Part shown: in pieces, positions 1 through 64,000 of the stretch
Layout of the letters: every line of letters begins with the position of its first letter
How positions within the stretch are numbered: the stretch's first letter is position 1
From: Euborellia annulipes
Taxonomy: Eukaryota > Arthropoda > Insecta > Dermaptera > Anisolabididae
Direction of reading: 5' to 3'
Length of the DNA: 64,000 nucleotides
NCBI GenBank assembly: GCA_023213315.1
Contig: JAKCPI010015310.1
Span: 186,001 to 250,000, forward strand
The notes under the pieces: model-generated
Told to the model about the DNA's origin: nothing
What the model saw: the letters and a program-made list of their open reading frames with translations, nothing else
Database searches by the model: none
Position numbers and translations under genes: made by a program

Positions 1-838
1 GGTACGAGAAAGTAAAAATAAAATGTGCAAAGTTTGAAATCGATCCGAAAATTCTTTCCCGAGGCCAAAGCCCTTGAAGTTGGCAAAAAATCAATTTTTT
101 GCTAAAATGTTTGATATTTTCTATTATAATATCCTAACGAAAAATCAAATGAGACTTTCAATAATACCACTGGAAAGGAAATTTAATGCTTTTTAATATT
201 GGTCTCTCGGTTTTATTATCTAGCATTTGGATTCCATTATATATATAGAGATGATGGTCCCAGGGTTTTGTTAAGATGGAAGCCCAAATTTCTAGAGTGT
301 TGATGGGGGGGGGGGGGGGCAGTGACACATTCAACGACGGGAAGCTAAGAGTGGTATTAATGATTTAATTCTAGATTCAAATAGCATTAATAAAGAAATT
401 TTTTAAGATAAAAATTATAATATTAATTTTTTTCTGTCCAAATGAAGAATATGGGTGGGGGGGGGGGGGGAAGAAGAGGCGCTTTGTAATTTTTTTTTAT
501 TATTTTGTTATGCAGAAAAAAATTTGGTTTTTCATATAATAATTACGTACATTCTAACTTGATAGTAAGCAACCATTCAAGAGCGCGCGGGCTTTAGATG
601 CAATTATCTCGATAACCGTGGCATTTAGGTTAGATATGATAACCAATATTAAAGAGCATTAAATTTCCTTTCTAGTGGTATTATTGAAAATCTCATTTGA
701 TTTTTCGTTAGGATAGGATAATAGGATATTATAATAGAAAATAACAAAAATTTTAGCAAAAAATCGATTTTTTTGCCAACTTCAAGGGCTTTGAGCCTCC
801 GGAAAGAATTACACAATTTTTACTTTCTCTTACCTCTA
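1..838. repeat. Foldback (inverted-repeat) element, left end cut by window
   Basis: The left arm (about 1-225) returns inverted at about 640-838. Both carry the same text in opposite sense: CTTCAAGGGCTTTG, ATCAAATGAGA and TTAATGCTTTTTAATATTGG. The arms are roughly 85-90 percent identical by eye. The spacer contains two poly-G runs (303-320 and 457-470). No ORF is present. The superfamily is unknown, and target-site duplications cannot be tested because the left end is outside the window. Confidence 0.7.
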
Positions 839-1145
839 TATATATATTAATATATAGAGAGAGAAAGTATTGGTTTCATGTCAAAAATTCGATGTCGAGA
901 TTTTGATGGATCTTCACCTTTTGAGGTCCCCTGAATCCAAAAAAGTGGTTTTCGCGACATGGTCTGTCTGTCTGTCTGTGTGTCTGTCTGTCTGTGTGTC
1001 TGCCTGTGTGTGTTCAATTTTAAGCATGAAGGAATTGAGCTAGGAGGCTGAAATTTTATATTTAAGTTAAACACCCCCGGGACCGACAAAATAAGCTTTT
1101 AATCAAAATCGGCCAAAAAGTACTAGTACTTTACTGATGTTTTTT
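824..1145 (+). repeat. Interspersed repeat R1 (GAGAAAGTA hairpin plus CTGT microsatellite)
   Basis: The copy begins with a small hairpin made of ACTTTCTCTTAC, a TA-rich loop and GAGAGAAAGTA. It continues with AAAATTCGATGTCGAGATTTTGATGG, a (CTGT)n tract at 960-1010, and ends near AAAGTACTAGTACTTTACTGATG. Further copies are at about 4865-5200, 30905-31075, 58500-58990, 61195-61375 and 63700-64000. It has no coding capacity and is probably a non-autonomous element. I do not recognise the family. Confidence 0.65.
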
Positions 1146-1384
1146 TTAGTGTGCGAATCTCATCCCTTTTCCAACTCAAGTTTCGGCTGGTTTTTGGTCG
1201 AAACTGAAACTTCGGTCTGTTCCTATATTATACATAATACCATTATAAGAAAAATTATATAATAACATCAAAGATAAATCACACCTAACAAAAAGAAACG
1301 AAAATCCCCAAAAAACCCGGGTTTTTTCCAACCCTGCTCAAAACGTGTATATCCATAAAAATCTCAACATCGAATTTTTCACAT

Positions 1385-2340
1385 GAATACAATACTTTCT
1401 CTCCATATAGCCTATATTAAATTAACATATACGGGTGAATATACGCTATTTAAATTTTTCGTGTCAAGCCGTGACGTCACAAGCCGAGACGTCACAAGTC
1501 TTGACGTCACCAACGACTCGCACCAGGTTTCTTGGCATATACTCCGAAACTACTGGTCCGATTTTCATGGTGTTTTTTTTTAATGGGTAAAAAATTATCC
1601 AGGGGTGGTTTTAGGATATCATTATATCAAATTAGGGGTAGGGAACCCCCCTTATCAGGGGTTCACAAATCACTCACCCGATTTGAATAAAATTTAACAT
1701 GACGCTTCTCTAGGGTGTAAATAATTGAAAAATGGTATTTAAGACCTCAGAAAGTTCTACCGGCCCTACCAGGGGAGGCACCTCCCCCCCCCCTAAAATT
1801 TATTTTTCAATCGATTTTAATAAAATTTAAAATGACGCTTCTCTAAGTGTAAATAATTTAAAAATGGTATTTAAGACCTCAGAAAGTTCTACCGGCCCTA
1901 CCAGGGGAGGCACCTCCCCCCCCCCCCCTAAAATTTATTTTTCAATCGATTTTAATAAAATTTAAAATGACGCTTCTCTAGGGTGTAAATAATTGAAAAA
2001 TGGTATTTAAGACCTCAGAAAGTTCTACCGGTTCTACCAGGGGAGGCACCTCCCCCCTAAAATTTATTTTTCAATCGATTTTAATAAAATTTAAAATGAC
2101 TGTAAATAATTGAAAAATGGTATTTAAGACCTCAGAAAGTTCTATTGGCCCTACCAGGGAACGGATCTCCCCCCCCCCTCCTAAAATGTATTTTTCAATC
2201 GATTTTATTAAAATTTAAAATAGTCACATCTCGAGACGCAGTCAGCCAGGGCCTACCATTGCTAGTTTATTATAAGTTAAGATTAAAAACGCGATTTTAA
2301 TACCCTAAATTAAATAATTTTCGGAAAATTTTCAGTTAAG
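1385..2340 (+). repeat. Helitron-like non-autonomous repeat with internal minisatellite
   Basis: The phrase GAAACTACTGGTCCGATTTTC near 1543 recurs at 7940 and is common at the 5' part of arthropod Helitron-like repeats. A CTAGT near 2262-2266 resembles a Helitron 3' terminus. However, similarity to the copy at 7878-8892 continues past that point (TTATTATAAGTTA, AACGCGATTTTAATA), so the true 3' end is uncertain. The class assignment is an inference from phrase similarity. Confidence 0.4.
1685..2222 (+). repeat. Minisatellite, unit about 130 bp, four copies
   Basis: Units begin with AAAATGACGCTTCTCTAGGG and contain TGGTATTTAAGACCTCAGAAAG, a run of C residues and TTTTTCAATCGATTTTA. Unit starts are near 1699, 1832, 1967 and 2095. 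The fourth is shortened. One diverged unit occurs singly at about 8212-8340 in the related repeat. Confidence 0.8.
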
Positions 2341-2399
2341 GTGCGCGTCTCGGAGTGTTAATTTTGGGAGTTTGCGGCCTCAATTTTGAAGCTATCGAC

Positions 2400-3790
2400 C
2401 TCAAATTTTTTTTTTAAATTAAAGCTATTTATAATATCTACAACTTATAAAAGATTTTTTTTTGATTTTCCAAAAAATAAATTTTTTTTTAGATTAATCG
2501 CAGTAAATAAAAGATATTTTAAAAAAATTCGCTCTATATCTTATAGATAATTAAATTAGTAATCATTGTGTTAAAAATTAATTAATTTTTTATCCTTAAT
2601 TAATAAGCTAGAAACTTTCAAATGAAATGGAATAAATCCCTTGTATTTTTATGGGAAAAACTAACGCCATCTCCCGCCTAGAGTAACTCGGTACTGAATC
2701 GTCTTCTAACGGCTTTTTGGGACCTTAAACGCCTACTACTACGCCGAAAAAAAAAAGTTTCACTTGCATCGTGGTTTCTTAAAACCACACAATGATTTTT
2801 TTGAATTTTATAAACACCAGGGGAAAATATGTTATCAGGGGAGTGAGTATTCCTTCCGTCCGTGACGTTTACATCCAATAAACATTGCATTGTACAAATG
2901 TAGAGTTACGTAACGATAAAATATAAAAACATTTACTTAACAGGGGAAATACTGCAAAGACTGGCAGAAATACTTTTTATGACAATGCCCCGTAACTGAC
3001 GCCATATTATTTGAATTACGCTCAACGCCGTTAGCTTGCTTTTAACTTCACTATGTAATACGCGCGTTATTCATGGCCAAGGATCCTGCGGTAGTTTTTA
3101 TTTTAAATTTCTTTTAATTTCGCCAGGTGAGGGTGACATTAAAATAAGTATTTTTTTTATTGATATAATAACATATTTTTATAATGTATTTTCATTAACT
3201 ATGTTTTGGTGTTTATTTGTGTATATAATTATGGTAAAAAATATACATATATCAGGAATGAAAGTTGGAAGAAAACGCAGCCAAAATTTTTTCTTTAAAA
3301 ATATATTTCAAAAAATTTAAACTTTAAAAAACTTTAAAAAATATAATGCCAAGTTAAATAAAAAAATGAACGTTGAACATAACTAGTAATGGGGCAGGCC
3401 ATGTGTGGTGTATACAATTATAACTATTTTAAACTATTAATACCTAAAACCAGTTTTCGTGAATTGACTATATGGGCCAAATAAAACACGATATTCATTA
3501 TTACCTAAGTATACAATAACAATGATATAATTAGTTTTACATTTTTTCTATGGGCCGTTGAAATTCAAATAGCGTATATTCACCGATATATACATAAGAG
3601 AAATTAAACAGGAATAAATTTAAAATTGATTCGCGTGGAACTTTTTTTTTAAATAATTTCTTTTAACGACTTTTACGGCATCTAAGGCCATTTAGATTCC
3701 CATTTATATCAAATAATTGGTAGACATTCAATTGAAATAAATATTTCTGACTTAGAACGGGAAGCAAATCCCTGACCTCAGCCACTAGAT
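2400..3790. other. AT-rich sequence without a supported gene
   Basis: I see no exon, LTR or transposase remnant here. A short stretch around 2745-2795 (CACTTGCATCGTGG, AAAACCACACAATGA) recurs at 8855-8890, so at least that part belongs to a dispersed repeat. The short ORFs show no family resemblance. Confidence 0.5.
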
Positions 3791-3796
3791 GCTAAT

Positions 3797-5295
3797 TAGG
3801 GTTTGGACACCGGCGGAAACCGAAACCGGTATACCGGTTTTTTGGCTAATTTTCAAAAACCGAGAAACCAAGTTTTTCCCAAAAAACCGAATTCGGTTTT
3901 TTTATTTTTTCATTTTTTCTCCAGTAATACTTGTATTCAAATTATAAATTAGCCCGTGACCCATGGCTCAGAGAGAAGACATTATCTTCTAGGGGCTTAG
4001 GGTTTCGGGGTCGGCTGACGTTGCGGTCTCGGTCGAGACCATCTTCAGAGCTCCAAAATAGCAAGGATGAGGATAAATTAACATATTATATATACATCTA
4101 TGTTGAAAGAAAATTGTAATTTTAAAATTTATCCTCATCCTTGCTATTTTGGAGCTCTGAAGATGGTCTCGACCGAGAGCCTAATGGGTATTAAATAAAC
4201 GAAATAAATACTAGCTGCTTTTCTTTCTTCATCCTGATACACATCAACAAAAAATTGTGTGTTTTAAAAAATAAAAAATAATAATAATTTTCTTTACATA
4301 ATTTACAGAAAAGGCAATGGTCCGTCGCAGACAGGGGCGCTGTTATTAAAAAATAATTCTATTAAATATTGTTTTGAATATTTTTTTTCCTTGATTTATT
4401 TAAGGAACATTTTTTGTTTATTAATACTAAAGGTCAAGGGATCTTTTTCCGTACCAAACCATAAAATATTTCTAAATTATGTTGTATACAAATTAATTTA
4501 ACTTCCCGTTCTAAACAGAAGTTGAAAAAAATCTGGTGTGACAAGCACAGCACACAACTTTCTCTTACCTTCAGTAATCGAAAGTTGTGTTCTGTGCTTG
4601 TCACACCAGATTTTTTGTGTCGACATGTATTTAGTTTCCGACAGTACGGTACATTCGATTTTCAAGATGTAAAATTTACAAGTATGGGAAAATATTTTAT
4701 ATTTTGTTACCATGGCAACCATTTCTCCTATCTTTTCTATGGAGTACAAGGGTAAAGTGGTCTTCAGAAGATTTCAATCACAAAATAAGAATATACATTT
4801 TAAAGAGAATCTAAAAAATAATTGATTTTTGAATTTAAAAAAAAATCGTTGGAGCAAATTTTGAGAAAATGGAAAAAAACTGAAAAAGTGCATCAGTAAA
4901 GTACTAGTACTCTTTGGTCGATTTTGTTCAAAAGCTTCGTGTCACGTCCCATGGGGGTGCCTAACTTAAATATAAAATTTCAACCTCCTAGCTCTTTTCG
5001 TTCTTGAGATATTTTGTTCACAGACACAGACACACACACACACACACACACAGACAGACCATGTCGCAAAAACCACTTTTTTGGATTCAGGGGATCTCAA
5101 AACGTGAAGATCCATCAAAATCTCGACATCGAATTTTTGACATGAATCCAATACTTTCTCTCTCTATATATATTAACATATATATAGAGGTAAGAGAAAG
5201 TAAAAAAACCGGTTTAAAACCGGTTTACCGGTTTTTAGCTTTGTAAAAAACCGAAAAACCGGTTTTCAAAATTTTCCGGTTTTTTCCAAACCCTA
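3797..5295. mobile_element. Non-autonomous hAT-like transposon, TIR TAGGGTTTGGA
   Basis: The termini are inverted: TAGGGTTTGGACACCGG on the left, and CCGGTTTTTTCCAAACCCTA on the right. Identical 8-bp direct repeats ATGCTAAT flank it (3789-3796 and 5296-5303), as expected for hAT integration. The subterminal regions are rich in ACCGGTTT and AAACCG. The interior is mosaic: an inverted pair around 4020-4175, a palindrome around 4520-4620, and an inverted R1 copy at about 4865-5200. No transposase is present. The element at 45397-45722 has a similar terminus and internal AACCGAAACC motifs and may be related. Confidence 0.85.
4500..4625. repeat. Small palindrome around an ACAAGCACAGCACACAACTTTC motif
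   Basis: AAAAATCTGGTGTGACAAGC reads in at 4528 and its complement reads out to about 4616, with a short centre. The same palindrome recurs at 59443-59528 and partly at 62270-62345. Several copies sit next to R1 units, so this may be an internal part of that repeat family. Confidence 0.6.
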
Positions 5296-5303
5296 ATGCT
5301 AAT

Positions 5304-5981
5304 CTCTGAGCCACGGGTCATGGGCCACCTTGAACTTATCTTCCGGTATTTTCTATTTTAATAAAAATATATTAAACAACCTAAAAATAAAGCTTACATT
5401 TGTTGTAGAATTTTTTTTTTTTGCTAAATGATTCTTTGATCCCATTGTTTTAGCCCCGTGATTTTTATTTTTCTCCAATTCCTTCTATTTTATTTTCAAG
5501 TATAGGCCTAAATACAAAATAAAATTTTACGATTATTTATGCCTATTTTTTTTATTTCAATATTTTTTTATTTTTGCATTATTAATTAACAATTAATGTT
5601 ATTAATTAATGGGGAAAATGGGACACTTGTAGGGGTCACACACCCGGAAATAAGTCGGTTCTTTTTCCACGAGTGACTCATTTTATTTCCATTTTAATTT
5701 TTACAATTTTTTTGCACATCTCACCTATATCATATAAATTAACAATTGAAACTTAAAACTAAACGGCATGGTAGGAAATTAGAATGAGTATCAAATAAAA
5801 TAAATAGGTTCCTAGTTGTGGGCATTGAAAAAATAAATAGCATGACCGATGCACACTCTCTGATACACAAATTATTTTTTTTGTTCAGTGAGCGTCAAAA
5901 TTTTCCTTATAAATATTTGTTAGCCCTACGAAAAGTGAAAGCGCGGAATAAAAACTGTCTATATACCAGTGTATATATATA
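5304..5981. other. AT-rich intron sequence, no gene seen
   Basis: Nothing beyond simple AT-rich sequence is supported. A GCCACGGGTCATGGGCC stretch at 5311-5327 is inverted relative to GCCCGTGACCCATGGC at 3953, and similar text occurs at 40011. These may be fragments of one dispersed repeat. Confidence 0.4.
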
Positions 5982-6486
5982 CAGTAGAACCTCGATAAGT
6001 TAAACCTCGCTAAGTTCAAAACCTCCGTAAGTTAAAATTTTTTTCAATTCCCTTCCCTTGACAGCGTAAAACCTCTATTACTTAAAGAACAAAACCTCTG
6101 TAACTTAAACAAATATTTTGAGCATAGCCCTCGATAACTTAAAATAATATTTTGGTGACCTCTGTAACTTAAAGTATTTCTTTACATATCATCGAAAAAA
6201 TAGCTAATGCAGAAAATCAAAAATACATGAAGCAGAAAAAAAATACTGATTTTTTTGTAAATAAATAAATCTATTAATTTAATTTATATTTAACTAAACT
6301 ATTCTAAATAAACAAATAGATCAAACGGAATCCCTTTTTCACTCACGTGCCCAAACTCAATAAACCTCGGTACGTTAAAAATTATATTCAATAACCTCTC
6401 TAACTTCAACTCTCGATAAGTAAAAAACTCGATAACTCAAATTTCTAACCGTTTCCCTTGAACTTTAACTTATCGAGGTTCTACTG
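5982..6486. mobile_element. pogo/Tigger-type MITE
   Basis: Terminal inverted repeats begin CAGTAGAACCTCGATAAGTTAAA on the left and end AACTTATCGAGGTTCTACTG on the right. TA dinucleotides flank both ends (5980-5981, 6487-6488). The interior repeats phrases such as AACCTC(T/G)(A/G)TAACTTAAA. A terminus of the form CAGT.GAACCTCG with a TA target is characteristic of the pogo/Tigger branch of Tc1/mariner. There is no coding sequence. Confidence 0.85.
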
Positions 6487-6716
6487 TATATATATATTGT
6501 AAATATTTAATAAAATTAAAGGATTTACTTTGATTTTACTATTTTAAATAAGTTTCTAATTTATATATTAATATTATTATTTAATAGGTCTATATAAAAA
6601 ATTCATGTTTTAAATAATATTAGGTCGATTATGTTTATTATTAAATTCGATATTCTATAACTGAATCTTATTTTTTATAATTTCCTTATCAAATATTGAT
6701 GCAAAATTTTTTTTAG

Positions 6717-6833
6717 CTATTGGAACAACAGTTCCCCTGATGCCATCTATAAGAAACCTTACTTCAGCAAAATCAGGACCACCTTTTCCCTCACCTCTGG
6801 CCAGAACTACACCACCTCGCTTAGTTGCTGCAG
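6717..6833 (+). CDS. mask: Predicted internal exon of mask/ANKHD1-like gene
   Basis: The exon is 117 bp, preceded by a T-rich acceptor ending TTTTTTTTAG and followed by a CAG|GTATTC donor. It enters with two bases completing a codon and leaves with one base. That single G joins the CA that opens the exon at 20931 to give GCA (Ala), so the phases match. The encoded peptide is Pro/Ser/Thr-rich (IGTTVPLMPSIRNLTSAKSG, later SPLARTTPPRLVAA), like the low-complexity region after the KH domain in mask/ANKHD1 proteins. Support is open frame, splice sites and phase; the family assignment comes from the downstream exons. An ORF on the opposite strand is a shadow of this exon. Confidence 0.6.
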
Positions 6834-7496
6834 GTATTCCATTCATGTCCAAATAACTTACTTAAACATGTTGGTACGATTTTTTTTGGATAAATAATCA
6901 AAATATAAATCGTTATATATTAATTAATTTCAGATTGCTTCACTAAATAGCATTCATTTATTTCTTGTAATTTTTATCCAATTAAAAAATTTCAATGGTT
7001 TTTATGGAAAGCACTACATATTCCTGCTGACAAGCAATTTCAAACTAAATCTGAATAAGAAACAGCTGTTTAGACGAGGTTTAAAAAAGGCCTGGAATTT
7101 CGTTAGAAAAATATTTAGTTTACTAGATGGCGCTCGTATCGTCTAGACCCCTGGTCGCCGATCTCGGATTCGCGAGCTACCGGTAGCTCGCAAAGGCAAT
7201 TCTGGTAGCTCGCAATATATTTTACCAACAAAAAATTTTGCAATTGCTCGCCTTCGGCGAACAATTACAAAGTTTTAAATCTCTCCGACTTAGTTTTAAA
7301 TTTCCCTCTTTGACTCAACTTCCTTTTATTCTGGCCAATCAGCGCCCTGATAGGCACACACACACAGGGACCGGAAGTCAGCCGCTAGATATTATAGTAT
7401 GATGATATTTTTTATATCTCTATATCTATACTATTATAGGAAAGAACTGGAGAATAAAAACCAGCAATTGATGGACCCTCTCACATCATCTTTAAT

Positions 7497-7545
7497 TGGC
7501 AAATATTTCGACTGGCATTACGCCTAGTCATCATCAGTGCAAACA
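7497..7545 (-). ncRNA. Hammerhead ribozyme-like motif (left arm)
   Basis: Read on the minus strand: CTGATGA, a stem II of about 7 bp (GACTAGGC opposite GCCAGTC, loop GTAAT), then GAAATATT. It is the mirror copy of the plus-strand motif at 7733-7786. All conserved core positions of the hammerhead consensus (CUGANGA...GAAA...UH) are present. Stem I pairing is imperfect. No activity can be inferred without testing. Confidence 0.6.
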
Positions 7546-7732
7546 AATGATTTGGTGGAGGGCCCGTGTCAAACAATGGTTGAGGATTATTTTAAAATTT
7601 CTCGGAGAAGCAGGGGTCAGACGCAAGTGCAAGCGAAGTAACTTCGCTTGCACTTGCGTCTGACCCCTGCTTCTCCGAGAAATTTTAAAATAATCCTCAA
7701 CCATTGTTTGACACGGGCCCTCCACCAAATCA

Positions 7733-7786
7733 TTTGTTTGCACTGATGATGACTAGGCGTAATGCCAGTCGAAATATTTGCCAATT
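7733..7786 (+). ncRNA. Hammerhead ribozyme-like motif (right arm)
   Basis: CTGATGA at 7743-7749 is followed by a GC-containing stem II and GAAA at 7771-7774. The ATAT after GAA is self-complementary and could make stem III in a dimer, putting the predicted cleavage after 7778. Stem I is short and imperfect (TTTGCA opposite TGCCAA). The arrangement matches type I minimal hammerheads known from Penelope-like elements. Confidence 0.6.
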
Positions 7787-7877
7787 AAAGATGATGTGAG
7801 AGGGTCCATCAATTGCTGGTTTTTATTCTCCAGTTCTTTCCTATACATCTTATCCAGCGAAAATCTTCCAATTGCAA

Positions 7878-8892
7878 TCTATACTATTATATAAAAAGGT
7901 CTGTCTATCTGTCTGTCTGTCTGTTTGTAACCCAGAGACTCCGAAACTACTGGACCGATTTTCAAGGAGTTTTTTTTAATGGTCCGGGGGCGGTTTTAGG
8001 CTTTCATTATATCAAATTAGGAGTATGAAATCCCCCTTAGGGGGTTCATAAATCTCTCATAGAAAGCATTGGAAAACACGTTCTAACACGAAAAATATAT
8101 TAATCAAATCTTTAAAATGAAAAATAAAAACTCTTCCCCTAAAATTTGACATTTCAAATTCCCCCCCCTGAAATTAATTTTTTTTTTTATTTTTCACTCG
8201 ATTTTAATAAGATTTAAAATGACGTTTCTCTAGGGTGTAAATAATTGAAAATTATGGTATTCCAGACCTCAGAAAGTTCTATCGGCCCCCCACCCCCACC
8301 CCGCCTCCGCCTCCCTTCCTAATCCTAAAGTTTATTTTCCACTCGATTTCATATTTTTATATTATGCTGCAAAATTAATTAAAATATTAATACATTTATC
8401 TGGACAACTCTTAGTCATACCCCGAGACGCCGTCCGCCAGGCAAGGGCGGATCCAGAGGTGTTTCTCGGGAGGTAATCTGGTGTGACTCGTCGCACAGCA
8501 CACTATTTTTTTCTTAATTTCAGTAATTTAAAGCCGCATTCTGTACTTGTTTGCCAGAATATAAATACAAATCAAATTTTTAAGTATTAATTTTTAAAAT
8601 TTTACGTTAAAATTAAATTTTTTGCGAAAAAAAGGTATTTTTTTTTAAATCTCGGGGGGGGGGGATTACCCCCTTTACCCCCCCCCCCTCCCTTGTATCC
8701 GCCCTTGCCGCCAGGGCCTAGTGGGGTAGGGTTGCCGAAGGCGCACCACTGCTAGCTTATTATAAGTTAGGATTAAAAACGCGATTTTAATAGCCTAAAT
8801 CGAATAATTTTCCAAAGATTTTCAGTTAAATGCCTACGATCTGAAAAAAAATTTCACTTGCACCGTGGTTTCATAAAACCACACAATGATTT
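7878..8892 (+). repeat. Helitron-like repeat interrupted by a hAT MITE
   Basis: It starts TCTATACTATTATATAAAAAGG after an A, a form typical of arthropod Helitron-like 5' ends. A (CTGT)n tract and GAAACTACTGGACCGATTTTC follow. A CTAG at 8752-8755 resembles a Helitron end, but similarity to the repeat at 1385-2340 and to 2745-2795 continues beyond it. It has no Rep/helicase coding. Nested insertion: 8442-8707. Confidence 0.45.
8442..8707. mobile_element. hAT MITE, family CAAGGGCGGAT (copy 1)
   Basis: The ends CAAGGGCGGATCC and GTATCCGCCCTTG are inverted. Identical 8-bp direct repeats CCGCCAGG flank it (8434-8441, 8708-8715). Internal G and C runs abut the termini. It is homologous to 30462-30728 and 50515-50779, and partly to 55322-55430. 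It is non-coding. Confidence 0.9.
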
Positions 8893-9339
8893 TTTTTTCA
8901 ATATCTTTATTAACTTTTAAGCCTACTATTTGGTCTCGCATATTACAGTATATTAAACTACTTTCAAATAAAGTATTATATTATTCTAACTGCATAAACA
9001 CTTTTTTTTTTATTTATCTGTTTTTGTTTAACATAATGCGTTACTTTTTACTTTCTCCTACCCTGTATATGAAATATATATAGAGAGAAAATATTTATTA
9101 TTGTTATGCACTCTTATTAAATCGTATGTGACATACCATTTTGGCTGAATACAAATTTTATTTATTTTTCAAATACTTAGAATTGGTAGGTAAGGATGTA
9201 ATTATGTATTAGTAATATTAGTTATACTCTTATTAATTTATATTAGTAAAATAAATATATGTATGTCGAATACAACTGTGCATTATTTCATTTACTTTGG
9301 CATACGTCGCTTACAACTAGGTAACTTACTGTTATTCCA
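8893..9339. other. AT-rich sequence without a supported gene
   Basis: Only short AT-rich ORFs are present. An R1-type hairpin head (TACTTTCTCCTACCC, then GAGAGAAAATA) occurs at 9048-9092. Confidence 0.4.
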
Positions 9340-9690
9340 AAATTATAAAAGTTGACACGAAATTCAAATATTGTATTTTTAAAAAATACTAGTATACACT
9401 ATCTAAACTGTACAAATTATTATTGAAAAAATATTACATATACACATATATACATTTTTTTTTCGTGTCAGATTGTATGTAGGGGCGCTCATGTGTAGAT
9501 GGCATGCAGGTCGAGAAGCGGCAGCCATCTTGTTTTCTCAACCAGTTCAATTCAGATTGTCACAGATGTAACAACATTTGTAATCTTAGCTGAATTGTAC
9601 CTGAACAAGGCGACAGAATGAGTGGCCGAAACGTTGTAATTTTTACAAATAAACCACAGTTAAACCGAAAATCAAATTCTTTTACTAAAG
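9340..9690 (+). mobile_element. Penelope-type terminal repeat (pLTR) remnant
   Basis: This segment is homologous, in opposite orientation, to 25270-25565, which lies downstream of Penelope-like coding fragments. Shared phrases include GACACGAAATTCAA, ATTGTATTTTTAAAAAATA, ACACTATCTAAACTGTACAAA, GTAGGGGCGCTCATGTGTAGA and GAGTGGCCGAAACGTTGTAA. It ends in a degenerate hammerhead motif, as Penelope pLTRs typically do. No coding sequence remains. Confidence 0.6.
9592..9645 (+). ncRNA. Degenerate hammerhead motif in Penelope-type terminal repeat
   Basis: CTGAACA (9601-9607; consensus CTGANGA, so G8 is lost) is followed by a weak stem II and GGCC-GAAACGTT (GAAAC at 9628-9632). ACGT could form a dimeric stem III. 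The homologous minus-strand copy at 25316-25372 keeps CTGAAGA. This copy is probably inactive. Confidence 0.5.
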
Positions 9691-11060
9691 ATAACAATTG
9701 TGAAAGCCTAAACTCCAAAAAATATTTCAGCACTATTAGAAAAAAATAATATAAAAAAAAATTTAAAAACAACGCTTTTATAAATGTACTAAAAAGAGAA
9801 AAATAATTATGTATAATTTCTTTAAAATTATATTAAAAATTAATATATGTTACTAAAACTAAAAGCGTTGGGCGCGGGATTTACAAATTTTAATTGTATA
9901 AATAGGATTTTTTATCAATACATTTTCATACCATAGACATGGCGGGTAGTTAGGCAAAGTGACTCAAATGTACTAGTTAGATTAATTAATTTTTTATTTT
10001 TTTGATTCATGTATCGGTGATTTAAGGATAGTATATCCTCTGCAATGGAAATTGCAAGAGATTGTTAATTTGCGCGCCCAACGCTTTTAGTTTTAGTAAC
10101 ATATATTAATTTTTAATATAATTTTAAAGAAATTATACATAATTATTTTTCTCTTTTTAGTACATTTATAAAAGCGTTGTTTTTAAATTTTTTTTTATAT
10201 TATTTTATTTAACTCTTTTTAGTTTTTGTAATAAAATATTAATACGTATGGGTTATATACATATACACGATACAATAAGACAATTTGTATTTTAAAAGAA
10301 GATAAATTTTTGATTATAAATTCCACCCCATCTTTTATTTTTGATAGGCCGAAATTAATTGACCTACAAAGATGAGACACATCAAATATTGTATTGTCAC
10401 GGGAGTTACATATGTGTATAAAATTTCAAAGCTCTAGATTAACTTGAAGTGGTCGTACTTTCAATCGCTAACTATGTCGGCCTGAACAATGGAAATTGAT
10501 TAATTGGCCGCCAATCTCAATTTAATTAATTTTTAATAATTTTGAATAGCACATTTTGTAGAGTAAAGTCTATTTAACACCTCTGTCAATGCTCAAAACT
10601 CTAAATTAATTATAAATAGGAGAAATTTTGATTATAAAACTTCCCCCCCCCACTTTTTTTTGATCGGCCGCCATTTTGTAATTAATTCACCTACAAAGAT
10701 GAGACATATCAAATATTGCATTGTCATGGGAGTTACATATGTGTATAAAATTTCAAAGCTCTAGATTAACTTGAAGTGGTCGTAATTTCAATCGCTAACT
10801 TTGTCGGCCTGAACAATGGAAATTGATTAATTGGCCGCCAATCTCAATTTAATTAATTTTTAATAATTTTGAATAGCACATTTTGTAGAGTAAAGTCTAT
10901 TTAACACCTCTGTCAATGCTCAAAACTCTAAATTAATTATAAATAGGAGAAATTTTGATTATAAAACTTCCCCCCCCACTTTTGTTGATCCGCCGCCATT
11001 TTGTAATTAATTCACCTACAAAGATGAGACACATCAAATATTGCATTGTCACGGGAGTTA

Positions 11061-12783
11061 ATTGATTGATTGATTTTCATTTGGAATGGCCTTGGACACG
11101 TGTCCATTTGGCCAGCTTTCATACAGCCAAGAACGGCACATTCTCAATTACATAAATAAATAGATAGATAAATAAAAATAAATAAATAAATAGATCAATA
11201 CATAAATAAATAATTTGCCTTTATATATGAATATTGTTCATCTGTAAAAATTGAAATAGTTCAAAATATACAACTTTCTTTACTTCAGAAAAGAGCGGGC
11301 TTAAAGCTTCAGGACCAATAAAGTTAGACTCTTTCCTATACTTTAATAGACTGCAACTCCAGAATATGTGATTAAGAGTCCCTTCTGATACACCATCACA
11401 CGCACACACCCCACTATCAATGACATTAATTCTTTTTAAATGTGATGGAAAACATCCATGGTTTAGACGCATTCTGGTGAGGGACGAGTAGAATGCCCTA
11501 CTCCCCTCAATCCTATTATGCCAAGATGATAAGGAAACCACTGGATTTATACTGAAAAGATGACTCCCTCTACCTGTAGACGACTCTTCCCAATATTTTT
11601 GCCACTTTTCGATTAACTTCTTTTTAGCCACTGATCCAACTTCGTCCGGCATTAACTGTGTGTGGGTGATGGATTGCAAACTGGATGCTTCTTTGGCAAT
11701 CGAGTCTACTATTTCGTTCCCTACAATTCCACAGTGTCCTCTGGCCCAAACAAATTTAACCATCTTACCTGCCCTTTTCAACTTAAAAAACATTTCTTTA
11801 ATTTCCGGAATTGTCTTTTCTTTTACCACGAGAGACAAACTATTTATCTTTTTCAAGACACTCATGGAATCTGATACAACTACAAAGCTACGATGGTTGT
11901 TCAATGATTCAATATACTTCAAACTCTCTAAAATAGCCATAGCCTCTGCTGAGTATACACTCATCTCATTTCTTCCTTTGAACTGGCTTCTTTTATCTTC
12001 TTGAGGGTCATACCACCCAAAACCCACTCCTTTGTCGGTGTCCTTAGATCCATCTGTAAAGATCTTGTAACTACTGGGGGCTACTTCTTCCAGGTAAGTA
12101 TTAAAAATTGCATTCACAATAGTAGATGATGGTATGTTTTTATCCTTAAAACAATCGATATAAATAGGTATTTCTGTAGCTAAAACTTCTATATCGTGCC
12201 AATAAATCCCATGATCATTACTCTTCTCCAACCATGGTTCTAGATCTCGTATTTCTTCAAAAGCCGTACACAAAGGGGCAAAGCCACTTATCCTAATGTT
12301 TTTCTGTAGCAATGTCCTCCTGACTTGAAATAACGCCACCATGCTTGTGTTGTTTATATCTTGTATCCTTTTAACAAGAAATCTCGATCCTAATAAAAGG
12401 CATCTCAAATTAAGTGGCATAACTCCTGCCTCAACCTCTAAAGCATTTGTAGGTGATGACTTCATTGCCCCTAAAATAATCCGTAAACTTTTGAATTGGA
12501 TCTGCTCTAGCTTCTTAAAATGGCATTTTTTGGTCCCGCCATAGATTGGAAGAGCATAGTCGATATGCGATCTAACTATCGATTGATACAAAATCTTCAG
12601 TATCTTCGGGTCCGCACCCCACCAAGTGCGTGTGAGTGCTCTCAGGATATTCACCGATCTTTCACATTTTTTAACTACATATTGCACATGTTTCTTCCAG
12701 GTCATCTTTCGATCCATCCAGAGTCCCAATATTTTGACTTGATCTCTAAGAGGAAATTGCAAACCGGCTAAATTAACAACCTC
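11061..12783 (-). mobile_element. 5'-truncated LINE (I/Jockey-like, RNase H-bearing)
   Basis: Perfect 12-bp target duplications TCACGGGAGTTA lie at 11049-11060 and 12784-12795, within the tandem array. The 3' end, on the minus strand, has a tail of AATA/AATC repeats (11061-11075 and 11155-11215). The 5' end is truncated inside the reverse transcriptase ORF. Target-primed retrotransposition explains both the truncation and the duplication. Confidence 0.9.
11221..12783 (-). CDS. LINE ORF2 C-terminal half: RT thumb, RNase H, CCHC-like tail
   Basis: The reading frame is open from the truncation point (12783) to the stop at 11221, about 520 codons. The first 150 residues match the region after the RT catalytic domain (VKILGLWMDRKMTWKKHV, YQSIVRSHIDYALPIYGG). 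Residues about 235-365 are RNase H: FTDGSK, a Glu in VYSAEAMAI, VVSDSMSV, and a late GNEIVDSIAKEA. A Cys/His cluster (GVCACDGVSEGTLNHIFWSC) near the C terminus is typical of these LINEs. The fragment is uninterrupted but cannot transpose because the endonuclease and RT core are missing. Confidence 0.85.
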   Translation of the reverse strand, partial: EVVNLAGLQFPLRDQVKILGLWMDRKMTWKKHVQYVVKKCERSVNILRALTRTWWGADPKILKILYQSIVRSHIDYALPIYGGTKKCHFKKLEQIQFKSLRIILGAMKSSPTNALEVEAGVMPLNLRCLLLGSRFLVKRIQDINNTSMVALFQVRRTLLQKNIRISGFAPLCTAFEEIRDLEPWLEKSNDHGIYWHDIEVLATEIPIYIDCFKDKNIPSSTIVNAIFNTYLEEVAPSSYKIFTDGSKDTDKGVGFGWYDPQEDKRSQFKGRNEMSVYSAEAMAILESLKYIESLNNHRSFVVVSDSMSVLKKINSLSLVVKEKTIPEIKEMFFKLKRAGKMVKFVWARGHCGIVGNEIVDSIAKEASSLQSITHTQLMPDEVGSVAKKKLIEKWQKYWEESSTGRGSHLFSINPVVSLSSWHNRIEGSRAFYSSLTRMRLNHGCFPSHLKRINVIDSGVCACDGVSEGTLNHIFWSCSLLKYRKESNFIGPEALSPLFSEVKKVVYFELFQFLQMNNIHI

Positions 12784-13609
12784 TCACGGGAGTTACATAT
12801 GTGTATAAAATTTCAAAGCTCTAGGTTAAGTAGAACTGGTCGTAATTTCAATCGCTAACTTTGTCGGACCGAACAATGGAAATGTGATTAATTGACCGCC
12901 AATCTCAATTTAATTAATTTTTAATAATTTTGAATAGCACATTTTGTAGTGTAAAGTCTATTTAACACCTCTGACAATGCTCAAAACTCTAAATTAATTA
13001 TAAATAGGAGAAATTTTGATTATAAAACTTCCCCCCCCACTTTTTTTGATCGGCCGCCATTTGGAAATTTATTGACCTACAAAGATGAGACATATCAAAT
13101 ATTGCATTGTCACGGGAGTTACATATGTGTATAAAATTTCAAAGCTCTAGGTTAAGTAGAACTGGTCGTAATTTCAATCGTTAACTTTGTCGGACCGAAC
13201 AATGGAAATGTGATTAATTGGCCGCCAATCTCAATTTAATTAATTTTTAATTATTTTGAATAGCACATTTTGTAGAGTAAAGTCTATTTAACAGCTCTGC
13301 CAATGCTCAAAACTCTAAATTAATTATAAATAGGAAAAATTTTGATTATAAAATTTTACCCCCACTTTTTTTTGATCGGCCGCCATTTGGAAATTAATTG
13401 ACCTACAAAGATGAGACACATCATATATTGCATTGTCACGGGAGTTACATAGGTGTATAAAATTTCAAAGCTCTAGGTTAAGTAGAAGTGGTCGTAATTT
13501 CGATTTGCAAATTTGTCGGAAAAACAGGAAAGCAAGTTAATAAAAGCGTTGTAAAAATGTTCTTCATTACTTTTCTTAAATACATTTAAAATAATTCTAG
13601 TCCACTGAT

Positions 13610-13764
13610 TGTTATATCGGTGGCCGATATACGCGTAAAATAATAGAAAAAGAATTAGACGTAATTATAAATATAACATTTATTTTAATTCTTTAATTAA
13701 TAATAAATAACAATCGCTGACAATCGACTAATTAATGAATAGGATCGGCCAGCTGGATCCAACA
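13610..13764 (-). repeat. 3' LTR of Ty3/gypsy element
   Basis: 155 bp, identical to the right-hand LTR. In element orientation it follows the polypurine tract and the gag-pol stop codon. Element-sense termini are TG...CA. Confidence 0.93.
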
Positions 13765-13773
13765 CCTCCTTCA
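13765..13773 (-). promoter_or_regulatory. Polypurine tract overlapping the gag-pol stop
   Basis: The minus strand reads TGAAGGAGG immediately before the 3' LTR (TGTTGG...). The TGA at its start is the gag-pol stop codon (13773-13771), so the plus-strand primer site and the end of the ORF overlap. Confidence 0.7.
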
Positions 13774-16700
13774 CGTAGATATTTCCCTCGTGTAGGATTG
13801 CTTTGACGGATCGATCTGCAACCGGTCGACTGGAATTGGAATTCGGCTGGATCTTCGAACCTCGTTCGAACCTGAAACAGTCTCTGAAGAAGCTGACGGA
13901 CGAACTTCCTCAGGAGGAATCCGTTGTGTTAATGGAATGATTTCAAATGTATCACACCACGAATTTAAAACTTCATCCCCGGACTCTTCTATCTCGGCTG
14001 TATAATTCGGTCGGAGTTGATTTGCATGCCGAATCCAAATCTCGTTTTCTACCTCTACTTCGTAAACAACTTCACCCCGACGGCCTTTTATCTTGCCTTG
14101 AGTCCATTTTATCTTACCCCCTCTATAATCGAGAGCGAAAACCAATTCGGTTATTTTGTAGCTTTTCTCTTGGACTCCATGTTTTATGTTATAACTTTCC
14201 TCCATTTGCAAGTTCCTTTCCTTGAATTGACCTATTTTTGGTCGGATTAAATCCAAGCTAATCCGAAGCGGTCTTCCAAATATAACTTGGGCCGGAGTCT
14301 GAAAATTTCCATTAATTTTATTTAATGCTTTGTTGGGTGTAGTCCGATAGCTTAATAAAAATGTAGTTAAAATCTTCTCAATACTTCCTTCCCCTTTCTG
14401 TTTGCGAATAGCCCTTTTAAATGTATCCACGAACCGTTCCGCTTGTCCATTGCATTGAGGATAGGCAACCGGCGTTCGAGTATGTTTAATACCATTTTCT
14501 TCGCAAAAATTCACAAACTCTTTCGAGGTAAATTGTGTTCCATTATCCGAGACAATTTCTTCAGGAACCCCAAATTGTGAAAATAGATTTCTTAATTTCT
14601 CAATAGTTTCCCTAGTTGTGGCTTTTCCCATTTTAAAAATTTCAGGCCATTTACTTTTGGCATCCACCACGACCAGGAAGGTATGCCCTTCAAATGGTCC
14701 TGCAAAATCAATATGGAGTCGAGACCATGGCTTTTCTGGAATAGGCCACGATCGTAGTGGTACTCTGATTGGTTGTTTGGCAACTGATGCACATTTATGA
14801 CAAGTTCGAATCATTTCCTCGATTTCTTTGTCCATATTCGGCCAAAACGCATACAAGCGAGCCAATGATTTCGTGCGTTCCATTCCTGAATGTGCTGTAT
14901 GGAACTGCTTTAACATCTGTCTTCTTAAATCTGTAGGTATAACCACGCGATCTCCAAACATTAAACAGTTATCTACAATCGAAAGCGCGTCTCTTCTTTT
15001 ATAATATTCTTGTAATTCAAAATTTTCTAACTTATTTGGCCAATTAGTTGTAATATATTCTTTTACTTTTCCAATATTATTGTCTTTTTTTCCCGATTCT
15101 TCAATCATTTTACGTGTCACGGGTAAAAATCTGATTGTTTCTGACATAATTTGTTTTATTTCCGATTCAATTTTCGCAAGAATTAAATCTTCGTTCTCAC
15201 CATCTTGTTTTTCGGCAATTAACCTTGACAAGGCGTCAGCTTGTCCAAAATTATTGGTGGGACAATATTCTATGTCAAAATCGTAATTCATTAAATAAAT
15301 TGACCATCTCTGCAAACGATTTGCTGAGTGTGCAGATATACCTTTTTTATTTCCAAAAATCGTCAAAAGTGGCTTGTGATCGGTCAATAGATTAAATTTT
15401 CTTCCAAAAATATATTTATGGAATTTTTTTATTGCAAAGATCAAGGCTAACCCTTCTTTTTCAATTTGGCTGTAATTTTTTTCGGCATTCGTTAATGTCC
15501 TAGATGCGTGTGCAATGGCTTTGAAGCTTCCATCTTCAAATTTATGCATTATAACAGCTCCTAATCCATTTTGTGAGGCATCTGCGGCTACGACAATGCT
15601 TTTATTTGGATCAAAATGAGTTAATCCCAGATCTGAAATCAAAATATTTTTTATTTTGTTAAATGCTTGATCACATTCTTTAGGCCAACTCCATTCAGTA
15701 TTTTTACGTAATAAATTATCTAATGGGCTTCGAATATTTGTTAATTCATTTATAAATTCATTATAATAATTCACAAGTCCTAAGAAGGATCTTAATTGGG
15801 TTAAATTATTAGGGCGAGGCATTTTTACAATTGCTTCTATTTTTTTAGGATCAGGAAATCTTCCTTTACTATTTATAATAACCCCTAAAAATTTGATTTC
15901 GGTCATAAAAAATGAGCATTTCTCTGGTTTTATTCGAAAACCATAATCATTTAATTTTTTGAAAACATTTTCTAAATTTTTGCGATGATCATTTTCATCT
16001 TTTCCGGTGATAATGATATCATCTAAATAAGCAAACGCGGTATCGGTACCCGCTAACATTTCGTCCATAATTTGTTGGAAAATTCCCGGGGCCGTTTTAA
16101 CTCCAAACGGTAATCGATTATATCGATACAACCCTTTATGCGTATTTATTGTTAATAAGTGTTTTGAATTTTCTTCCACTTCTATTTGTAAATATGCGTC
16201 AGAAAGATCTATTTTTGAAAAAAATGCACTACCATTTAATTTAGAAAATATATCTTCTGGTAAAGGTAATGGATAATGATGTTGCATTAAGGCATCATTT
16301 AACCCGGTCGAAAAATCTGAGCAAATTCTTATCTGTCCATTTTTTTTCTTAACGACAACTATAGGTGCTGCCCAATCCGAATGATTTACTTTAGAAATCA
16401 CCCCTAGCTCTTCTAGTCTTTCTATTTCCTTATTGATAATTTCTCTAGTTGCGTACGGAACTGGACGACTTGTACGAAAAATTGGTTTTGCATCTTGTTT
16501 CAAATTAAGATTTGCTTTTGCTTTAATACAACAGCCTAAGCCTTTTTGAAAAACATTATTAAATTTTTCTCTATTTTCTTTAATAACTGTTTCCCTTAAT
16601 AGTTTATTTTCAGTTTCGGAATTTTCTATATAATTACAAATAGAAGAAATTGGCATGTCCCATAATTTTAATTTATCAATCCATTCTATTCCTAATAAAT

Positions 16701-17991
16701 TGAGATCATTTTCCTCTGCGATATAAAATTTTCCTTCATCTTTCAAATTTCTAAATGAAAAATTACAAAAAACTTCACCTAATAATTTTACTCTCTGTCC
16801 CGATGCATTCTTTGCACAATGATCTGTTTTTTTATAAGGGATCCGCCCTAATTTTTCCCACGAATCTTTCGATAAAATTGTAATATCAGAGGCCGTGTCA
16901 ATTTGTAATGTTATAGCCCTGTCATTTATATATATATCAATAAATTTGCGTTTATTATTAAAATTATTTTCATTAATAGAATAAATTACTTTTAAATTAC
17001 TATTATTTTTATTATTAAAATTATTCGGTTCCGATTTCGAATTAATTTTCTTTTTATAATTATTATTATTAGATTTATACACGTTCGGTTTACGAAAATG
17101 ACAATAGCCTTCTTTATGGCCTGTTTTTTTGCAAACCTGACATGTGTGGTCCACAAATTTGCAGTCTCTCGCAAAATGTGGTTCTCCACAGAGCCAGCAA
17201 GGGTAATAAGGCTTAATATTAGGGGTTGATTGTGAAGGAGATTTATAATTATTTTTAGAATTTCTTCTAATTTGATTAAATTGTTCATTTTTATTTTGTT
17301 TACAAAATTTATTCGTGCTTACCGCTTTTATTTCGCTGTTACCTTTTTCTATCATACTTGAATCATTTTTGATCATAACAAATCTGTTACATTCATCGAG
17401 TAAATCTTGAAATTTTATATTGGTTTCTGTCTCCATCTTCGCAATCAATCTCGTACGAATCTCGGCATCCCCTTTGGCTTGTAAACCGGAAACAAAAATT
17501 AAGCATTTAAATTGTTCAATGTCTAACTTTTTAAATTCTATTTTCTCACAATGAGAATTTACCAGTGCTCCAAAAGATTTGAAGTCTTGGGTTTGTTCTC
17601 TAGATAATTTAAAACATTGATATCGCAAATTAAAAATTGATGTGGACTTACCAAAATGTTTGGTTAAAAGTGAAACCGTTTCATCATATTTATATTCATT
17701 CGGTTTCTTAGGAAGAATTAAATCTCTATAACGTCTAAAACATGTATTACTTAGCTTGCTGATTAATAAACGAACTTTAGCGGCATCATCCAGACGAGCT
17801 CCATCAATTTCAAAAACATCTTGGTATCTTGCAAACCATATGTCGAACGTTTGGTCACTTTCTGGATCAAAATTAAATTCATTTATTCTCACCGCTAGAG
17901 AATTTATTAATTTTTCATTATCGTTCGTTTGCGCGTTGTAAGCTTGTTGAAGCATTCGTTGAACATCTTCCAATGTAAATATTTTTTCCAT
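13771..17991 (-). CDS. Gag-Pol polyprotein, Ty3/gypsy (single ORF, 1406 aa)
   Basis: Gag occupies about the first 260 residues. Two CCHC zinc knuckles follow (CWLCGEPHFARDC, then CQVCKKTGHKEGYC). The protease motif is DTAS near residue 365, where most relatives have D(T/S)G. Reverse transcriptase spans about 510-700, with YLDD near 654. RNase H includes ADAS near 800 and TDHKPL near 870. Integrase has an H-H-C-C region near 1030-1065, then D in HIDFAG (about 1093), D in SDNGTQF (about 1149) and E in NGQAERF (about 1180). There is no internal stop or frameshift. It resembles arthropod K02A2.6-like gypsy polyproteins. The ATG at 17991 is the first in frame after the primer-binding region. Confidence 0.95.
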   Translation of the reverse strand: MEKIFTLEDVQRMLQQAYNAQTNDNEKLINSLAVRINEFNFDPESDQTFDIWFARYQDVFEIDGARLDDAAKVRLLISKLSNTCFRRYRDLILPKKPNEYKYDETVSLLTKHFGKSTSIFNLRYQCFKLSREQTQDFKSFGALVNSHCEKIEFKKLDIEQFKCLIFVSGLQAKGDAEIRTRLIAKMETETNIKFQDLLDECNRFVMIKNDSSMIEKGNSEIKAVSTNKFCKQNKNEQFNQIRRNSKNNYKSPSQSTPNIKPYYPCWLCGEPHFARDCKFVDHTCQVCKKTGHKEGYCHFRKPNVYKSNNNNYKKKINSKSEPNNFNNKNNSNLKVIYSINENNFNNKRKFIDIYINDRAITLQIDTASDITILSKDSWEKLGRIPYKKTDHCAKNASGQRVKLLGEVFCNFSFRNLKDEGKFYIAEENDLNLLGIEWIDKLKLWDMPISSICNYIENSETENKLLRETVIKENREKFNNVFQKGLGCCIKAKANLNLKQDAKPIFRTSRPVPYATREIINKEIERLEELGVISKVNHSDWAAPIVVVKKKNGQIRICSDFSTGLNDALMQHHYPLPLPEDIFSKLNGSAFFSKIDLSDAYLQIEVEENSKHLLTINTHKGLYRYNRLPFGVKTAPGIFQQIMDEMLAGTDTAFAYLDDIIITGKDENDHRKNLENVFKKLNDYGFRIKPEKCSFFMTEIKFLGVIINSKGRFPDPKKIEAIVKMPRPNNLTQLRSFLGLVNYYNEFINELTNIRSPLDNLLRKNTEWSWPKECDQAFNKIKNILISDLGLTHFDPNKSIVVAADASQNGLGAVIMHKFEDGSFKAIAHASRTLTNAEKNYSQIEKEGLALIFAIKKFHKYIFGRKFNLLTDHKPLLTIFGNKKGISAHSANRLQRWSIYLMNYDFDIEYCPTNNFGQADALSRLIAEKQDGENEDLILAKIESEIKQIMSETIRFLPVTRKMIEESGKKDNNIGKVKEYITTNWPNKLENFELQEYYKRRDALSIVDNCLMFGDRVVIPTDLRRQMLKQFHTAHSGMERTKSLARLYAFWPNMDKEIEEMIRTCHKCASVAKQPIRVPLRSWPIPEKPWSRLHIDFAGPFEGHTFLVVVDAKSKWPEIFKMGKATTRETIEKLRNLFSQFGVPEEIVSDNGTQFTSKEFVNFCEENGIKHTRTPVAYPQCNGQAERFVDTFKRAIRKQKGEGSIEKILTTFLLSYRTTPNKALNKINGNFQTPAQVIFGRPLRISLDLIRPKIGQFKERNLQMEESYNIKHGVQEKSYKITELVFALDYRGGKIKWTQGKIKGRRGEVVYEVEVENEIWIRHANQLRPNYTAEIEESGDEVLNSWCDTFEIIPLTQRIPPEEVRPSASSETVSGSNEVRRSSRIPIPVDRLQIDPSKQSYTREIST

Positions 17992-18035
17992 TTTCAGATA
18001 ATTTTAATTAAATATATATTTATTTAATATTTAAT

Positions 18036-18056
18036 ATTTTGCCTCGTCGCCAATTA
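18036..18056 (-). promoter_or_regulatory. Putative primer-binding site
   Basis: Directly inside the 5' LTR the minus strand reads TAATTGGCGACGAGGCAAAA. A TGG start a few bases from the LTR is usual for a tRNA 3'-end complement. I cannot name the primer tRNA with confidence. Confidence 0.55.
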
Positions 18057-18211
18057 TGTTATATCGGTGGCCGATATACGCGTAAAATAATAGAAAAAGA
18101 ATTAGACGTAATTATAAATATAACATTTATTTTAATTCTTTAATTAATAATAAATAACAATCGCTGACAATCGACTAATTAATGAATAGGATCGGCCAGC
18201 TGGATCCAACA
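18057..18211 (-). repeat. 5' LTR of Ty3/gypsy element
   Basis: 155 bp, identical to the left LTR. It would carry the promoter for the minus-strand transcript. I do not see a canonical TATA box that I would call. Confidence 0.93.
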
Positions 18212-18464
18212 CTGATTAAATCTAATTTTTGTCTTCTTTTTTTTAACATCTAAATGATTTTTTTAAAATAATATGTACATGTGCACGGACTTTTGTGCAT
18301 CAAGAACGATTGTTGTAATCGTTTGTGCCTAAAATAAATATAGACCTAAGCCTTTAAAGGCTCAGGATTGACAAATAAATTTTGTCCGAAACGTCTCCTT
18401 CGGCATTTGCCATTCAAAGTGTTTTTTTTTCTTTGCTGCCCCCATACTTTCTCTTTCTTATCTT

Positions 18465-18862
18465 ATCAGGGGCGTATATAAAAATTTTTTTTTTCGGGGT
18501 GGGGGGGAGCTCAATTCAAAAATTTTTTTTTAAAGAAACTAATTTTTTTTCCGCCTTGCGAAAAAAATTTTGTTTTTGCGGAACCATAGTTTTCCGCCCT
18601 GCGGAAAAATTTTTCCCTCGACTGTGAAAATCATTTTATCTTTTTTTAGAGACACCAAATTTTTTACCGCTCCGCGGAACATTTTTTCTTTTTCGGAACC
18701 AAAGTTTTCCATCCTGCGGGAAAAAATTTTTAGCGGAACTATATTTTTTCGTGCCACTGTGCCAATCAAACATTTCGGGGGGGGGGGGCTGATGTCTGTA
18801 TATCCCTATATATCTATATGTATATTGAAAATTTCGGGGGAGGGGGGGCCCTCGCCCTGCAA
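18465..18862. mobile_element. Diverged hAT-like MITE, CAGGGGCGTATATA family
   Basis: The left terminus CAGGGGCGTATATAAAAATTTTTT matches the element at 62954-63198, which has clean 8-bp duplications. Internal phrases (GCGGAA, TTTTCCGCCCTGCGG, GATGTCTGTATATCCCTATATAT) are shared with it. The right end (CTCGCCCTG) is degraded, and I could not match target duplications. Confidence 0.6.
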
Positions 18863-18942
18863 CTTATCTAAATGAATAATTAAGTGAGATATAACAAGGT
18901 TGCAAAAGCAGAAACTGGCAGTCAAATATTTTCTTTATTTAT

Positions 18943-19000
18943 TTTATTGGGCCGACGTTTCGACCTCGATAAGGCGAGGCCATCTTCAGGGCCCAATAAA
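18943..19000 (-). ncRNA. Hammerhead ribozyme, well-formed
   Basis: On the minus strand: TTTATTGGGCC, CTGAAGA (18989-18983), stem II with GGCCTCG opposite CGAGGTC and loop CCTTAT, then GAAACGTC, then GGCCCAATAAA. The 11-base flanks are exact complements and form stem I. All consensus core bases are present. Cleavage would follow the GTC (C at 18954). The palindromic ACGT between GAA and C allows stem III only between two molecules, as in minimal dimeric hammerheads of Penelope-type elements. The flanking repeat is otherwise unrecognised. Confidence 0.75.
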
Positions 19001-19461
19001 TAAAATTTGACTGCCAGTCTCTGCTTTTTCAACCCTTTCTTGACATAAAATTATTATTTACAGGCTTGATTATTTTTCCGAAAAATCGTGCTAATAAATG
19101 TTAATCTTATAAATATTAATTAATAGGAATTCCTTTTGAGATTATTAATAATAATAATAATATTTAATCAATATAAGATATACTTTCCAGACTTGAAAAT
19201 TCTCCTTTTATGGCGGACAACACTTCCGCATTCAATGAAACGTCACCTAAAGTGGAGAGTGTTAGGTTTAAGTCTGAGAGACACACTCATTATTATCAAC
19301 AATAATTGGATTTTGTAACAGAATCATACGCAATTCTCAATTGGAAGATTACTCCTTAATAGATAGCAGGTTCTTAAAGCAATATTTCAATAAAAAACAT
19401 AAATATTTTTCATTTTCAGGATTTTTATTATTTGATGACTGTGTGTGCATATATACCTCCT

Positions 19462-19491
19462 GTTTCGGTCACTCAAATGACCATCATCAGA
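19462..19491 (-). ncRNA. Hammerhead-like core (left arm)
   Basis: The minus strand reads CTGATGA, TGGTCATTTGAGTGACC (stem II GGTCA/TGACC), GAAAC. Core positions are intact. The following AGGAGGTATAT offers a GTA as a possible cleavage triplet, but stems I and III are poor, so function is doubtful. Confidence 0.5.
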
Positions 19492-19564
19492 TCTACAAAA
19501 AACAACATGTTACAACGTGAGAGCTGGCACAAGTCAAACGAAAAAACATAATTGTATATACATA

Positions 19565-20579
19565 CACTGTAAAAAAAAATTTTAATTTTAGTATGTTTTA
19601 GTATAGTAAATTTACAAATTTTCCTTGTAAATGATAACTACCATACATTTGTATACCAAATTTACAAATCTATGCATTCAAAAAATTTTTACAACCAAAA
19701 AACATTTTAAAATTACAATTCTCTTGGAAAATTAGAGTAAATATTGTAATTTTACCATACGATTTCTAATTTTACAATACAACGGCATTGTAATTTTAGA
19801 ACACGGTTTGTAATTTTAGAAAAGGGTTTGTAATTTTACAAAAAGGTTTCTAATTTTACAATACAAGGGTATTGTAATTTTCCTTTTAAGGCTGTCTTCG
19901 ACGGCCAACATGGCCGACTTTGTTTCAACTGCTTTTTATTGTTAGCTTTCTTAATAAAGACATTTTTGGCACTATAAGGATTTATTTAAGTTATAATAAT
20001 ACAAAAAATAATAATATTATGACAACTTTAAGTTTATTTTTTATTTTATTATTTAGTAAAAATAGTTTAAAATGAGGTCATACTTGAATGCCAAATAGCA
20101 GAGATAGATCATTAGTTAACAGGTGATTCGATGGTCAAATGGACTAGGCAGCAAGGCTTCTACAAAAAAGTTCAATGTTCAAATCCTGGAGGAATTTTTC
20201 ATTAAATAAAAATATTTACTTCACTCCATTCAGGTAGAGACGTCCCCTAAAGGTCAATAACCTATGGGTCCAGTCGTAAATTTTTTTTCTTTTTTTCTAA
20301 ATATTAGTAAAATTACAAACATTTGGATTGTAAAATTGCTAAATATTAGTAAAATTACCAAATTTGGACTCGAAAATTGCTAAATATTGGTAAAATTACC
20401 AGACATTTGGACTCGAAAATTGCTAAAAATTAGTAAAATTACCACACATTTGTAAACGATTTTTGCAAAGAGTTTTGTAAAAATATAATTCAACTATATA
20501 GTAATTTTAGTATCTATTGGTCTTGGAAATTTGCTTACAACAAAAAAATTGTAAAATCATCGAAATTTTTTTTACAGTG
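19565..20579. mobile_element. TA-flanked MITE, TIR CACTGTAAAAAAAA
   Basis: The ends CACTGTAAAAAAAAATTT and AAATTTTTTTTACAGTG are flanked by TA (19563-19564, 20580-20581), consistent with Tc1/mariner-type insertion. The interior repeats TTAGTAAAATTAC and TTGTAATTTTA many times. It also contains a tRNA-like SINE fragment near 20110-20215, with GTTCAAATCCTGG as a B-box-like sequence. Confidence 0.75.
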
Positions 20580-20659
20580 TATATGTATGGGTGTCTGTTT
20601 GGTTAGTTTGTTGTTTTTTCGTTTGACTTGTGCCAGCTCTCAGGTTGTAACATGTTGTT

Positions 20660-20705
20660 TTTTGCAGATCTGATGATGGTCATTTGAGTGACCGAAACTG
20701 GTGGT
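20660..20705 (+). ncRNA. Hammerhead-like core (right arm)
   Basis: CTGATGA (20670-20676), stem II GGTCA...TGACC, GAAAC (20694-20698). It is the mirror of 19462-19491. The downstream TGGTGGTA lacks a clear NUH site at the usual place, so this is probably degenerate. Confidence 0.5.
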
Positions 20706-20930
20706 ATATGTGCACACACAGTCATCAAATAATAAAAATCCTGAAAATGAAAAATATTTATGTTTTTTATTGAAATATTGCTTTAAGAACCTGCTATAAA
20801 AGAGTAATCTTCCAATTGAGAATTGCGTTACTCATTATTATATTCAAAATATTTAAAAAATCTTAATCTTATTTGAAAATATAAAAAATAAATAATCTTA
20901 ATAAAATTCATCTTATAATTTTTTTTTCAG

Positions 20931-21553
20931 CAGAGAAAAGAGCAGCTCAGCTAGCAGCTGCTTCTATAACAAAAACAACAATGTCTTATACCTCTGCAAT
21001 TATGACGTCATGTAAGAGTACCAAAATAGTGTCAACTTCAAATAGTCAAACTTTTGCTGCAAAACTTACTGAGACTAGTTCAGCAATGCAAGTGCCTTCA
21101 GGGTCAACAGTGTCATTCTCATCAGCTAATTTGAAACCCCGAATGGCAACATGCCCAGGACCCCCACAAATTCACATCATAAGTACACATCAACAAACGT
21201 TAAGTACATGTACCTCATCAGCTGCTTCTCCTAAACATCACCGACCGCAGCCAACAGCATCAACACCTCCAAGTATTCCTGGACAATATCAAATAACACC
21301 ATCCAAGGCTCCATTTTCATCAAATACCTCAACAACATCTGGTACAGCAGGTACTGCTGTTGTCACTTTGCCAACTACTACAAATACTACAGGGTCTGCA
21401 ACATCAATTACAAATCCTGTTATTTCAAGACCTTGCTCTACCCCAAACAATTCTAATAACAACGAACAAGGACGGAATACACCTTTAGGAATCTTGGAAC
21501 AGATGGTTCCTTCTAATAAAGAGTATTCACTCTTCAACGATCCCATCATAGAG
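20931..21553 (+). CDS. mask: Predicted exon of mask/ANKHD1-like gene
   Basis: 623 bp, opened by a strong acceptor (T-rich tract, TTTTTTTTCAG) and closed by GAG|GTAATT. The first two bases complete an Ala codon with the exon at 6717-6833, and the exon ends in phase 0. It encodes about 207 residues rich in Ser, Thr and Pro: EKRAAQLAAASITKTTMSYT, SQTFAAKLTE, PPQIHIISTH and a terminal SNKEYSLFNDPIIE. YTSA, SQTFAAKL and YSLFN resemble the conserved islands between the KH domain and C terminus of mask/ANKHD1/ANKRD17 proteins. That comparison is from memory and needs a search. Large proteins of this family regulate growth signalling through ankyrin repeats not in this window. Confidence 0.7.
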
Positions 21554-21652
21554 GTAATTTTTTTATATATAATTATGAATATATTTTAAGATCAAGACCT
21601 TTTGCGAGATTAGTTTGTGTTTTGATTGGACTTTTGGGAGTAGTTTTTTGAA

Positions 21653-21874
21653 TTAAGTACAAGTAGTCTTCTTCTTTCGCTGGGACTTATCCCTATTCCC
21701 TTCCATCTTCAAATCTAACAAACTTTTCCCCACATAATCCTTTTCTCTCCTCATCACATTACCAAGCCATCTCAATCTACTTTCCTGGATCTTTTTCGAT
21801 GCCACTGCCTCCTCTTCCATTATCCGGATCATTTCATTCCTTATCCTGACCCTTCTTATTTTGCCAAAGCCCAT
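21653..21874 (-). pseudogene. LINE reverse transcriptase C-terminal fragment
   Basis: The frame encodes RIRNEMIRIMEEEAVASKKI then RLRWLGNVMRREKDYVGKSL. The RLRWLGHVxRRxxDYVG signature is the usual C-terminal end of one common class of LINE ORF2. The catalytic RT region is absent. Fragments of the same element may extend to about 22060. Confidence 0.7.
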
Positions 21875-21879
21875 CTTAC

Positions 21880-22900
21880 CATTCTCATTTACGCCACATC
21901 CAACTTTCTTTCCTGTGCTTTCTTTATTGATGAGGTCTCACTACCAAAGATTATTTCGGGTCGAACTACCATATTATAAATTTATCTATTACACAGCCCT
22001 CCAAACACCTTTCTCCAATTCATCAATCCAACTTGTTTCCTATGGTCTAGCTCTTTATTAGGTCCCCCCTCAGAAGCCACAATTAAGTGCATGTTGTACT
22101 GTCCTTTAATTTTATCTTAAATAACTTTTACTTTTAAGAAATTTTCCGTTCAAATTTTATTTGATTTATTTAAAAAAATTCCTTAAAATTATTTCTTAAA
22201 TTATTTATATAGACCCTTGTATTATAATATACTATATAGAGGTCGAAAATTTTTTTGATTTTACTTTCTCTTACCCTATATATGAAATAGATAGGTAATT
22301 AATTCTTTTACAAACTGAACAGGTTCTGACCCATATATTTTTGATTTAGCTGAAATTTTTTTTACGGGTTCTATATCGAAAGAGAAACCCGTTTTCTAGT
22401 CTTTTTTTTTTTTTTTTTTTAATATTTTGGGAAATAGAGACGGTCGAAAATTAGAGAATTTGGTGATTTTTGGCTTAGAGAGTCAGTCACTTTTAAAAAT
22501 TGATAACTCGGGTTCTATTTGAGCCAAAAAAAAACTTTTTTTTATTTTAAAGCTAAAAGAGAGAATTTTAAGAAAAAAATTGCTCCACCAAAATCTATAT
22601 ATAATTCGCTAATGTCCGTCTGTCTGTCATGCTCTATTTAGGCAACTTCCCATTGGAATTTTGAAATGAAATTTTATATGCATAAAGAGGACCTTCTCGG
22701 GATTACAGGAAAATTATTTTCATCCCGAAATTTCTATAACTTTTTGAGTAATTAATTCTTAAAGTTCCGATTTCTCCTATAGGAAATATATAGAGAAATA
22801 TTTATGTATTCTTTGCATTTGTGTATTCCATGAATGTAAACAAATCCTCAAGCAGGCACAGAATTGGAATAAAATAATAATCATTTTCTTTTCATAATTA
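21880..22900. other. Intron sequence with repeat fragments, no gene
   Basis: An R1 head hairpin occurs at 22255-22292. A stretch at 22590-22690 (TCTATATATAATTCGC, CCGTCTGTCTGTC, GAAATGAAATTTTATATG) resembles the openings of the Helitron-like repeats. At 22835-22875 a tail (GTAAACAAATCCTCAAGCA) matches the tRNA-like repeat at 60011. Confidence 0.45.
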
Positions 22901-22904
22901 AGAA

Positions 22905-22995
22905 GAAAAGACGAGGGTCCGCCGCAGGCGGGCCCGAGCCAGCTGGAGGGGTTCCAGGGGGCGAAGTCCCCCGGCTAGGCGCGAAGCCCGCCGAA
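22905..22995. repeat. GC-rich hairpin cluster
   Basis: This is an isolated GC-rich block in AT-rich DNA, containing GGTTCCAGGGGGCGAAGTCC and GGCGGGCCC. Similar blocks are at 31684-31722 and 49855-49940. Each can fold into a strong hairpin. Origin unknown. Confidence 0.5.
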
Positions 22996-23269
22996 GTTTA
23001 TTAAAAATTTTACATTCTTCCTCTTCTTCTTTTTTCTACGCCTTTATTATTCCCGCGGGGCGAGGTCGGCCAGACATTGTTATACATTGTTATCAACAAT
23101 TAATATCTTTAAATCGATTTTTAACAATTGGGCCCAGATCGTGGCACGTTTTTTAGTATAACCATCGCATTCTACGTCAAATTTTGTGCCGAAAACGATT
23201 TTTTAATTGATGGAGTAACAATTATTACGATTTAAAAAAAATTAAATAATCTAGCGTGATACGTCAATA

Positions 23270-23610
23270 AGATTTCTTTTTTTTTTAATAAACTTACTTT
23301 TTTGTCAAAAAATATCTAAATCATTGTTTCATAGTAACCCTATAATTTTTGCTATAGGTTTTGTCTATCAAGATGTTATTTAAAAGAGAAAAGTTCCACA
23401 AAATGAACCAGAATGTTCGAGAAAGTCGTTCAAAACAAACCGATCGTCTAATCGAATATTTCATAACTTTTTATAATATTCGTTAACCAATTCTCTTCTA
23501 AATAACATCTTGATAGATAAAACCTGGAGCAAAAATTATAAAATTATTATGAAACAATGATTTAGATTTTTTTTTGACAAAAAAGTAAGTTTATTAAAAA
23601 ATAAATTTTA
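23270..23610. repeat. Small foldback element
   Basis: Arms 23275-23390 and 23490-23608 are inverted copies (AATAAACTTACTTTTTTGTC and AAATAACATCTTGATAGATA), around a centre of about 95 bp. No coding and no recognised family. Confidence 0.7.
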
Positions 23611-23929
23611 ATAACCCATGATTTTTTTTTTTTCATTTTGGCCGCATTTTGCTCAATTCGGACCACTGTTCCCCCTTGACAAAATCCTTGGACCGCCACT
23701 GGCCTTTTGCATTATAAAAAAAACTTTAAGTGACGGAAGACACGAGTGAGGTGGTAGAGAAACTTCATGTTGTCTCTCCAGTCGCCTGCTTTCTTAATTT
23801 CAATTTTACCGTTGTTGAAGGTACGAAGACCTATAATGAGCAGTGGTCACATGCTGCCCGAAGGAATATAGTTAAAAAAAATAAATAAATAAAGGAGAAG
23901 CATAAAAGGGGAACTCAACTGCGGGAACT

Positions 23930-24660
23930 GAGAAGATGCCTGTTGAGATTAGTCTTGAAAGTCTGAAGATTGTAGGTTTTGGGGAAGATAGACGCAGGGA
24001 GCCTGTTCCAATCTCGGGAGGTCATGGGGACATGGAAGATTGGAATTGACTAGTTCTGTTAATGTGGTCTGAACAGCATAGGGATGCTGGGCCGATGCCT
24101 CCCTTGTGTTCCGTGTATATGTTGGATTGGGTGGGATAATTGATTTTAATTCGGCAGAGCATTGACCATGATAGTACACTGAGCGGCACAATTAAGTCCC
24201 CACCTGATAGCTATAGCCTTAAGAATATGGTATAGTATATGGTATATGGTGAAATAATTTTAAAGGTAAAATAAAATCATCTGTTACAGATTTTACGTTT
24301 TACTTTTTCGGTCATTAAAATTATTTCACTATACACGATATACTATACCATATTCTCGAGGCTCTAGCTATCAGGTGGGGACTTAATTGTGGCGCTCACT
24401 GTACATTTCTATAGAAGAGAGAGAGTACAGACACTCTTCTTCTATGATCTAGTGACTGTAGGGATTCGGTGAGGGTAGAATCACCTATCAGTCTAATTGC
24501 ACGCCTCTGTATGGCGTCCAAGGAGGAGTGAGGGTCTTTAGACGCCCCTAGCCAAAGATGGGTACCATATTCAAGACACGGCCGAATTTGGGCTTTATAG
24601 AGGGTTAGGAGTTGTTGGAAGGAAAAGTAACGCTTCGTTTTGAATAGGAAACATAATTTC
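23930..24660 (-). pseudogene. LINE ORF2 C-terminal remnant, interrupted by a MITE
   Basis: On the minus strand, in pieces: LTLYKAQIRPCLEYGTHLW, SSLDAIQRRAIRLIGDSTL (24600-24450), then YYHGQCSAELKSIIP (24185-24120), then DWNRLPASIFPKTYNLQTF (24020-23960). These are the ordered C-terminal motifs of CR1/Jockey/R1-type LINE ORF2. The MITE at 24177-24401 splits it, and frameshifts separate the segments. Confidence 0.75.
24177..24401. mobile_element. Mariner-type MITE, TIR CASTGAGCG.CACAATTAAG
   Basis: The ends CACTGAGCGGCACAATTAAG and CTTAATTGTGGCGCTCACTG are flanked by TA on both sides (24175-24176, 24402-24403). Almost the whole element is a palindrome. The related element 28848-29056 shares the CAGTGAG...TTAAGTCCC terminus. 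Confidence 0.85.
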
Positions 24661-24664
24661 CTTG

Positions 24665-25265
24665 AGGTAGATTGTTTAAAATTGTTTGGTATTTATACAT
24701 TGCGTGTTAGATAGTATTTTATTTTTAAGTAATAATAGAATATTACTACCTGAAAAATAATTGTTGGGGTTTGCGGGGGCGTACGTAACGTACACATGGA
24801 ACTGGCAACTAATAAACTTGGGTTTGGGTCTTCGAACATTTGCTGCAGCCGAACAACACCTGTCTTTTATTTAGAATAATAATAAGAATAAGAAAATACT
24901 AAAATTTGCTTTTTTTAAGCCAATTAAAACTGCAACATGCAAATCCCCATTTAACATTGGCTCTATGGAAAGAAAAGTCAAAAAATGAATATGAAAAATC
25001 TGAAATACTACATCTGTCACGAAAAATTTTATTGATATACTTTTTAAAGGGCATATAAAAAATAGTTGATTTATGAATTTTAATCAAAAGAGTTAAAACC
25101 AATTTTGTGAAAATAGAAAAAAAAAAAAACTGAAAAAATTCATCAGTAAAGTGTACTCTCAACAATTTTCACTAAAAATTTTAGAAATATACTTGTTAAA
25201 GAGCATCTAAAAAATAGTTGATTTATATAAATTTTAATCTAAAAAGAAAAAGATTTATATTCTCT
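24665..25265. other. AT-rich sequence, no supported gene
   Basis: A short motif pair around 25010-25090 and 25165-25250 (AAAAATTTTATTGATATAC, AAAAAATAGTTGATTTAT) is a diverged direct repeat related to the R1 3' region. Otherwise I see nothing. Confidence 0.4.
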
Positions 25266-25269
25266 TACC

Positions 25270-25565
25270 ATGGCATAAAAGAATTTGATTTTCGGTTTAA
25301 ATGTGGTTTATTTGTAAAATTTACAACGTTTCGGCCACTCATTCACTGAATGTCCTTCTTCAGGTGCAATTCAGCTAAGATTATAAATGTTACATTTGTG
25401 GCAATCTCAAATTAATTAGTTGAGAAAAACAAGATGGATCCCTCTTCTCGACTTGCAAGACATCTACACATGAGCTATCGCAGCGCCCCTACATACAATT
25501 TGACACGAAATTCAATTATTGTATTTTTAAAAAATATTCGTATACACTCCCTAAACTGTACAAAC
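25270..25565 (-). mobile_element. Penelope-type terminal repeat (pLTR) with hammerhead
   Basis: Inverted homologue of 9340-9690. On the minus strand it lies downstream of the Penelope-like coding fragments at 27340-28110, which is where a 3' pLTR is expected. Another Penelope-like unit (25670-27150) lies between them. Confidence 0.65.
25316..25372 (-). ncRNA. Hammerhead-like motif in Penelope-type pLTR
   Basis: Minus strand: CTGAAGA (25363-25357), a long interrupted stem II (CATTCA opposite TGAATG, GG opposite CC), then GAAACGTT. ACGT could form a dimeric stem III with cleavage after GTT. Stem I is weak (CAC/GTA). The core consensus is intact. Confidence 0.6.
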
Positions 25566-25604
25566 TATTATTGACAAATTGTTTACACAGACACACACAC
25601 ACAC

Positions 25605-25611
25605 TCATATT

Positions 25612-25650
<39 letters not shown>
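25605..25650. repeat. TA microsatellite
   Basis: A (TA)n tract at the outer edge of the foldback. A matching tract lies at 27146-27168 at the other edge. Confidence 0.8.
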
Positions 25651-25655
<5 letters not shown>

Positions 25656-25744
25656 GTACCTAGTATATATATGTTCTGGAAGGTTTCCGCGACTTGATGT
25701 ATGCGAAGATAAGTTTTCTCGGGTTAAGTCGCGTGGGGTGCTGA

Positions 25745-25800
25745 GATTTACTCGACGTTTCGGCTCTCCTTTTGGAGCCATTTTCAAGAGTATGGGATTA
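25745..25800 (-). ncRNA. Decayed hammerhead motif
   Basis: Minus strand: TACTC, TTGAAAA in place of CTGANGA, stem II GGCTCC/GGAGAGCC, GAAACGTC, GAGTA. Stem I and the GAAACGTC side are intact, but C3 and G8 of the core are changed, so cleavage is unlikely. Confidence 0.45.
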
Positions 25801-26231
25801 GGGGGGAATTGTTGGGGTGGTTTGTTTACTGGGTCGCAGTCTTGCTGGTCCCCATGTCAATTTGGTGGATGCCTCAGAGGCTTGGTTTGGTCTTTGAGAG
25901 CTGGAGGAACGTTGAGTGTGTGTAATTGCGTTTGTGTTCGGTTTAGGTTGACTACGGGGCCTCAATCTGCCTCCCCAAGTCGATGTGTTATTGGTTTGGT
26001 TAGTGGATGTGATAGGGGCTTGGGTTTCTTCCTGATATTTAGATTCGGTGTGTGTGTGTGTGTGATCGTGTCTGTGTTTAATTTAGGTTGACTTCGGGGC
26101 CTCAATCTGACTACTCCCCCAGTCGATGTATTGCTGGCTGTTTCCGAGGCTTGTGTTTCCCTTTGAGATGTATTTGTTTGTGTGATGTCGGTTTGCATGT
26201 TGATAGTCGAAGTGATTTGTTTTTTTTTTTT

Positions 26232-26786
26232 TTATTTGCTTACTGCTGAGACGCTCGAGGTGTTGGCTGCTGGTCTCTGGCTGACTGGCGACTGAACCCT
26301 CTCGGTTGGGTTTGCTACTTTTATACCTGAGTTGGTTGATGTACTAATGGTCATTTCATTGTTAATGCCTGACCCCTTTTTAGTGCTAATGGGTTTGTTA
26401 GTGGTAATCCCTTTTTGAATCTTAATGGACTGCTTAAATGGTGTGCTGGAAAGGGACTCTTTGTTAGGTTTAATGGCCTTGCTAATGGAAATCCCTTTGT
26501 TAATAGTAATCCTTTTGTTAATGATAATCCCTTTGTTAATGCTAGAAGTTTTGATAATTTTGTTTGATGATTTGTTAACGGGTGTGTGTGGAATGTGAAG
26601 TATTTGATCCTTGTCTTTGACCTGTCTGTGTGTTAGCCTTTTGCTGAGCATTGGAATTAGAGGTTTCCAGATGGACGGGAAGTTAAGTGCATCGTCTCTT
26701 TTGTTTAGACATTCTGGCCTTTTGTGGATTTCTATGCGGGTGTGGAAGTTGTCTATTGATTCTATTGTTTTACTTTGGTCCAGCAA
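26232..26786 (-). pseudogene. Penelope-like ORF C-terminal piece with N-K-G-I repeats
   Basis: The start (FHTRIEIHKRPECLNKRDDA, then LNFPSIWKPLIP) matches the segment after the GIY-YIG catalytic core of Penelope-like endonucleases. Compare IEIQKHPNNLNRDEG in the neighbouring fragment at 27347-27595. The following 100 residues are a degenerate repeat of INKGI-type units. The catalytic GIY-YIG and the RT are missing. The ORF ends in a stop at 26232. Confidence 0.6.
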
Positions 26787-27339
26787 TACATCGACTGTGG
26801 GAGTAGGCAGATTGAGGCCCCGAAGTCAACCTAAACTAAACACAGACACGATCACACACACACACACACATACACCCAATCTATATCTCAGGAACAAACC
26901 CAAGCCCCTATCACATCCACTAACCAAACCAATAACAGATCGACTTGGGGAGGCAGATTGAGGCCTCGTAGTCAACCTAAACCGAACACAAACGCAAATA
27001 CACACACTCAACCTTCCTCCAGCTCTCAGAGACCAAACCAAGCCTCTTAGTCATCCACCAAATTGACCTGGGGACCAGGAAGACTGCGACCTCGAGTAAA
27101 TCTCAGCACCCCACGCGACTTAACCCGAGAAAACTTATCTTGGCATATATATATATATATATATATTCTGTATATATAGTTCGTGCAGTACAATTTTATA
27201 GTGCAAGCTGAACCATGTTTACAAAAATATTTTTACAACATACATTTAATTATTATTATTATTCTAAGTTATACCAGGTATATATAAATATTTCTAATTT
27301 AATGATTATGTAAAGCAACGGAAAAACCTGTTCAAGAGA

Positions 27340-28110
27340 TTTAAAATTAAATTTTGCAAATTCTGTTGTGTATTTGTCCCTCATCTCTATTCAAATTGTT
27401 TGGATGTTTTTGAATTTCAATAGTTTCTCTAGTTATTCTTCTTGACCAATTATTTTCTGTTTGGCCAATGTATGTCAGATCACATTGTTCACAATTGATT
27501 TTGTAAACACCTGGATTCTCAAATTTGACTTGTCCTTGTGAGTTGACCCAAATTAGTAGAAAAACTACAACAGTTTTTCTGCTAATTTGGATCAAAGGTG
27601 TGAAAATGGGTATGATTTTGTTTCCTTAAAATGTGACCTATCTTGTCCGTGGTCACCTTCACATAAGGCAAAATTGTATTCATAAATTTTGATTTTTTTG
27701 TACTCGAGAAAATTTTGCTAATTTTGTTCAGATTATAACTACCTTTGGCATTTTTCTATTAATTTAAGTCGGGTTTAATTTGGAATTTTGATTCCAAGAT
27801 CTGTAGCGTTTCTCCAATGGGAACATTCGTGAATAATGATTCCACGTCTAAGCTCACAAGAATAGCTGATGAAGAGACCGTTTGGTCTTTTAGAATTTCT
27901 ACTAGTTGAGGCGAGGGGGCGACCTCCCCCTCCGAGAATTTCCTCCATCTCACCCACATAGTTAGCCGAGTCAAGAATTACATTTTCGTTGCCTTTATCT
28001 GCAGGAATTATTTTAATTTCATCGTCTTTTGAGATTTTATTTAAGGTCGAGATTTCGCGTTTGGTTAGATTTGGTTTGGGCGGTTTTGATTTTTGTATTT
28101 TTGGAGGTCG
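27340..28110 (-). pseudogene. Penelope-like element RT and GIY-YIG fragments
   Basis: Read from high to low coordinate: LTKREISTLNKISKDDEIKI followed by IPADKGNENVILDSANYV (about 28070-27950), the conserved opening of Penelope-like RTs. After a frameshift comes SLDVESLFTNVPIGETLQIL (about 27860-27800). Then, after a deletion of most of the RT, the GIY-YIG endonuclease: GVYKINCEQCDLTYIGQTEN and ETIEIQKHPNNLNRDEGQ (27520-27370). The ORF is broken and much shorter than the usual 600 or more residues. Confidence 0.8.
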
Positions 28111-28139
28111 GTTTTCCTTTAGAAAAGAAAAATTTTAAA

Positions 28140-28335
28140 CAACTAGGGATTTTCTCGGCTTCGGTTCGGGTAGCTTAGGCCCAAAACCGTTCAGTTTGAA
28201 GCGACTGGATGTTACTTAAAAAATAAAAATTATATTTTTGGGTTACTTAAAAAATAAAAATTATATTTTTATTTTTTAAGTAACATCCAGTCGCTTCAAA
28301 CTGAACGGTTTTGGACCGTGCAAACCGAATCGAAG
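28140..28335. repeat. Hairpin/foldback repeat
   Basis: CCGTTCAGTTTGAAGCGACT and GGATGTTACTTAAAAAATAA read in from 28187 and read back inverted to about 28310. A short direct repeat of the AAAAATTATATTTTT unit forms the centre. Confidence 0.75.
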
Positions 28336-28339
28336 GCGA

Positions 28340-28847
28340 CACTAGGGGACTTGACCTTAACACTGACAGTTTGATAAATAAATAAATTTTAATTATTTTT
28401 ACTTTATTTTATTAATTATCCTAATTATCTCAACCAAGCTTGCATTGTACAAGTTTCTTTAGGTGATAAATATAATCGAGAAACGAAAAACCCCGAAAAA
28501 GCAAATGGCTGCTTTTTTTCGTGAAATAGGCAAAACTAAGAAAAAATAATGCCTAATTCGTGAACTCGGCAGAGGCCTTGCCGATATCATGAAAACGGCA
28601 AAATTTTGCAGATTTCATGAAAAAAGTAATTTCGATTCGGCGTGACATATATATTTCATATATAGGGTAAGAGAAAGTAAAAACTAAAAAAATATATCAC
28701 TAAAGAATAGTACCCTAATTTTCCCAAAGACGAAACCTAGCACAATTTCAAATTGGCACAGGAAATAGTAAATATTTAAAAGAAAATAAAAATTCGTTAG
28801 AGCTGTTTTCGAGAACTAATGTGCTTGTAAATAAATATATAAACGTA
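28340..28847. other. Intron sequence, no gene
   Basis: An R1 head hairpin in inverse orientation at 28645-28682. Nothing else is supported. Confidence 0.4.
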
Positions 28848-29056
28848 CAGTGAGGGACAATATTAAGTCCCACCCATGCGTTTTATATTTGTGATTATTT
28901 CATTGTTTTTATAAAAGAATATGAAAATCTTTATTGTAAATTTTCTAGATTTGAACCAAGAAAGTTTCCATTAAAAAATATATAAATTTTTTTTTAAATA
29001 ATAAAATAATCACAAGTAGAAAACTCATGGGTGGGACTTAATATTGTCCCTCACTG
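28848..29056. mobile_element. Mariner-type MITE, TIR CAGTGAGGGACAATATTAAG
   Basis: Terminal inverted repeats of about 30 bp (CAGTGAGGGACAATATTAAG through CCCACCCATG) with TA at both flanks (28846-28847, 29057-29058). The interior is an AT-rich palindrome. Confidence 0.9.
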
Positions 29057-29138
29057 TACTGTACATTGATCGTTTAATAGTATATAAGATAAGATATCTA
29101 ATAAATTCATCATTATTTATAATTATTTTATCTTTCAG

Positions 29139-29246
29139 GCCAAACATCCCTGGGCCCGCGAAAATGAGCCTTCATCTCCCCCTAAAGGAACTAAATACAT
29201 TCCCGTTAACCCTCAAGGATGTGAACCTAACACTGAACCAAAAGAG
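29139..29246 (+). CDS. mask: Predicted small exon of mask/ANKHD1-like gene
   Basis: 108 bp, 36 codons, phase 0 at both ends. Acceptor TTTATCTTTCAG, donor GAG|GTAAAA. It encodes AKHPWARENEPSSPPKGTKY and then IPVNPQGCEPNTEPKE. Phase agrees with the exon before (ends phase 0 at 21553) and after (starts phase 0 at 47448). It lies on unique-looking sequence just right of a MITE. Skipping it would also preserve frame, so it could be alternative. A different-frame ORF covering it is a shadow. Confidence 0.6.
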
Positions 29247-29249
29247 GTA

Positions 29250-29600
29250 AAAGTATATATATATATAGTAATTCCGAGTGAAGATGTTTCACCGAAAGAG
29301 ATGCTCCAATCACTCCCTTAGTAGGAGAATCTCTCCCGGAATGAATATATATTAGGGTGCCACTTATTATAAGAGGTCAAAAATTTTTTTTCAAATTTTG
29401 ACAAGTGCCGGGCGGAATTTTGTTCCTTTGAATGTTAAAAGATTGTCAACCAAATTTGAGCTAAATTGAAGGGTGTTAACACGTGGCGCTCGTCTCTTAA
29501 AGTTTTCAGTGATCACCCTCTTAAGGGATATTGAGTTTCTATTAAGGGACTTTTTAAATTTTACTGTATTTTATATTAAAACTAGCGACTTTCTTTATTA
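29250..29600. other. Intron sequence, no gene
   Basis: A segment near 29352-29480 (CCACTTATTATAAGAGG, GCCGGGCGGAATTTTGTTCC) is matched inverted at about 38560-38650. These are two ends or copies of an unknown repeat. Confidence 0.45.
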
Positions 29601-29754
29601 AAGTGATCATAGGCTTCAAAACGGGAGGGGGGAGGTGGCCTTGCCCCTCTGGGGACAAAGGGGGGGGGGGCAAACCGAAATCATGTATTTATAGTAGTTA
29701 TATTTTATATTTATTAATGAATAAGAAAAAAAGCAACCAAAACAAAATAATTTT

Positions 29755-30045
29755 TTTTATTTTTAGCTTTATTAAGTATCAATGTCGACTTTTCTGCCTA
29801 TTTTTCTGACCTTCTTCAGGACTTACCCTATGCAATGTTTGCTTCGAGCTTAAAGGAGGCTCTTGGCAGCGACGAATGTTCACACTAATAATATGTTAGG
29901 AGTTGCCAAGAGCCTCCTTTAAGCTTGAAGCAAATATTGTATATGTCTTGAAGAAGACCGGAAAAATCTGCCGAAACATCGACATGGATACTTAATAAAG
30001 CTAAAAATAAAAAAAATTCCTTGTTTTGCTTTTGGCTGCCTTTTC
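29755..30045. repeat. Foldback with decayed hammerheads, same family as 43142-43456
   Basis: Arms carry AGCTTTATTAAGTATC and inverted GATACTTAATAAAGCT, CGACATTGATAC/GTATCCATGTCG, and a centre with TTGCCAAGAGCCTCCTTTAAG. The minus-strand left arm keeps CTGAAGA...GAAAAGTC. The plus-strand right arm has TTGAAGA...GAAACATC with stem I ATGTC/GACAT. Both cores carry substitutions. Confidence 0.65.
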
Positions 30046-30461
30046 TCTTATTCATTTTATTATATTATATTCGGTGGCATAAATTTTAAAAAGCCGGGTG
30101 CATATCATATGGCCAGATGGATGGCGAAATATATATTCATTAAAAATCTATTTATTTCGAACAGAATTTAAATTAACCAAAAAAGAAGAAAAGTCACTTA
30201 TTCGCATAACATGCTTTATTGTAAAATGCTATGTAAAATATTGGCTCCGTGGCAGTGGCGTAACTAGGGGGGGGGGCGAGGGGGGCTCGAGCCCCCCCCC
30301 TCCCGCCCCAGGCGCATCGAGCCCTTGGCGCCCCCGGAACCGGCATAGGCGCCCTACGGCCTCTAAGATATAGCCCAGCGAATGTGATTTTATCATATTC
30401 TTTTCATCGATTGCCTTAAATAATTGATTGTTTTCTTTTAAACTTATATTACAACTTGAAT

Positions 30462-30728
30462 CAAGGGCGGATAGAAGGGGGGGGGGGGGGGTAAAGGGGT
30501 AATTACCCCCCCCCCGAGATTCGAAAAAATACCTTTTTTTCGCAAAAAAGGTTATTTTTAATGTAAAATTTTTAAAATTAATACTTAAAAATTTGATGTG
30601 TATTTATATTCTGGCAAATAAATACAGAATGCGCTTTTTAATTACCGAAATTAAAAAAAAATAGTGTGCTGTGCGACGAGTCTTACTCCCCCCCCCCCCC
30701 CCGAGAAACACCTCTGGATCCGCCCTTG
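30462..30728. mobile_element. hAT MITE, family CAAGGGCGGAT (copy 2)
   Basis: The ends CAAGGGCGGAT and ATCCGCCCTTG are flanked by identical 8-bp repeats ACTTGAAT (30454-30461, 30729-30736). It is in the opposite orientation to the copy at 8442. Confidence 0.93.
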
Positions 30729-31339
30729 ACTTGAATTCTACTATTTTAAATGAATTTAATTCCAAAAATAATAAATAACGTATATAGAGGCTTTATAATT
30801 AAAATTTTTTTTATTTTGCAATATATAAGCCTTAATTTGATGTTTTAAGGCTGTGGAGATTTAGTCAGGATTCGTGTAAGCCTTAATATTTAATTTTTTG
30901 AAATTCAAAACTTTTTTAAGCATGAAGGAATTGAGCTTTGAGACTGAAATGCTATATTTAAGTTAACCCCCCCCCCCCCCCCCCGGGACCGTGAAAATAA
31001 GCTTTTAATCAAAATCGGCCAAAAAGTACTAGCATTTTACTGATGTAGTTTTTCAGTTTTTTTTCGATTTTCTCAAAATGAAAGGGCTTTACGATTCTTC
31101 AGGCCCGTCCGAGCCCGCCCGGAATTTGTTCAAACCCGTCCATTCCCGCCCGAGATTTAGTGAATGAATGAACTAATGTCTAGCAATTTTTAAATAAAAT
31201 TTCATTTGCATGCCCGTCCGCCCGAACCCGTTTATTTAGACTTGCTACCCGCCCGTAATTTTTTCATGGCCTCCAAAGCCCGCCCGGGCCGGTCCGCGGG
31301 CCGGGTAGGTAACGGGCCTACGGGCCAACCCGTACCCGT

Positions 31340-31510
31340 GCAGGGCTCTAATCGGGGGTTCGGATCCCAGGCAGTCTGATGATTTTATTTAAGCCATTTG
31401 GATACCAAATTTCAAAGTCAAAGCCTTATATGGCCTAAGTTGCCGAAAAGACTGTGTGCATGTGTGTGTGAGTGTGAATGGGAAAAAAGGGTGTGTTAAA
31501 AAAAAATATG
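31340..31510 (+). repeat. tRNA-derived SINE fragment
   Basis: It starts inside the B box (GGGTTCGGATCCCAGGCAGTC) and continues GATTTTATTTAAGCCATTTGG and GGCCTAAGTTGCCGAAAAGAC, matching the full copy at 36800-37077. It is 5' truncated. Confidence 0.7.
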
Positions 31511-32200
31511 GAGAATGACTTCCCCGAGACTTTCTCGTATGTTCTTTTGGAATTACGTCTGGGTGGGTGTGTGAACACGATTGCTTAAAAACCAAAGCAG
31601 CTAGATCGATGAAATTTGGTATATGCTCCTTACACTAAAATTGTAGATTTCTATCAACTTTTGGTGTAAATACGTCACCTTCGGCGAACAAGGGGGTCCA
31701 GGGGGCGGAGCCCCCTGAAAAATCGGCGCCCAAGTTGAGCTTCGCCCCTCCCGCCCTCAAAGGCTGGTTACGCCGCTGCTCCGTGCAACAGAAGCAATAT
31801 CTGCACCACTAAATTATATAAAATTCTTAAGGGAATTAAAGCAATACAAGCAAGTTGACGAAGATATTGCGGAAGTGGCTATTGCTAAATTTGTTCATCA
31901 TTTATATTATTTAAGTGAAAAATGCATAACTTTAGTACTTTTTGATGATTCAATTAATGAGGACACCAAATTAAAGATAGCTCAAAAATTATTAGCGGAA
32001 ATGGATGTAGATTACGAACATGAAATCGATGAAGTACAAGGTGAAAAAATAGGCGATTTTAAGAAATTGCCGCTTAGAAAAAGAAGATGTTTTCCAATTT
32101 TTAAAAAGCTCTATTGAAGAAATTTTGCTAAAATTAGCTAGTAAAAATTTTCTAAATTTATTACGCAGATGTGAAATAGGAAATTTTTTGCATTTACACC

Positions 32201-32372
32201 TGTGGCGACGTAGTTCAAAGAATATAAATTTGGAATGGTTGCCAGGAGAAGAGTATATAAGGAGATGTTTAATGTTTTTGTTTTTTATTGTAAAAATTTA
32301 TTTTGAATAAAAAGAAAAGATTGTTTTTGTTCTTGAATCCGGTAATTTATTGCCTCTCAAGTTAAGGTCTAA
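32201..32372 (+). repeat. 5' LTR of second Ty3/gypsy element
   Basis: 172 bp, TGTGGCGACG...GGTCTAA. Contains GAGTATATAAGGAG, a plausible TATA region, and AATAAAAAG, a plausible polyadenylation signal. Confidence 0.9.
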
Positions 32373-32396
32373 ATTGGTGACCCCGACGTGATCGCG

Positions 32397-33157
32397 ATGT
32401 CAGAAGAGCGCCATTTTGGAAGGTTAATCCCGCTTTATGGTTCCAACAATTGGAGGCGCAGTTCGCTTTACGGGGAATCACCCAAGATGAAACCAAGTAT
32501 TATTATGCAATTTCAGCCATTGAGAGTGACATCTTGCAAGAGGTTAGTGATATTATTATTAATCCGCCTCAAAAAGAGAAATATCATGCCCTTAAAGTCA
32601 ATTTAATTAAGCAATTTTCGGATTCCGAGGAAAAACGGTTAAAAAAATTATTAAGTGAGCTTCAGTTAGGAGACAAAAAGCCGTCCAAGCTTTATAGAGA
32701 AATGAAGGAAGTATCATCCAATAAGGTTGATGATAGTTTGTTGAAGACGTTGTGGCTGCAGAGGCTGCCGCATCATATGCAAGCTGTTCTTTCAGTCTCA
32801 GGGGAGACTATTGATAAGTTACTGCCCATGGCGGATAAGATTAGTGAAATTTCTGAAGATAAAGGCCTGTTTGAGGTTAGGAAATCCCAATCGGTGGACA
32901 ATCCTCGGGGTGAATTAGCTGCTTCTTCAACTGAAATGGAAGAGCTGAAAAAGCAGGTTGCGGAGTTAACCCTGGGGATAGAACAGTTAAGAATGAATAA
33001 TAAATATAATAGGCGTGAGAGATTCCGAGATCAGTCCCGATCACAAAGGGGACGTTCTCTTTCCAGGGGCCGCTCTTTTTGTTGGTACCATGATAGATTT
33101 GGTAGAAGGGCAGATAAATGTCAACCTCCTTGTAATTTTGCGAGTTCGGGAAACTAA
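32397..33157 (+). pseudogene. gag of second Ty3/gypsy element
   Basis: The main frame (32450-33157, about 235 codons) encodes a gypsy-type gag: QLEAQFALRG, TKYYYAISAIESDILQEVSD, SELQLGDKKPSKLYREMK, LWLQRLPHHMQAVLS, and a C-rich end (CWYHDRFGRRADKCQPPC). The likely ATG (32397) is in another frame; a one-base slip near 32415 separates them. It ends in a stop at 33155. Confidence 0.8.
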
Positions 33158-33183
33158 AGAGTCCACAAGTTGAGGCGGCGAGC

Positions 33184-33642
33184 TTGTTGGATGAAAAATC
33201 TAGTCGCTTATTTATCATAGATAAAAGGTCACAAAAAGCATTTTTGGTGGATACCGGGGCGGATGTCTCAGTCGTTCCTCCCGATGGTAGGCTCGGCAGA
33301 TCATCGTCAGAGGCTCACCGCATTTATGCCGCTAATGGATCTGTAATAAAAACGTTTGGGCAGAAACTCATACAAATAGATTTAGGTTTGAGAAGAGCAT
33401 TCCAATGGCCTTTTATCATTGCGGAGGTTTCCAAGCCTATCCTAGGAGCAGATTTTCTGTCGAATTTTGGCCTCTTGGTTGATTTGAAGCGTAGAAGGTT
33501 ACTTGATACATCTACCCAACTGTCTTGTAGCGGTACCATTATAAACGGGTTCTCAGGAAGTATTACTACTGTGAACAAAGCCTCGCCATTTTCTTTCTTG
33601 CTGGAGAAGTATAGCAGCATCACTAAGCCTCTTCAGGTTTAA
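33184..33642 (+). pseudogene. Retroviral-type aspartic protease region of the gypsy element
   Basis: Contains FLVDTGADVSVVPPD, the D-T-G active site. RIYAANGSVIKTFG and PILGADFL follow, typical of gypsy proteases. Frame relationships to the gag and RT pieces are disrupted. Confidence 0.8.
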
Positions 33643-34942
33643 GAAAACATTCAGCACCAGGTTACGCATCATATAATTACGGAGGGGCCTCCTGTTTTTG
33701 CTAAAGCAAGGCGATTATCTCCGCATAAGTTGGCCATTGCTCGAAAGGAGTTCCAGTATATGTTGGAAGCTGGCATATGCCGACCATCTAGCAGTAATTG
33801 AGCGAGTCCATTACACCTGGTTCCTAAAGCAAATGGAGATTGGAGGCCTTGTGGCGATTTTAGAAGATTAAATTCTGTAACGGTTCCCGATCGCTACCCA
33901 GTACCGCATATTCAAGATGTTTCCAGTCTTTTGCATGGTAAGCAAGTTTTTTTTTACAATTGATCTTACTAAGGCATATCATCAAATACCGGTCGAGCCC
34001 AAGGATATTCATAAGACCGCTGTTATTACCCCGTTCGGGCTCTATGAGTTCCCTAGAATGACTTTTGGGCTGTGCAACGCTGCACAGACTTTTCAACGCT
34101 TTATAGATGAGGTTTGTAGGGGCTTAGATTTTTGCTTCGCTTATATTGACGATTTGCTTATCGCGTCGAGCAGCTTGGAGCAGCATATGAAAGATTTGGA
34201 ATTATTATTTCAACGACTACAGCAACATGGTCTTGTAATTAATTTAGCAAAATGCAAATTCTGTCAAAGTGAGGTTAATTTTTTAGGGAACTTAATTTCT
34301 GGCTCTGGTATTCGTCCCCTACCGGATAAAGTTAAGGTGATTAGAGATTTCAAATTGCCAAAATGTAGGAAGGAACTTAGGAGATTTCTGGCTATGGTCA
34401 ATTTTTATCGCCGGTTCATTCCTCATGCTTTAAATCATCAATTAATATTGCTAGAGTATCTAAAAGGGGATAAGAGAAATGACAGAGGAATGATTGAATT
34501 TAGTGAAGAGGCGAAGTTAGCTTTTGAAAATGTTAAAAAGGACCTTGCGGAGGCAACACTCTTGGCTCATCCTTCCCCCGACGCTCCTTTAGCGTTGATG
34601 GTAGATGCGTCTGATTTGGCTTTAGGTGGTGTGGTGCACCAGTGGATAAAAGGTAGTTTTTTCTCAGCGCCTTTCTGATACACAGAGGAGTTATAGCGCT
34701 TTTGATCGGGAGTTACTGGCAGCTTATGAAGCTATTAAGCATTTTCGCTCCTTGCTGGAGGGGCGCCATTTCACTTTATTTACTGATCACAAGCCATTAG
34801 TTTTTGCGTTTCAACACCGCTCTGACCGTGCGTCGCCTCGACAATTGAGGCATTTGGATTTGGTAGGACAATACACCACGGATATTCGGCATATTTCAGG
34901 AAGTCAGAATGTCACTGCCGATGCCGTGTAGAGGCTATTCAG
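33640..34942 (+). pseudogene. Reverse transcriptase and RNase H of the gypsy element
   Basis: The RT begins near 33690 in a frame carrying a TGA at 33798. A slip in the T run near 33950 moves to the frame 33917-34678: [31 protein letters not shown], and [11 protein letters not shown] with YIDD in the active site. RNase H follows ([15 protein letters not shown]), then another slip near 34660 in a T run. The rest (RELLAAYEAIKHF, FTDHKPLVFAF) lies in a different frame, with a TAG near 34928. Confidence 0.85.
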
Positions 34943-36262
34943 GTGCCGTCAAGGATTGAATTTTCGGAGTTGGCTAAAGATCAGGCTAAGGATGAGGAGC
35001 TGAAGATTTATTTAAAAGCAGGTAGTGGTGATTCATTGTCTCTGGTTAAAGTTAAAATACCGAATTCCAATTTTCCGTTGTATTGTAACATAACGTCTGG
35101 CTTTATTCGGCCATTTCTTTGTAAGAAGTACCGGCGACAAGTCTTTGACTCTTTCCATAATCTATCACACCCTGGAGTGAAGGCAAGCGTAGACTTAGTT
35201 CGCAAGCGTTATGTGTGGCCTTCGATCAAAAAGGACTGTCAGTTGTGGGCCCGGGGTTGTCATGAATGCCAGAAAAACAAGGTGCACAGGCATACCTATT
35301 CTCCTTTGGAGGGGTACAAATTACCTAGCGATCGCTTCCGTCATATACATATAGATTTAGTGGGCCCATTGCCTTCGTCTGATGGTTATAGGTACTGTTT
35401 GACATGTGTAGACCGTTTTACAAGGTGGCCTGAGGCATTTCCCATTAAGGACATCAGCGCTACCACCGTTGCAAGGGCGCTATATGATGGATGGATGTCT
35501 CGTTTTGGAGTCCCTGAGATTGTTACTACCGATCGAGGAATGCAGTTTGAATCGGGTTTGTTTTCATCATTAGCCCGGCTTCTTGGCACTAGTCATTGCA
35601 GAACCACGTCCTATCATCCGCAGGCAAACGGGTTGGTAGAGAGATGGCATCGCTCATTTAAGAGCGCGATTAAGTGCCATGGAACCAACCGTTGGACGGA
35701 GGTACTCCCTACCGTTTTGTTGGGATTGCGTACAGCTTTTAAAGAGGACCTACAAGCTTCAGGGGCTGAGATGGTTTATGGATCTACACTTAGGCTTCCT
35801 GGAGAATTTCTGGGTTCAGGCGGTTTTGCAACATATCCATTATCTTTTGTTGGCCAATTGCAGCAGCATATGTCAAAATTGAAGCCATGTCCAGTTAGGT
35901 GGCACGGTTCTCGTAATGTTTTTATACATAAGGATCTTAAAGATTCTTCTCATGTTTATGTGAGGCAGGATGCTATTAAGCCACCTCTACAGGCACCTTA
36001 CGATGGGCCATATCCAGTCACATATCGTGCAAAGAAGTATTATACTGTTAAGATAAAAGGGAAAGATAGTAACATCTCAGTTGATCGCTTAAAGCCTGCT
36101 TTCTTGATTCAGGAAGATGGAAACGAGAAGGAAAAGAAAAGGATACTTAGGCCTACCGAGTCAAAAGACGATTTGAAACCAGCACTAAGGACAACTAGGA
36201 GCGGAAGACGAGTACACTTTCCACCACACCTGTTGGAAGTGTTAGCACTGGAGGGGGAGTAG
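34943..36262 (+). CDS. Integrase region of the gypsy element, frame open
   Basis: 439 codons open. Zinc-binding H-H-C-C (FHNLSHPGVKASVDLV, CHECQ), then the D-D-E core: D in HIDLVGPL, D in TTDRGMQFES, E in NGLVERWHRS. A basic C-terminal tail follows (RTTRSGRRVHFPPHL). It reads to the 3' LTR. It is the only long undamaged part of this element's pol. Confidence 0.85.
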   Translation: MPSRIEFSELAKDQAKDEELKIYLKAGSGDSLSLVKVKIPNSNFPLYCNITSGFIRPFLCKKYRRQVFDSFHNLSHPGVKASVDLVRKRYVWPSIKKDCQLWARGCHECQKNKVHRHTYSPLEGYKLPSDRFRHIHIDLVGPLPSSDGYRYCLTCVDRFTRWPEAFPIKDISATTVARALYDGWMSRFGVPEIVTTDRGMQFESGLFSSLARLLGTSHCRTTSYHPQANGLVERWHRSFKSAIKCHGTNRWTEVLPTVLLGLRTAFKEDLQASGAEMVYGSTLRLPGEFLGSGGFATYPLSFVGQLQQHMSKLKPCPVRWHGSRNVFIHKDLKDSSHVYVRQDAIKPPLQAPYDGPYPVTYRAKKYYTVKIKGKDSNISVDRLKPAFLIQEDGNEKEKKRILRPTESKDDLKPALRTTRSGRRVHFPPHLLEVLALEGE

Positions 36263-36434
36263 TGTGGCGACGTAGTTCAAAGAATATAAATTTGGAATGG
36301 TTGCCAGGAGAAGAGTATATAAGGAGATGTTTAATGTTTTTGTTTTCTATTGTAAAAATTTATTTTGAATAAAAAGAAAAGATTGTTTTTGTTCTTGAAT
36401 CCGGTAATTTATTGCCTCTCAAGTTAAGGTCTAA
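36263..36434 (+). repeat. 3' LTR of second Ty3/gypsy element
   Basis: 172 bp, one visible difference from the 5' LTR. Confidence 0.9.
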
Positions 36435-36799
36435 ACACCCATCAAAATGGATTACTTTTCTAGAATACCAAAAAGGAAAACATCTCTTGAAAGAACTGAA
36501 GATTGTGAATGATCCGGCAGAAAGGGGTATCAATCTAATAGAGGATTTCAACGATAAAATTACACTGGATGAGGATCAAAAGCAATTTTTAGTGCAGGTG
36601 ACTTAGACTACGTTTTATATTTTCTGAAATTGGCATGATTAATAACCTTATAAATACATTTGTGTTTTTATTTGTTAGAGACAGTCCAAGAATACCGGCG
36701 AAAATATTCTAGGCCAACAAGAGAAGTCTTACAAAAAACATTCACGTAGAATATGTAACTTTTCATTATAATGTTCGTTTATATTTAAGTTATGCCTAT

Positions 36800-37077
36800 A
36801 GAACGCCCACGGGGCTTGGAGTAGTTGGTAGCGTGTCTACCTTCTATACCGAACGTCGCGGGTTCGGACCCCAGGCAGTCCGATAATTTTATTTAAGGCA
36901 TTTGGATACCAAATGACTTAATTAAAAATGCCTGGACCCCAATATGTATAATAATCATTAACGGATATCGTTTAAAGTCTTAAATGGCCTAAGTTGCCGA
37001 AAAAGACTGTGTGAATGAGTGTGTGAATGTGAGCGTGAATGAGAAAAAAGTGTGAATGTTTAAAAAAAAAAAAAAAA
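36800..37077 (+). mobile_element. tRNA-derived SINE with target duplication
   Basis: The head has an A-box-like TGGAGTAGTTGGTAGCG and a B-box-like GGGTTCGGACCCC, followed by a body and a poly-A tail (37061-37077). A 13-bp direct repeat AAGTTATGCCTAT flanks it (36787-36799, 37078-37090). It is intact in structure and could be transcribed by RNA polymerase III. Confidence 0.85.
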
Positions 37078-37248
37078 AAGTTATGCCTATGTAAAAAAGA
37101 TATTTAGTATTTAAATTTTCAAATTATGGCTAGTCAACATTAAAATAAAATTACAAGCACATATATTATTACCCAAAACGAAAAAAGTGATTTTAATCGC
37201 TATAAGTTATGATTTTAAAAAATATAATAAAAAAAAAACTTTTTAAAA

Positions 37249-38502
37249 AAATGCTTTTATTTAAATTGAACTAAAAAGAGAAAAATAATTTAATTTAATT
37301 GTTCTTGTTGAAATTGTTTAATATTAATGACTTAAAATAAAAGCGTGGGGCGCTCATTGATATTCGTAGCTTAAGGGAAGCCTCGGAATAACTTCGAAGC
37401 GCCCACGCTTTTATTTTAAGCCATTAATATTAAACAATTTCAACAAGAACAATTAAATTAAATTATTTTTCTCTTTTTAGTTCAATTTAAATAAAAGCAT
37501 TTTTTTTTAAAGTTTTTTTTTATTATATTTTTATTTTAAACTTTTTAGTCTTTTTTATTATAGATAGAGTGAGTATTAAATAAAAAAAAAAGGCAGGAAG
37601 CGGGAGGGATCAAATAAAGTACCACATTAGTTTAGTCTATTTTGATAAAAAGCTTCAGGCAATAGTTGTCATCAAAAATTACCCTTAAATATCAAATTTC
37701 ACGCCTCTAGCTCATCGGGAAGTCTTTTGAAAATAGATTTGTTTGCGTGAGGTTTCAAATAAAGTACCACATTAATTTGGCCTATTTTGGTGAAAAATTT
37801 TTTACAAGGGTGTCCCTAAAAATGAACCTTAAATATCAAATTTCACATCTCTAGCTCATCGGGAAGGCTTTTGAAAATAGATTTGTTTTCGTGAGGTTTC
37901 AAATAAAGTACCACATTAATTTGGCCCATTTTAGTGAAAAAATTTTTACAAGGGTGTCCCTAAAAATGAGCCTTAAATATCAAATTTCACACCTCTAGCT
38001 CATCGGGAAGGCTTTTGAAAATAGATTTGTTTGCGTGAGGTTTCAAATAAAGTACCACATTAATTTGGCCCATTTTGGTGAAAAATCTTTTACAAGGGTG
38101 TCCCTAAAAATGACCCTTAAATATCAAATTTCACACCTCTAGCTCATCGGAAAGGCTTTTGAAAATAGATTTGTTTGCGTGAGGTTCCAAATAAAGTACC
38201 ACATTAATTTGGCCTATTTTGGTGAAAAATTTTTTACAAGGGTGTCCCTAAAAATGAGCCTTAAATATCAAATTTCACACCTCTAGCTCATCGGGAAGGT
38301 TTTTGAAAATAGATTTGTTTGCGTGAGGTTTCAAATAAAGTACCACATTAATTTGGCCCATTTTGGTGAAAAAATTTTTACAAGGGTGTCCCCAAAAATG
38401 ACCCTTAAATATCAAATTTCACACCTCTAGCTCATCGGGAAGTGCCCTAAGCAAAGACTCAAAGTTGGTGACCTTGAAAGAGTAAGTTAAATAAAAGCAT
38501 TT
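37249..38502. mobile_element. Composite foldback-minisatellite element 2
   Basis: The head foldback: AAATGCTTTTATTTAAATTGAACT with AAAAAGAGAAAAATAATTTAA returns inverted at about 37380-37502, ending TTAAATAAAAGCATTT. A tandem array follows (37615-38440). The element closes with a third TTAAATAAAAGCATTT at 38487-38502. It shares the plan of 9768-13553 and the AAAAAGAGAAAAATAAT inner block, but has an unrelated array. Confidence 0.7.
37615..38440 (+). repeat. Tandem array, unit about 144 bp, about six copies
   Basis: Units carry GTGAGGTTTCAAATAAAGTA, CCACATTAATTTGG, ACAAGGGTGTCCCTAAAAAT and TTTCACACCTCTAGCTCATC. Starts are near 37746, 37891, 38035, 38179 and 38323 (period 144-145), plus a diverged first unit. 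Copies are highly similar. Confidence 0.92.
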
Positions 38503-39130
38503 AAAAAAAAATAGGGCAAGAGCGCCACGTATTAATATTATTATTTTGAGCCAATATTCTATAGGACTTACTTTTGGATATAATGGAACAAAATTCCGCC
38601 CGGCACTACTCCCTAAAAGAAAATTGAAAAAAAATAAGTGGCACCCTAATATATATTTATAGACAAATTTTCTTAATTAGATAATATATTTTGGAGTAAA
38701 TACTTGCTGTCACAAAGGGTTTCAGTTGGACAAAAAAAACCTGAAAAATTTGATAATTCTTTATTATATTTATTTTTTCTATAAGCTAACCAACAATTAA
38801 GGTAACAGAAGAAATCTGTTCATTTTAATTAATCTAGCCAGAAATCTTCTAAAAAAAATTCTTAAAGTATGTAGAGAGGCAATGGGTTGGACAGATTGTG
38901 AAGATCAATATAAATTACATAGGCAAAAAAAAAAAATTATGCCGAGATATTTCAAACTTCAAATGCCCCAATGGCCACTTAAAAAAAAAATTTCTGTTTG
39001 GAGGGCCGAATTATAAAATAGTTGGTATGCAACTTCATCAGTGAGTTTTAATAGGTATGGTATACAAAGTAAAAACGCGTTTGTATTATTATTTTAATTT
39101 ATATAAAAAATATCAAATTACAAAAAACTT
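38503..39130. other. AT-rich sequence, no supported gene
   Basis: Apart from the inverted match of 38560-38650 to 29352-29480, I see nothing. Confidence 0.4.
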
Positions 39131-39134
39131 AGTA

Positions 39135-39345
39135 GAAAATTTGAGGATGTTGGTTTTCAATATTAACTTTAATATTTGTCGTTGATAAACCAAGCAACTG
39201 AGTAAGTGACTTATCAAAGAGGGAACATCTAGATTTTGACTTTATAAATTTCATGTTGGAAAAGCTGCTTTCGCAAAGATACGTTCTTCCAATCATTGAG
39301 CCCAGTGTAAGCCCTAAGTTTCCTATCTTTAATATGGAATTATTT
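39135..39345 (-). pseudogene. hAT transposase C-terminal (dimerisation) fragment
   Basis: The minus strand encodes GRTYLCESSFSNMKFIKSKS, then RCSLFDKSLTQLLGLSTTNI without stops. The CESSFSxMKxIKSKxRxSLxDxxL pattern is the conserved C terminus of one hAT transposase group. No upstream catalytic part is recognisable here. It differs from the hAT at 42691-45783. Confidence 0.7.
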
Positions 39346-39536
39346 AATCATTTAATTAGAAAATAATAAAACAAGCAATTAAATGCCAATATGTATTTAT
39401 TTAAAAGTGCAAAAAAGTAAAAATTTTTGTCGATATTTCCTTTATTTTTTTTACAGTCGGGGTACAATTTAATTGCCTATTGTCTGCTCCTGCTTACAAT
39501 GTAGAAAGAATGACTTTTGGTCTCGCTCAACGATTA

Positions 39537-40595
39537 CACTAGTCGACAAAAATGAACTTTTTTTCTTTCACAAGAATGAAGATATGAAATTCTAGAAGTA
39601 TATTTCACCCTGAATTCAGATATGTAGTTAGAATTTTTCCATCAGGCACAGTTTTAGAGATATAGAACAAAATAGATTTTAGTCGAAAATGGGCTCTAAA
39701 ACTGCTTTTATTTAGAATGTTCAAATTATTTTTAACGCCGCATCCCGTCAAATTATGCAGATAGTTAGAATACATATAAATTTTAAGTTGTTTTATGTTC
39801 GATATTCTATAGTTCTTTGGCTTTCTAAAAATCATTCATTCATAAAAATCTACTAATTATTAACGAAATTATTAACAAAAACGTCAGCAAATAAAAAACA
39901 CAAGTACACTCACTGGACGAAAAAAATGGACCTCTTGTTCTTTTAGAAGTATAAAGAAAGATATGAGATTCAAAAAATATTTTTTTTAAATAATATATAA
40001 TAAAGTTAGGGCCCGTGACCCGATGCTCAGAGAGGATACATTAGCTTCTCGTGGATAGGGTTCGCTTTTTAATTCAATTGAAGTCCATTTTTTTCGACCA
40101 GTGAGTGTACTTGTGTTTTTTCTTTGCTGACGTTTTTGTTAATAATTTCGTTAATAATTAGCAGATTTTTATGAATGAATGATTTTTAGAAAGCCAAAGA
40201 ACTATAGAATATCGAACATATATGTGTTTTGCATTCAGGGGTATCTAAAATTGTATTAGGGGTGACCAAAGCAAAAAAAAATCTTGGAAATTTCGATTTT
40301 TTGAAACTTTAAGCCGTTTGCGGCACGTCTAAATGACCTCCGATTGGAATGAAACTTAAAATTTATATGTATTCTAACTATCTGCATAATTTGACGGGAT
40401 GCGGCGTTAAAAATAATTTGAACATTCTAAATAAAAGCCGTTTTAGAGCCCATTTTCGACTAAAATCTATTTTGCTCTATATCTCTAAAACTGTGCCTGA
40501 TGGAAAAATTCTAACTACATATCTGAATTCAGGGTGAAAAAATGCACTAGGTTCACTAATCAGATATCTTGTGAAAAAAACCTTGTCGACTAGTG
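39537..40595. mobile_element. Foldback MITE with TTA target (Harbinger-like?)
   Basis: The ends CACTAGTCGACAA and TTGTCGACTAGTG are flanked by TTA on both sides (39534-39536, 40596-40598). A TWA target is typical of PIF/Harbinger, but the terminus itself is not diagnostic. The arms (39605-39840 and 40345-40540) are inverted copies containing TCTAACTATCTGCATAATTT and ACTGTGCCTGATGGAAAAAT. Nested inside is the MITE at 39907-40107. Confidence 0.65.
39907..40107. mobile_element. Mariner-type MITE, TIR CACTCACTGG
   Basis: The ends CACTCACTGGACGAAAAAAATGGAC and GTCCATTTTTTTCGACCAGTGAGTG are flanked by TA (39905-39906, 40108-40109). Confidence 0.85.
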
Positions 40596-40599
40596 TTAT

Positions 40600-41400
40600 T
40601 AGTCCATGAAAGTTTTCTATTAGCTTGACAGCCCTTCCAGCTGTATCATTCACTGCTTTTAGCGAAAGAATTGTTCTTTTGGCTTCTAAATACGAAGCAT
40701 TGCTCTCCTCCGAGAGAGGACACTTAAGCAGAGTGTCTTTCTTCCTTCAATGGTACATTTCTTTTTACAAAAACTAGGTTAAAGAAGGAAAGTCTAAAGG
40801 ATTTAACTAGGTATCATCTTCGTTTTTGTTTGGACTCGTAATATTTTCAGAAAGTGCAAATCTTGAAAACGTGCCTTTATCGCTGAAATGCATTAAAGCC
40901 ATGGCTTAACATAAGTCGTTGACATACTTTGTTAAAATGGCGCAATGCATTTGTTATATATTGTGCCCTTTTCTCGAAAAGGCTCATTAATTTTAATAAA
41001 ATCGGAGACTAGTTTTTGGCTGCTCTTGCTTCCTTCCTTATACCCGGTATGTAAATCAACGGGAAGAACGACACTTTTCTTAACACATGGTCCTCTCTCG
41101 TAGGAGAGCAATGCATCGTATTTAGAAGCCAAACGAACAATTCTTTCTCTAAAAGCAGTGAATGATACAGGTGGAAGGGCTGTCAACTTAATAGAAAAAT
41201 TTCATGGACAAATCAATAATCGTTGAGCGCTACCAAAAGCCATTTCTTCTACGTTATGTGCAGCAACATTCCGTATAGTAGACAATTTTATCCTGACTGT
41301 AAAAAATAAAAGGAAATATGGACAAACTTTTACATTTTTGTACTATTAAATAAATATAGGTATTTATTAATTGCTTGTTTTATTATTTTCTAATTAAATT
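40600..41400. repeat. Foldback repeat with coding-like arms
   Basis: 40615-40735 and 41085-41215 are inverted copies (GACAGCCCTTCCAGCTGTAT, AGCATTGCTCTCCT). The minus-strand reading of the right arm gives an 84-codon frame (FTAFRERIVRLASKYDALLS, VVLPVDLHTGYKEGSKSS) whose opening is also encoded by the left arm. I do not recognise the protein. The sequence 41320-41400 also matches 39350-39430 inverted. Confidence 0.55.
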
Positions 41401-41739
41401 ATTTCAAAAAAATTAAATAATTTTCCAAATTAAAGATAGGAAGATGCCTCGGGCGCGCGCCTATACATACTTCCACCTTACTAGACATATTTCAAGGAGG
41501 TCTGGGTCGGTTATTGAAGTTTGTATTATGTAAAATTTATTTTACCAGTGTTTTTAATAGAATCAACAAAATTATAACTTATCCGTAAAAAAAAAAAAAC
41601 AGGGGATCGGGGGGTACAGTCTGTTTCAATATTAATCGACACCCTAGAGGATAGAGCCCTGAAATTAGACAACCAGAAAATAAATAAATAAACTTTTTTT
41701 TTTATTTAGAAAGAGACGAAAGAGAAATTATCAATTGAT

Positions 41740-41960
41740 ATAATTGGAGGTTTACTTCTTTTAAATCCGTATGATGGAGTTCACGGTAATTAAAAACAAA
41801 GTATTTTACTTTATTATGCAGGAATTTTATTGCCAGACAACTGTTGTGTGCACATTCTCACAGTTTCGGTCCGAAAAGGACCATCATCAGGCCTGAAACA
41901 TACAAATTGTTTTCTTAAATTTCATGCAACACCGGGCCAATCTTTCATATGATTACATAT
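41740..41960 (-). repeat. Repeat with hammerhead core (41860-41895)
   Basis: Minus strand: GGCCTGATGATGGTCCTTTT, CGGACC, GAAACTGTGAGAATGTGC. CTGATGA at 41890-41884, stem II GGTCC/GGACC, GAAAC at 41867-41863. All core bases are present, but the cleavage triplet and stem I are unclear. The surrounding sequence resembles the arm repeat at 19440-19500. Confidence 0.5.
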
Positions 41961-42039
41961 TCATTTTCTTCACAATACAATGAATGAAGCTGTTGGGAAA
42001 AAGCATAAGGGTAATTTATATATTTAGGTAGAGATATAG

Positions 42040-42560
42040 ATAAAAATTAAATTTTACTAGAAAATGTGCTTAAACTGCTTTTATTTTGAATTTCCTAGAT
42101 TTTGTTTAAGGCGTTACCCCTTAAAAATATGCAGATAGTTGGAATAATATTAAGTTTCAGCCCATTCGGAGGTGATTAAATGGTTCGCCTAAGAGATTGG
42201 TAGCCAAAGTTTTTTTCAAAAACTATTTTGTATATAATTTCGTTAAAAATTAACAGATTTGTTTGTTCAAAGTCTGATAAAAAAAAAAAAAAAAAAAAAA
42301 AAAAAATAGGCGGTTAGCTCTCTCTCTGTAACTCTAGTTTATTGGAATGTGACGGACACTACTAAATCACCCCCGATTGGGCTGAAACTTTATATTTCTA
42401 TGTATTTCAATTATCTGCATATTTTTTAAGGGGTAACACCTTGAAAAAAATCTAGGAAATTCAAAATAAGAGCACTTTTAGACCACATTTTCTATTAAAA
42501 TTTAATTCTCTATATCTCTAAAACTAGAACTGATAGGGTAAAACTGATGGAATTTTTGGA
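42040..42560. repeat. Foldback repeat with poly-A spacer
   Basis: Arms 42045-42205 and 42355-42535 are inverted copies (ATTTAATTCTCTATATCTCTAAAACT, TCTGCATATTTTTTAAGGGG, GGGCTGAAACTTTATA). A poly-A run (42281-42306) lies in the spacer. The arms are distantly related to those of the element at 39537-40595. Confidence 0.75.
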
Positions 42561-42924
42561 ATCATATGCTACCCACATACCCAGGAATAGTTTAAAATAG
42601 CCCGATGGATTCTCAGCAAACGAAATTTTTATGCTAGACTCAAAAAAAAATGCCTATAACAAAATATAAATATTTTCCCATACTTATAAATAGAGACCGG
42701 ATTTTTATGCAGCAAAAACCGCTAAATATGCCATATAATATGCAGTAAAAGTATTAAAATATGCAGCCAAATATGCAATATATTTATGGCAAAAATATTG
42801 AGTAAATGGCTTCCAATTAAAGGTAAATCATGATTTCTACTGATGTAAAACTAATGGTGTTTTATTTTTGGAAGGAAATGATTAAAAAAAAAAAAAAATT
42901 GGTCTCGCAATAAAAACTAAATTT

Positions 42925-42955
<31 letters not shown>

Positions 42956-43192
42956 ACAGTAATATCAGTACAGTCAAATGTGTTAATTTATTTAACAAAA
43001 TAGTTTTCTATAAAATATATACTAAATATTATTTAACAAAATAAACATTTTATAAAAAAAAAAAACGTAATATTTCTGAGAAACTAACTTTTAATTTGTA
43101 ACTGAACGTATAATTAAAATTAACAATGAGGAGAGTAAGGGAGCCGGAAGCAATTAAAGAAAAATTATTTCTCTTTTTTCGCTTTATTTAAT

Positions 43193-43243
43193 ACAATTGT
43201 CGACGTTTCGGTCGATCTTTCCGGGCTTCATCAAGACAAATGT
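43193..43243 (-). ncRNA. Hammerhead-like motif, left arm
   Basis: Minus strand: ACATTTGTC, TTGATGA (core C3 changed to U), stem II GCCCGG...GACC, GAAACGTC, GACAATTGT. Stem I is nearly complete. The C3 change suggests loss of activity. Confidence 0.55.
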
Positions 43244-43357
43244 TATTGACTCGAGCTTAGAGGGGCTCTTGGCAAACATAACATTTGCCCTAATGCTGTT
43301 CGCACCAACAGTTATGTCAGAAGTTGCCAAGAGCCCCTCTAATCTCGAGTCAACAAC

Positions 43358-43408
43358 AATTGTCCTGATGAAGGCCGGAAAAATTGGCCGAAACGTCGAC
43401 AATTGTAT
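43358..43408 (+). ncRNA. Hammerhead ribozyme, canonical core
   Basis: ACAATTGTC (stem I), CTGATGA (43367-43373), stem II GGCC...GGCC with loop GGAAAAATT, GAAACGTC (43392-43399), GACAATTGT (stem I partner, exact complement). Predicted cleavage follows C 43399. As at 18943, ACGT is a palindrome and would form stem III in a dimer. This is the best-formed copy on the plus strand. Confidence 0.75.
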
Positions 43409-43483
43409 TAAATAAAGCGAAAAAAGAGAATAATTTTTCTTTAATTGCTTTCGGCTTTCATGAGGAGATCAAGATCATTGCTT

Positions 43484-45017
43484 TTAATTTGCATTGTAAT
43501 TTACAACTAAAAGCATTTCAAAATTAACTTCTTTAAAATTATAGCGTTTATCGCTTAATAAAGTTTTATATTTTGAAAATGATCGTTCCACATCAACAGA
43601 TGTGATAGGGGCATATTTAAATGAACTTAGTGCAATAGGTTCGATTTTCTCCATCACATCAACTTCATCTCCTTGAAGTATTTTATTGATTTTACATAAA
43701 TCCGCTAGTCCAGGATTTTTTTCTAGGATATGTTTTAATTTATTTTTCAACAAATTTCCTTTTTCCCCGGGTATTTGATTTACATGGGTTTTCAAATTAT
43801 CAATTATATTAATATTTTCGCTCAATGCTATCCCACGCCTTTCTAAATCTTCCATAATTTTTAAAAGAAATTTACAATTGGCATAAATGAATGCCAGATC
43901 TTTGTCAGTATTGGTGATTTTAAGGAATTCATGTACTTTTTGGACACAGAGAGCATCGTCCACTTCTGCAATTTTAAGAACCACACTCTTGAATTCAAGA
44001 AAATTTTCTGCATAGAAAACTGCTGCTGCAAGCCACGTACCCCAGCGAGTTATTACTGGTTGGGGAGGCAACGGTTTTCCAAGCATTAATTCTTTGTAAA
44101 CATCAACCCTTGAAGGGGCCTTTAAAAACATTTTTTTGCCGTTGTTTATTAATTTATTTATATGAGGAAAAATTTCTCTTATTTTTTCCGCTAGGCGGTT
44201 GCAGGCATGAGCGATGCATGTCACATGTATCATTTTAAAGTAAAAAATTTTTAATGATTGTCCGGCCTTTACCATATAGGGGGCTGCATCAGAAATAAAT
44301 AGCAATACTTTATTTTCAATCGACCCTGTTGAAATAAATTTTAGTCCATCATTAATAAATCGACATATAGTCTCATAATTAGTTTTTTCAAGATGTTTTG
44401 AACAGACCAAAAATGGATTTTTTGGACCATTTGGGCTTAAAACGCCAACCAATAAATTAGCTACGTAGATACCCCTAGGGTCGGTAGTTTCATCTACAAT
44501 TAAATATAAATAATTATCAACTAACTCATTGTTAATTTTCTCTATAGTCTTATTATAGCAAATGGGTAGATAATTTTTTCTCAACGTGCTTTCGTCGGGA
44601 ATTTTGTTATTTGTGTATTTGGCCAAAAAGTCTTTGAAGGGGGTCTTTTGCAAATTCCAAAGTGGGATTCCAGAAGCCACCATGGCATGACACAAATCTT
44701 CAAAAAATATTGTTTGTTCAGTTATACCACGCATAGAAGTTAAGAGTTGCTGAGTTTTGACATCTTTACGTTTGACGCTGGCCAAATGTAAGTCTAGAAA
44801 ATAAGGCTCGATTTGTAATTAAAGAAATAAAAACCTAATTAAACGACATACCTGTTTTGACGTGTTGATCAACTTGCGACTTCCGATAGCTCGAAATTTT
44901 TTTTCCGCATGGATTGCAAAAAACAACATTACCTTCAGTCGTAAATATTTTATCCTTTTCATAGGGAGCAATCCATTGCGAAATTTTTGAAGCAAACGAG
45001 GACCCCTGTTTTGGCAT
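43484..45017 (-). CDS. hAT transposase, two exons
   Basis: Exon 1 is 45017-44852 and exon 2 is 44793-43484 on the minus strand. The 58-bp intron has CAG|GTATGT and TTTTCTAG|AC borders, and the joined frame is open for 491 codons. The N terminus has a BED-like zinc finger (VVFCNPCGKKI, then H-x-K). The catalytic region carries YLIVDETTD (first Asp), FISDAAPYMVKAG and HVTCIAHACNRLAEKI. The C terminus has the hAT dimerisation motif SVDVERSFSKYKTLLSDKRY. It is somewhat shorter than many hAT transposases (550-650 aa). No lesion is seen, so mobility is possible. Confidence 0.88.
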
Positions 45018-45396
45018 TTTTTTTCTTTAATTAATTTGACTTCGAACTATGAACACAACTGACTTGATATTCATCCAACGAAAATTCTAGAAAAACTAAA
45101 TTTATTTCTTAAAAGAGGATATAAAGAATAAAAAATATATAGATATTTATTTTTTACAATGTAATAAAAGGATTTAAATTTTTTTTTTTTCGTTTAATTT
45201 TTTTTTTTTTTGTTTTTAGAAAAAAAAAATTAAAAAATTAAAATAAAATGGAACTTTTGAAAAAAAATTTAAAATATCCAAAAAGCTTTAAATATGCAAC
45301 TTTATGCAATATTGGCCAAATATGCAAAAATATGCAATATAGAATTTGAACCCTAGCTCCAAGGGGGCATGATTCGGATAGAAAATTGGTTTTCAG

Positions 45397-45722
45397 TAGG
45401 GTCCGACCGAAACAAGATTTTCAGCCGAAACCGAAACCGAATATTCGGCCTCAACCTTAGTTTCGGCCGAAACCGTAACCGAAACCGAAACTTGTATTTT
45501 CTATAAAAAAATTTATATTTTTTTTTTTTTTTCGAAATTTTTTTCCCTCCGTGAAAATCATTTTACCTTTTTTTTAGGGAGACAAAAATTTTTTCACCTT
45601 CAAGTGCAAATCATTTGACCTTTTTTTTTTAAGACTCAAGTTTCGGCTACTTTTTGGCCGAAACCGAAACTACGGCCGAAACCATGATTTTTGGCCGAAA
45701 CCGAATATTCGGTCGGTTCCTA
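45397..45722. mobile_element. hAT MITE nested in the hAT transposon, TIR TAGG.NCCGACCGAA
   Basis: The ends TAGGGTCCGACCGAAAC and ATTCGGTCGGTTCCTA are flanked by identical 8-bp GTTTTCAG (45389-45396, 45723-45730). The interior is rich in GAAACCGAAACC and TTTCGGCC. It inserted into the subterminal region of the larger element. Confidence 0.9.
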
Positions 45723-45934
45723 GTTTTCAGTGACGTACCTATTATAAAATAGAATATGCAATTGCATAGGAATCCGGTCTCTACTTATAAAGTTAATTTT
45801 TTCTCCAAATAACAAGAGGAAATTAATAAAAAAGTTTTAAATTCTATTAATTTGAGTTAAAAAAAGGCTACGCTATATATTGCTGAAAAGAGATGGTTTA
45901 TGGTCTATCATAAAAGACCCTCAGAACCCTTACC

Positions 45935-46292
45935 CAGTGACGTAGCGAGCTTAACTCGCGCCCGGGGCACAACACCTTTTTAGCGCCCCCCCCCCCCCCC
46001 CATCCCATTCGAAAACCATATAATATTATACAGGGGTGTATATAGAAATTTTTTTAGGGGAACTCAAAAATTTTCTAAAATCATTTTACCTTTTTTTAGG
46101 GAGGCTAAATTTTGCGGATTTTTTCCCCTTCCTGCAGAAAAATTTTTTTGCGGGACCAAATTTTTTCGTCACGCGGAACATTTTTCCCCCGGACATTAAA
46201 ATTATTTTTTGTTTTGCTGACCATTTGGCGCCCCTTTGTGAGTTGCGCCCGGGGCATGATGACCCCCTTGCACCCCCCTCGCTACGCCACTG
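45935..46292. mobile_element. hAT MITE, TIR CAGTGRCGTAGCGAG
   Basis: The ends CAGTGACGTAGCGAG and CTCGCTACGCCACTG are flanked by identical 8-bp CCCTTACC (45927-45934, 46293-46300). A fragment of the CAGGGGCGTATATA family lies inside (from about 46031). Confidence 0.93.
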
Positions 46293-46299
46293 CCCTTAC

Positions 46300-46755
46300 C
46301 TCAGGTAAATTCACACAAACAGTGCATATGTAGTGGTGAGTCAATTGGGCTGCCTAACTAGTAGGGGTCTTTCAAACCTGTTAGGGTGCAAATGTTTATG
46401 TTCGCCATGGTAACTAAGTATGCTTTTTAATTGCTCCCATTGAAACCTTCTTTCATTCTTCATTTTAAACTCAGAAATAGGATAGGGGTCAGATCCTATC
46501 TTACGACTATAATATAATATTACCCTTTTAAATACATGTATAATCGTGGCAATAGTTGTTTTAAATTCGCGACAGGTGGTAAGAAAAATTAAGATAGGGG
46601 AGGGAGAGCTCTAGAAAAAAATATATTCTCAAAGGGGGCGGTGAGCAAAATAAGGTTGAGAAATTATGATTTAAATCTTTTAAACCAGCCAGGCCTCTCA
46701 CTTTGAAAAATCAATTATATCTTTGGAGAAAAATCACTAAAATAAGAACTCCAAC
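46300..46755. other. Intron sequence, no gene
   Basis: I see no repeat structure or exon that I can support. Confidence 0.4.
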
Positions 46756-46761
46756 TGAGTT

Positions 46762-46985
46762 CATATACCCGAATGCCGTGCTGTGGTCTAGTGGTAAGGG
46801 CACACTGAGCGCAAATCGGTGGATCCGTGGTTCAACTCCCGGCGGCATACCCTTATATCTTTTTTCGGGTACATGAAGTAATATCTAATTATATAAATCT
46901 CCGTTTCGCGGCTTACCTACGCGATGTATATAATATCTTAAATATTATATATAATTTCTTATTTATAAAATAAGAAGATGAGTAT
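46762..46985 (+). repeat. tRNA-like unit in a hairpin frame (copy 2)
   Basis: The A-box-like TGGTCTAGTGGTAAGG and B-box-like GGTTCAACTCC are spaced as in a tRNA gene. The body is framed by TTCATATACCCGAA on the left and TTCGGGTACATGAA on the right, which pair. Downstream CGATGTATATAATATCTTAAA matches the copies at 61836-62130. It is tRNA-derived rather than a certain functional tRNA, because the anticodon arm (GCGCAAA loop) lacks the usual U33. Confidence 0.6.
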
Positions 46986-46989
46986 CTTC

Positions 46990-47079
46990 TTTACTCCTCT
47001 AGACTTGCTTAGATATGAACTTGATCTCTTGCTTTTTTTTGTCAGATACTCATTACTACTTCAAAATCAAGATAGTAAA

Positions 47080-47127
<48 letters not shown>

Positions 47128-47447
47128 TAAGTTTATTTTTATTTTTAAAGATAATAATGAAATTTCAGAGTCCATATTTCCCTTAAAAAAAAGTCTGATT
47201 TCAAATTAGCTCTCACAAGATAGAGATGAATTTGAGACTATTTTTCTCAATAAAATTTTTAATATTTTTCGATTTTGGCATATTATTAATTTTTAAAATC
47301 ATTTTGACAGACTGTATAATTTAGTTAAATTTCTTATATTCGAAATTTAGACATATTAGGAAATCTAGTGTACGGGTAATGGGCAATAAATTCCTTTCAT
47401 CCATGAATTTTTAATCTGTTTTATTTTAGTTTATTTTTTTTATCCAG
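46990..47447. other. 3' part of the long mask intron
   Basis: Holds a poly-A/(TA)n tract (47078-47126) and AT-rich sequence leading into the acceptor at 47447. Confidence 0.5.
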
Positions 47448-48974
47448 GTTGATGCTGCAAAAGCTCCAGGATATAGAGGTGCTTCAGTATGTTCGCCGGT
47501 TTCGAAAACACGCAGTTCTAGTAGTACTCCACCTACGATGCCTTTAACACCAGGAACAACCTATCAAAACGTTTCTGCCTTCTCTCCCGAGCAATGTATG
47601 CCAATATCTTCTAGTGGAGGTCCTATAAATATGTCTACAAAACAAACCCAAGTTCAAACCCCTCATAATTTTAATACAAATAGAATCTCAAATGCTGATA
47701 CAATTGAATTGTTGAGCGCCTCAACAGTTTCTGGATTGGGAGTAGTTGGCCAACAATCACCATTTTCTAATAGAGGAATATTCACTGCAAATGCAATACC
47801 CCATTCAGTTATGCAATCTACAACTCAGAATACATTGGATCGACCACCTATATATAATTCTACATTTGGGACACCGGCGGATCACCAAAATCCCAGTGCG
47901 CTTTTGAAATTAGTACCTAGCGGGAATGAACCTCAGCCTCATATGTTACCTTCCTTTTCGCACCATGGACATCACTTAAACTTTCAAGTGCAACTTAGTG
48001 TAGGCACGAGTATACCATCATCATCATCTCAACCTAACACTAATACAACTGTAACTCTTTCGAGATTGAATCCAAGAGCTCCCGATTTTTCAATTCACCT
48101 AGTTAATAAACAACAATCTCCCCAAACTACCCAACAACCACAACCACAACAAACAGTTCAACCACCTCCGGTTCAGGCAACACCTCAACCTCAACAATCC
48201 CAAGTTCCACAAGCTCCACCTCCTCAGCCCACCCAGTCTCAATCTCAACCAGGTTCAAATCCCCCTCAACCAACAAGCAATCTCTTTAATGCAACTGCGT
48301 ATCAACGGACCCCAAACCTTCACGTTCCTGGCCAACCTGCATCTGCTACGGGTTTACCAAATATATTACCTAATATGAACTACCAACTGAATAAAACTAA
48401 TGTTGGACAGTTCCACCATCAGACTATTCAGACACAAGCTGCCCCATCAACTGTATCGTCAAATGGACAAAGATGGCAAGGACCCGTATACCACCCATAC
48501 CAGAATCAGATACATGTTCATTCTCATCATGATTTAGTAAACCCGCTTAATTATTCTTCTAATATGAGTTTACCACACTTAGCGCAATTGGCTCCAAACC
48601 TTTCTCATACCACAAATCCTGGAGATCTTTTATCTGGATTAGAAAATGGAAGCCTAGGAAGAACTGGTAATTCACCAGCAATGTCGCCTGTTTCTCCAGC
48701 AGGTTCAAATCCAAATCCTGTTAGCGAAACAAATATACATAAATTGGAAGACAGGAAAGTTCCTCCTCGTCCAATCGGCACTGAACGAGCCAGCTGGAAA
48801 AATTTCCCTACCAATAATTCAATTGATATGAGCTCATCCGCAAATTGGATTCTTGGTGAACAGAAACTTACCCCCTACTGGACGGATGGTTCTATAAATC
48901 AATTAGACCCCCAAAGGCCTTTGATGAGGTCCATTTATGAAAACAATTTACCGCATGTGATGGAGAATTTTCAG
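47448..48974 (+). CDS. mask: Large C-terminal exon of mask/ANKHD1-like gene
   Basis: 1527 bp, 509 codons, phase 0 at both ends. Acceptor TTTTTTATCCAG. It opens VDAAKAPGYRGASVCSPVSK and is rich in Gln, Pro, Ser, Asn and Thr, with a PQ-rich tract in the middle (QTTQQPQPQQTVQPPPVQAT). Later islands look conserved: SPMSPVSPAGS-like sequence, PPRPIGTERASWKNFPTNN, NWILGEQKLTPYW and a terminal ENNLPHVMENFQ. The APGYRG and PIGTERA islands are what I associate with ANKHD1/ANKRD17/mask C termini, from memory. No recognised folded domain lies here. The exon ends TTTCAG|GCAAGT, a GC donor. Confidence 0.72.
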
Positions 48975-49049
48975 GCAAGTTTATTCAGTATTTATTATTA
49001 ATTTTAATTTGAAAATCTACTTATTTTATTCGTATTTTTTTATGTTTAG
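48975..49049 (+). other. 75-bp GC-AG intron
   Basis: The donor reads CAG|GCAAGT, the usual consensus of GC-AG introns, with no better GT in frame nearby. The acceptor is TTTTTATGTTTAG|GC. Both flanking exons are phase 0 and the joined frame is open. Read-through would add the short tail ASLFSIYY and a stop at 49001. Confidence 0.65.
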
Positions 49050-49271
49050 GCAGCACATGTGGACAACCAACATGCCTTTCACAATGGAGGAAACGCTGCA
49101 GCACTCGCAATGATGGGCCTTCCTGTAATCCCCCATTTTAATACCGCATCAGGTGGTATTGGACCAGATATGCCTAATCAGGAACCTGTAAAAATGGATC
49201 AGGCTAATTGGGATGCCTCACGGCTCAATATGTCTGAATATCAAGACAAACCTCATGTTAGTACTGACTAG
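49050..49271 (+). CDS. mask: Penultimate or last exon of mask/ANKHD1-like gene
   Basis: Phase 0 start. Encodes AAHVDNQHAFHNGGNAAALA, MMGLPVIPHFNTASGG and NWDASRLNMSEYQDKPH. Two endings are possible. Read straight on, it adds VSTD and stops at 49269-49271. If the GTTAGT after CCTCAT is used as a donor (49257), the exon ends at 49256 and splices to 49339. I favour splicing, because the acceptor and the short downstream exon fit well. Confidence 0.65.
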   Translation, partial: AAHVDNQHAFHNGGNAAALAMMGLPVIPHFNTASGGIGPDMPNQEPVKMDQANWDASRLNMSEYQDKPHVSTD

Positions 49272-49338
49272 AAATTCAAATGTCAAAAGTTTTGTATTAA
49301 ATAAAGTAGGATATACTGATATATATAATTTTTTTCTA

Positions 49339-49365
49339 GGGTTGGTCCCCGAAATGGAGTCATTG
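49339..49365 (+). CDS. mask: Predicted terminal mini-exon of mask/ANKHD1-like gene
   Basis: After the acceptor TTTTTTTCTAG (ends 49338) the phase-0 frame reads GWSPKWSH and a TGA at 49363-49365. The intron (49257-49338) would be 82 bp, with an ACTGAT branch-like sequence at 49314-49319. A short Trp-rich C terminus is plausible for a conserved tail, but it is only eight residues. Confidence 0.45.
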
Positions 49366-49854
49366 AACTCGATTTGATTTGAAATTATTATAGCCTAACT
49401 TAAAATTGTGAAACCCTAAGACGACTTCTAGAATAAAAAGCTTTTTCTTTTATTATTTCATGGGTCTTTGGTAGTTAGTTTAAAATACAAATCAACTTGA
49501 CTTATGATTTGTAGCTTATATTTAAACTATAAGGCTACATTCATTTTTAAATTTAAATAAAAAATTTACACATAAAATTCTTCTCTAAATAAGTATATAT
49601 ATATTTATATTATAGTGAAAACCTGAGTTTAATTAAAACGCACTTTGTCTAATTAAAACTAGCTTTGACTAAACCTTTGTTAGAACTTTTGTTGTTATTC
49701 CCAATTACAACTAGAATTTACTTCTAAACAGATTTTGAAGATAGACAGATTCTTTTAGAACATAACCAAGTAGTTATATAAAAAAAGAAAGGTTCTCCCT
49801 CCCTCCAGCGGTTCAGGAGCATGCAAGTTGTTTAAAATATAATACACTAGTCGC

Positions 49855-49940
49855 AAGCCCGCCTTCGGCGGGCTTTCCGCCTAGCCAGGGGCTGCGCCCC
49901 TGGACTCCCTTGCTTCGCCTTCGGCGAGCAAGTTTATTCC
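49855..49940. repeat. GC-rich hairpin cluster
   Basis: GCCCGCCTTCGGCGGGC is a hairpin, followed by CCAGGGGCTGCGCCCCTGG, a second hairpin, and CTTCGCCTTCGGCGAGCAAG, a third. Related blocks are at 22905-22995 and 31684-31722. Confidence 0.6.
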
Positions 49941-50514
49941 CAATTTGGGATATTTCTTGTTGCAATGCAAGTGTTAAGATGTTAAGGAAGGATCTTATAT
50001 TCAAGCGAGGCGAGGGTACCGATTGGGATCAGCACAAAAGGGTCTGTTTATGACTGTTTAAAGGGTCAGTCACCTCTCTTCGTTTTTCAACTGCTGCGTA
50101 GCCCCCACCCCCAGCCCATAGTCAGGTAGGAAGCTGGTTCACACAGCACAAAGGACGCTCTCTAATTTCTAGCCAACTTGTTGATTTTGTGTTCCCATAT
50201 TGAAGAAATTTCATTATAATTAATTTTCCAAAATATTTAAGAGATTCAAATTATTACTACGTTACTCCCAGAGCCATGTATTATAGGTGTACTTAATTTC
50301 AAATGGATTTATTGAAAATTGTGGATTTCTATAGAACATATACATACATATTTACATACATACATACATTTTTCCCATTTCATTTTTATATATATAGATT
50401 TTAGGAATTGTGCAAATAACTATTTCAGCCTGGCCATTTTGAGAATAGGATGGAGCTCCTTCGTTTGGTGTTATAAATATGTGCATTGAAATACTCGTGA
50501 ACGAACATTCAAAT

Positions 50515-50779
50515 CAAGGGCGGCTACAGGGGGGGGGGTAAAGGGGGTAATTACCCCCCTGAGATTTAAAAAAAAAATACTTTTTTAAAAAAAAAAATGT
50601 ATTTTTAATGTAAAGTTTTAAAAATTAATACTTAAAAATTTTATTGGTATTTATATTCCGACAAACAAGTACAGAATGCGCCTTTAAATTACCGAAATTA
50701 AGAAAAAAATGTGTGCTGTGCGACTATCACTCCAGATTACCCCCCCCCCCCCCGAGAAACACCTCTGGATCCGCCACTG
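50515..50779. mobile_element. hAT MITE, family CAAGGGCGGAT (copy 3)
   Basis: The ends CAAGGGCGGC and GGATCCGCCACTG are flanked by identical 8-bp ATTCAAAT (50507-50514, 50780-50787). Internal G and C runs match copies 1 and 2. Confidence 0.92.
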
Positions 50780-53700
50780 ATTCAAATACTCGTCTTCACC
50801 ATGTCTCCCAATGAATTTATAACATCAAATAAAGGACAATCAATGAATATGCTGCACTGAAGATTGCCAGAAGTTGGGCAGGTCGAAAAATTTTTGTTTT
50901 CTTCCTCCCGGTATCTTATCGTCTGCAACCATCATCAACTTCGACAATCTCATATAATACAAAGATTTTAAGTATTCTGAAACTATAGATTAAACTTCTA
51001 TGTGAGCGAAATTTCACATGCGGGGACAAACGATATCTGACTCAGTCAATGATTGTGATAGGGAAAGACCCTTTCAATGAATTTCATTTCATTTCTTTAT
51101 TTTCCATGTGATAATAGAAACAATAAAAATTAAACAAAGCAAGTTACATTCTCTATCTCTCACTCATTTTCAGGAAAAGGCCATTGTTTAACTAATATAA
51201 CTTTAAAAATTTATCTAACAGCAAAATTTCTTTTGTTGTAAATCAAAGTTTTAATTAGGAAATACTAGGTTTAACAAAGACGATAAGTCAAAACTAGTTT
51301 TAACTAGTTAAGACTTGTTTGAACTAAATTCAGGTTTTTACTATAACATATATATGATAACTTTTTTTGAATTCCATAATTTTTTTAAGCTTGAAAAATA
51401 GTTTTAAGTTTTATTTCTTTCTAAATAAAAATATGTCCTAATATTCTATTTATCATTTTTTTCGTACGAACGTACAAATTTTTTAGTTGGTAACGGTTAA
51501 AGACATGCAAAGTTTATAATTTTCATCTTTTTATTTTTCTTATAATTATTTTGATAAAAGGAATTCAATATTCGAAAAATAAAAAATTAGATAACTATTC
51601 AAGTTCGTAATAGTCATTATTAATATTACATTAGTGAATTTTTATTAAAAAAAAAATCTTCTCTTTTCTAACGATCTATACTTAATAAGCGAGGTCCACA
51701 CTAATAAAAACTTGTATGAGTGTAGAATTTGCTGTGCGGCAAAAAAATTAACACACACAGTCAATAAATATTTGTCTTGTACACCGTCTTGACCGTCTGT
51801 TTGTAAGAATATGGTTATACTATAGTAATCTGATTCGACCTTCTCAAAATTTTCAAAGTGACCAGTGTTTTTATCTATTGATAAAATTTCCAATAAATGA
51901 ATAGTATCACTTTACTTTCTCTTCTGTTTTGCTATAGTTGTTTAATCCACTACTGCCTTCTACAATTTTTTTTCTTTTTTTTCATTAGTGAGTAAAACAT
52001 TATAAATTCAGCAGACTTCTTCTTTAATAAGAACTGGGACATTATAAATATAATATGATAAATATGTTATGAACAAGTATACTAGTCACACCTAGATACA
52101 GCATATGGATACTAACCTACAAAACAAATTTATTTCTACGTGACACGCAAAAGTCCCAAAACACACATTTCTTTGACATTCGTCAAAAAATCCACTATCG
52201 GTGGAATATTTTTTGATCTTGTGTGTCTCAGAGTTACACTGCTTGGCGCACAGATCCAAAAATCATCACTCACACCAAGCACAACGCAAATTTTTATTGG
52301 TGTCGACCCAGCTTTAAAGACTCCATATCGTCACCTTTAAATTTTTAAGAAAGAAGAAATAAACTAGAAAATGTTAATTAAATTGAAATTTAATTTATAG
52401 ATGCATTCCAATCTCCGATGGTAAATGGCTTCTTAAAACATCTCTGTAAAGTTAAAATGGAATTCGAAGAAAAGTTGGGGCCCTTTCAAGATTTGTATAT
52501 TGTATCCCTGTATTGAAATATGTTTACATGCACTACAATATTGTTTAAATTAATATCATTTTTCAGGAATAATCTTTTGTTTTATTTAAAAAAAATTTCT
52601 TTATGAAAATGTAGATTAATACGAATATTTACTAAAATCATTGATCCATGGAAATCATCTTTTTAATAAATAAAATAATAGGGAAATAGCAACAACTCAA
52701 AAATTAGATTGAGTAAGTTGATTTTTTAATAATCTTTATGGACGTACTTATAATGACTGTTTGCTTTTTTTCTCAATTAAAAAATAGCATTCAGTCAATA
52801 AAATATCTAATTTCTTCGCATATTATACCTAATTTTTTAAATAGGTTTTTTGAATCAGTAATGCATATAATACTAATATACGTCCATACTTTTTGATAGA
52901 GTTTCACATTTTGATGACTGAGTTTTTAATTTATTTTCTTTTGAAATGTTTTATTATTATTATTTTCACTTTTCTCTCACACTCTTTTGAATTTAAATGA
53001 ATAATTAACAAAAAATATTTTTTTTTTAAAGTAATAGATCAGATTTATTTTAGTTCATGCTAAACATATATAATATATAATACGATACAAACTTGTTTCA
53101 TTTTAATTAAAATGGCTTCTAAAAAATTATAATAGAAAAAAATATTTTTTTTTATATGTAAGATAAAGAGGTGTATGCTGCCAAAAATCTTATGATTGGT
53201 TAGCAATTTTTATACAGATTACAAATCTGAAAGAAATTATATTAGAAATATTTGATAATTGCATTCCCCAATCCTCAAAGGGAGAATTTATAAACTAAGG
53301 TACATACACATTGTTACCTTTTATAAAATGGAAATAAAAAGAACTAGCATTATGATTGATACTAAGTAAGAATTGTAAATAAAAATAAATATTACACAAT
53401 TTCAGTTTTTTGCATAGCAATAAGTTATTTTCAATTTAAAATCGTCTAAGAAAAGCCTATGAACATTGAAAACGGTAAGTTATTATATTTTTTTTTTTTT
53501 TTATAAAAATTCAATTGAAATTAATTTTTGTCATATAAGTGGAGAGCGTGAGTTTTCAGCTAAAGATTTCACCATTTATTTTTTTCCTTTCATTCCATTT
53601 TACCACGCTGCGGTAAATTCTAATTTGAAAGTTTAAACCCCTGTAGATTCCGAAAGGCTAATCAGATCAGACTAAATGTGATGTCGATTTGTGCAGGAAG

Positions 53701-53839
53701 AAAAACTCTAATAGAATAAATAAAAAAAAAATCCGGAGTAACTAACTTCAAAATTAATTAATTTTTTCACAAAACAATTTTTTAAGCAAAAGTCGCTCTT
53801 AATGGATAAAAGTTTGGCCACACCTGTCATATATTGTTA

Positions 53840-54127
53840 CATGGGCGTACCCAAGATCAAATCTAGGGGGGGGGGCATGGTCAGATCATGGTCGTCCAGG
53901 GGGGGGCAGATCATGGTCGTCCAGATTGTGACATAGCTATTTTTTATATAGAGAGGAAAAGCCTTCGAATTAAAGGCCTAAAAACCCTCAAATCCTAACA
54001 AAAAAAATCATTCCCCGTCGCTATCCACCAATTTTGTTTCGTTTCATCACTTTATAAACATTTTTTTTTTCTTCTAGGGGGGGGGGGGGGGGCAGCTGCC
54101 CCCTGCCCCTCGCTGGGTACGCCCATG
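53840..54127. mobile_element. hAT MITE, TIR CATGGGCGTACCCA
   Basis: The ends CATGGGCGTACCCA and TGGGTACGCCCATG are exact inverses, flanked by identical TATTGTTA (53832-53839, 54128-54135). Internal G runs and an internal direct repeat (GGCAGATCATGGTCGTCCAG region). Confidence 0.93.
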
Positions 54128-54287
54128 TATTGTTACTATGAAAATGTATGAACATGTTTGTTAATGAGAACAAAGTACGATTAAAAAAAATCAAACAATA
54201 CCTTCTCTATATATATTTTAATATATATATATATATTTAGACCAGGCGCTAGAGGTAGTTGAGTATGCAAAATCTGAGGACCGAATT

Positions 54288-55282
54288 CTGACAATGGATT
54301 TGGACTAAGAATAGCTCCCAGAATAAGGATCCGGATCTTGCCGGGCCAAATTTTTTTTACCCCCCACTCCTCTTATTTCCATAGGAAATCAATGGAATGC
54401 ATGCTAAGATGATGTGAAGATTTGCAATTATGGTCAAATTCGAGTACTTAAAACCTCAAACAATGAAAAAACTCTCTTGTCAGCAACTGAGGGGATCCTC
54501 TATAGTCCCCTGAGAAGTACTATCTTGCCACCAGTTGTGGTGGTCCCCTCTAACCCCTTCATCTCCTTTCTCTCCCTTTATTATAAATTTAAATGTACGG
54601 CCTAAACACCACACCAAATTGTGGGGACCGGCAATTATGTTCATAATCCACTACCTGGTACCCCAATCAATGAAAAATACTATCTTGCCCCCAGTTGTGG
54701 TGGTCCCCTTTAACCCCTTCACCTCCTTTCTCTCCCTTTATTATAAATTTAAATATACGGCCTTAACATCACGCCAAATTGTGAGGACCGGCAATTATGC
54801 TCTTAATCTACTACCTGGTGTATTTATAATAAAGGGAGAGAAAAGAGGTGAAAGGGTTAGAGGGGGACCACCACAACTGGTGGCAAGATAGTATTTTTCA
54901 TTTATTGAGCCACCAGGTAGTAGATTATGAGCATAATTGCCGGTCCCCACAATTTCGAGTGGTGTTTAGGCCGTACATTTGAATTTATAATAAAGGGAGA
55001 GAAAGGAGATGAAGGGGTTAGAGTGGACCACCACAACTGGTGGCAAGATAGTACTTCTCAGGGGACTATAGAGGATCCCCTCAGTTGCTGACAAAAGAGT
55101 TTTTTCATTGTTTGAGGTTTTAAGTACTCGAATTTGACCATAATTGCAAATCTTCACATCATCTTAGCATGCATTCCATTGATTTCCTATGGAAATAAGA
55201 GGAGTGGGGGTAAAAAAAAATTGGCCCGGCAAGATCCGGATCCTTATTCTGGGAGCTATTCTTAGCCCAAATCCATTGTCAG
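54288..55282. repeat. Large palindrome with arms near 500 bp
   Basis: CTGACAATGGATTTGG at the left reads out inverted as CCAAATCCATTGTCAG at the right. Arms of about 500 bp are highly similar (GGGAGCTATTCTTAG, CAAGATCCGGATCC, CCACCACAACTGGTGG). The left arm contains a partial internal duplication of the CTTTATTATAAATTTAAAT block. No transposase. The superfamily is not known. Confidence 0.85.
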
Positions 55283-55321
55283 TAAAACTATACAGATATT
55301 TAGAATACATATAAATTTTAA

Positions 55322-55430
55322 GTCAAGGGGGGGGGGGGTAAAGGGGGTAATTACCCCCTCCGTGATTTGAAAATATACCTTTTTTTTTGCAAAAAAATTT
55401 ATTTTTCACGTAAAATTTTAAAAATTTAAA
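55322..55430. repeat. Truncated CAAGGGCGGAT-family MITE
   Basis: CAAGGGG followed by a G run and GTAAAGGGGGTAATTACC matches the G-rich end of the three complete copies. The other half is missing. Confidence 0.6.
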
Positions 55431-55439
55431 CAGAAATGT

Positions 55440-56420
55440 TACAATTTTCAATTTTATTTATGTTTAAAGCCGAATATCGACATAACGGCTCATGCTAAGA
55501 GAAAAGTTGTGATAAATTGAGTTTTAGCACATTTAATTACCTTTCATTTAAGCGCAAAACGGGGTCATTAGCTCTTATAGTTCTCCTATAAACTTAAAAA
55601 ACAAAAATTCCAATAATACAAGTTTTAAATAACACTACATGAAATTGCATCATATCTCAAAAACTATTAAACTTACAAAGCTGTGGTTTGGCTTCAATTG
55701 TTTGAAATTTAATGCACTTTAAAAATGATAATAACAACTAATGTCAAAGGCCCATATTTTTTGAATTAAACTGCAAAAACTGAAAAATGTCCGAAAATTT
55801 TGAAGTTTTTCTCGTATCACTCAGGTAGTACAACTTTTTTTTTGATTGCAAAATGTGGTTTCACACTCTCCTAAGGGGTCCAAATAACATACCAAAAATG
55901 CAGCGTTACTTCGCGTTTGTGAATTTAATGTGAAATTTGACTGAACTATTACTGCAATTTTTGTTTTTTTACGTTTACAAGAAAACTACAAGGGTTACTG
56001 ACCCCGTACCGCGCTTAAATGAAAGGTAATTAAATGTGCTAAAAATCAATTTATTACAACTTTTCTCTAATCTTAAGCGGTTAAGCCGATATTCGGCTTT
56101 AAACATAAGCAAAACTGAAAATTGTAACATTTGTGAAAATCTTGTACATTTTTCAATCATCATATCTCAAAAACTATTAGAGATACAGAGCTGCAAGTTG
56201 GCTTGAATTGTTTCAAATTTAATGCACTTTAAAAATGCTATAAGCAACTAATGTCAAAAAGACCATAGTTTTTGAATTAAACTGCAAAAACTGAAAAAAG
56301 TGCGAAATTTGCGCAGTTTTTCTCGTACTACGCGGGAAGCACAACTTTTTTTTGATTGCAAAATGTGGTTCCGCACTCTCCCAAGTCTAAATAGCATACC
56401 AAAAATGCAGGAATACTTTA
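55440..56420. repeat. Complex repeat: one inverted and one direct duplication
   Basis: 55455-55585 is inverted at 55985-56125 (GCCGAATATCG, TTTAGCACATTTAATTACCT). Separately, 55645-55895 is repeated directly at 56155-56410 (CATATCTCAAAAACTATTA, AATTGTTTGAAATTTAATGC, AAACTGCAAAAACTGAAAAA). The offset of the direct copies is about 510 bp. Family unknown. Confidence 0.7.
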
Positions 56421-56435
56421 CGTTTTGCGATTTAA

Positions 56436-57751
56436 CCCATATGAGCCCAAAACTTTTTTGGTCACGGATTTTTTTTATTTTTTGATATGTGGTCACGATT
56501 GGGTCCTAGAACATGAAAATAATTTTTTTTTTCTCAATTCCTTTTTTAGGACGAATTAGGGCATGGTGCGAAAACGCACCACCGGGCACATGGGATGTCA
56601 AAAGTTCCCCGCCTATTAACTACATAAGAGTGTATAGCGAAGAGAAAGGAAATGGAATTGGTCCAAATTTTCGACTTGCGGATTACAAAGAAAATACACA
56701 TGAATAAAAGACATTATTATTATTAGGCCTATTATTATTATTATTATTTATTTAGAGGATAAAGGTATTTTGTTTTTGATTTAGGATTGGAACAACCGAT
56801 CAAACCATTGACACTAAACACTCCTAACAATTGAATCCCTCTTGCTTTAGGTTTCTTACTGCTTCAAATTGCAGGATCTCTACAGATGCCAGGCATTTTG
56901 GATACAAAAATCTATTCTCTAAAGAAAGAAAGAATTGCCCACCACCATTTCTTCGAACTAATACCTATGTTGCCGATAAACGGCGTTGTTTTAATCGAAA
57001 CGATCAATGCCGTCCATATTTTTATTATACATATCAACCAGTAGTGGGTGCTCGATTTCTTTTTTGCAATTTGAATCAGTAAGAAACCTAAAACAAGACG
57101 GATTCAATCGTTAGGAGCCGTTGAGCGTCAATGGTTTGATAGGTTGTTCCAATCCTAAGTCAAAAACAAAATACCTTTACCCTCTAAATAAATAAAAATA
57201 ATAATCTAGGCCTAATAATAATAATGCTTTTTATCCATGTGTATTTTCTTTGTAATCCGCAAGTCGAAAGTTTGGACCAATTCCACTTTTTTCCTCTTCG
57301 CTACGTAGTGTTTAGGCGTGGAAAGTAATGATAATTTTGATATCCCATGTGCCCGGTGGTGCGTTTTCGCACCATTTAAAAAGATGGCTCTATATCTCTA
57401 AAACTTAGAAATTGACATAATAGTTAACTATTGGATATCATTTAGTAACTCTCTAAAAAACATAAGAAACACCTTTTATTTGAATATGAGCGAATTATAA
57501 AGTAGAAATTTAATCTTTTCTTCGAGAAGTCGATGAAATTTCAGAAGTGAAAATTAGTGACAACTTTAGACAAACCCTGTGACCTTCTATTAAACTTTGA
57601 CAAGTGAATGAGTGAATTTCCATGGAGAATAGAGTCTTGGCTTCAATATAAAACAAACACCAATAATCTATTTCAAGTACTTTTTTAGAAAAATAAGATT
57701 TTATAATAATATACGAAATGGTGCGTTTTCGCACCACCGGGATTATATGGG
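56436..57751. mobile_element. piggyBac-like non-autonomous element
   Basis: CCCATAT at the left and ATATGGG at the right are each bordered by TTAA (56432-56435, 57752-57755), as expected of piggyBac-type insertion. Inside are three copies of the short hairpin GGTGCGAAAACGCACC or its complement (near 56565, 57358 and 57721), and inverted arms (56564-56865 and 57085-57374) around a loop of about 210 bp. No piggyBac transposase was seen. Confidence 0.65.
56870..57082 (+). other. Open frame in the loop of the foldback, unknown
   Basis: The loop between the arms is open for about 70 codons (ARHFGYKNLFSKERKNCPPP, CFNRNDQCRPYFYYTYQPVV). It is bordered by CAAATTGCAG on one side and CAATTTGAATCAG on the other. 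The Cys and aromatic content is unusual for intronic noise. It could be captured coding sequence. I do not recognise it. Confidence 0.3.
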
Positions 57752-57805
57752 TTAAGGCCTTTTTTTTGTCTTTATTGACTGGCCTATCTACCTATGACCC
57801 AAATT

Positions 57806-58384
57806 TCATAGAAATCTGAGATGGTGAGGTTTAAAAGTGTAATGTGTGATGACTCCATTATGTTCTTTTTCAGTAGAACCATAAATGAGTAAATCATCAA
57901 AATAAATGATTAAATTAGGAATCCCTTTAAACAATTCTAACATAGTAGAGTAAAAAATTTCAGGAGCTGTACTGATACCGAATGGTAAGCGAAGAAACCT
58001 AAACCTACCAAAAGGTGAAATGAAAGTACATAACTTTGAAGACTCTTCATTTAATGGAATAGCCCAAAATCCTGAATTAGCATCAAGAGTGGAAAAATAT
58101 TTAGCATTTGTTAATTGTGACTTGACTACTTCAATAGTAGCAAAGGGATAGTGTGATCTTAAAATAGCTTTGTTGAGATTTCTTGGATCGAGACAGACTC
58201 TAAGACTACCATTTTTCTTTTTAGTTATTACAAGACTATTAACCCAAGCTGTAGGTTCATCTATTTTTTTTATAACTCCAAGAGACTCCATTCTTTTCAA
58301 TTCTTTTTCTAGGTCGTCATATAATTTAAACGGAATTTTTCTTAGAGGCTCAATGACCGGTTGAACATTTTTATTAATTGACAA
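57806..58384 (-). pseudogene. Ty3/gypsy reverse transcriptase fragment
   Basis: 192 open codons with RT motifs: SLGVIKKIDEPTAWVNSLVI, LRVCLDPRNLNKAI, FSTLDANSGFWAIPL, FGRFRFLRLPFGISTAPE and a catalytic IYFDDLLIYG (FDD). It continues the same coding strand as 59683-59901; the DNA between is repeat sequence. It differs from the two gypsy elements above. Confidence 0.85.
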
Positions 58385-58385
58385 A

Positions 58386-59680
58386 TGACATTTTGATTTA
58401 ATTTTCCCTAGATAGATAGATAGATAGATAGATAAAGAATTTTATTTGGCTCTGAGAACTTCTTGTTCTCTTAAGAGCCGACCAAAATAAAATACATTTT
58501 TACTTTCTCTTAGCCTATATATGAAATATATAGGAGAGAAAGTATTGCGATCATGTCAAAAATTCGATGTCGAGATTTTGATGGATATACATGTTTTGAG
58601 GTCCCCTGAGTCCAAAAAAGTGGGTCCCGCAAATTGGTCTGTGTGTGTGTATGTATGTGTGTGTGTGTGTCTGTATGTGTGGACAGATTTTTAGCATGAA
58701 GGAATTGAGCTACCGGATTGAAATTTTATATTTAACTTAGGTACCTTCCCACACGCTCAAAATAAGCTTTTGAACAAAATCGGCCAAAAAGTACTAGTAC
58801 TTTACTGATGTACTTTTTCAGTTTTTTTCGATTTTCTCAAAATTCCCTCCAAGGATTTTTTTTAAAATTCAAAAATCAATTATTTTTTAGATGCTCTTTA
58901 AAATGTATATTCTCATTTTGCCGTTGAAATCTTCTGAAGACCACTTTACTCTTGTTCTTCATAGGAAAGATAGAAATGGTTGCCATGGTAACGGAATTTA
59001 AAACTTTTTCTTTTTATTAGATTAAAAATCAATTATTATTTAAATTCCCATTTTTTTTAAATTTATTTGTGTCTTTAATTGTTTCAAAGAAAACATATAT
59101 GTCTCTCTCTCACTTGCAAACATTATCGTCTCTCTCTACTCTTTTTAAATTCCCTTTCCACCTTATCTTCGCATAGGAACAATGTTAATTTCCTATAGGG
59201 ATTTGTATGTTAATTTCGATTCAAAAGGGGGTCCCCTTTAGAACTTTTTAGGCATTTAAAATTTTTTTTTCCAATTCTTATGAAATTTTGTATTTATTTA
59301 CGATTCTATATTGTGTATAAAATGTCCAAATATGAGATTAAAATTTTGAAAAATAACCATAGTTTATTTGAAGCAGTCAACATTTAAAATGCAAGTTTGA
59401 AACTAAGGTGCTATCGGAAACTAAATATATCTCGACACAAAAAATCTGGTGTGACCAGCACAGTGCCCAACTTTCTCTTACCGAAGGGTAAGAGAAAGTT
59501 GTGTGCTGTGCGCCAGTCACACCAGATTTTTAAATATTTTTCTCCTCACATAATACAATTAAATATTACAATTCAATAAAATACATTTTTTTTATTTACA
59601 TAATATTTCTCCTTAGGTATATCATCTTACACTATTACTTTTCATTATATAATCAATTCCCTAGACCCTCAAACACATCC
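58386..59680. repeat. Repeat block separating gypsy fragments (R1 copy at 58500-58990)
   Basis: Holds a (TAGA)n tract at 58409-58434, an R1 copy with its head hairpin (58500-58545), TCTGTGTGTG microsatellite and ACTAGTACTTTACTGATG. A CTGGTGTGACCAGCACAG palindrome lies at 59443-59528. Confidence 0.65.
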
Positions 59681-59682
59681 TT

Positions 59683-59901
59683 CTATTTGTTTATGATTGT
59701 GGATTCATTTTGTTTTGGCTCTGTTTCTGACCCAAAAGTGACTTTATTTAGTTTCTTTATTAATCTAAGGTCTATGCATGATCTAAGACCTAGAATCGTG
59801 TTACAATCCATTTTTATAATTAAGAAATTTAATGATTTCTTTTCCTGGTTAATCTCACAGTCTATAACTGATTCCCCTATTATGTCTAGATATTCTTCCA
59901 C
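59683..59901 (-). pseudogene. Ty3/gypsy protease-RT linker fragment
   Basis: Encodes SLNFLIIKMDCNTILGLRSC and IDLRLIKKLNKV. The ILGLxSCxxLxLIK motif marks the end of the protease region in K02A2.6-like gypsy polyproteins. Probably part of the same dead element as 57806-58384. Confidence 0.7.
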
Positions 59902-59910
59902 TAAAAGATA

Positions 59911-60055
59911 TCGGAGGGCTCGCTGGTGTAGTGAGCTAGGGTGTCAGCTTCTGCAAAGAAGATCCCTGTTCAAATCCTTAGCGTGAGGGATTTTTCATTA
60001 AATAAAAATATTTATTTAATGTAAACAAATCCTCAAGCAAGCACTGGATTGGAAT
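59911..60055 (+). repeat. tRNA-like repeat (SINE-like)
   Basis: GGAGGGCTCGCTGGTGTAGTGAGC, TGTTCAAATCCTTAGCG and GGATTTTTCATTAAATAAAA resemble the unit at 20110-20215 and its tail at 22835-22875. Conserved A- and B-box-like spacing suggests a tRNA-derived SINE. Confidence 0.5.
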
Positions 60056-60796
60056 ATAGGATCTTACCACAATAGCCCTCAGGCAACTCTACGAGGAGAG
60101 GGAGTTGCTGTGACATCCCGTCCTGTGGAAGGGACGTAAAGAAGGTTCCCTCTCAGTGATGCATTCTTCGAAAGGAGTAGGCTACACACCGGTGCTGAGG
60201 GAGTCCCTCCTCAAACCAGGACATCCTCCATAGCCAGGGGCGTAGCGAAGAGATTTTTCAGGGGGGGGGGGGGGGAGAAGGCTAAAAATGCCAACTAAAT
60301 TTAATCAATTTGCCAACTGTACAATTTACATTCTTTTTTTCATCCTATATATATTAATTTTCTAGAGGCTAAACCCGACGCTCCCTAGTTGCTATATGAC
60401 ATGTTCGATGTTTTATGTCCCCTCCCCCTTCACTTTGCTATTTTATTATTAAAAAACTAAAGGATTAAACAAAATTTTTGATAGAAATATAATTAAGGCG
60501 AGATTTTTTTCAATTGAGAAATTCCTCATATAATTACACTCAATGAAAAATTTTGTCGAGTAGTTCAGGACCCTTACAGACTAAATCTCTCTTCTATTGT
60601 CTAATGTGTAATTTACCGGGGTGTTTTAAGCAATTGCTGGGTTTTTATATAGGATACCCTAATTCCAAAAATACCATAAGTTTTTCTCCATCAAATTTAG
60701 TTTTAGAGATTTAGAGAAAATTAAATTTTAATAGAAAATGAGCTCTAGAGCGACTCTTATTTTTAATTTTCTGGCTTTACTCCTTAAAAAGAAATA
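60056..60796. other. Repeat-derived sequence, no gene
   Basis: A CAGGGGCGTAGCGAAG terminus with a G run occurs at 60237, but I find no partner end. 60680-60790 resembles one arm of the foldback at 42040-42560. Confidence 0.4.
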
Positions 60797-61071
60797 CATT
60801 ATAACCTCGCTTAGGGAGCACCTCTTATAACGAGCAATTTGCATAACGAGCAAAAAAAATTGTAAAAATATGACTTGCTTAACGAGTGAAGTTTCGCATA
60901 ACGTTATGAGCGGAGAGGAGAGAGAAAGTCCCGGATTGTGCTCATGTTACATCAGTCTGTGTCATGAGGGGACAGCTCTAAGGGGAGAATGTTATTGTTT
61001 CGCATAACGAGTGTTTCGGTTTACGAGTATGATTCTGGAACGAATTATGCTCGTTAAGCGAAGTTCCACTG
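60797..61071. mobile_element. pogo/Tigger-type MITE
   Basis: Left CATTATAACCTCGCTTAGG, right inverse CAGTGGAACTTCGCTTAACG, flanked by TA (60795-60796, 61072-61073). Internal repeats of CATAACGAG. Distinct from the one at 5982. Confidence 0.75.
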
Positions 61072-61570
61072 TACATAGAAATATAAAGTTTCAGCCCAAT
61101 TGGAGGGGATTTAGTGGTGCAAAACAAAAACACGGCTAAAATTTTAGAAAAATCGAATTTTTTCAGTTTTTTCAATTTTGGACACCCCTAATAGGTAGAA
61201 TCTTTTAAAGTACCAGTACTCTTTGGTCGAAAAGTTTGTTCAAAAGTTTCGTGTCACGTCCCAGGGGGGGTGCCTAACTTAAATATAAAATTTCAACCTC
61301 CTAGCTCTTTCCGTTATTGAGATATTTTGTTCACAGGCAGACAGAACATGTCGCGAAAACCAGTACATTTATAATGTTATATTGGTTGGGGGTGTGTGTG
61401 TGTATTTAATTATACACAACCTTTATAACATTCTTAGAGATATTCAAATTGGGAATGAAATAAAAACAAAAAGATGAGTTTAAAATTAAGAAGTTTAATT
61501 AAAAAAATATGAAATTGTTTATTTTTACAATATTCAAATATATTTTTATTGTTGTGGTAGAGTAAGTAAG

Positions 61571-62145
61571 TAAGTAAATTTATTAAATATTTATTAATTC
61601 ATATATCCGAAAAAATAAGGGTGTGCCGCCGGGAGTCGAACCACGGATCCTCCGATTGGTACTCAGAGTGCCCTAACCACTAGACCACTGCACGACATTC
61701 GGATATATGAAGTTCACTTATGAACTCACTTGGAAAGCAAATTTAGTCATCAGGAGAAATGGACCCATGAACGGTGCCACAAATTTATCCCTCGACCAGG
61801 TGCAATCCAGATGGAATAATTGAGGAGACCTCAATTTTAATTAATTAATAAATAAGAAATTATATATAATATTTAAGATATTATATATATCGCGTATATG
61901 ACTAAATTTGCTTTCCAAGTGAGTTCATAAGTGAACTTCATATATCCGAATGTCGTGCTGTGGTCTAGTGGTTAGGGCACTCTGAGTACCAATCGGAGGA
62001 GCCGTGGTTCGACTCCCGGCGGCACACCCTTATTTTTTTCGGATATATGAATTAATAAATATTTAATTGTATAAATTTCGCGGCTCATATACGCGATATA
62101 TATAATATCTTAAATATTATATATAATTTCTTATTTATTAATTAA
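61571..62145. repeat. Inverted pair of tRNA-like units
   Basis: Two tRNA-like units face opposite ways: minus strand at about 61605-61710 and plus strand at about 61935-62050. Each has TGGTCTAGTGGTTAGG (A-box-like) and GGTTCGACTCC (B-box-like). Each is framed by TTCATATATCCGAA and TTCGGATATATGAA. The spacer (61836-61902) and right flank (62080-62145) form another inverted pair (TATATAATATCTTAAATATT). Confidence 0.75.
61945..62027 (+). tRNA. tRNA-like sequence, functionality doubtful
   Basis: TCGTGCTGTGGTCTAGTGG ... CTCTGAGTACCAATCGGAG ... GTGGTTCGACTCCCGGCGG. The anticodon arm can pair (TCTGA/TCGGA) with loop GTACCAA, giving a nominal ACC anticodon. The acceptor and T stems are imperfect. 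More likely a tRNA-derived repeat. Confidence 0.35.
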
Positions 62146-62446
62146 GTAAATTTATTTGTTTTTAGCTTTTTTGCTATACAAATGAGTGAGTTTTTTTTTT
62201 TAACAATCTTTTTACATTGTGTGTAATATATATATTATTTTATACAGTTTGTTTGAAAAATTTATAAGAGTTGGCGCACAGCACACAACTTTCTCTTACC
62301 TTCGGTAATCGAAAGTTGTGTTCTGTGCTTGTCACACCAGATTATTTGTGTCGACATATATTTAGTTCCCGACAGTACGGAACATATGAATTCAGATGTT
62401 AAATTTATAAGTATGGGAAAATATTTATATTTTGTTACCATGGCAA

Positions 62447-63474
62447 CAGTGGCGGCTCGCTAGGGTAGGCAAGGTAGGCGACGCCTACCTTATAAATATA
62501 CAGATGAAAAATATTTATCAATTTTATTATATTTATTAAGTTTAAAAATATTTAGTTTCATAAAATAATTACTATATTTATTAATTAATATATATGATTT
62601 TGCAAAAAAAAAAAGTTGAAACACTTCAGAACCTCGTATTTATAAAGTAAAGGCGATATTTTTCTTTGCCTATTTACTTCCTGTACCCCACACTCCGCTG
62701 CCCACATTTCTAGACATTCGCGCATGCGCACAGCAGTGATAGCCAGCGCTATAAGTTGAACGGTTAGGCGATGAACTAAGTAGCCTATGCCAAGCCGATG
62801 ACAAGTGTTACCGTAGAGCGCAATTTCTCATGTTTAAAACGCATAAAAAATTATTTAAGAAACTCAATGTCGCAGGAAAGGTTGTCTTCTCTTTCGTTGT
62901 TATCAATAGAAAAAGATTTATTAGTTCAAATTTCGAAACAAGATAATTTCACACAGGGGCGTATATAGAAATTTTTTTCGGGGGGGGGGGGGGGGGGGCC
63001 GAACTCAAAAATTTTTCTGCGGAAAATTTTTGCGGAACATTTTTTCTTTTGTGGAACCAAAGTTTTCCGTCCTGCGGAAAAATTTGTTGTGCTGATGTCT
63101 GTATATCCCTATATATGTATATGTCTTTGGGAAATTTCGGGGGGGGGGGGGGGGAGGCCGGGCCCCCTCGGCCCCCCCCCCCCTTATATACGCCCCTGAT
63201 TTCACAGATCAAATTATTGAATTATTTTTTAAATTAAAAGATAGGCGGATATAATAATGTTTAATGGCTGGAAATGTATTGAGGAAGGATATAAAGGATT
63301 TCTTGGCTGCCTGCATTTATATCCTTCCTAAAAGATAGGCGAATAGATTTAATTTACAAAAATAAATAAATACGCCTTTTTTCTTTCTTTTTTTCTATTT
63401 TTCGTAAGTAATATATATATAGGCCTATATATATTTGTCGCCTACCCAGTTGTCTCGGTCACGAGACGCCACTG
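62447..63474. mobile_element. hAT non-autonomous element, TIR CAGTGGCG.CTCG
   Basis: Left CAGTGGCGGCTCGC, right CGAGACGCCACTG. The 8-bp duplication CATGGCAA lies at 62439-62446 on the left. On the right it is found at 63669-63676, because another element inserted in between. Subterminal GTAGGC repeats occur at both ends. Nested: 62954-63198. Confidence 0.85.
62954..63198. mobile_element. hAT MITE, TIR CAGGGGCGTATATA
   Basis: The ends CAGGGGCGTATATA and TATATACGCCCCTG are exact inverses. Identical 8-bp ATTTCACA flank it (62946-62953, 63199-63206). Homologous to the degraded copy at 18465-18862. Confidence 0.95.
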
Positions 63475-63479
63475 CATGG

Positions 63480-63665
63480 CAGGGCCGGAACTAGGAGATT
63501 TTTTAAGGGGTGCAAAATTTAATTTGCCGCCCCCTCCTTAAAATTTTCTATACAAAATTCATATCATTTTACCTTTTTTTTAGTAAATATTTCTTTAATT
63601 GCCGCCCCCTGATATCTGCCGCCCGGGGCACACGCACCCACTGCCCCCCTCTAGATCCGGCCCTG
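63480..63665. mobile_element. hAT MITE, TIR CAGGGCCGGA
   Basis: Left CAGGGCCGGAACTAGG, right CTAGATCCGGCCCTG. Identical 8-bp CTGCATGG flank it (63472-63479, 63666-63673). The left duplication includes the last three bases of the older element 62447-63474, so it inserted later at that element's edge. Confidence 0.92.
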
Positions 63666-63689
63666 CTGCATGGCAACCATTTCTCCTAT

Positions 63690-64000
63690 CTTCCCTATGA
63701 AATACAAGAGTAAAGTGGTCTTCAGAAGATTTCAATTGCAAAATGAGAATATACATTTTAAAGAGCATCTAAAAAAATAATTGATTTTTGAATTAAAAAA
63801 AAATCTTTGAAGCAAATTTTGAGAAAATCGAAAAAAACTGAAAAAGTACATCAGTAAAGTACTAGTACTCTTTGGCCGATTTTGATTAAAAGCTTATTTT
63901 TCCGGTCCCGGGGGGTGTTTAACTTAAATATAAAATTTCAACCTAGTAGCTTAATTCCTTCATGCTTTAAATTGAACACACCCACACACCCACAGACAGA
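63690..64000 (-). repeat. R1 repeat, inverted, cut by window end
   Basis: CATCAGTAAAGTACTAGTACTC and TATAAAATTTCAACCTAGTAG match the other R1 copies in reverse. A (CA)n-like tract starts at the window edge. Confidence 0.65.

Follow-up and report, generated by a model that had tools for sequence, protein, structure and literature searches.

The window analyzed here (64,000 nucleotides of contig JAKCPI010015310.1 of Euborellia annulipes) contains numerous hammerhead-like motifs, many of them in palindromic repeats, which raises the question of whether these motifs are genuine ribozymes and by what kind of transposition the palindromes arose. All 13 motifs named in a first-pass annotation of this DNA were located in the window. 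They are listed below together with the associated features (strand in brackets).

4009..4056 (−): E8 hammerhead relic, GAAA changed to GCAA; relaxed scan and alignment, absent from the first-pass annotation
7424..7438: E1 target-site duplication, left (ATCTATACTATTATA); exact 15-bp direct repeat with 7877-7891
7439..7639 (−): E1 inverted arm, without tail; perfect inverted repeat
7494..7545 (−): E1 hammerhead, zero-loop stem III (GAAATATT); strict descriptor
7641..7876 (+): E1 arm with one-sided 35-nt tail (7842-7876)
7735..7786 (+): E1 hammerhead, zero-loop stem III, same unit as 7494..7545; strict descriptor, family alignment
7877..7891: E1 target-site duplication, right; repeat of the left copy
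9593..9643 (+): E4b hammerhead relic, in a non-palindromic 224-nt copy (9461-9684); family alignment
18946..18997 (−): E2 hammerhead, zero-loop stem III, very long stem I; strict descriptor
19285..19296: E3 target-site duplication, left (ACTCATTATTAT); repeated directly (12 bp) at 20830-20841
19297..19548 (−): E3 inverted arm; its 31-nt tail occupies 19297-19327
19463..19490 (−): E3 hammerhead core, judged by eye to have a damaged stem III; fails the strict descriptor
20612..20829 (+): E3 arm, without tail
20667..20726 (+): E3 hammerhead, full stem III (4 bp, 18-nt loop); strict descriptor
20830..20841: E3 target-site duplication, right; repeat of the left copy
25317..25371 (−): E4 hammerhead, stems interrupted, in copy 25276-25510; fails the strict descriptor
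25746..25795 (−): E9 hammerhead relic, approx. 1.6 kb from the Penelope-like element (PLE) relic; relaxed scan, alignment
27350..28134 (−): PLE coding relic in three frames, with ADKGN, SLDVESLFTNVP and GIY-YIG motifs
29779..29827 (−): E5 left-arm hammerhead relic; alignment
29940..29988 (+): E5 right-arm hammerhead relic; alignment
41833..41896 (−): E6 hammerhead, full stem III (5 bp, 15-nt loop); strict descriptor
43194..43242 (−): E7 left-arm hammerhead, C3 changed to T; alignment
43357..43405 (+): E7 right-arm hammerhead, best minimal copy; RF00163 18.4 bits, strict descriptor

Identification of the hammerhead motifs

The strict descriptor requires CTGANGA, at most one extra nucleotide, a stem II of at least 4 contiguous bp, GAAA, a stem III that is either zero-loop or real, and a stem I of at least 3 contiguous bp. 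This descriptor, composed after the sites had been inspected, matched six sites in the 64-kb window (7743+, 7537−, 18989−, 43365+, 20670+ and 41890−); 300 order-2 Markov windows averaged 0.033 matches. A relaxed scan also gave six matches, against one in total over 40 random windows, and the bare CTGANGA..GAAA search, which is weak as evidence, gave 21 against 6.6 expected. Six of the eight sites that the first-pass annotation considered the better ones pass the strict descriptor, but 19462-19491 fails on a broken stem III (as judged by eye) and 25316-25372 on an interrupted stem II and a short stem I. The five sites that it called degenerate all fail the descriptor but are recognizable by family.

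In each of the six strict matches the core CUGANGA ... GAAA is combined with an open stem I, as in type I hammerheads, and an extra base is present 3′ of A9. Stem III is reduced to 'GAAACGTC' in most sites but complete in two of the six strict ones (right arm of E3, and E6). Closure of stem III by A15.1-U16.1, a type I feature, would in the other four depend on a zero-loop base pair, which could form between two molecules.

Ten aligned sites, representing six families, show little similarity beyond the catalytic core, and several carry core changes. Their stems I and II covary: nine of ten pairs are altered on both sides, and double-sided change was counted in 19 cells, compared with 7.7 after shuffling (a level reached in none of 500 shuffles; the best slid control gave 12). 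Shuffling of partners among eight copies, which are not eight unrelated families (E3 is related to E6), gave P = 0.00025 for stem I and 0.00015 for stem II.

Rfam returned no hammerhead at E values up to 1 for the whole window and, when five slices were searched alone, only 43340-43430 matched (RF00163 at 43359-43403); with 18.4 bits this is the best site, and no site in the window reached the RF00163 gathering score of 34. Over the genome, there was no RF00163 match among the best 73 of 82236 candidates, in a search whose control matched in 0 of 14 genomes and which therefore carries no weight. The pattern CTGAWGAWGGN{6,30}CCGAAACGTC detected 61 stretches in prokaryote genomes, near the approx. 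47 estimated by chance. The first-pass annotation was prepared to abandon its reading if covariance-model scores lay at background or cores were no more conserved than flanks: the Rfam scores are indeed at or near background and the E3 core differs only slightly from its flanks (0.990 vs 0.964, P 0.05), but the covariation is strong.

Penelope-like coding sequences and their ribozymes

The Penelope coding fragments reported earlier in the window correspond to the relic at 27350-28134 (−), whose ADKGN, SLDVESLFTNVP and GIY-YIG motifs we take to be PLE features. Its profile match to PF01541 (E = 0.0094) is under the cut-off for that family, and comparison with solved structures revealed nothing convincing (best E 0.35). 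The genome yielded 118 PF01541 matches, in frames of up to 852 aa, and four frames picked by length (L167, L168, L169 and L170) were examined. Both RVT_1 and GIY-YIG exceed their cut-offs in L167 and L170; L168 and L169 gave no GIY-YIG on the frame scan (E up to 0.01), and 30.5 and 31.3 bits, respectively, in the genome search. The combination of RT and GIY-YIG in one frame that marks a PLE is therefore present elsewhere in the genome, whereas the elements of the window lack it.

Strong same-sense hammerheads lie 10-180 nt upstream of two of these four long, intact-looking frames, approx. 10 nt from the first ATG of L167 (E = 6.6e-7) and approx. 180 nt from that of L170 (E = 4.8e-10). The matches at L168 (same-sense, E = 0.11) and L169 (antisense, E = 0.1) are at noise level, evident noise in the same search having E values of 0.15-0.5. 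The L167 hammerhead resembles that of E1 (score 53, shuffled 27) and the L170 hammerhead that of E8 (56, shuffled 25). The likeness between the E1 unit and L167 is confined to the 50-nt ribozyme, and for this reason the autonomous partner of E1 was not found. We also considered the extra base as the maker of a PLE start codon; this was rejected, as the AUG within the L167 hammerhead, by eye, opens no more than a short frame that precedes the main ORF.

The three-stem logic with covarying stems and the hammerheads upstream of two of the four PLE frames bear out the earlier assignment to the Penelope type, and at the level of sequence comparison confirm the window motifs as predicted genuine type I hammerhead ribozymes of this kind. 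Minimal PLE hammerheads (Cervera and De la Pena 2014; Lunse et al. 2017), as characterized in sections of two reviews (PMC7761336, PMC6155905), share with them the type I topology, a helix III without non-conserved bases, a dispersed occurrence in non-coding DNA and pLTRs, and possibly cleavage as dimers. The full stem III of the E3 right arm and E6 and the extra base after A9 in the six strict sites would be departures from the review descriptions.

Structure of the E1 and E3 insertions

Scoring of the best 40 of 1422 first-look E1 candidates gave 30 loci, a sample that does not establish copy number. At 24 of them a copy of the 236-nt unit that bears the tail is inserted next to an inverted one that does not. 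Of these 24 pairs, 23 are bordered by target duplications of 12-16 bp, compared with repeats of at least 12 bp in 3 of 583 mismatched flanks. The tail is present on none of the 24 partner arms, whose inner ends vary from q1 to q130 with junction gaps of −4 to 38, and in no pair does the second copy end at the predicted ribozyme cleavage site. All 40 scored arms reach q231-236; the tailed arms are full length because query selection favoured them. The remaining six loci carry solo arms without target duplications longer than 8 bp, although one of these, L121, was seen by eye to include a brief inverted stretch. The pLTR-only pairs of E1 are recurrent and nearly identical, with nine exact copies among the 30 loci. 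The family is young, and first-look counts point to possibly hundreds more copies.

For E3, the best 40 of 675 first-look candidates were scored, which again leaves copy number not established. The resulting 30 loci contained 18 distinct head-to-head pairs, of which 14 have exactly one tail and four could not be scored; target duplications of 12-13 bp were found in 9 of the 18, and the pair was absent at five of the 30 loci. Three pairs of stem III are retained in 29 of 30 E3 copies, yet are nearly invariant. An inverted pLTR pair, a one-sided tail and a short target duplication are thus common to E1 and E3, and these coding-free units were inserted with target duplications. Several palindromic families had been suggested as possible new, coding-free elements. 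The palindromes are not such a separate kind: in E1 and E3 the inner junctions differ between insertions, and the pairs match published inverted pLTR pairs.

Origin of the head-to-head pairs

Our preferred reading, with a probability of approx. 0.86, treats the motifs as type I PLE hammerheads and would have PLE protein, acting in trans, generate the head-to-head pairs by two-ended priming. The protein would mobilize pLTR-only RNA; at a staggered break, either DNA end would prime a cDNA that begins internally, at the tail end on one side and approx. 31 nt further in on the other, and the two cDNA copies, one often shortened, would join head to head into a singly tailed palindrome. The ribozyme probably serves to trim multimeric PLE RNA, as a dimer in copies with a collapsed stem III, but the second copies observed would derive from RNA uncut at the ribozyme.

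The pairs might instead result from self-priming (snap-back) of a single cDNA, or from synthesis on an antisense template, as argued in the part of PMC3846280 dealing with such pairs. The variable inner ends of E1 and the small overlaps or fillers at its junctions are also expected from self-priming, but a snap-back should copy the tail, which is at odds with the absence of tailed partners in E1 (0/24) and the single tail in all 14 scorable E3 pairs, so that we regard this origin as unlikely. Foldback or MITE-like DNA transposons with incidental hammerheads would explain long inverted repeats devoid of coding sequence, and E7 does move in a DNA transposon. E1 arms, on the other hand, vary in inner length and have unequal outer ends within a pair, and the duplications (12-16 bp) have no single fixed length; on pair structure, tails and duplications such an origin was rejected for E1 and E3, and its probability is very low.

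Metazoan retrozymes, in which tandem type I hammerhead repeats spread via circular RNA, are of similar unit size (about 170-400 nt in the portion of PMC7229834 describing them) and also lack coding sequence. Direct tandem units would be expected from them, but 33 of the 34 further matches beside the 40 scored E1 arms are inverted and the single direct one is a 60-nt piece (C4170); the retrozyme reading was rejected on these arms, and appears more improbable still. The background of the bare motif search and the sub-threshold Rfam scores are what chance matches in AT-rich repeats would produce, but the strict descriptor, the covariation and the two PLE frames with an adjacent hammerhead are not; chance was rejected for the set as a whole on the descriptor and covariation, and is scarcely credible, though single degenerate copies may be such matches.

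Two-ended priming from PLE protein has close parallels. In the sections of PMC11167929 on the Anolis Poseidon PLE 'PAc', a hammerhead lies at the pLTR/ORF junction, the insertion assay gives cleavage and extension of both DNA strands, reverse transcription begins within the RNA at two adjacent sites, and uncleaved RNA is the main insertion substrate. PAc start sites show no apparent strand difference there, whereas the scorable pairs described here have one tailed and one untailed end. Penelope of Adineta vaga, according to the corresponding sections of PMC3846280, forms inverted pLTRs of approx. 200 bp with junction palindromes, short target-site duplications, solo pLTRs and an optional 31-bp tail on one inverted pLTR. 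It occurs there in low copy number, mainly as copies with an ORF or pieces, and those sections mention no ribozyme; in the present genome, by contrast, pLTR-only pairs recur and hammerheads are present.

Ribozyme-bearing Penelope repeats are already known as a kind, and the copies described here show clearly how the pairs form. The newest part is that every scorable pair has exactly one tail. We tentatively suggest a rule behind this: priming of the two break ends may be obligatorily coupled between the strands, with a separate internal RNA site for each, and gene-free, pLTR-only ribozyme RNAs may spread in a SINE-like way as head-to-head pairs from uncleaved transcripts. The insertion mode of PLEs and the reason for retention of their ribozyme are described as poorly understood in parts of PMC11167929 and PMC7761336. 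Each E1 insertion records both start sites, the truncation point and the target duplication, so that sequence alone can serve to test in what order insertion proceeds and what the ribozyme contributes.

Other palindromic copies

E7 is carried within a hAT-like DNA transposon, which also counts against a separate coding-free kind of element. Target duplications of 9 and 11 bp considered for E7 were rejected, because the surrounding sequence is shared by 30 of 30 loci in the genome. For E2, E5 and E8 the window yielded no convincing target duplication, and a DNA transposon origin may still apply to them.

With one motif per arm on opposite strands, either transcript strand had been expected to contain a ribozyme. 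This holds for the letters, but palindromic transcripts (E1 on both strands, E5, E7 and E8) were predicted to fold into a single long hairpin, in which the ribozyme would be locked by pairing with its own antisense copy.

Detection of hammerhead motifs

All 13 hammerhead-like motifs proposed in the first-pass annotation were located where it had placed them. A search for the bare core gave 21 matches in the window versus 6.6 expected under a simple Markov model, which is weak evidence. The full descriptor (stems I, II and III) gave six matches; 300 order-2 Markov windows averaged 0.033, and at most 10 of them contained a match, never more than one of a kind. Because the descriptor was composed after the sites had been seen, the excess is partly fitted, but the margin is still large. 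In all six matches an additional base (A or T) sits between A9 and stem II. In four of them (both arms of the palindromic element E1, E2, and E7b, the right arm of E7) stem III is one complementary pair with a zero-length loop; a real stem III is found in the E3 right arm (4 bp, 18-nt loop) and in E6 (5 bp, 15-nt loop).

In an alignment of 10 minimal copies from six families, 79% of stem cells pair versus 62.7% when shuffled, 19 cells are changed on both sides versus 7.7 (0/500 shuffles), and the covariation score is 0.542 versus at most 0.180 when slid. These cells are not independent events, because four rows come from the E5/E7 family and two from E4. With eight copies, one per element type (E3 and E6 among them being related), stem I forms 37/48 pairs and stem II 38/40, versus 24.5 (P = 0.00025) and 30.4 (P = 0.00015), respectively, with shuffled partners. 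Flanks were compared by local scores over approx. 300 nt, those above 40 being listed: E1, E2, E4, E8 and E9 each stand alone, save for a score of 43 between E3a and E8a, and E3 is related to E6 and E5 to E7. On this comparison the flanks of most families appear unrelated.

A covariance model built from the ten copies recovered them (by construction), plus the identical other arm of E1, and placed E6 and E3 at E 0.5-2, within noise. Core positions of the E3 genome copies are only slightly better conserved than the flanks, which counts against the ribozyme reading.

Rfam revealed no hammerhead family in the whole window at E up to 1. In searches of single slices, RF00163 matched 43359-43403 at 18.4 bits, its alignment being exactly as described for this site, with a zero-length stem III loop; at E up to 10, no hammerhead was reported for slices 7300-7980, 18900-19040, 41825-41915 or 20650-20740. 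Rfam, at its thresholds, likewise missed three-stem hammerheads recognized by eye in nine viral or bacterial loci, and its silence is therefore weak evidence.

Phage-like contigs (viral, L003-L015, and Paenibacillus, L026) contain a conserved hammerhead, CTGATGATGGC..GCCGAAACGTCC, with stems III and I identified by eye (e.g. CCCGT/ACGGG) and stem II of at least 5 bp in 12 of 15 viral loci. They also have the extra base, but the search pattern demanded it; nine of these sources had no Rfam match at the gathering score.

Structure of the E1 and E3 palindromes

E1 lies between the two copies of a 15-bp direct repeat, the right arm exceeding the left by 35 nt. A genome search with the 236-nt E1 unit gave 1422 first-look candidates, of which the best 40 were scored. 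All 40 arms reach q231-236 (positions along the query unit), a result favoured by the choice of query. An inverted partner is present for 32 of them, and 34 further matches lie beside the scored arms (33 inverted, plus one direct 60-nt piece). Head-to-head pairs occur in 24 of the 30 loci given; two of these, L122 and L123, seem to be the same insertion. In the 24 pairs the partner arms have outer ends at q199-213, never at the tail (the extension on one arm), and inner ends spread from q1 to q130. The target duplication, AT-rich in several cases, is 12-16 bp in 23 pairs and 9 bp in the remaining one; among mismatched flanks 3/583 reach 12 bp. The six solo arms show no target duplication over 8 bp; in one of them (L121) a short stretch of inverted sequence was noticed by eye. 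The exact 236-mer is present in 9/30 loci and at least one intact core in 28/30; the E1 family is therefore young.

E3 is flanked by a 12-bp repeat and its left arm is 31 nt longer. Among the best 40 of 675 candidates, identity is 84-100% over 59 matches, and the family is older than E1. A pair is present in 25 of 30 loci and absent from five, the 25 collapsing to 18 distinct pairs: 14 carry a tail on one arm only, the other arm being untailed, and four could not be scored. Duplications are 12-13 bp in nine distinct pairs, 9-11 bp in three, and none exceeds 6 bp in six, versus 8/236 mismatched flanks at 12 bp or more, a control still including rows from the same insertion. Truncation can affect either the tailed or the untailed arm.

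The centre of E3 (19549-20611) is filled by a different sequence of approx. 1.06 kb, which has imperfectly inverted ends (CACTGTAAAAA...) and is probably a nested MITE. E4, which could be a SINE-like unit, is present as two non-palindromic copies (9461-9684 and 25276-25510) that share the 3' end ATCAAATTCTTTTA; the hammerhead they carry is weak.

Insertion mechanism and role of the ribozyme

The protein of PAc, the Anolis Poseidon Penelope-like element (PLE), cleaves both DNA strands and extends them, using two neighbouring internal start sites on the RNA (PMC11167929). Head-to-head pairs like those of E1 and E3 are what would remain if two initiations of this kind took place at a single break, and we infer that the pairs arose in this way. 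The main rival, self-priming, also makes head-to-head pairs, but a copy made by self-priming should include the tail, which the partner arms lack. The features reported for Penelope of A. vaga, in the portion of PMC3846280 available, are the same as those of the pairs described here; the palindromes are presented there without a ribozyme.

Cleavage is predicted at q138/139 in E1 and at about q112 in E3. None of the 24 E1 second copies has its inner end at the predicted site, nor does any in the E3 list, so the ribozyme had not cleaved these templates. Uncut templates accord with PAc, for which ribozyme mutants are reported (PMC11167929) to be without effect on insertion in vitro. Palindromic transcripts are predicted to form a single hairpin (E1 -392, E7 -214 kcal/mol), and palindromic loci should therefore yield little active ribozyme; solo copies and those with strong truncation are predicted to be better sources.

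According to a review (PMC7761336), minimal type I hammerheads lacking helix III number in the thousands in metazoan genomes, either scattered or within the terminal repeats of PLEs. In the accessible text of literature on PLEs and hammerheads with palindromes or inverted repeats, or on head-to-head Penelope, no such ribozyme-bearing palindromes are described. The strict one-tail rule is the newest part of the finding.

Link to Penelope-like elements

The window contains one PLE relic:

27350-28134, minus strand: ADKGN, SLDVESLFTNVP and GVYKINC..C...YIGQT in three frames, which we take to be PLE motifs

The PF01541 match of the relic (E 0.0094) falls short of the cut-off. Across the 903-Mb genome, scoring 150 of 710 candidates gave at least 118 PF01541 matches over the cut-off, in frames of up to 852 aa. 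Four frames, among the longest, were fetched (L167-L170). Same-sense hammerheads were found in L170 (356-404, E 4.8e-10; first ATG 583), resembling that of E8, and in L167 (516-566, E 6.6e-7; first ATG 577), resembling that of E1 over 50 nt. L168 has a weak same-sense match (399-459, E 0.11; ATG 574) with, by eye, stem I GGUC/GACC and a 3-bp stem III, and the sole match in L169 is weak and antisense (E 0.1); five further matches (E 0.15-0.51) are noise-like. RVT_1 is matched by all four frames, slightly below the cut-off in L168; GIY-YIG is over the cut-off in L167 and L170, and absent from the L168 and L169 frames at E up to 0.01. Against a general link between hammerheads and PLE frames stand the small number of frames covered and the ambiguity of two of the four (L168 and L169). 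No autonomous partner of E1 was identified among these four.

E7 and its carrier transposon

A genome search with the E7 arm gave 1124 first-look candidates; the best 40 scored are all identical over 120 bp, each with a partner arm (91-93%). All 30 loci given have the palindrome's left and right flanks in common, so what moves here is not the ribozyme unit by itself. The surrounding features are:

approx. 42691-45783: transposon carrying E7, TIR TAGAGACCGGATT, 8-bp duplication CTTATAAA, ends placed by eye
43484-44818: DUF659 ORF inside this transposon

From its anatomy we take the transposon to be hAT-like, and it carries the palindromic hammerhead element E7 as a passenger. Several internally deleted copies occur among the 30 loci. 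E5 is akin to E7, with a related central spacer; the likeness stops near the palindrome.

Other repeats

A Gypsy-like LTR element (13610-18212) contains an open frame of 1410 aa, and its 156-nt repeats show 100% identity; a second (32201-36435) has broken frames and 173-nt terminal repeats that are 99% identical. Sub-threshold tRNA matches inside repeats (46777-46850, 61621-61694 and 61954-62027) suggest tRNA-derived SINEs. A tandem array with a period of 144 nt occupies 37523-38542.
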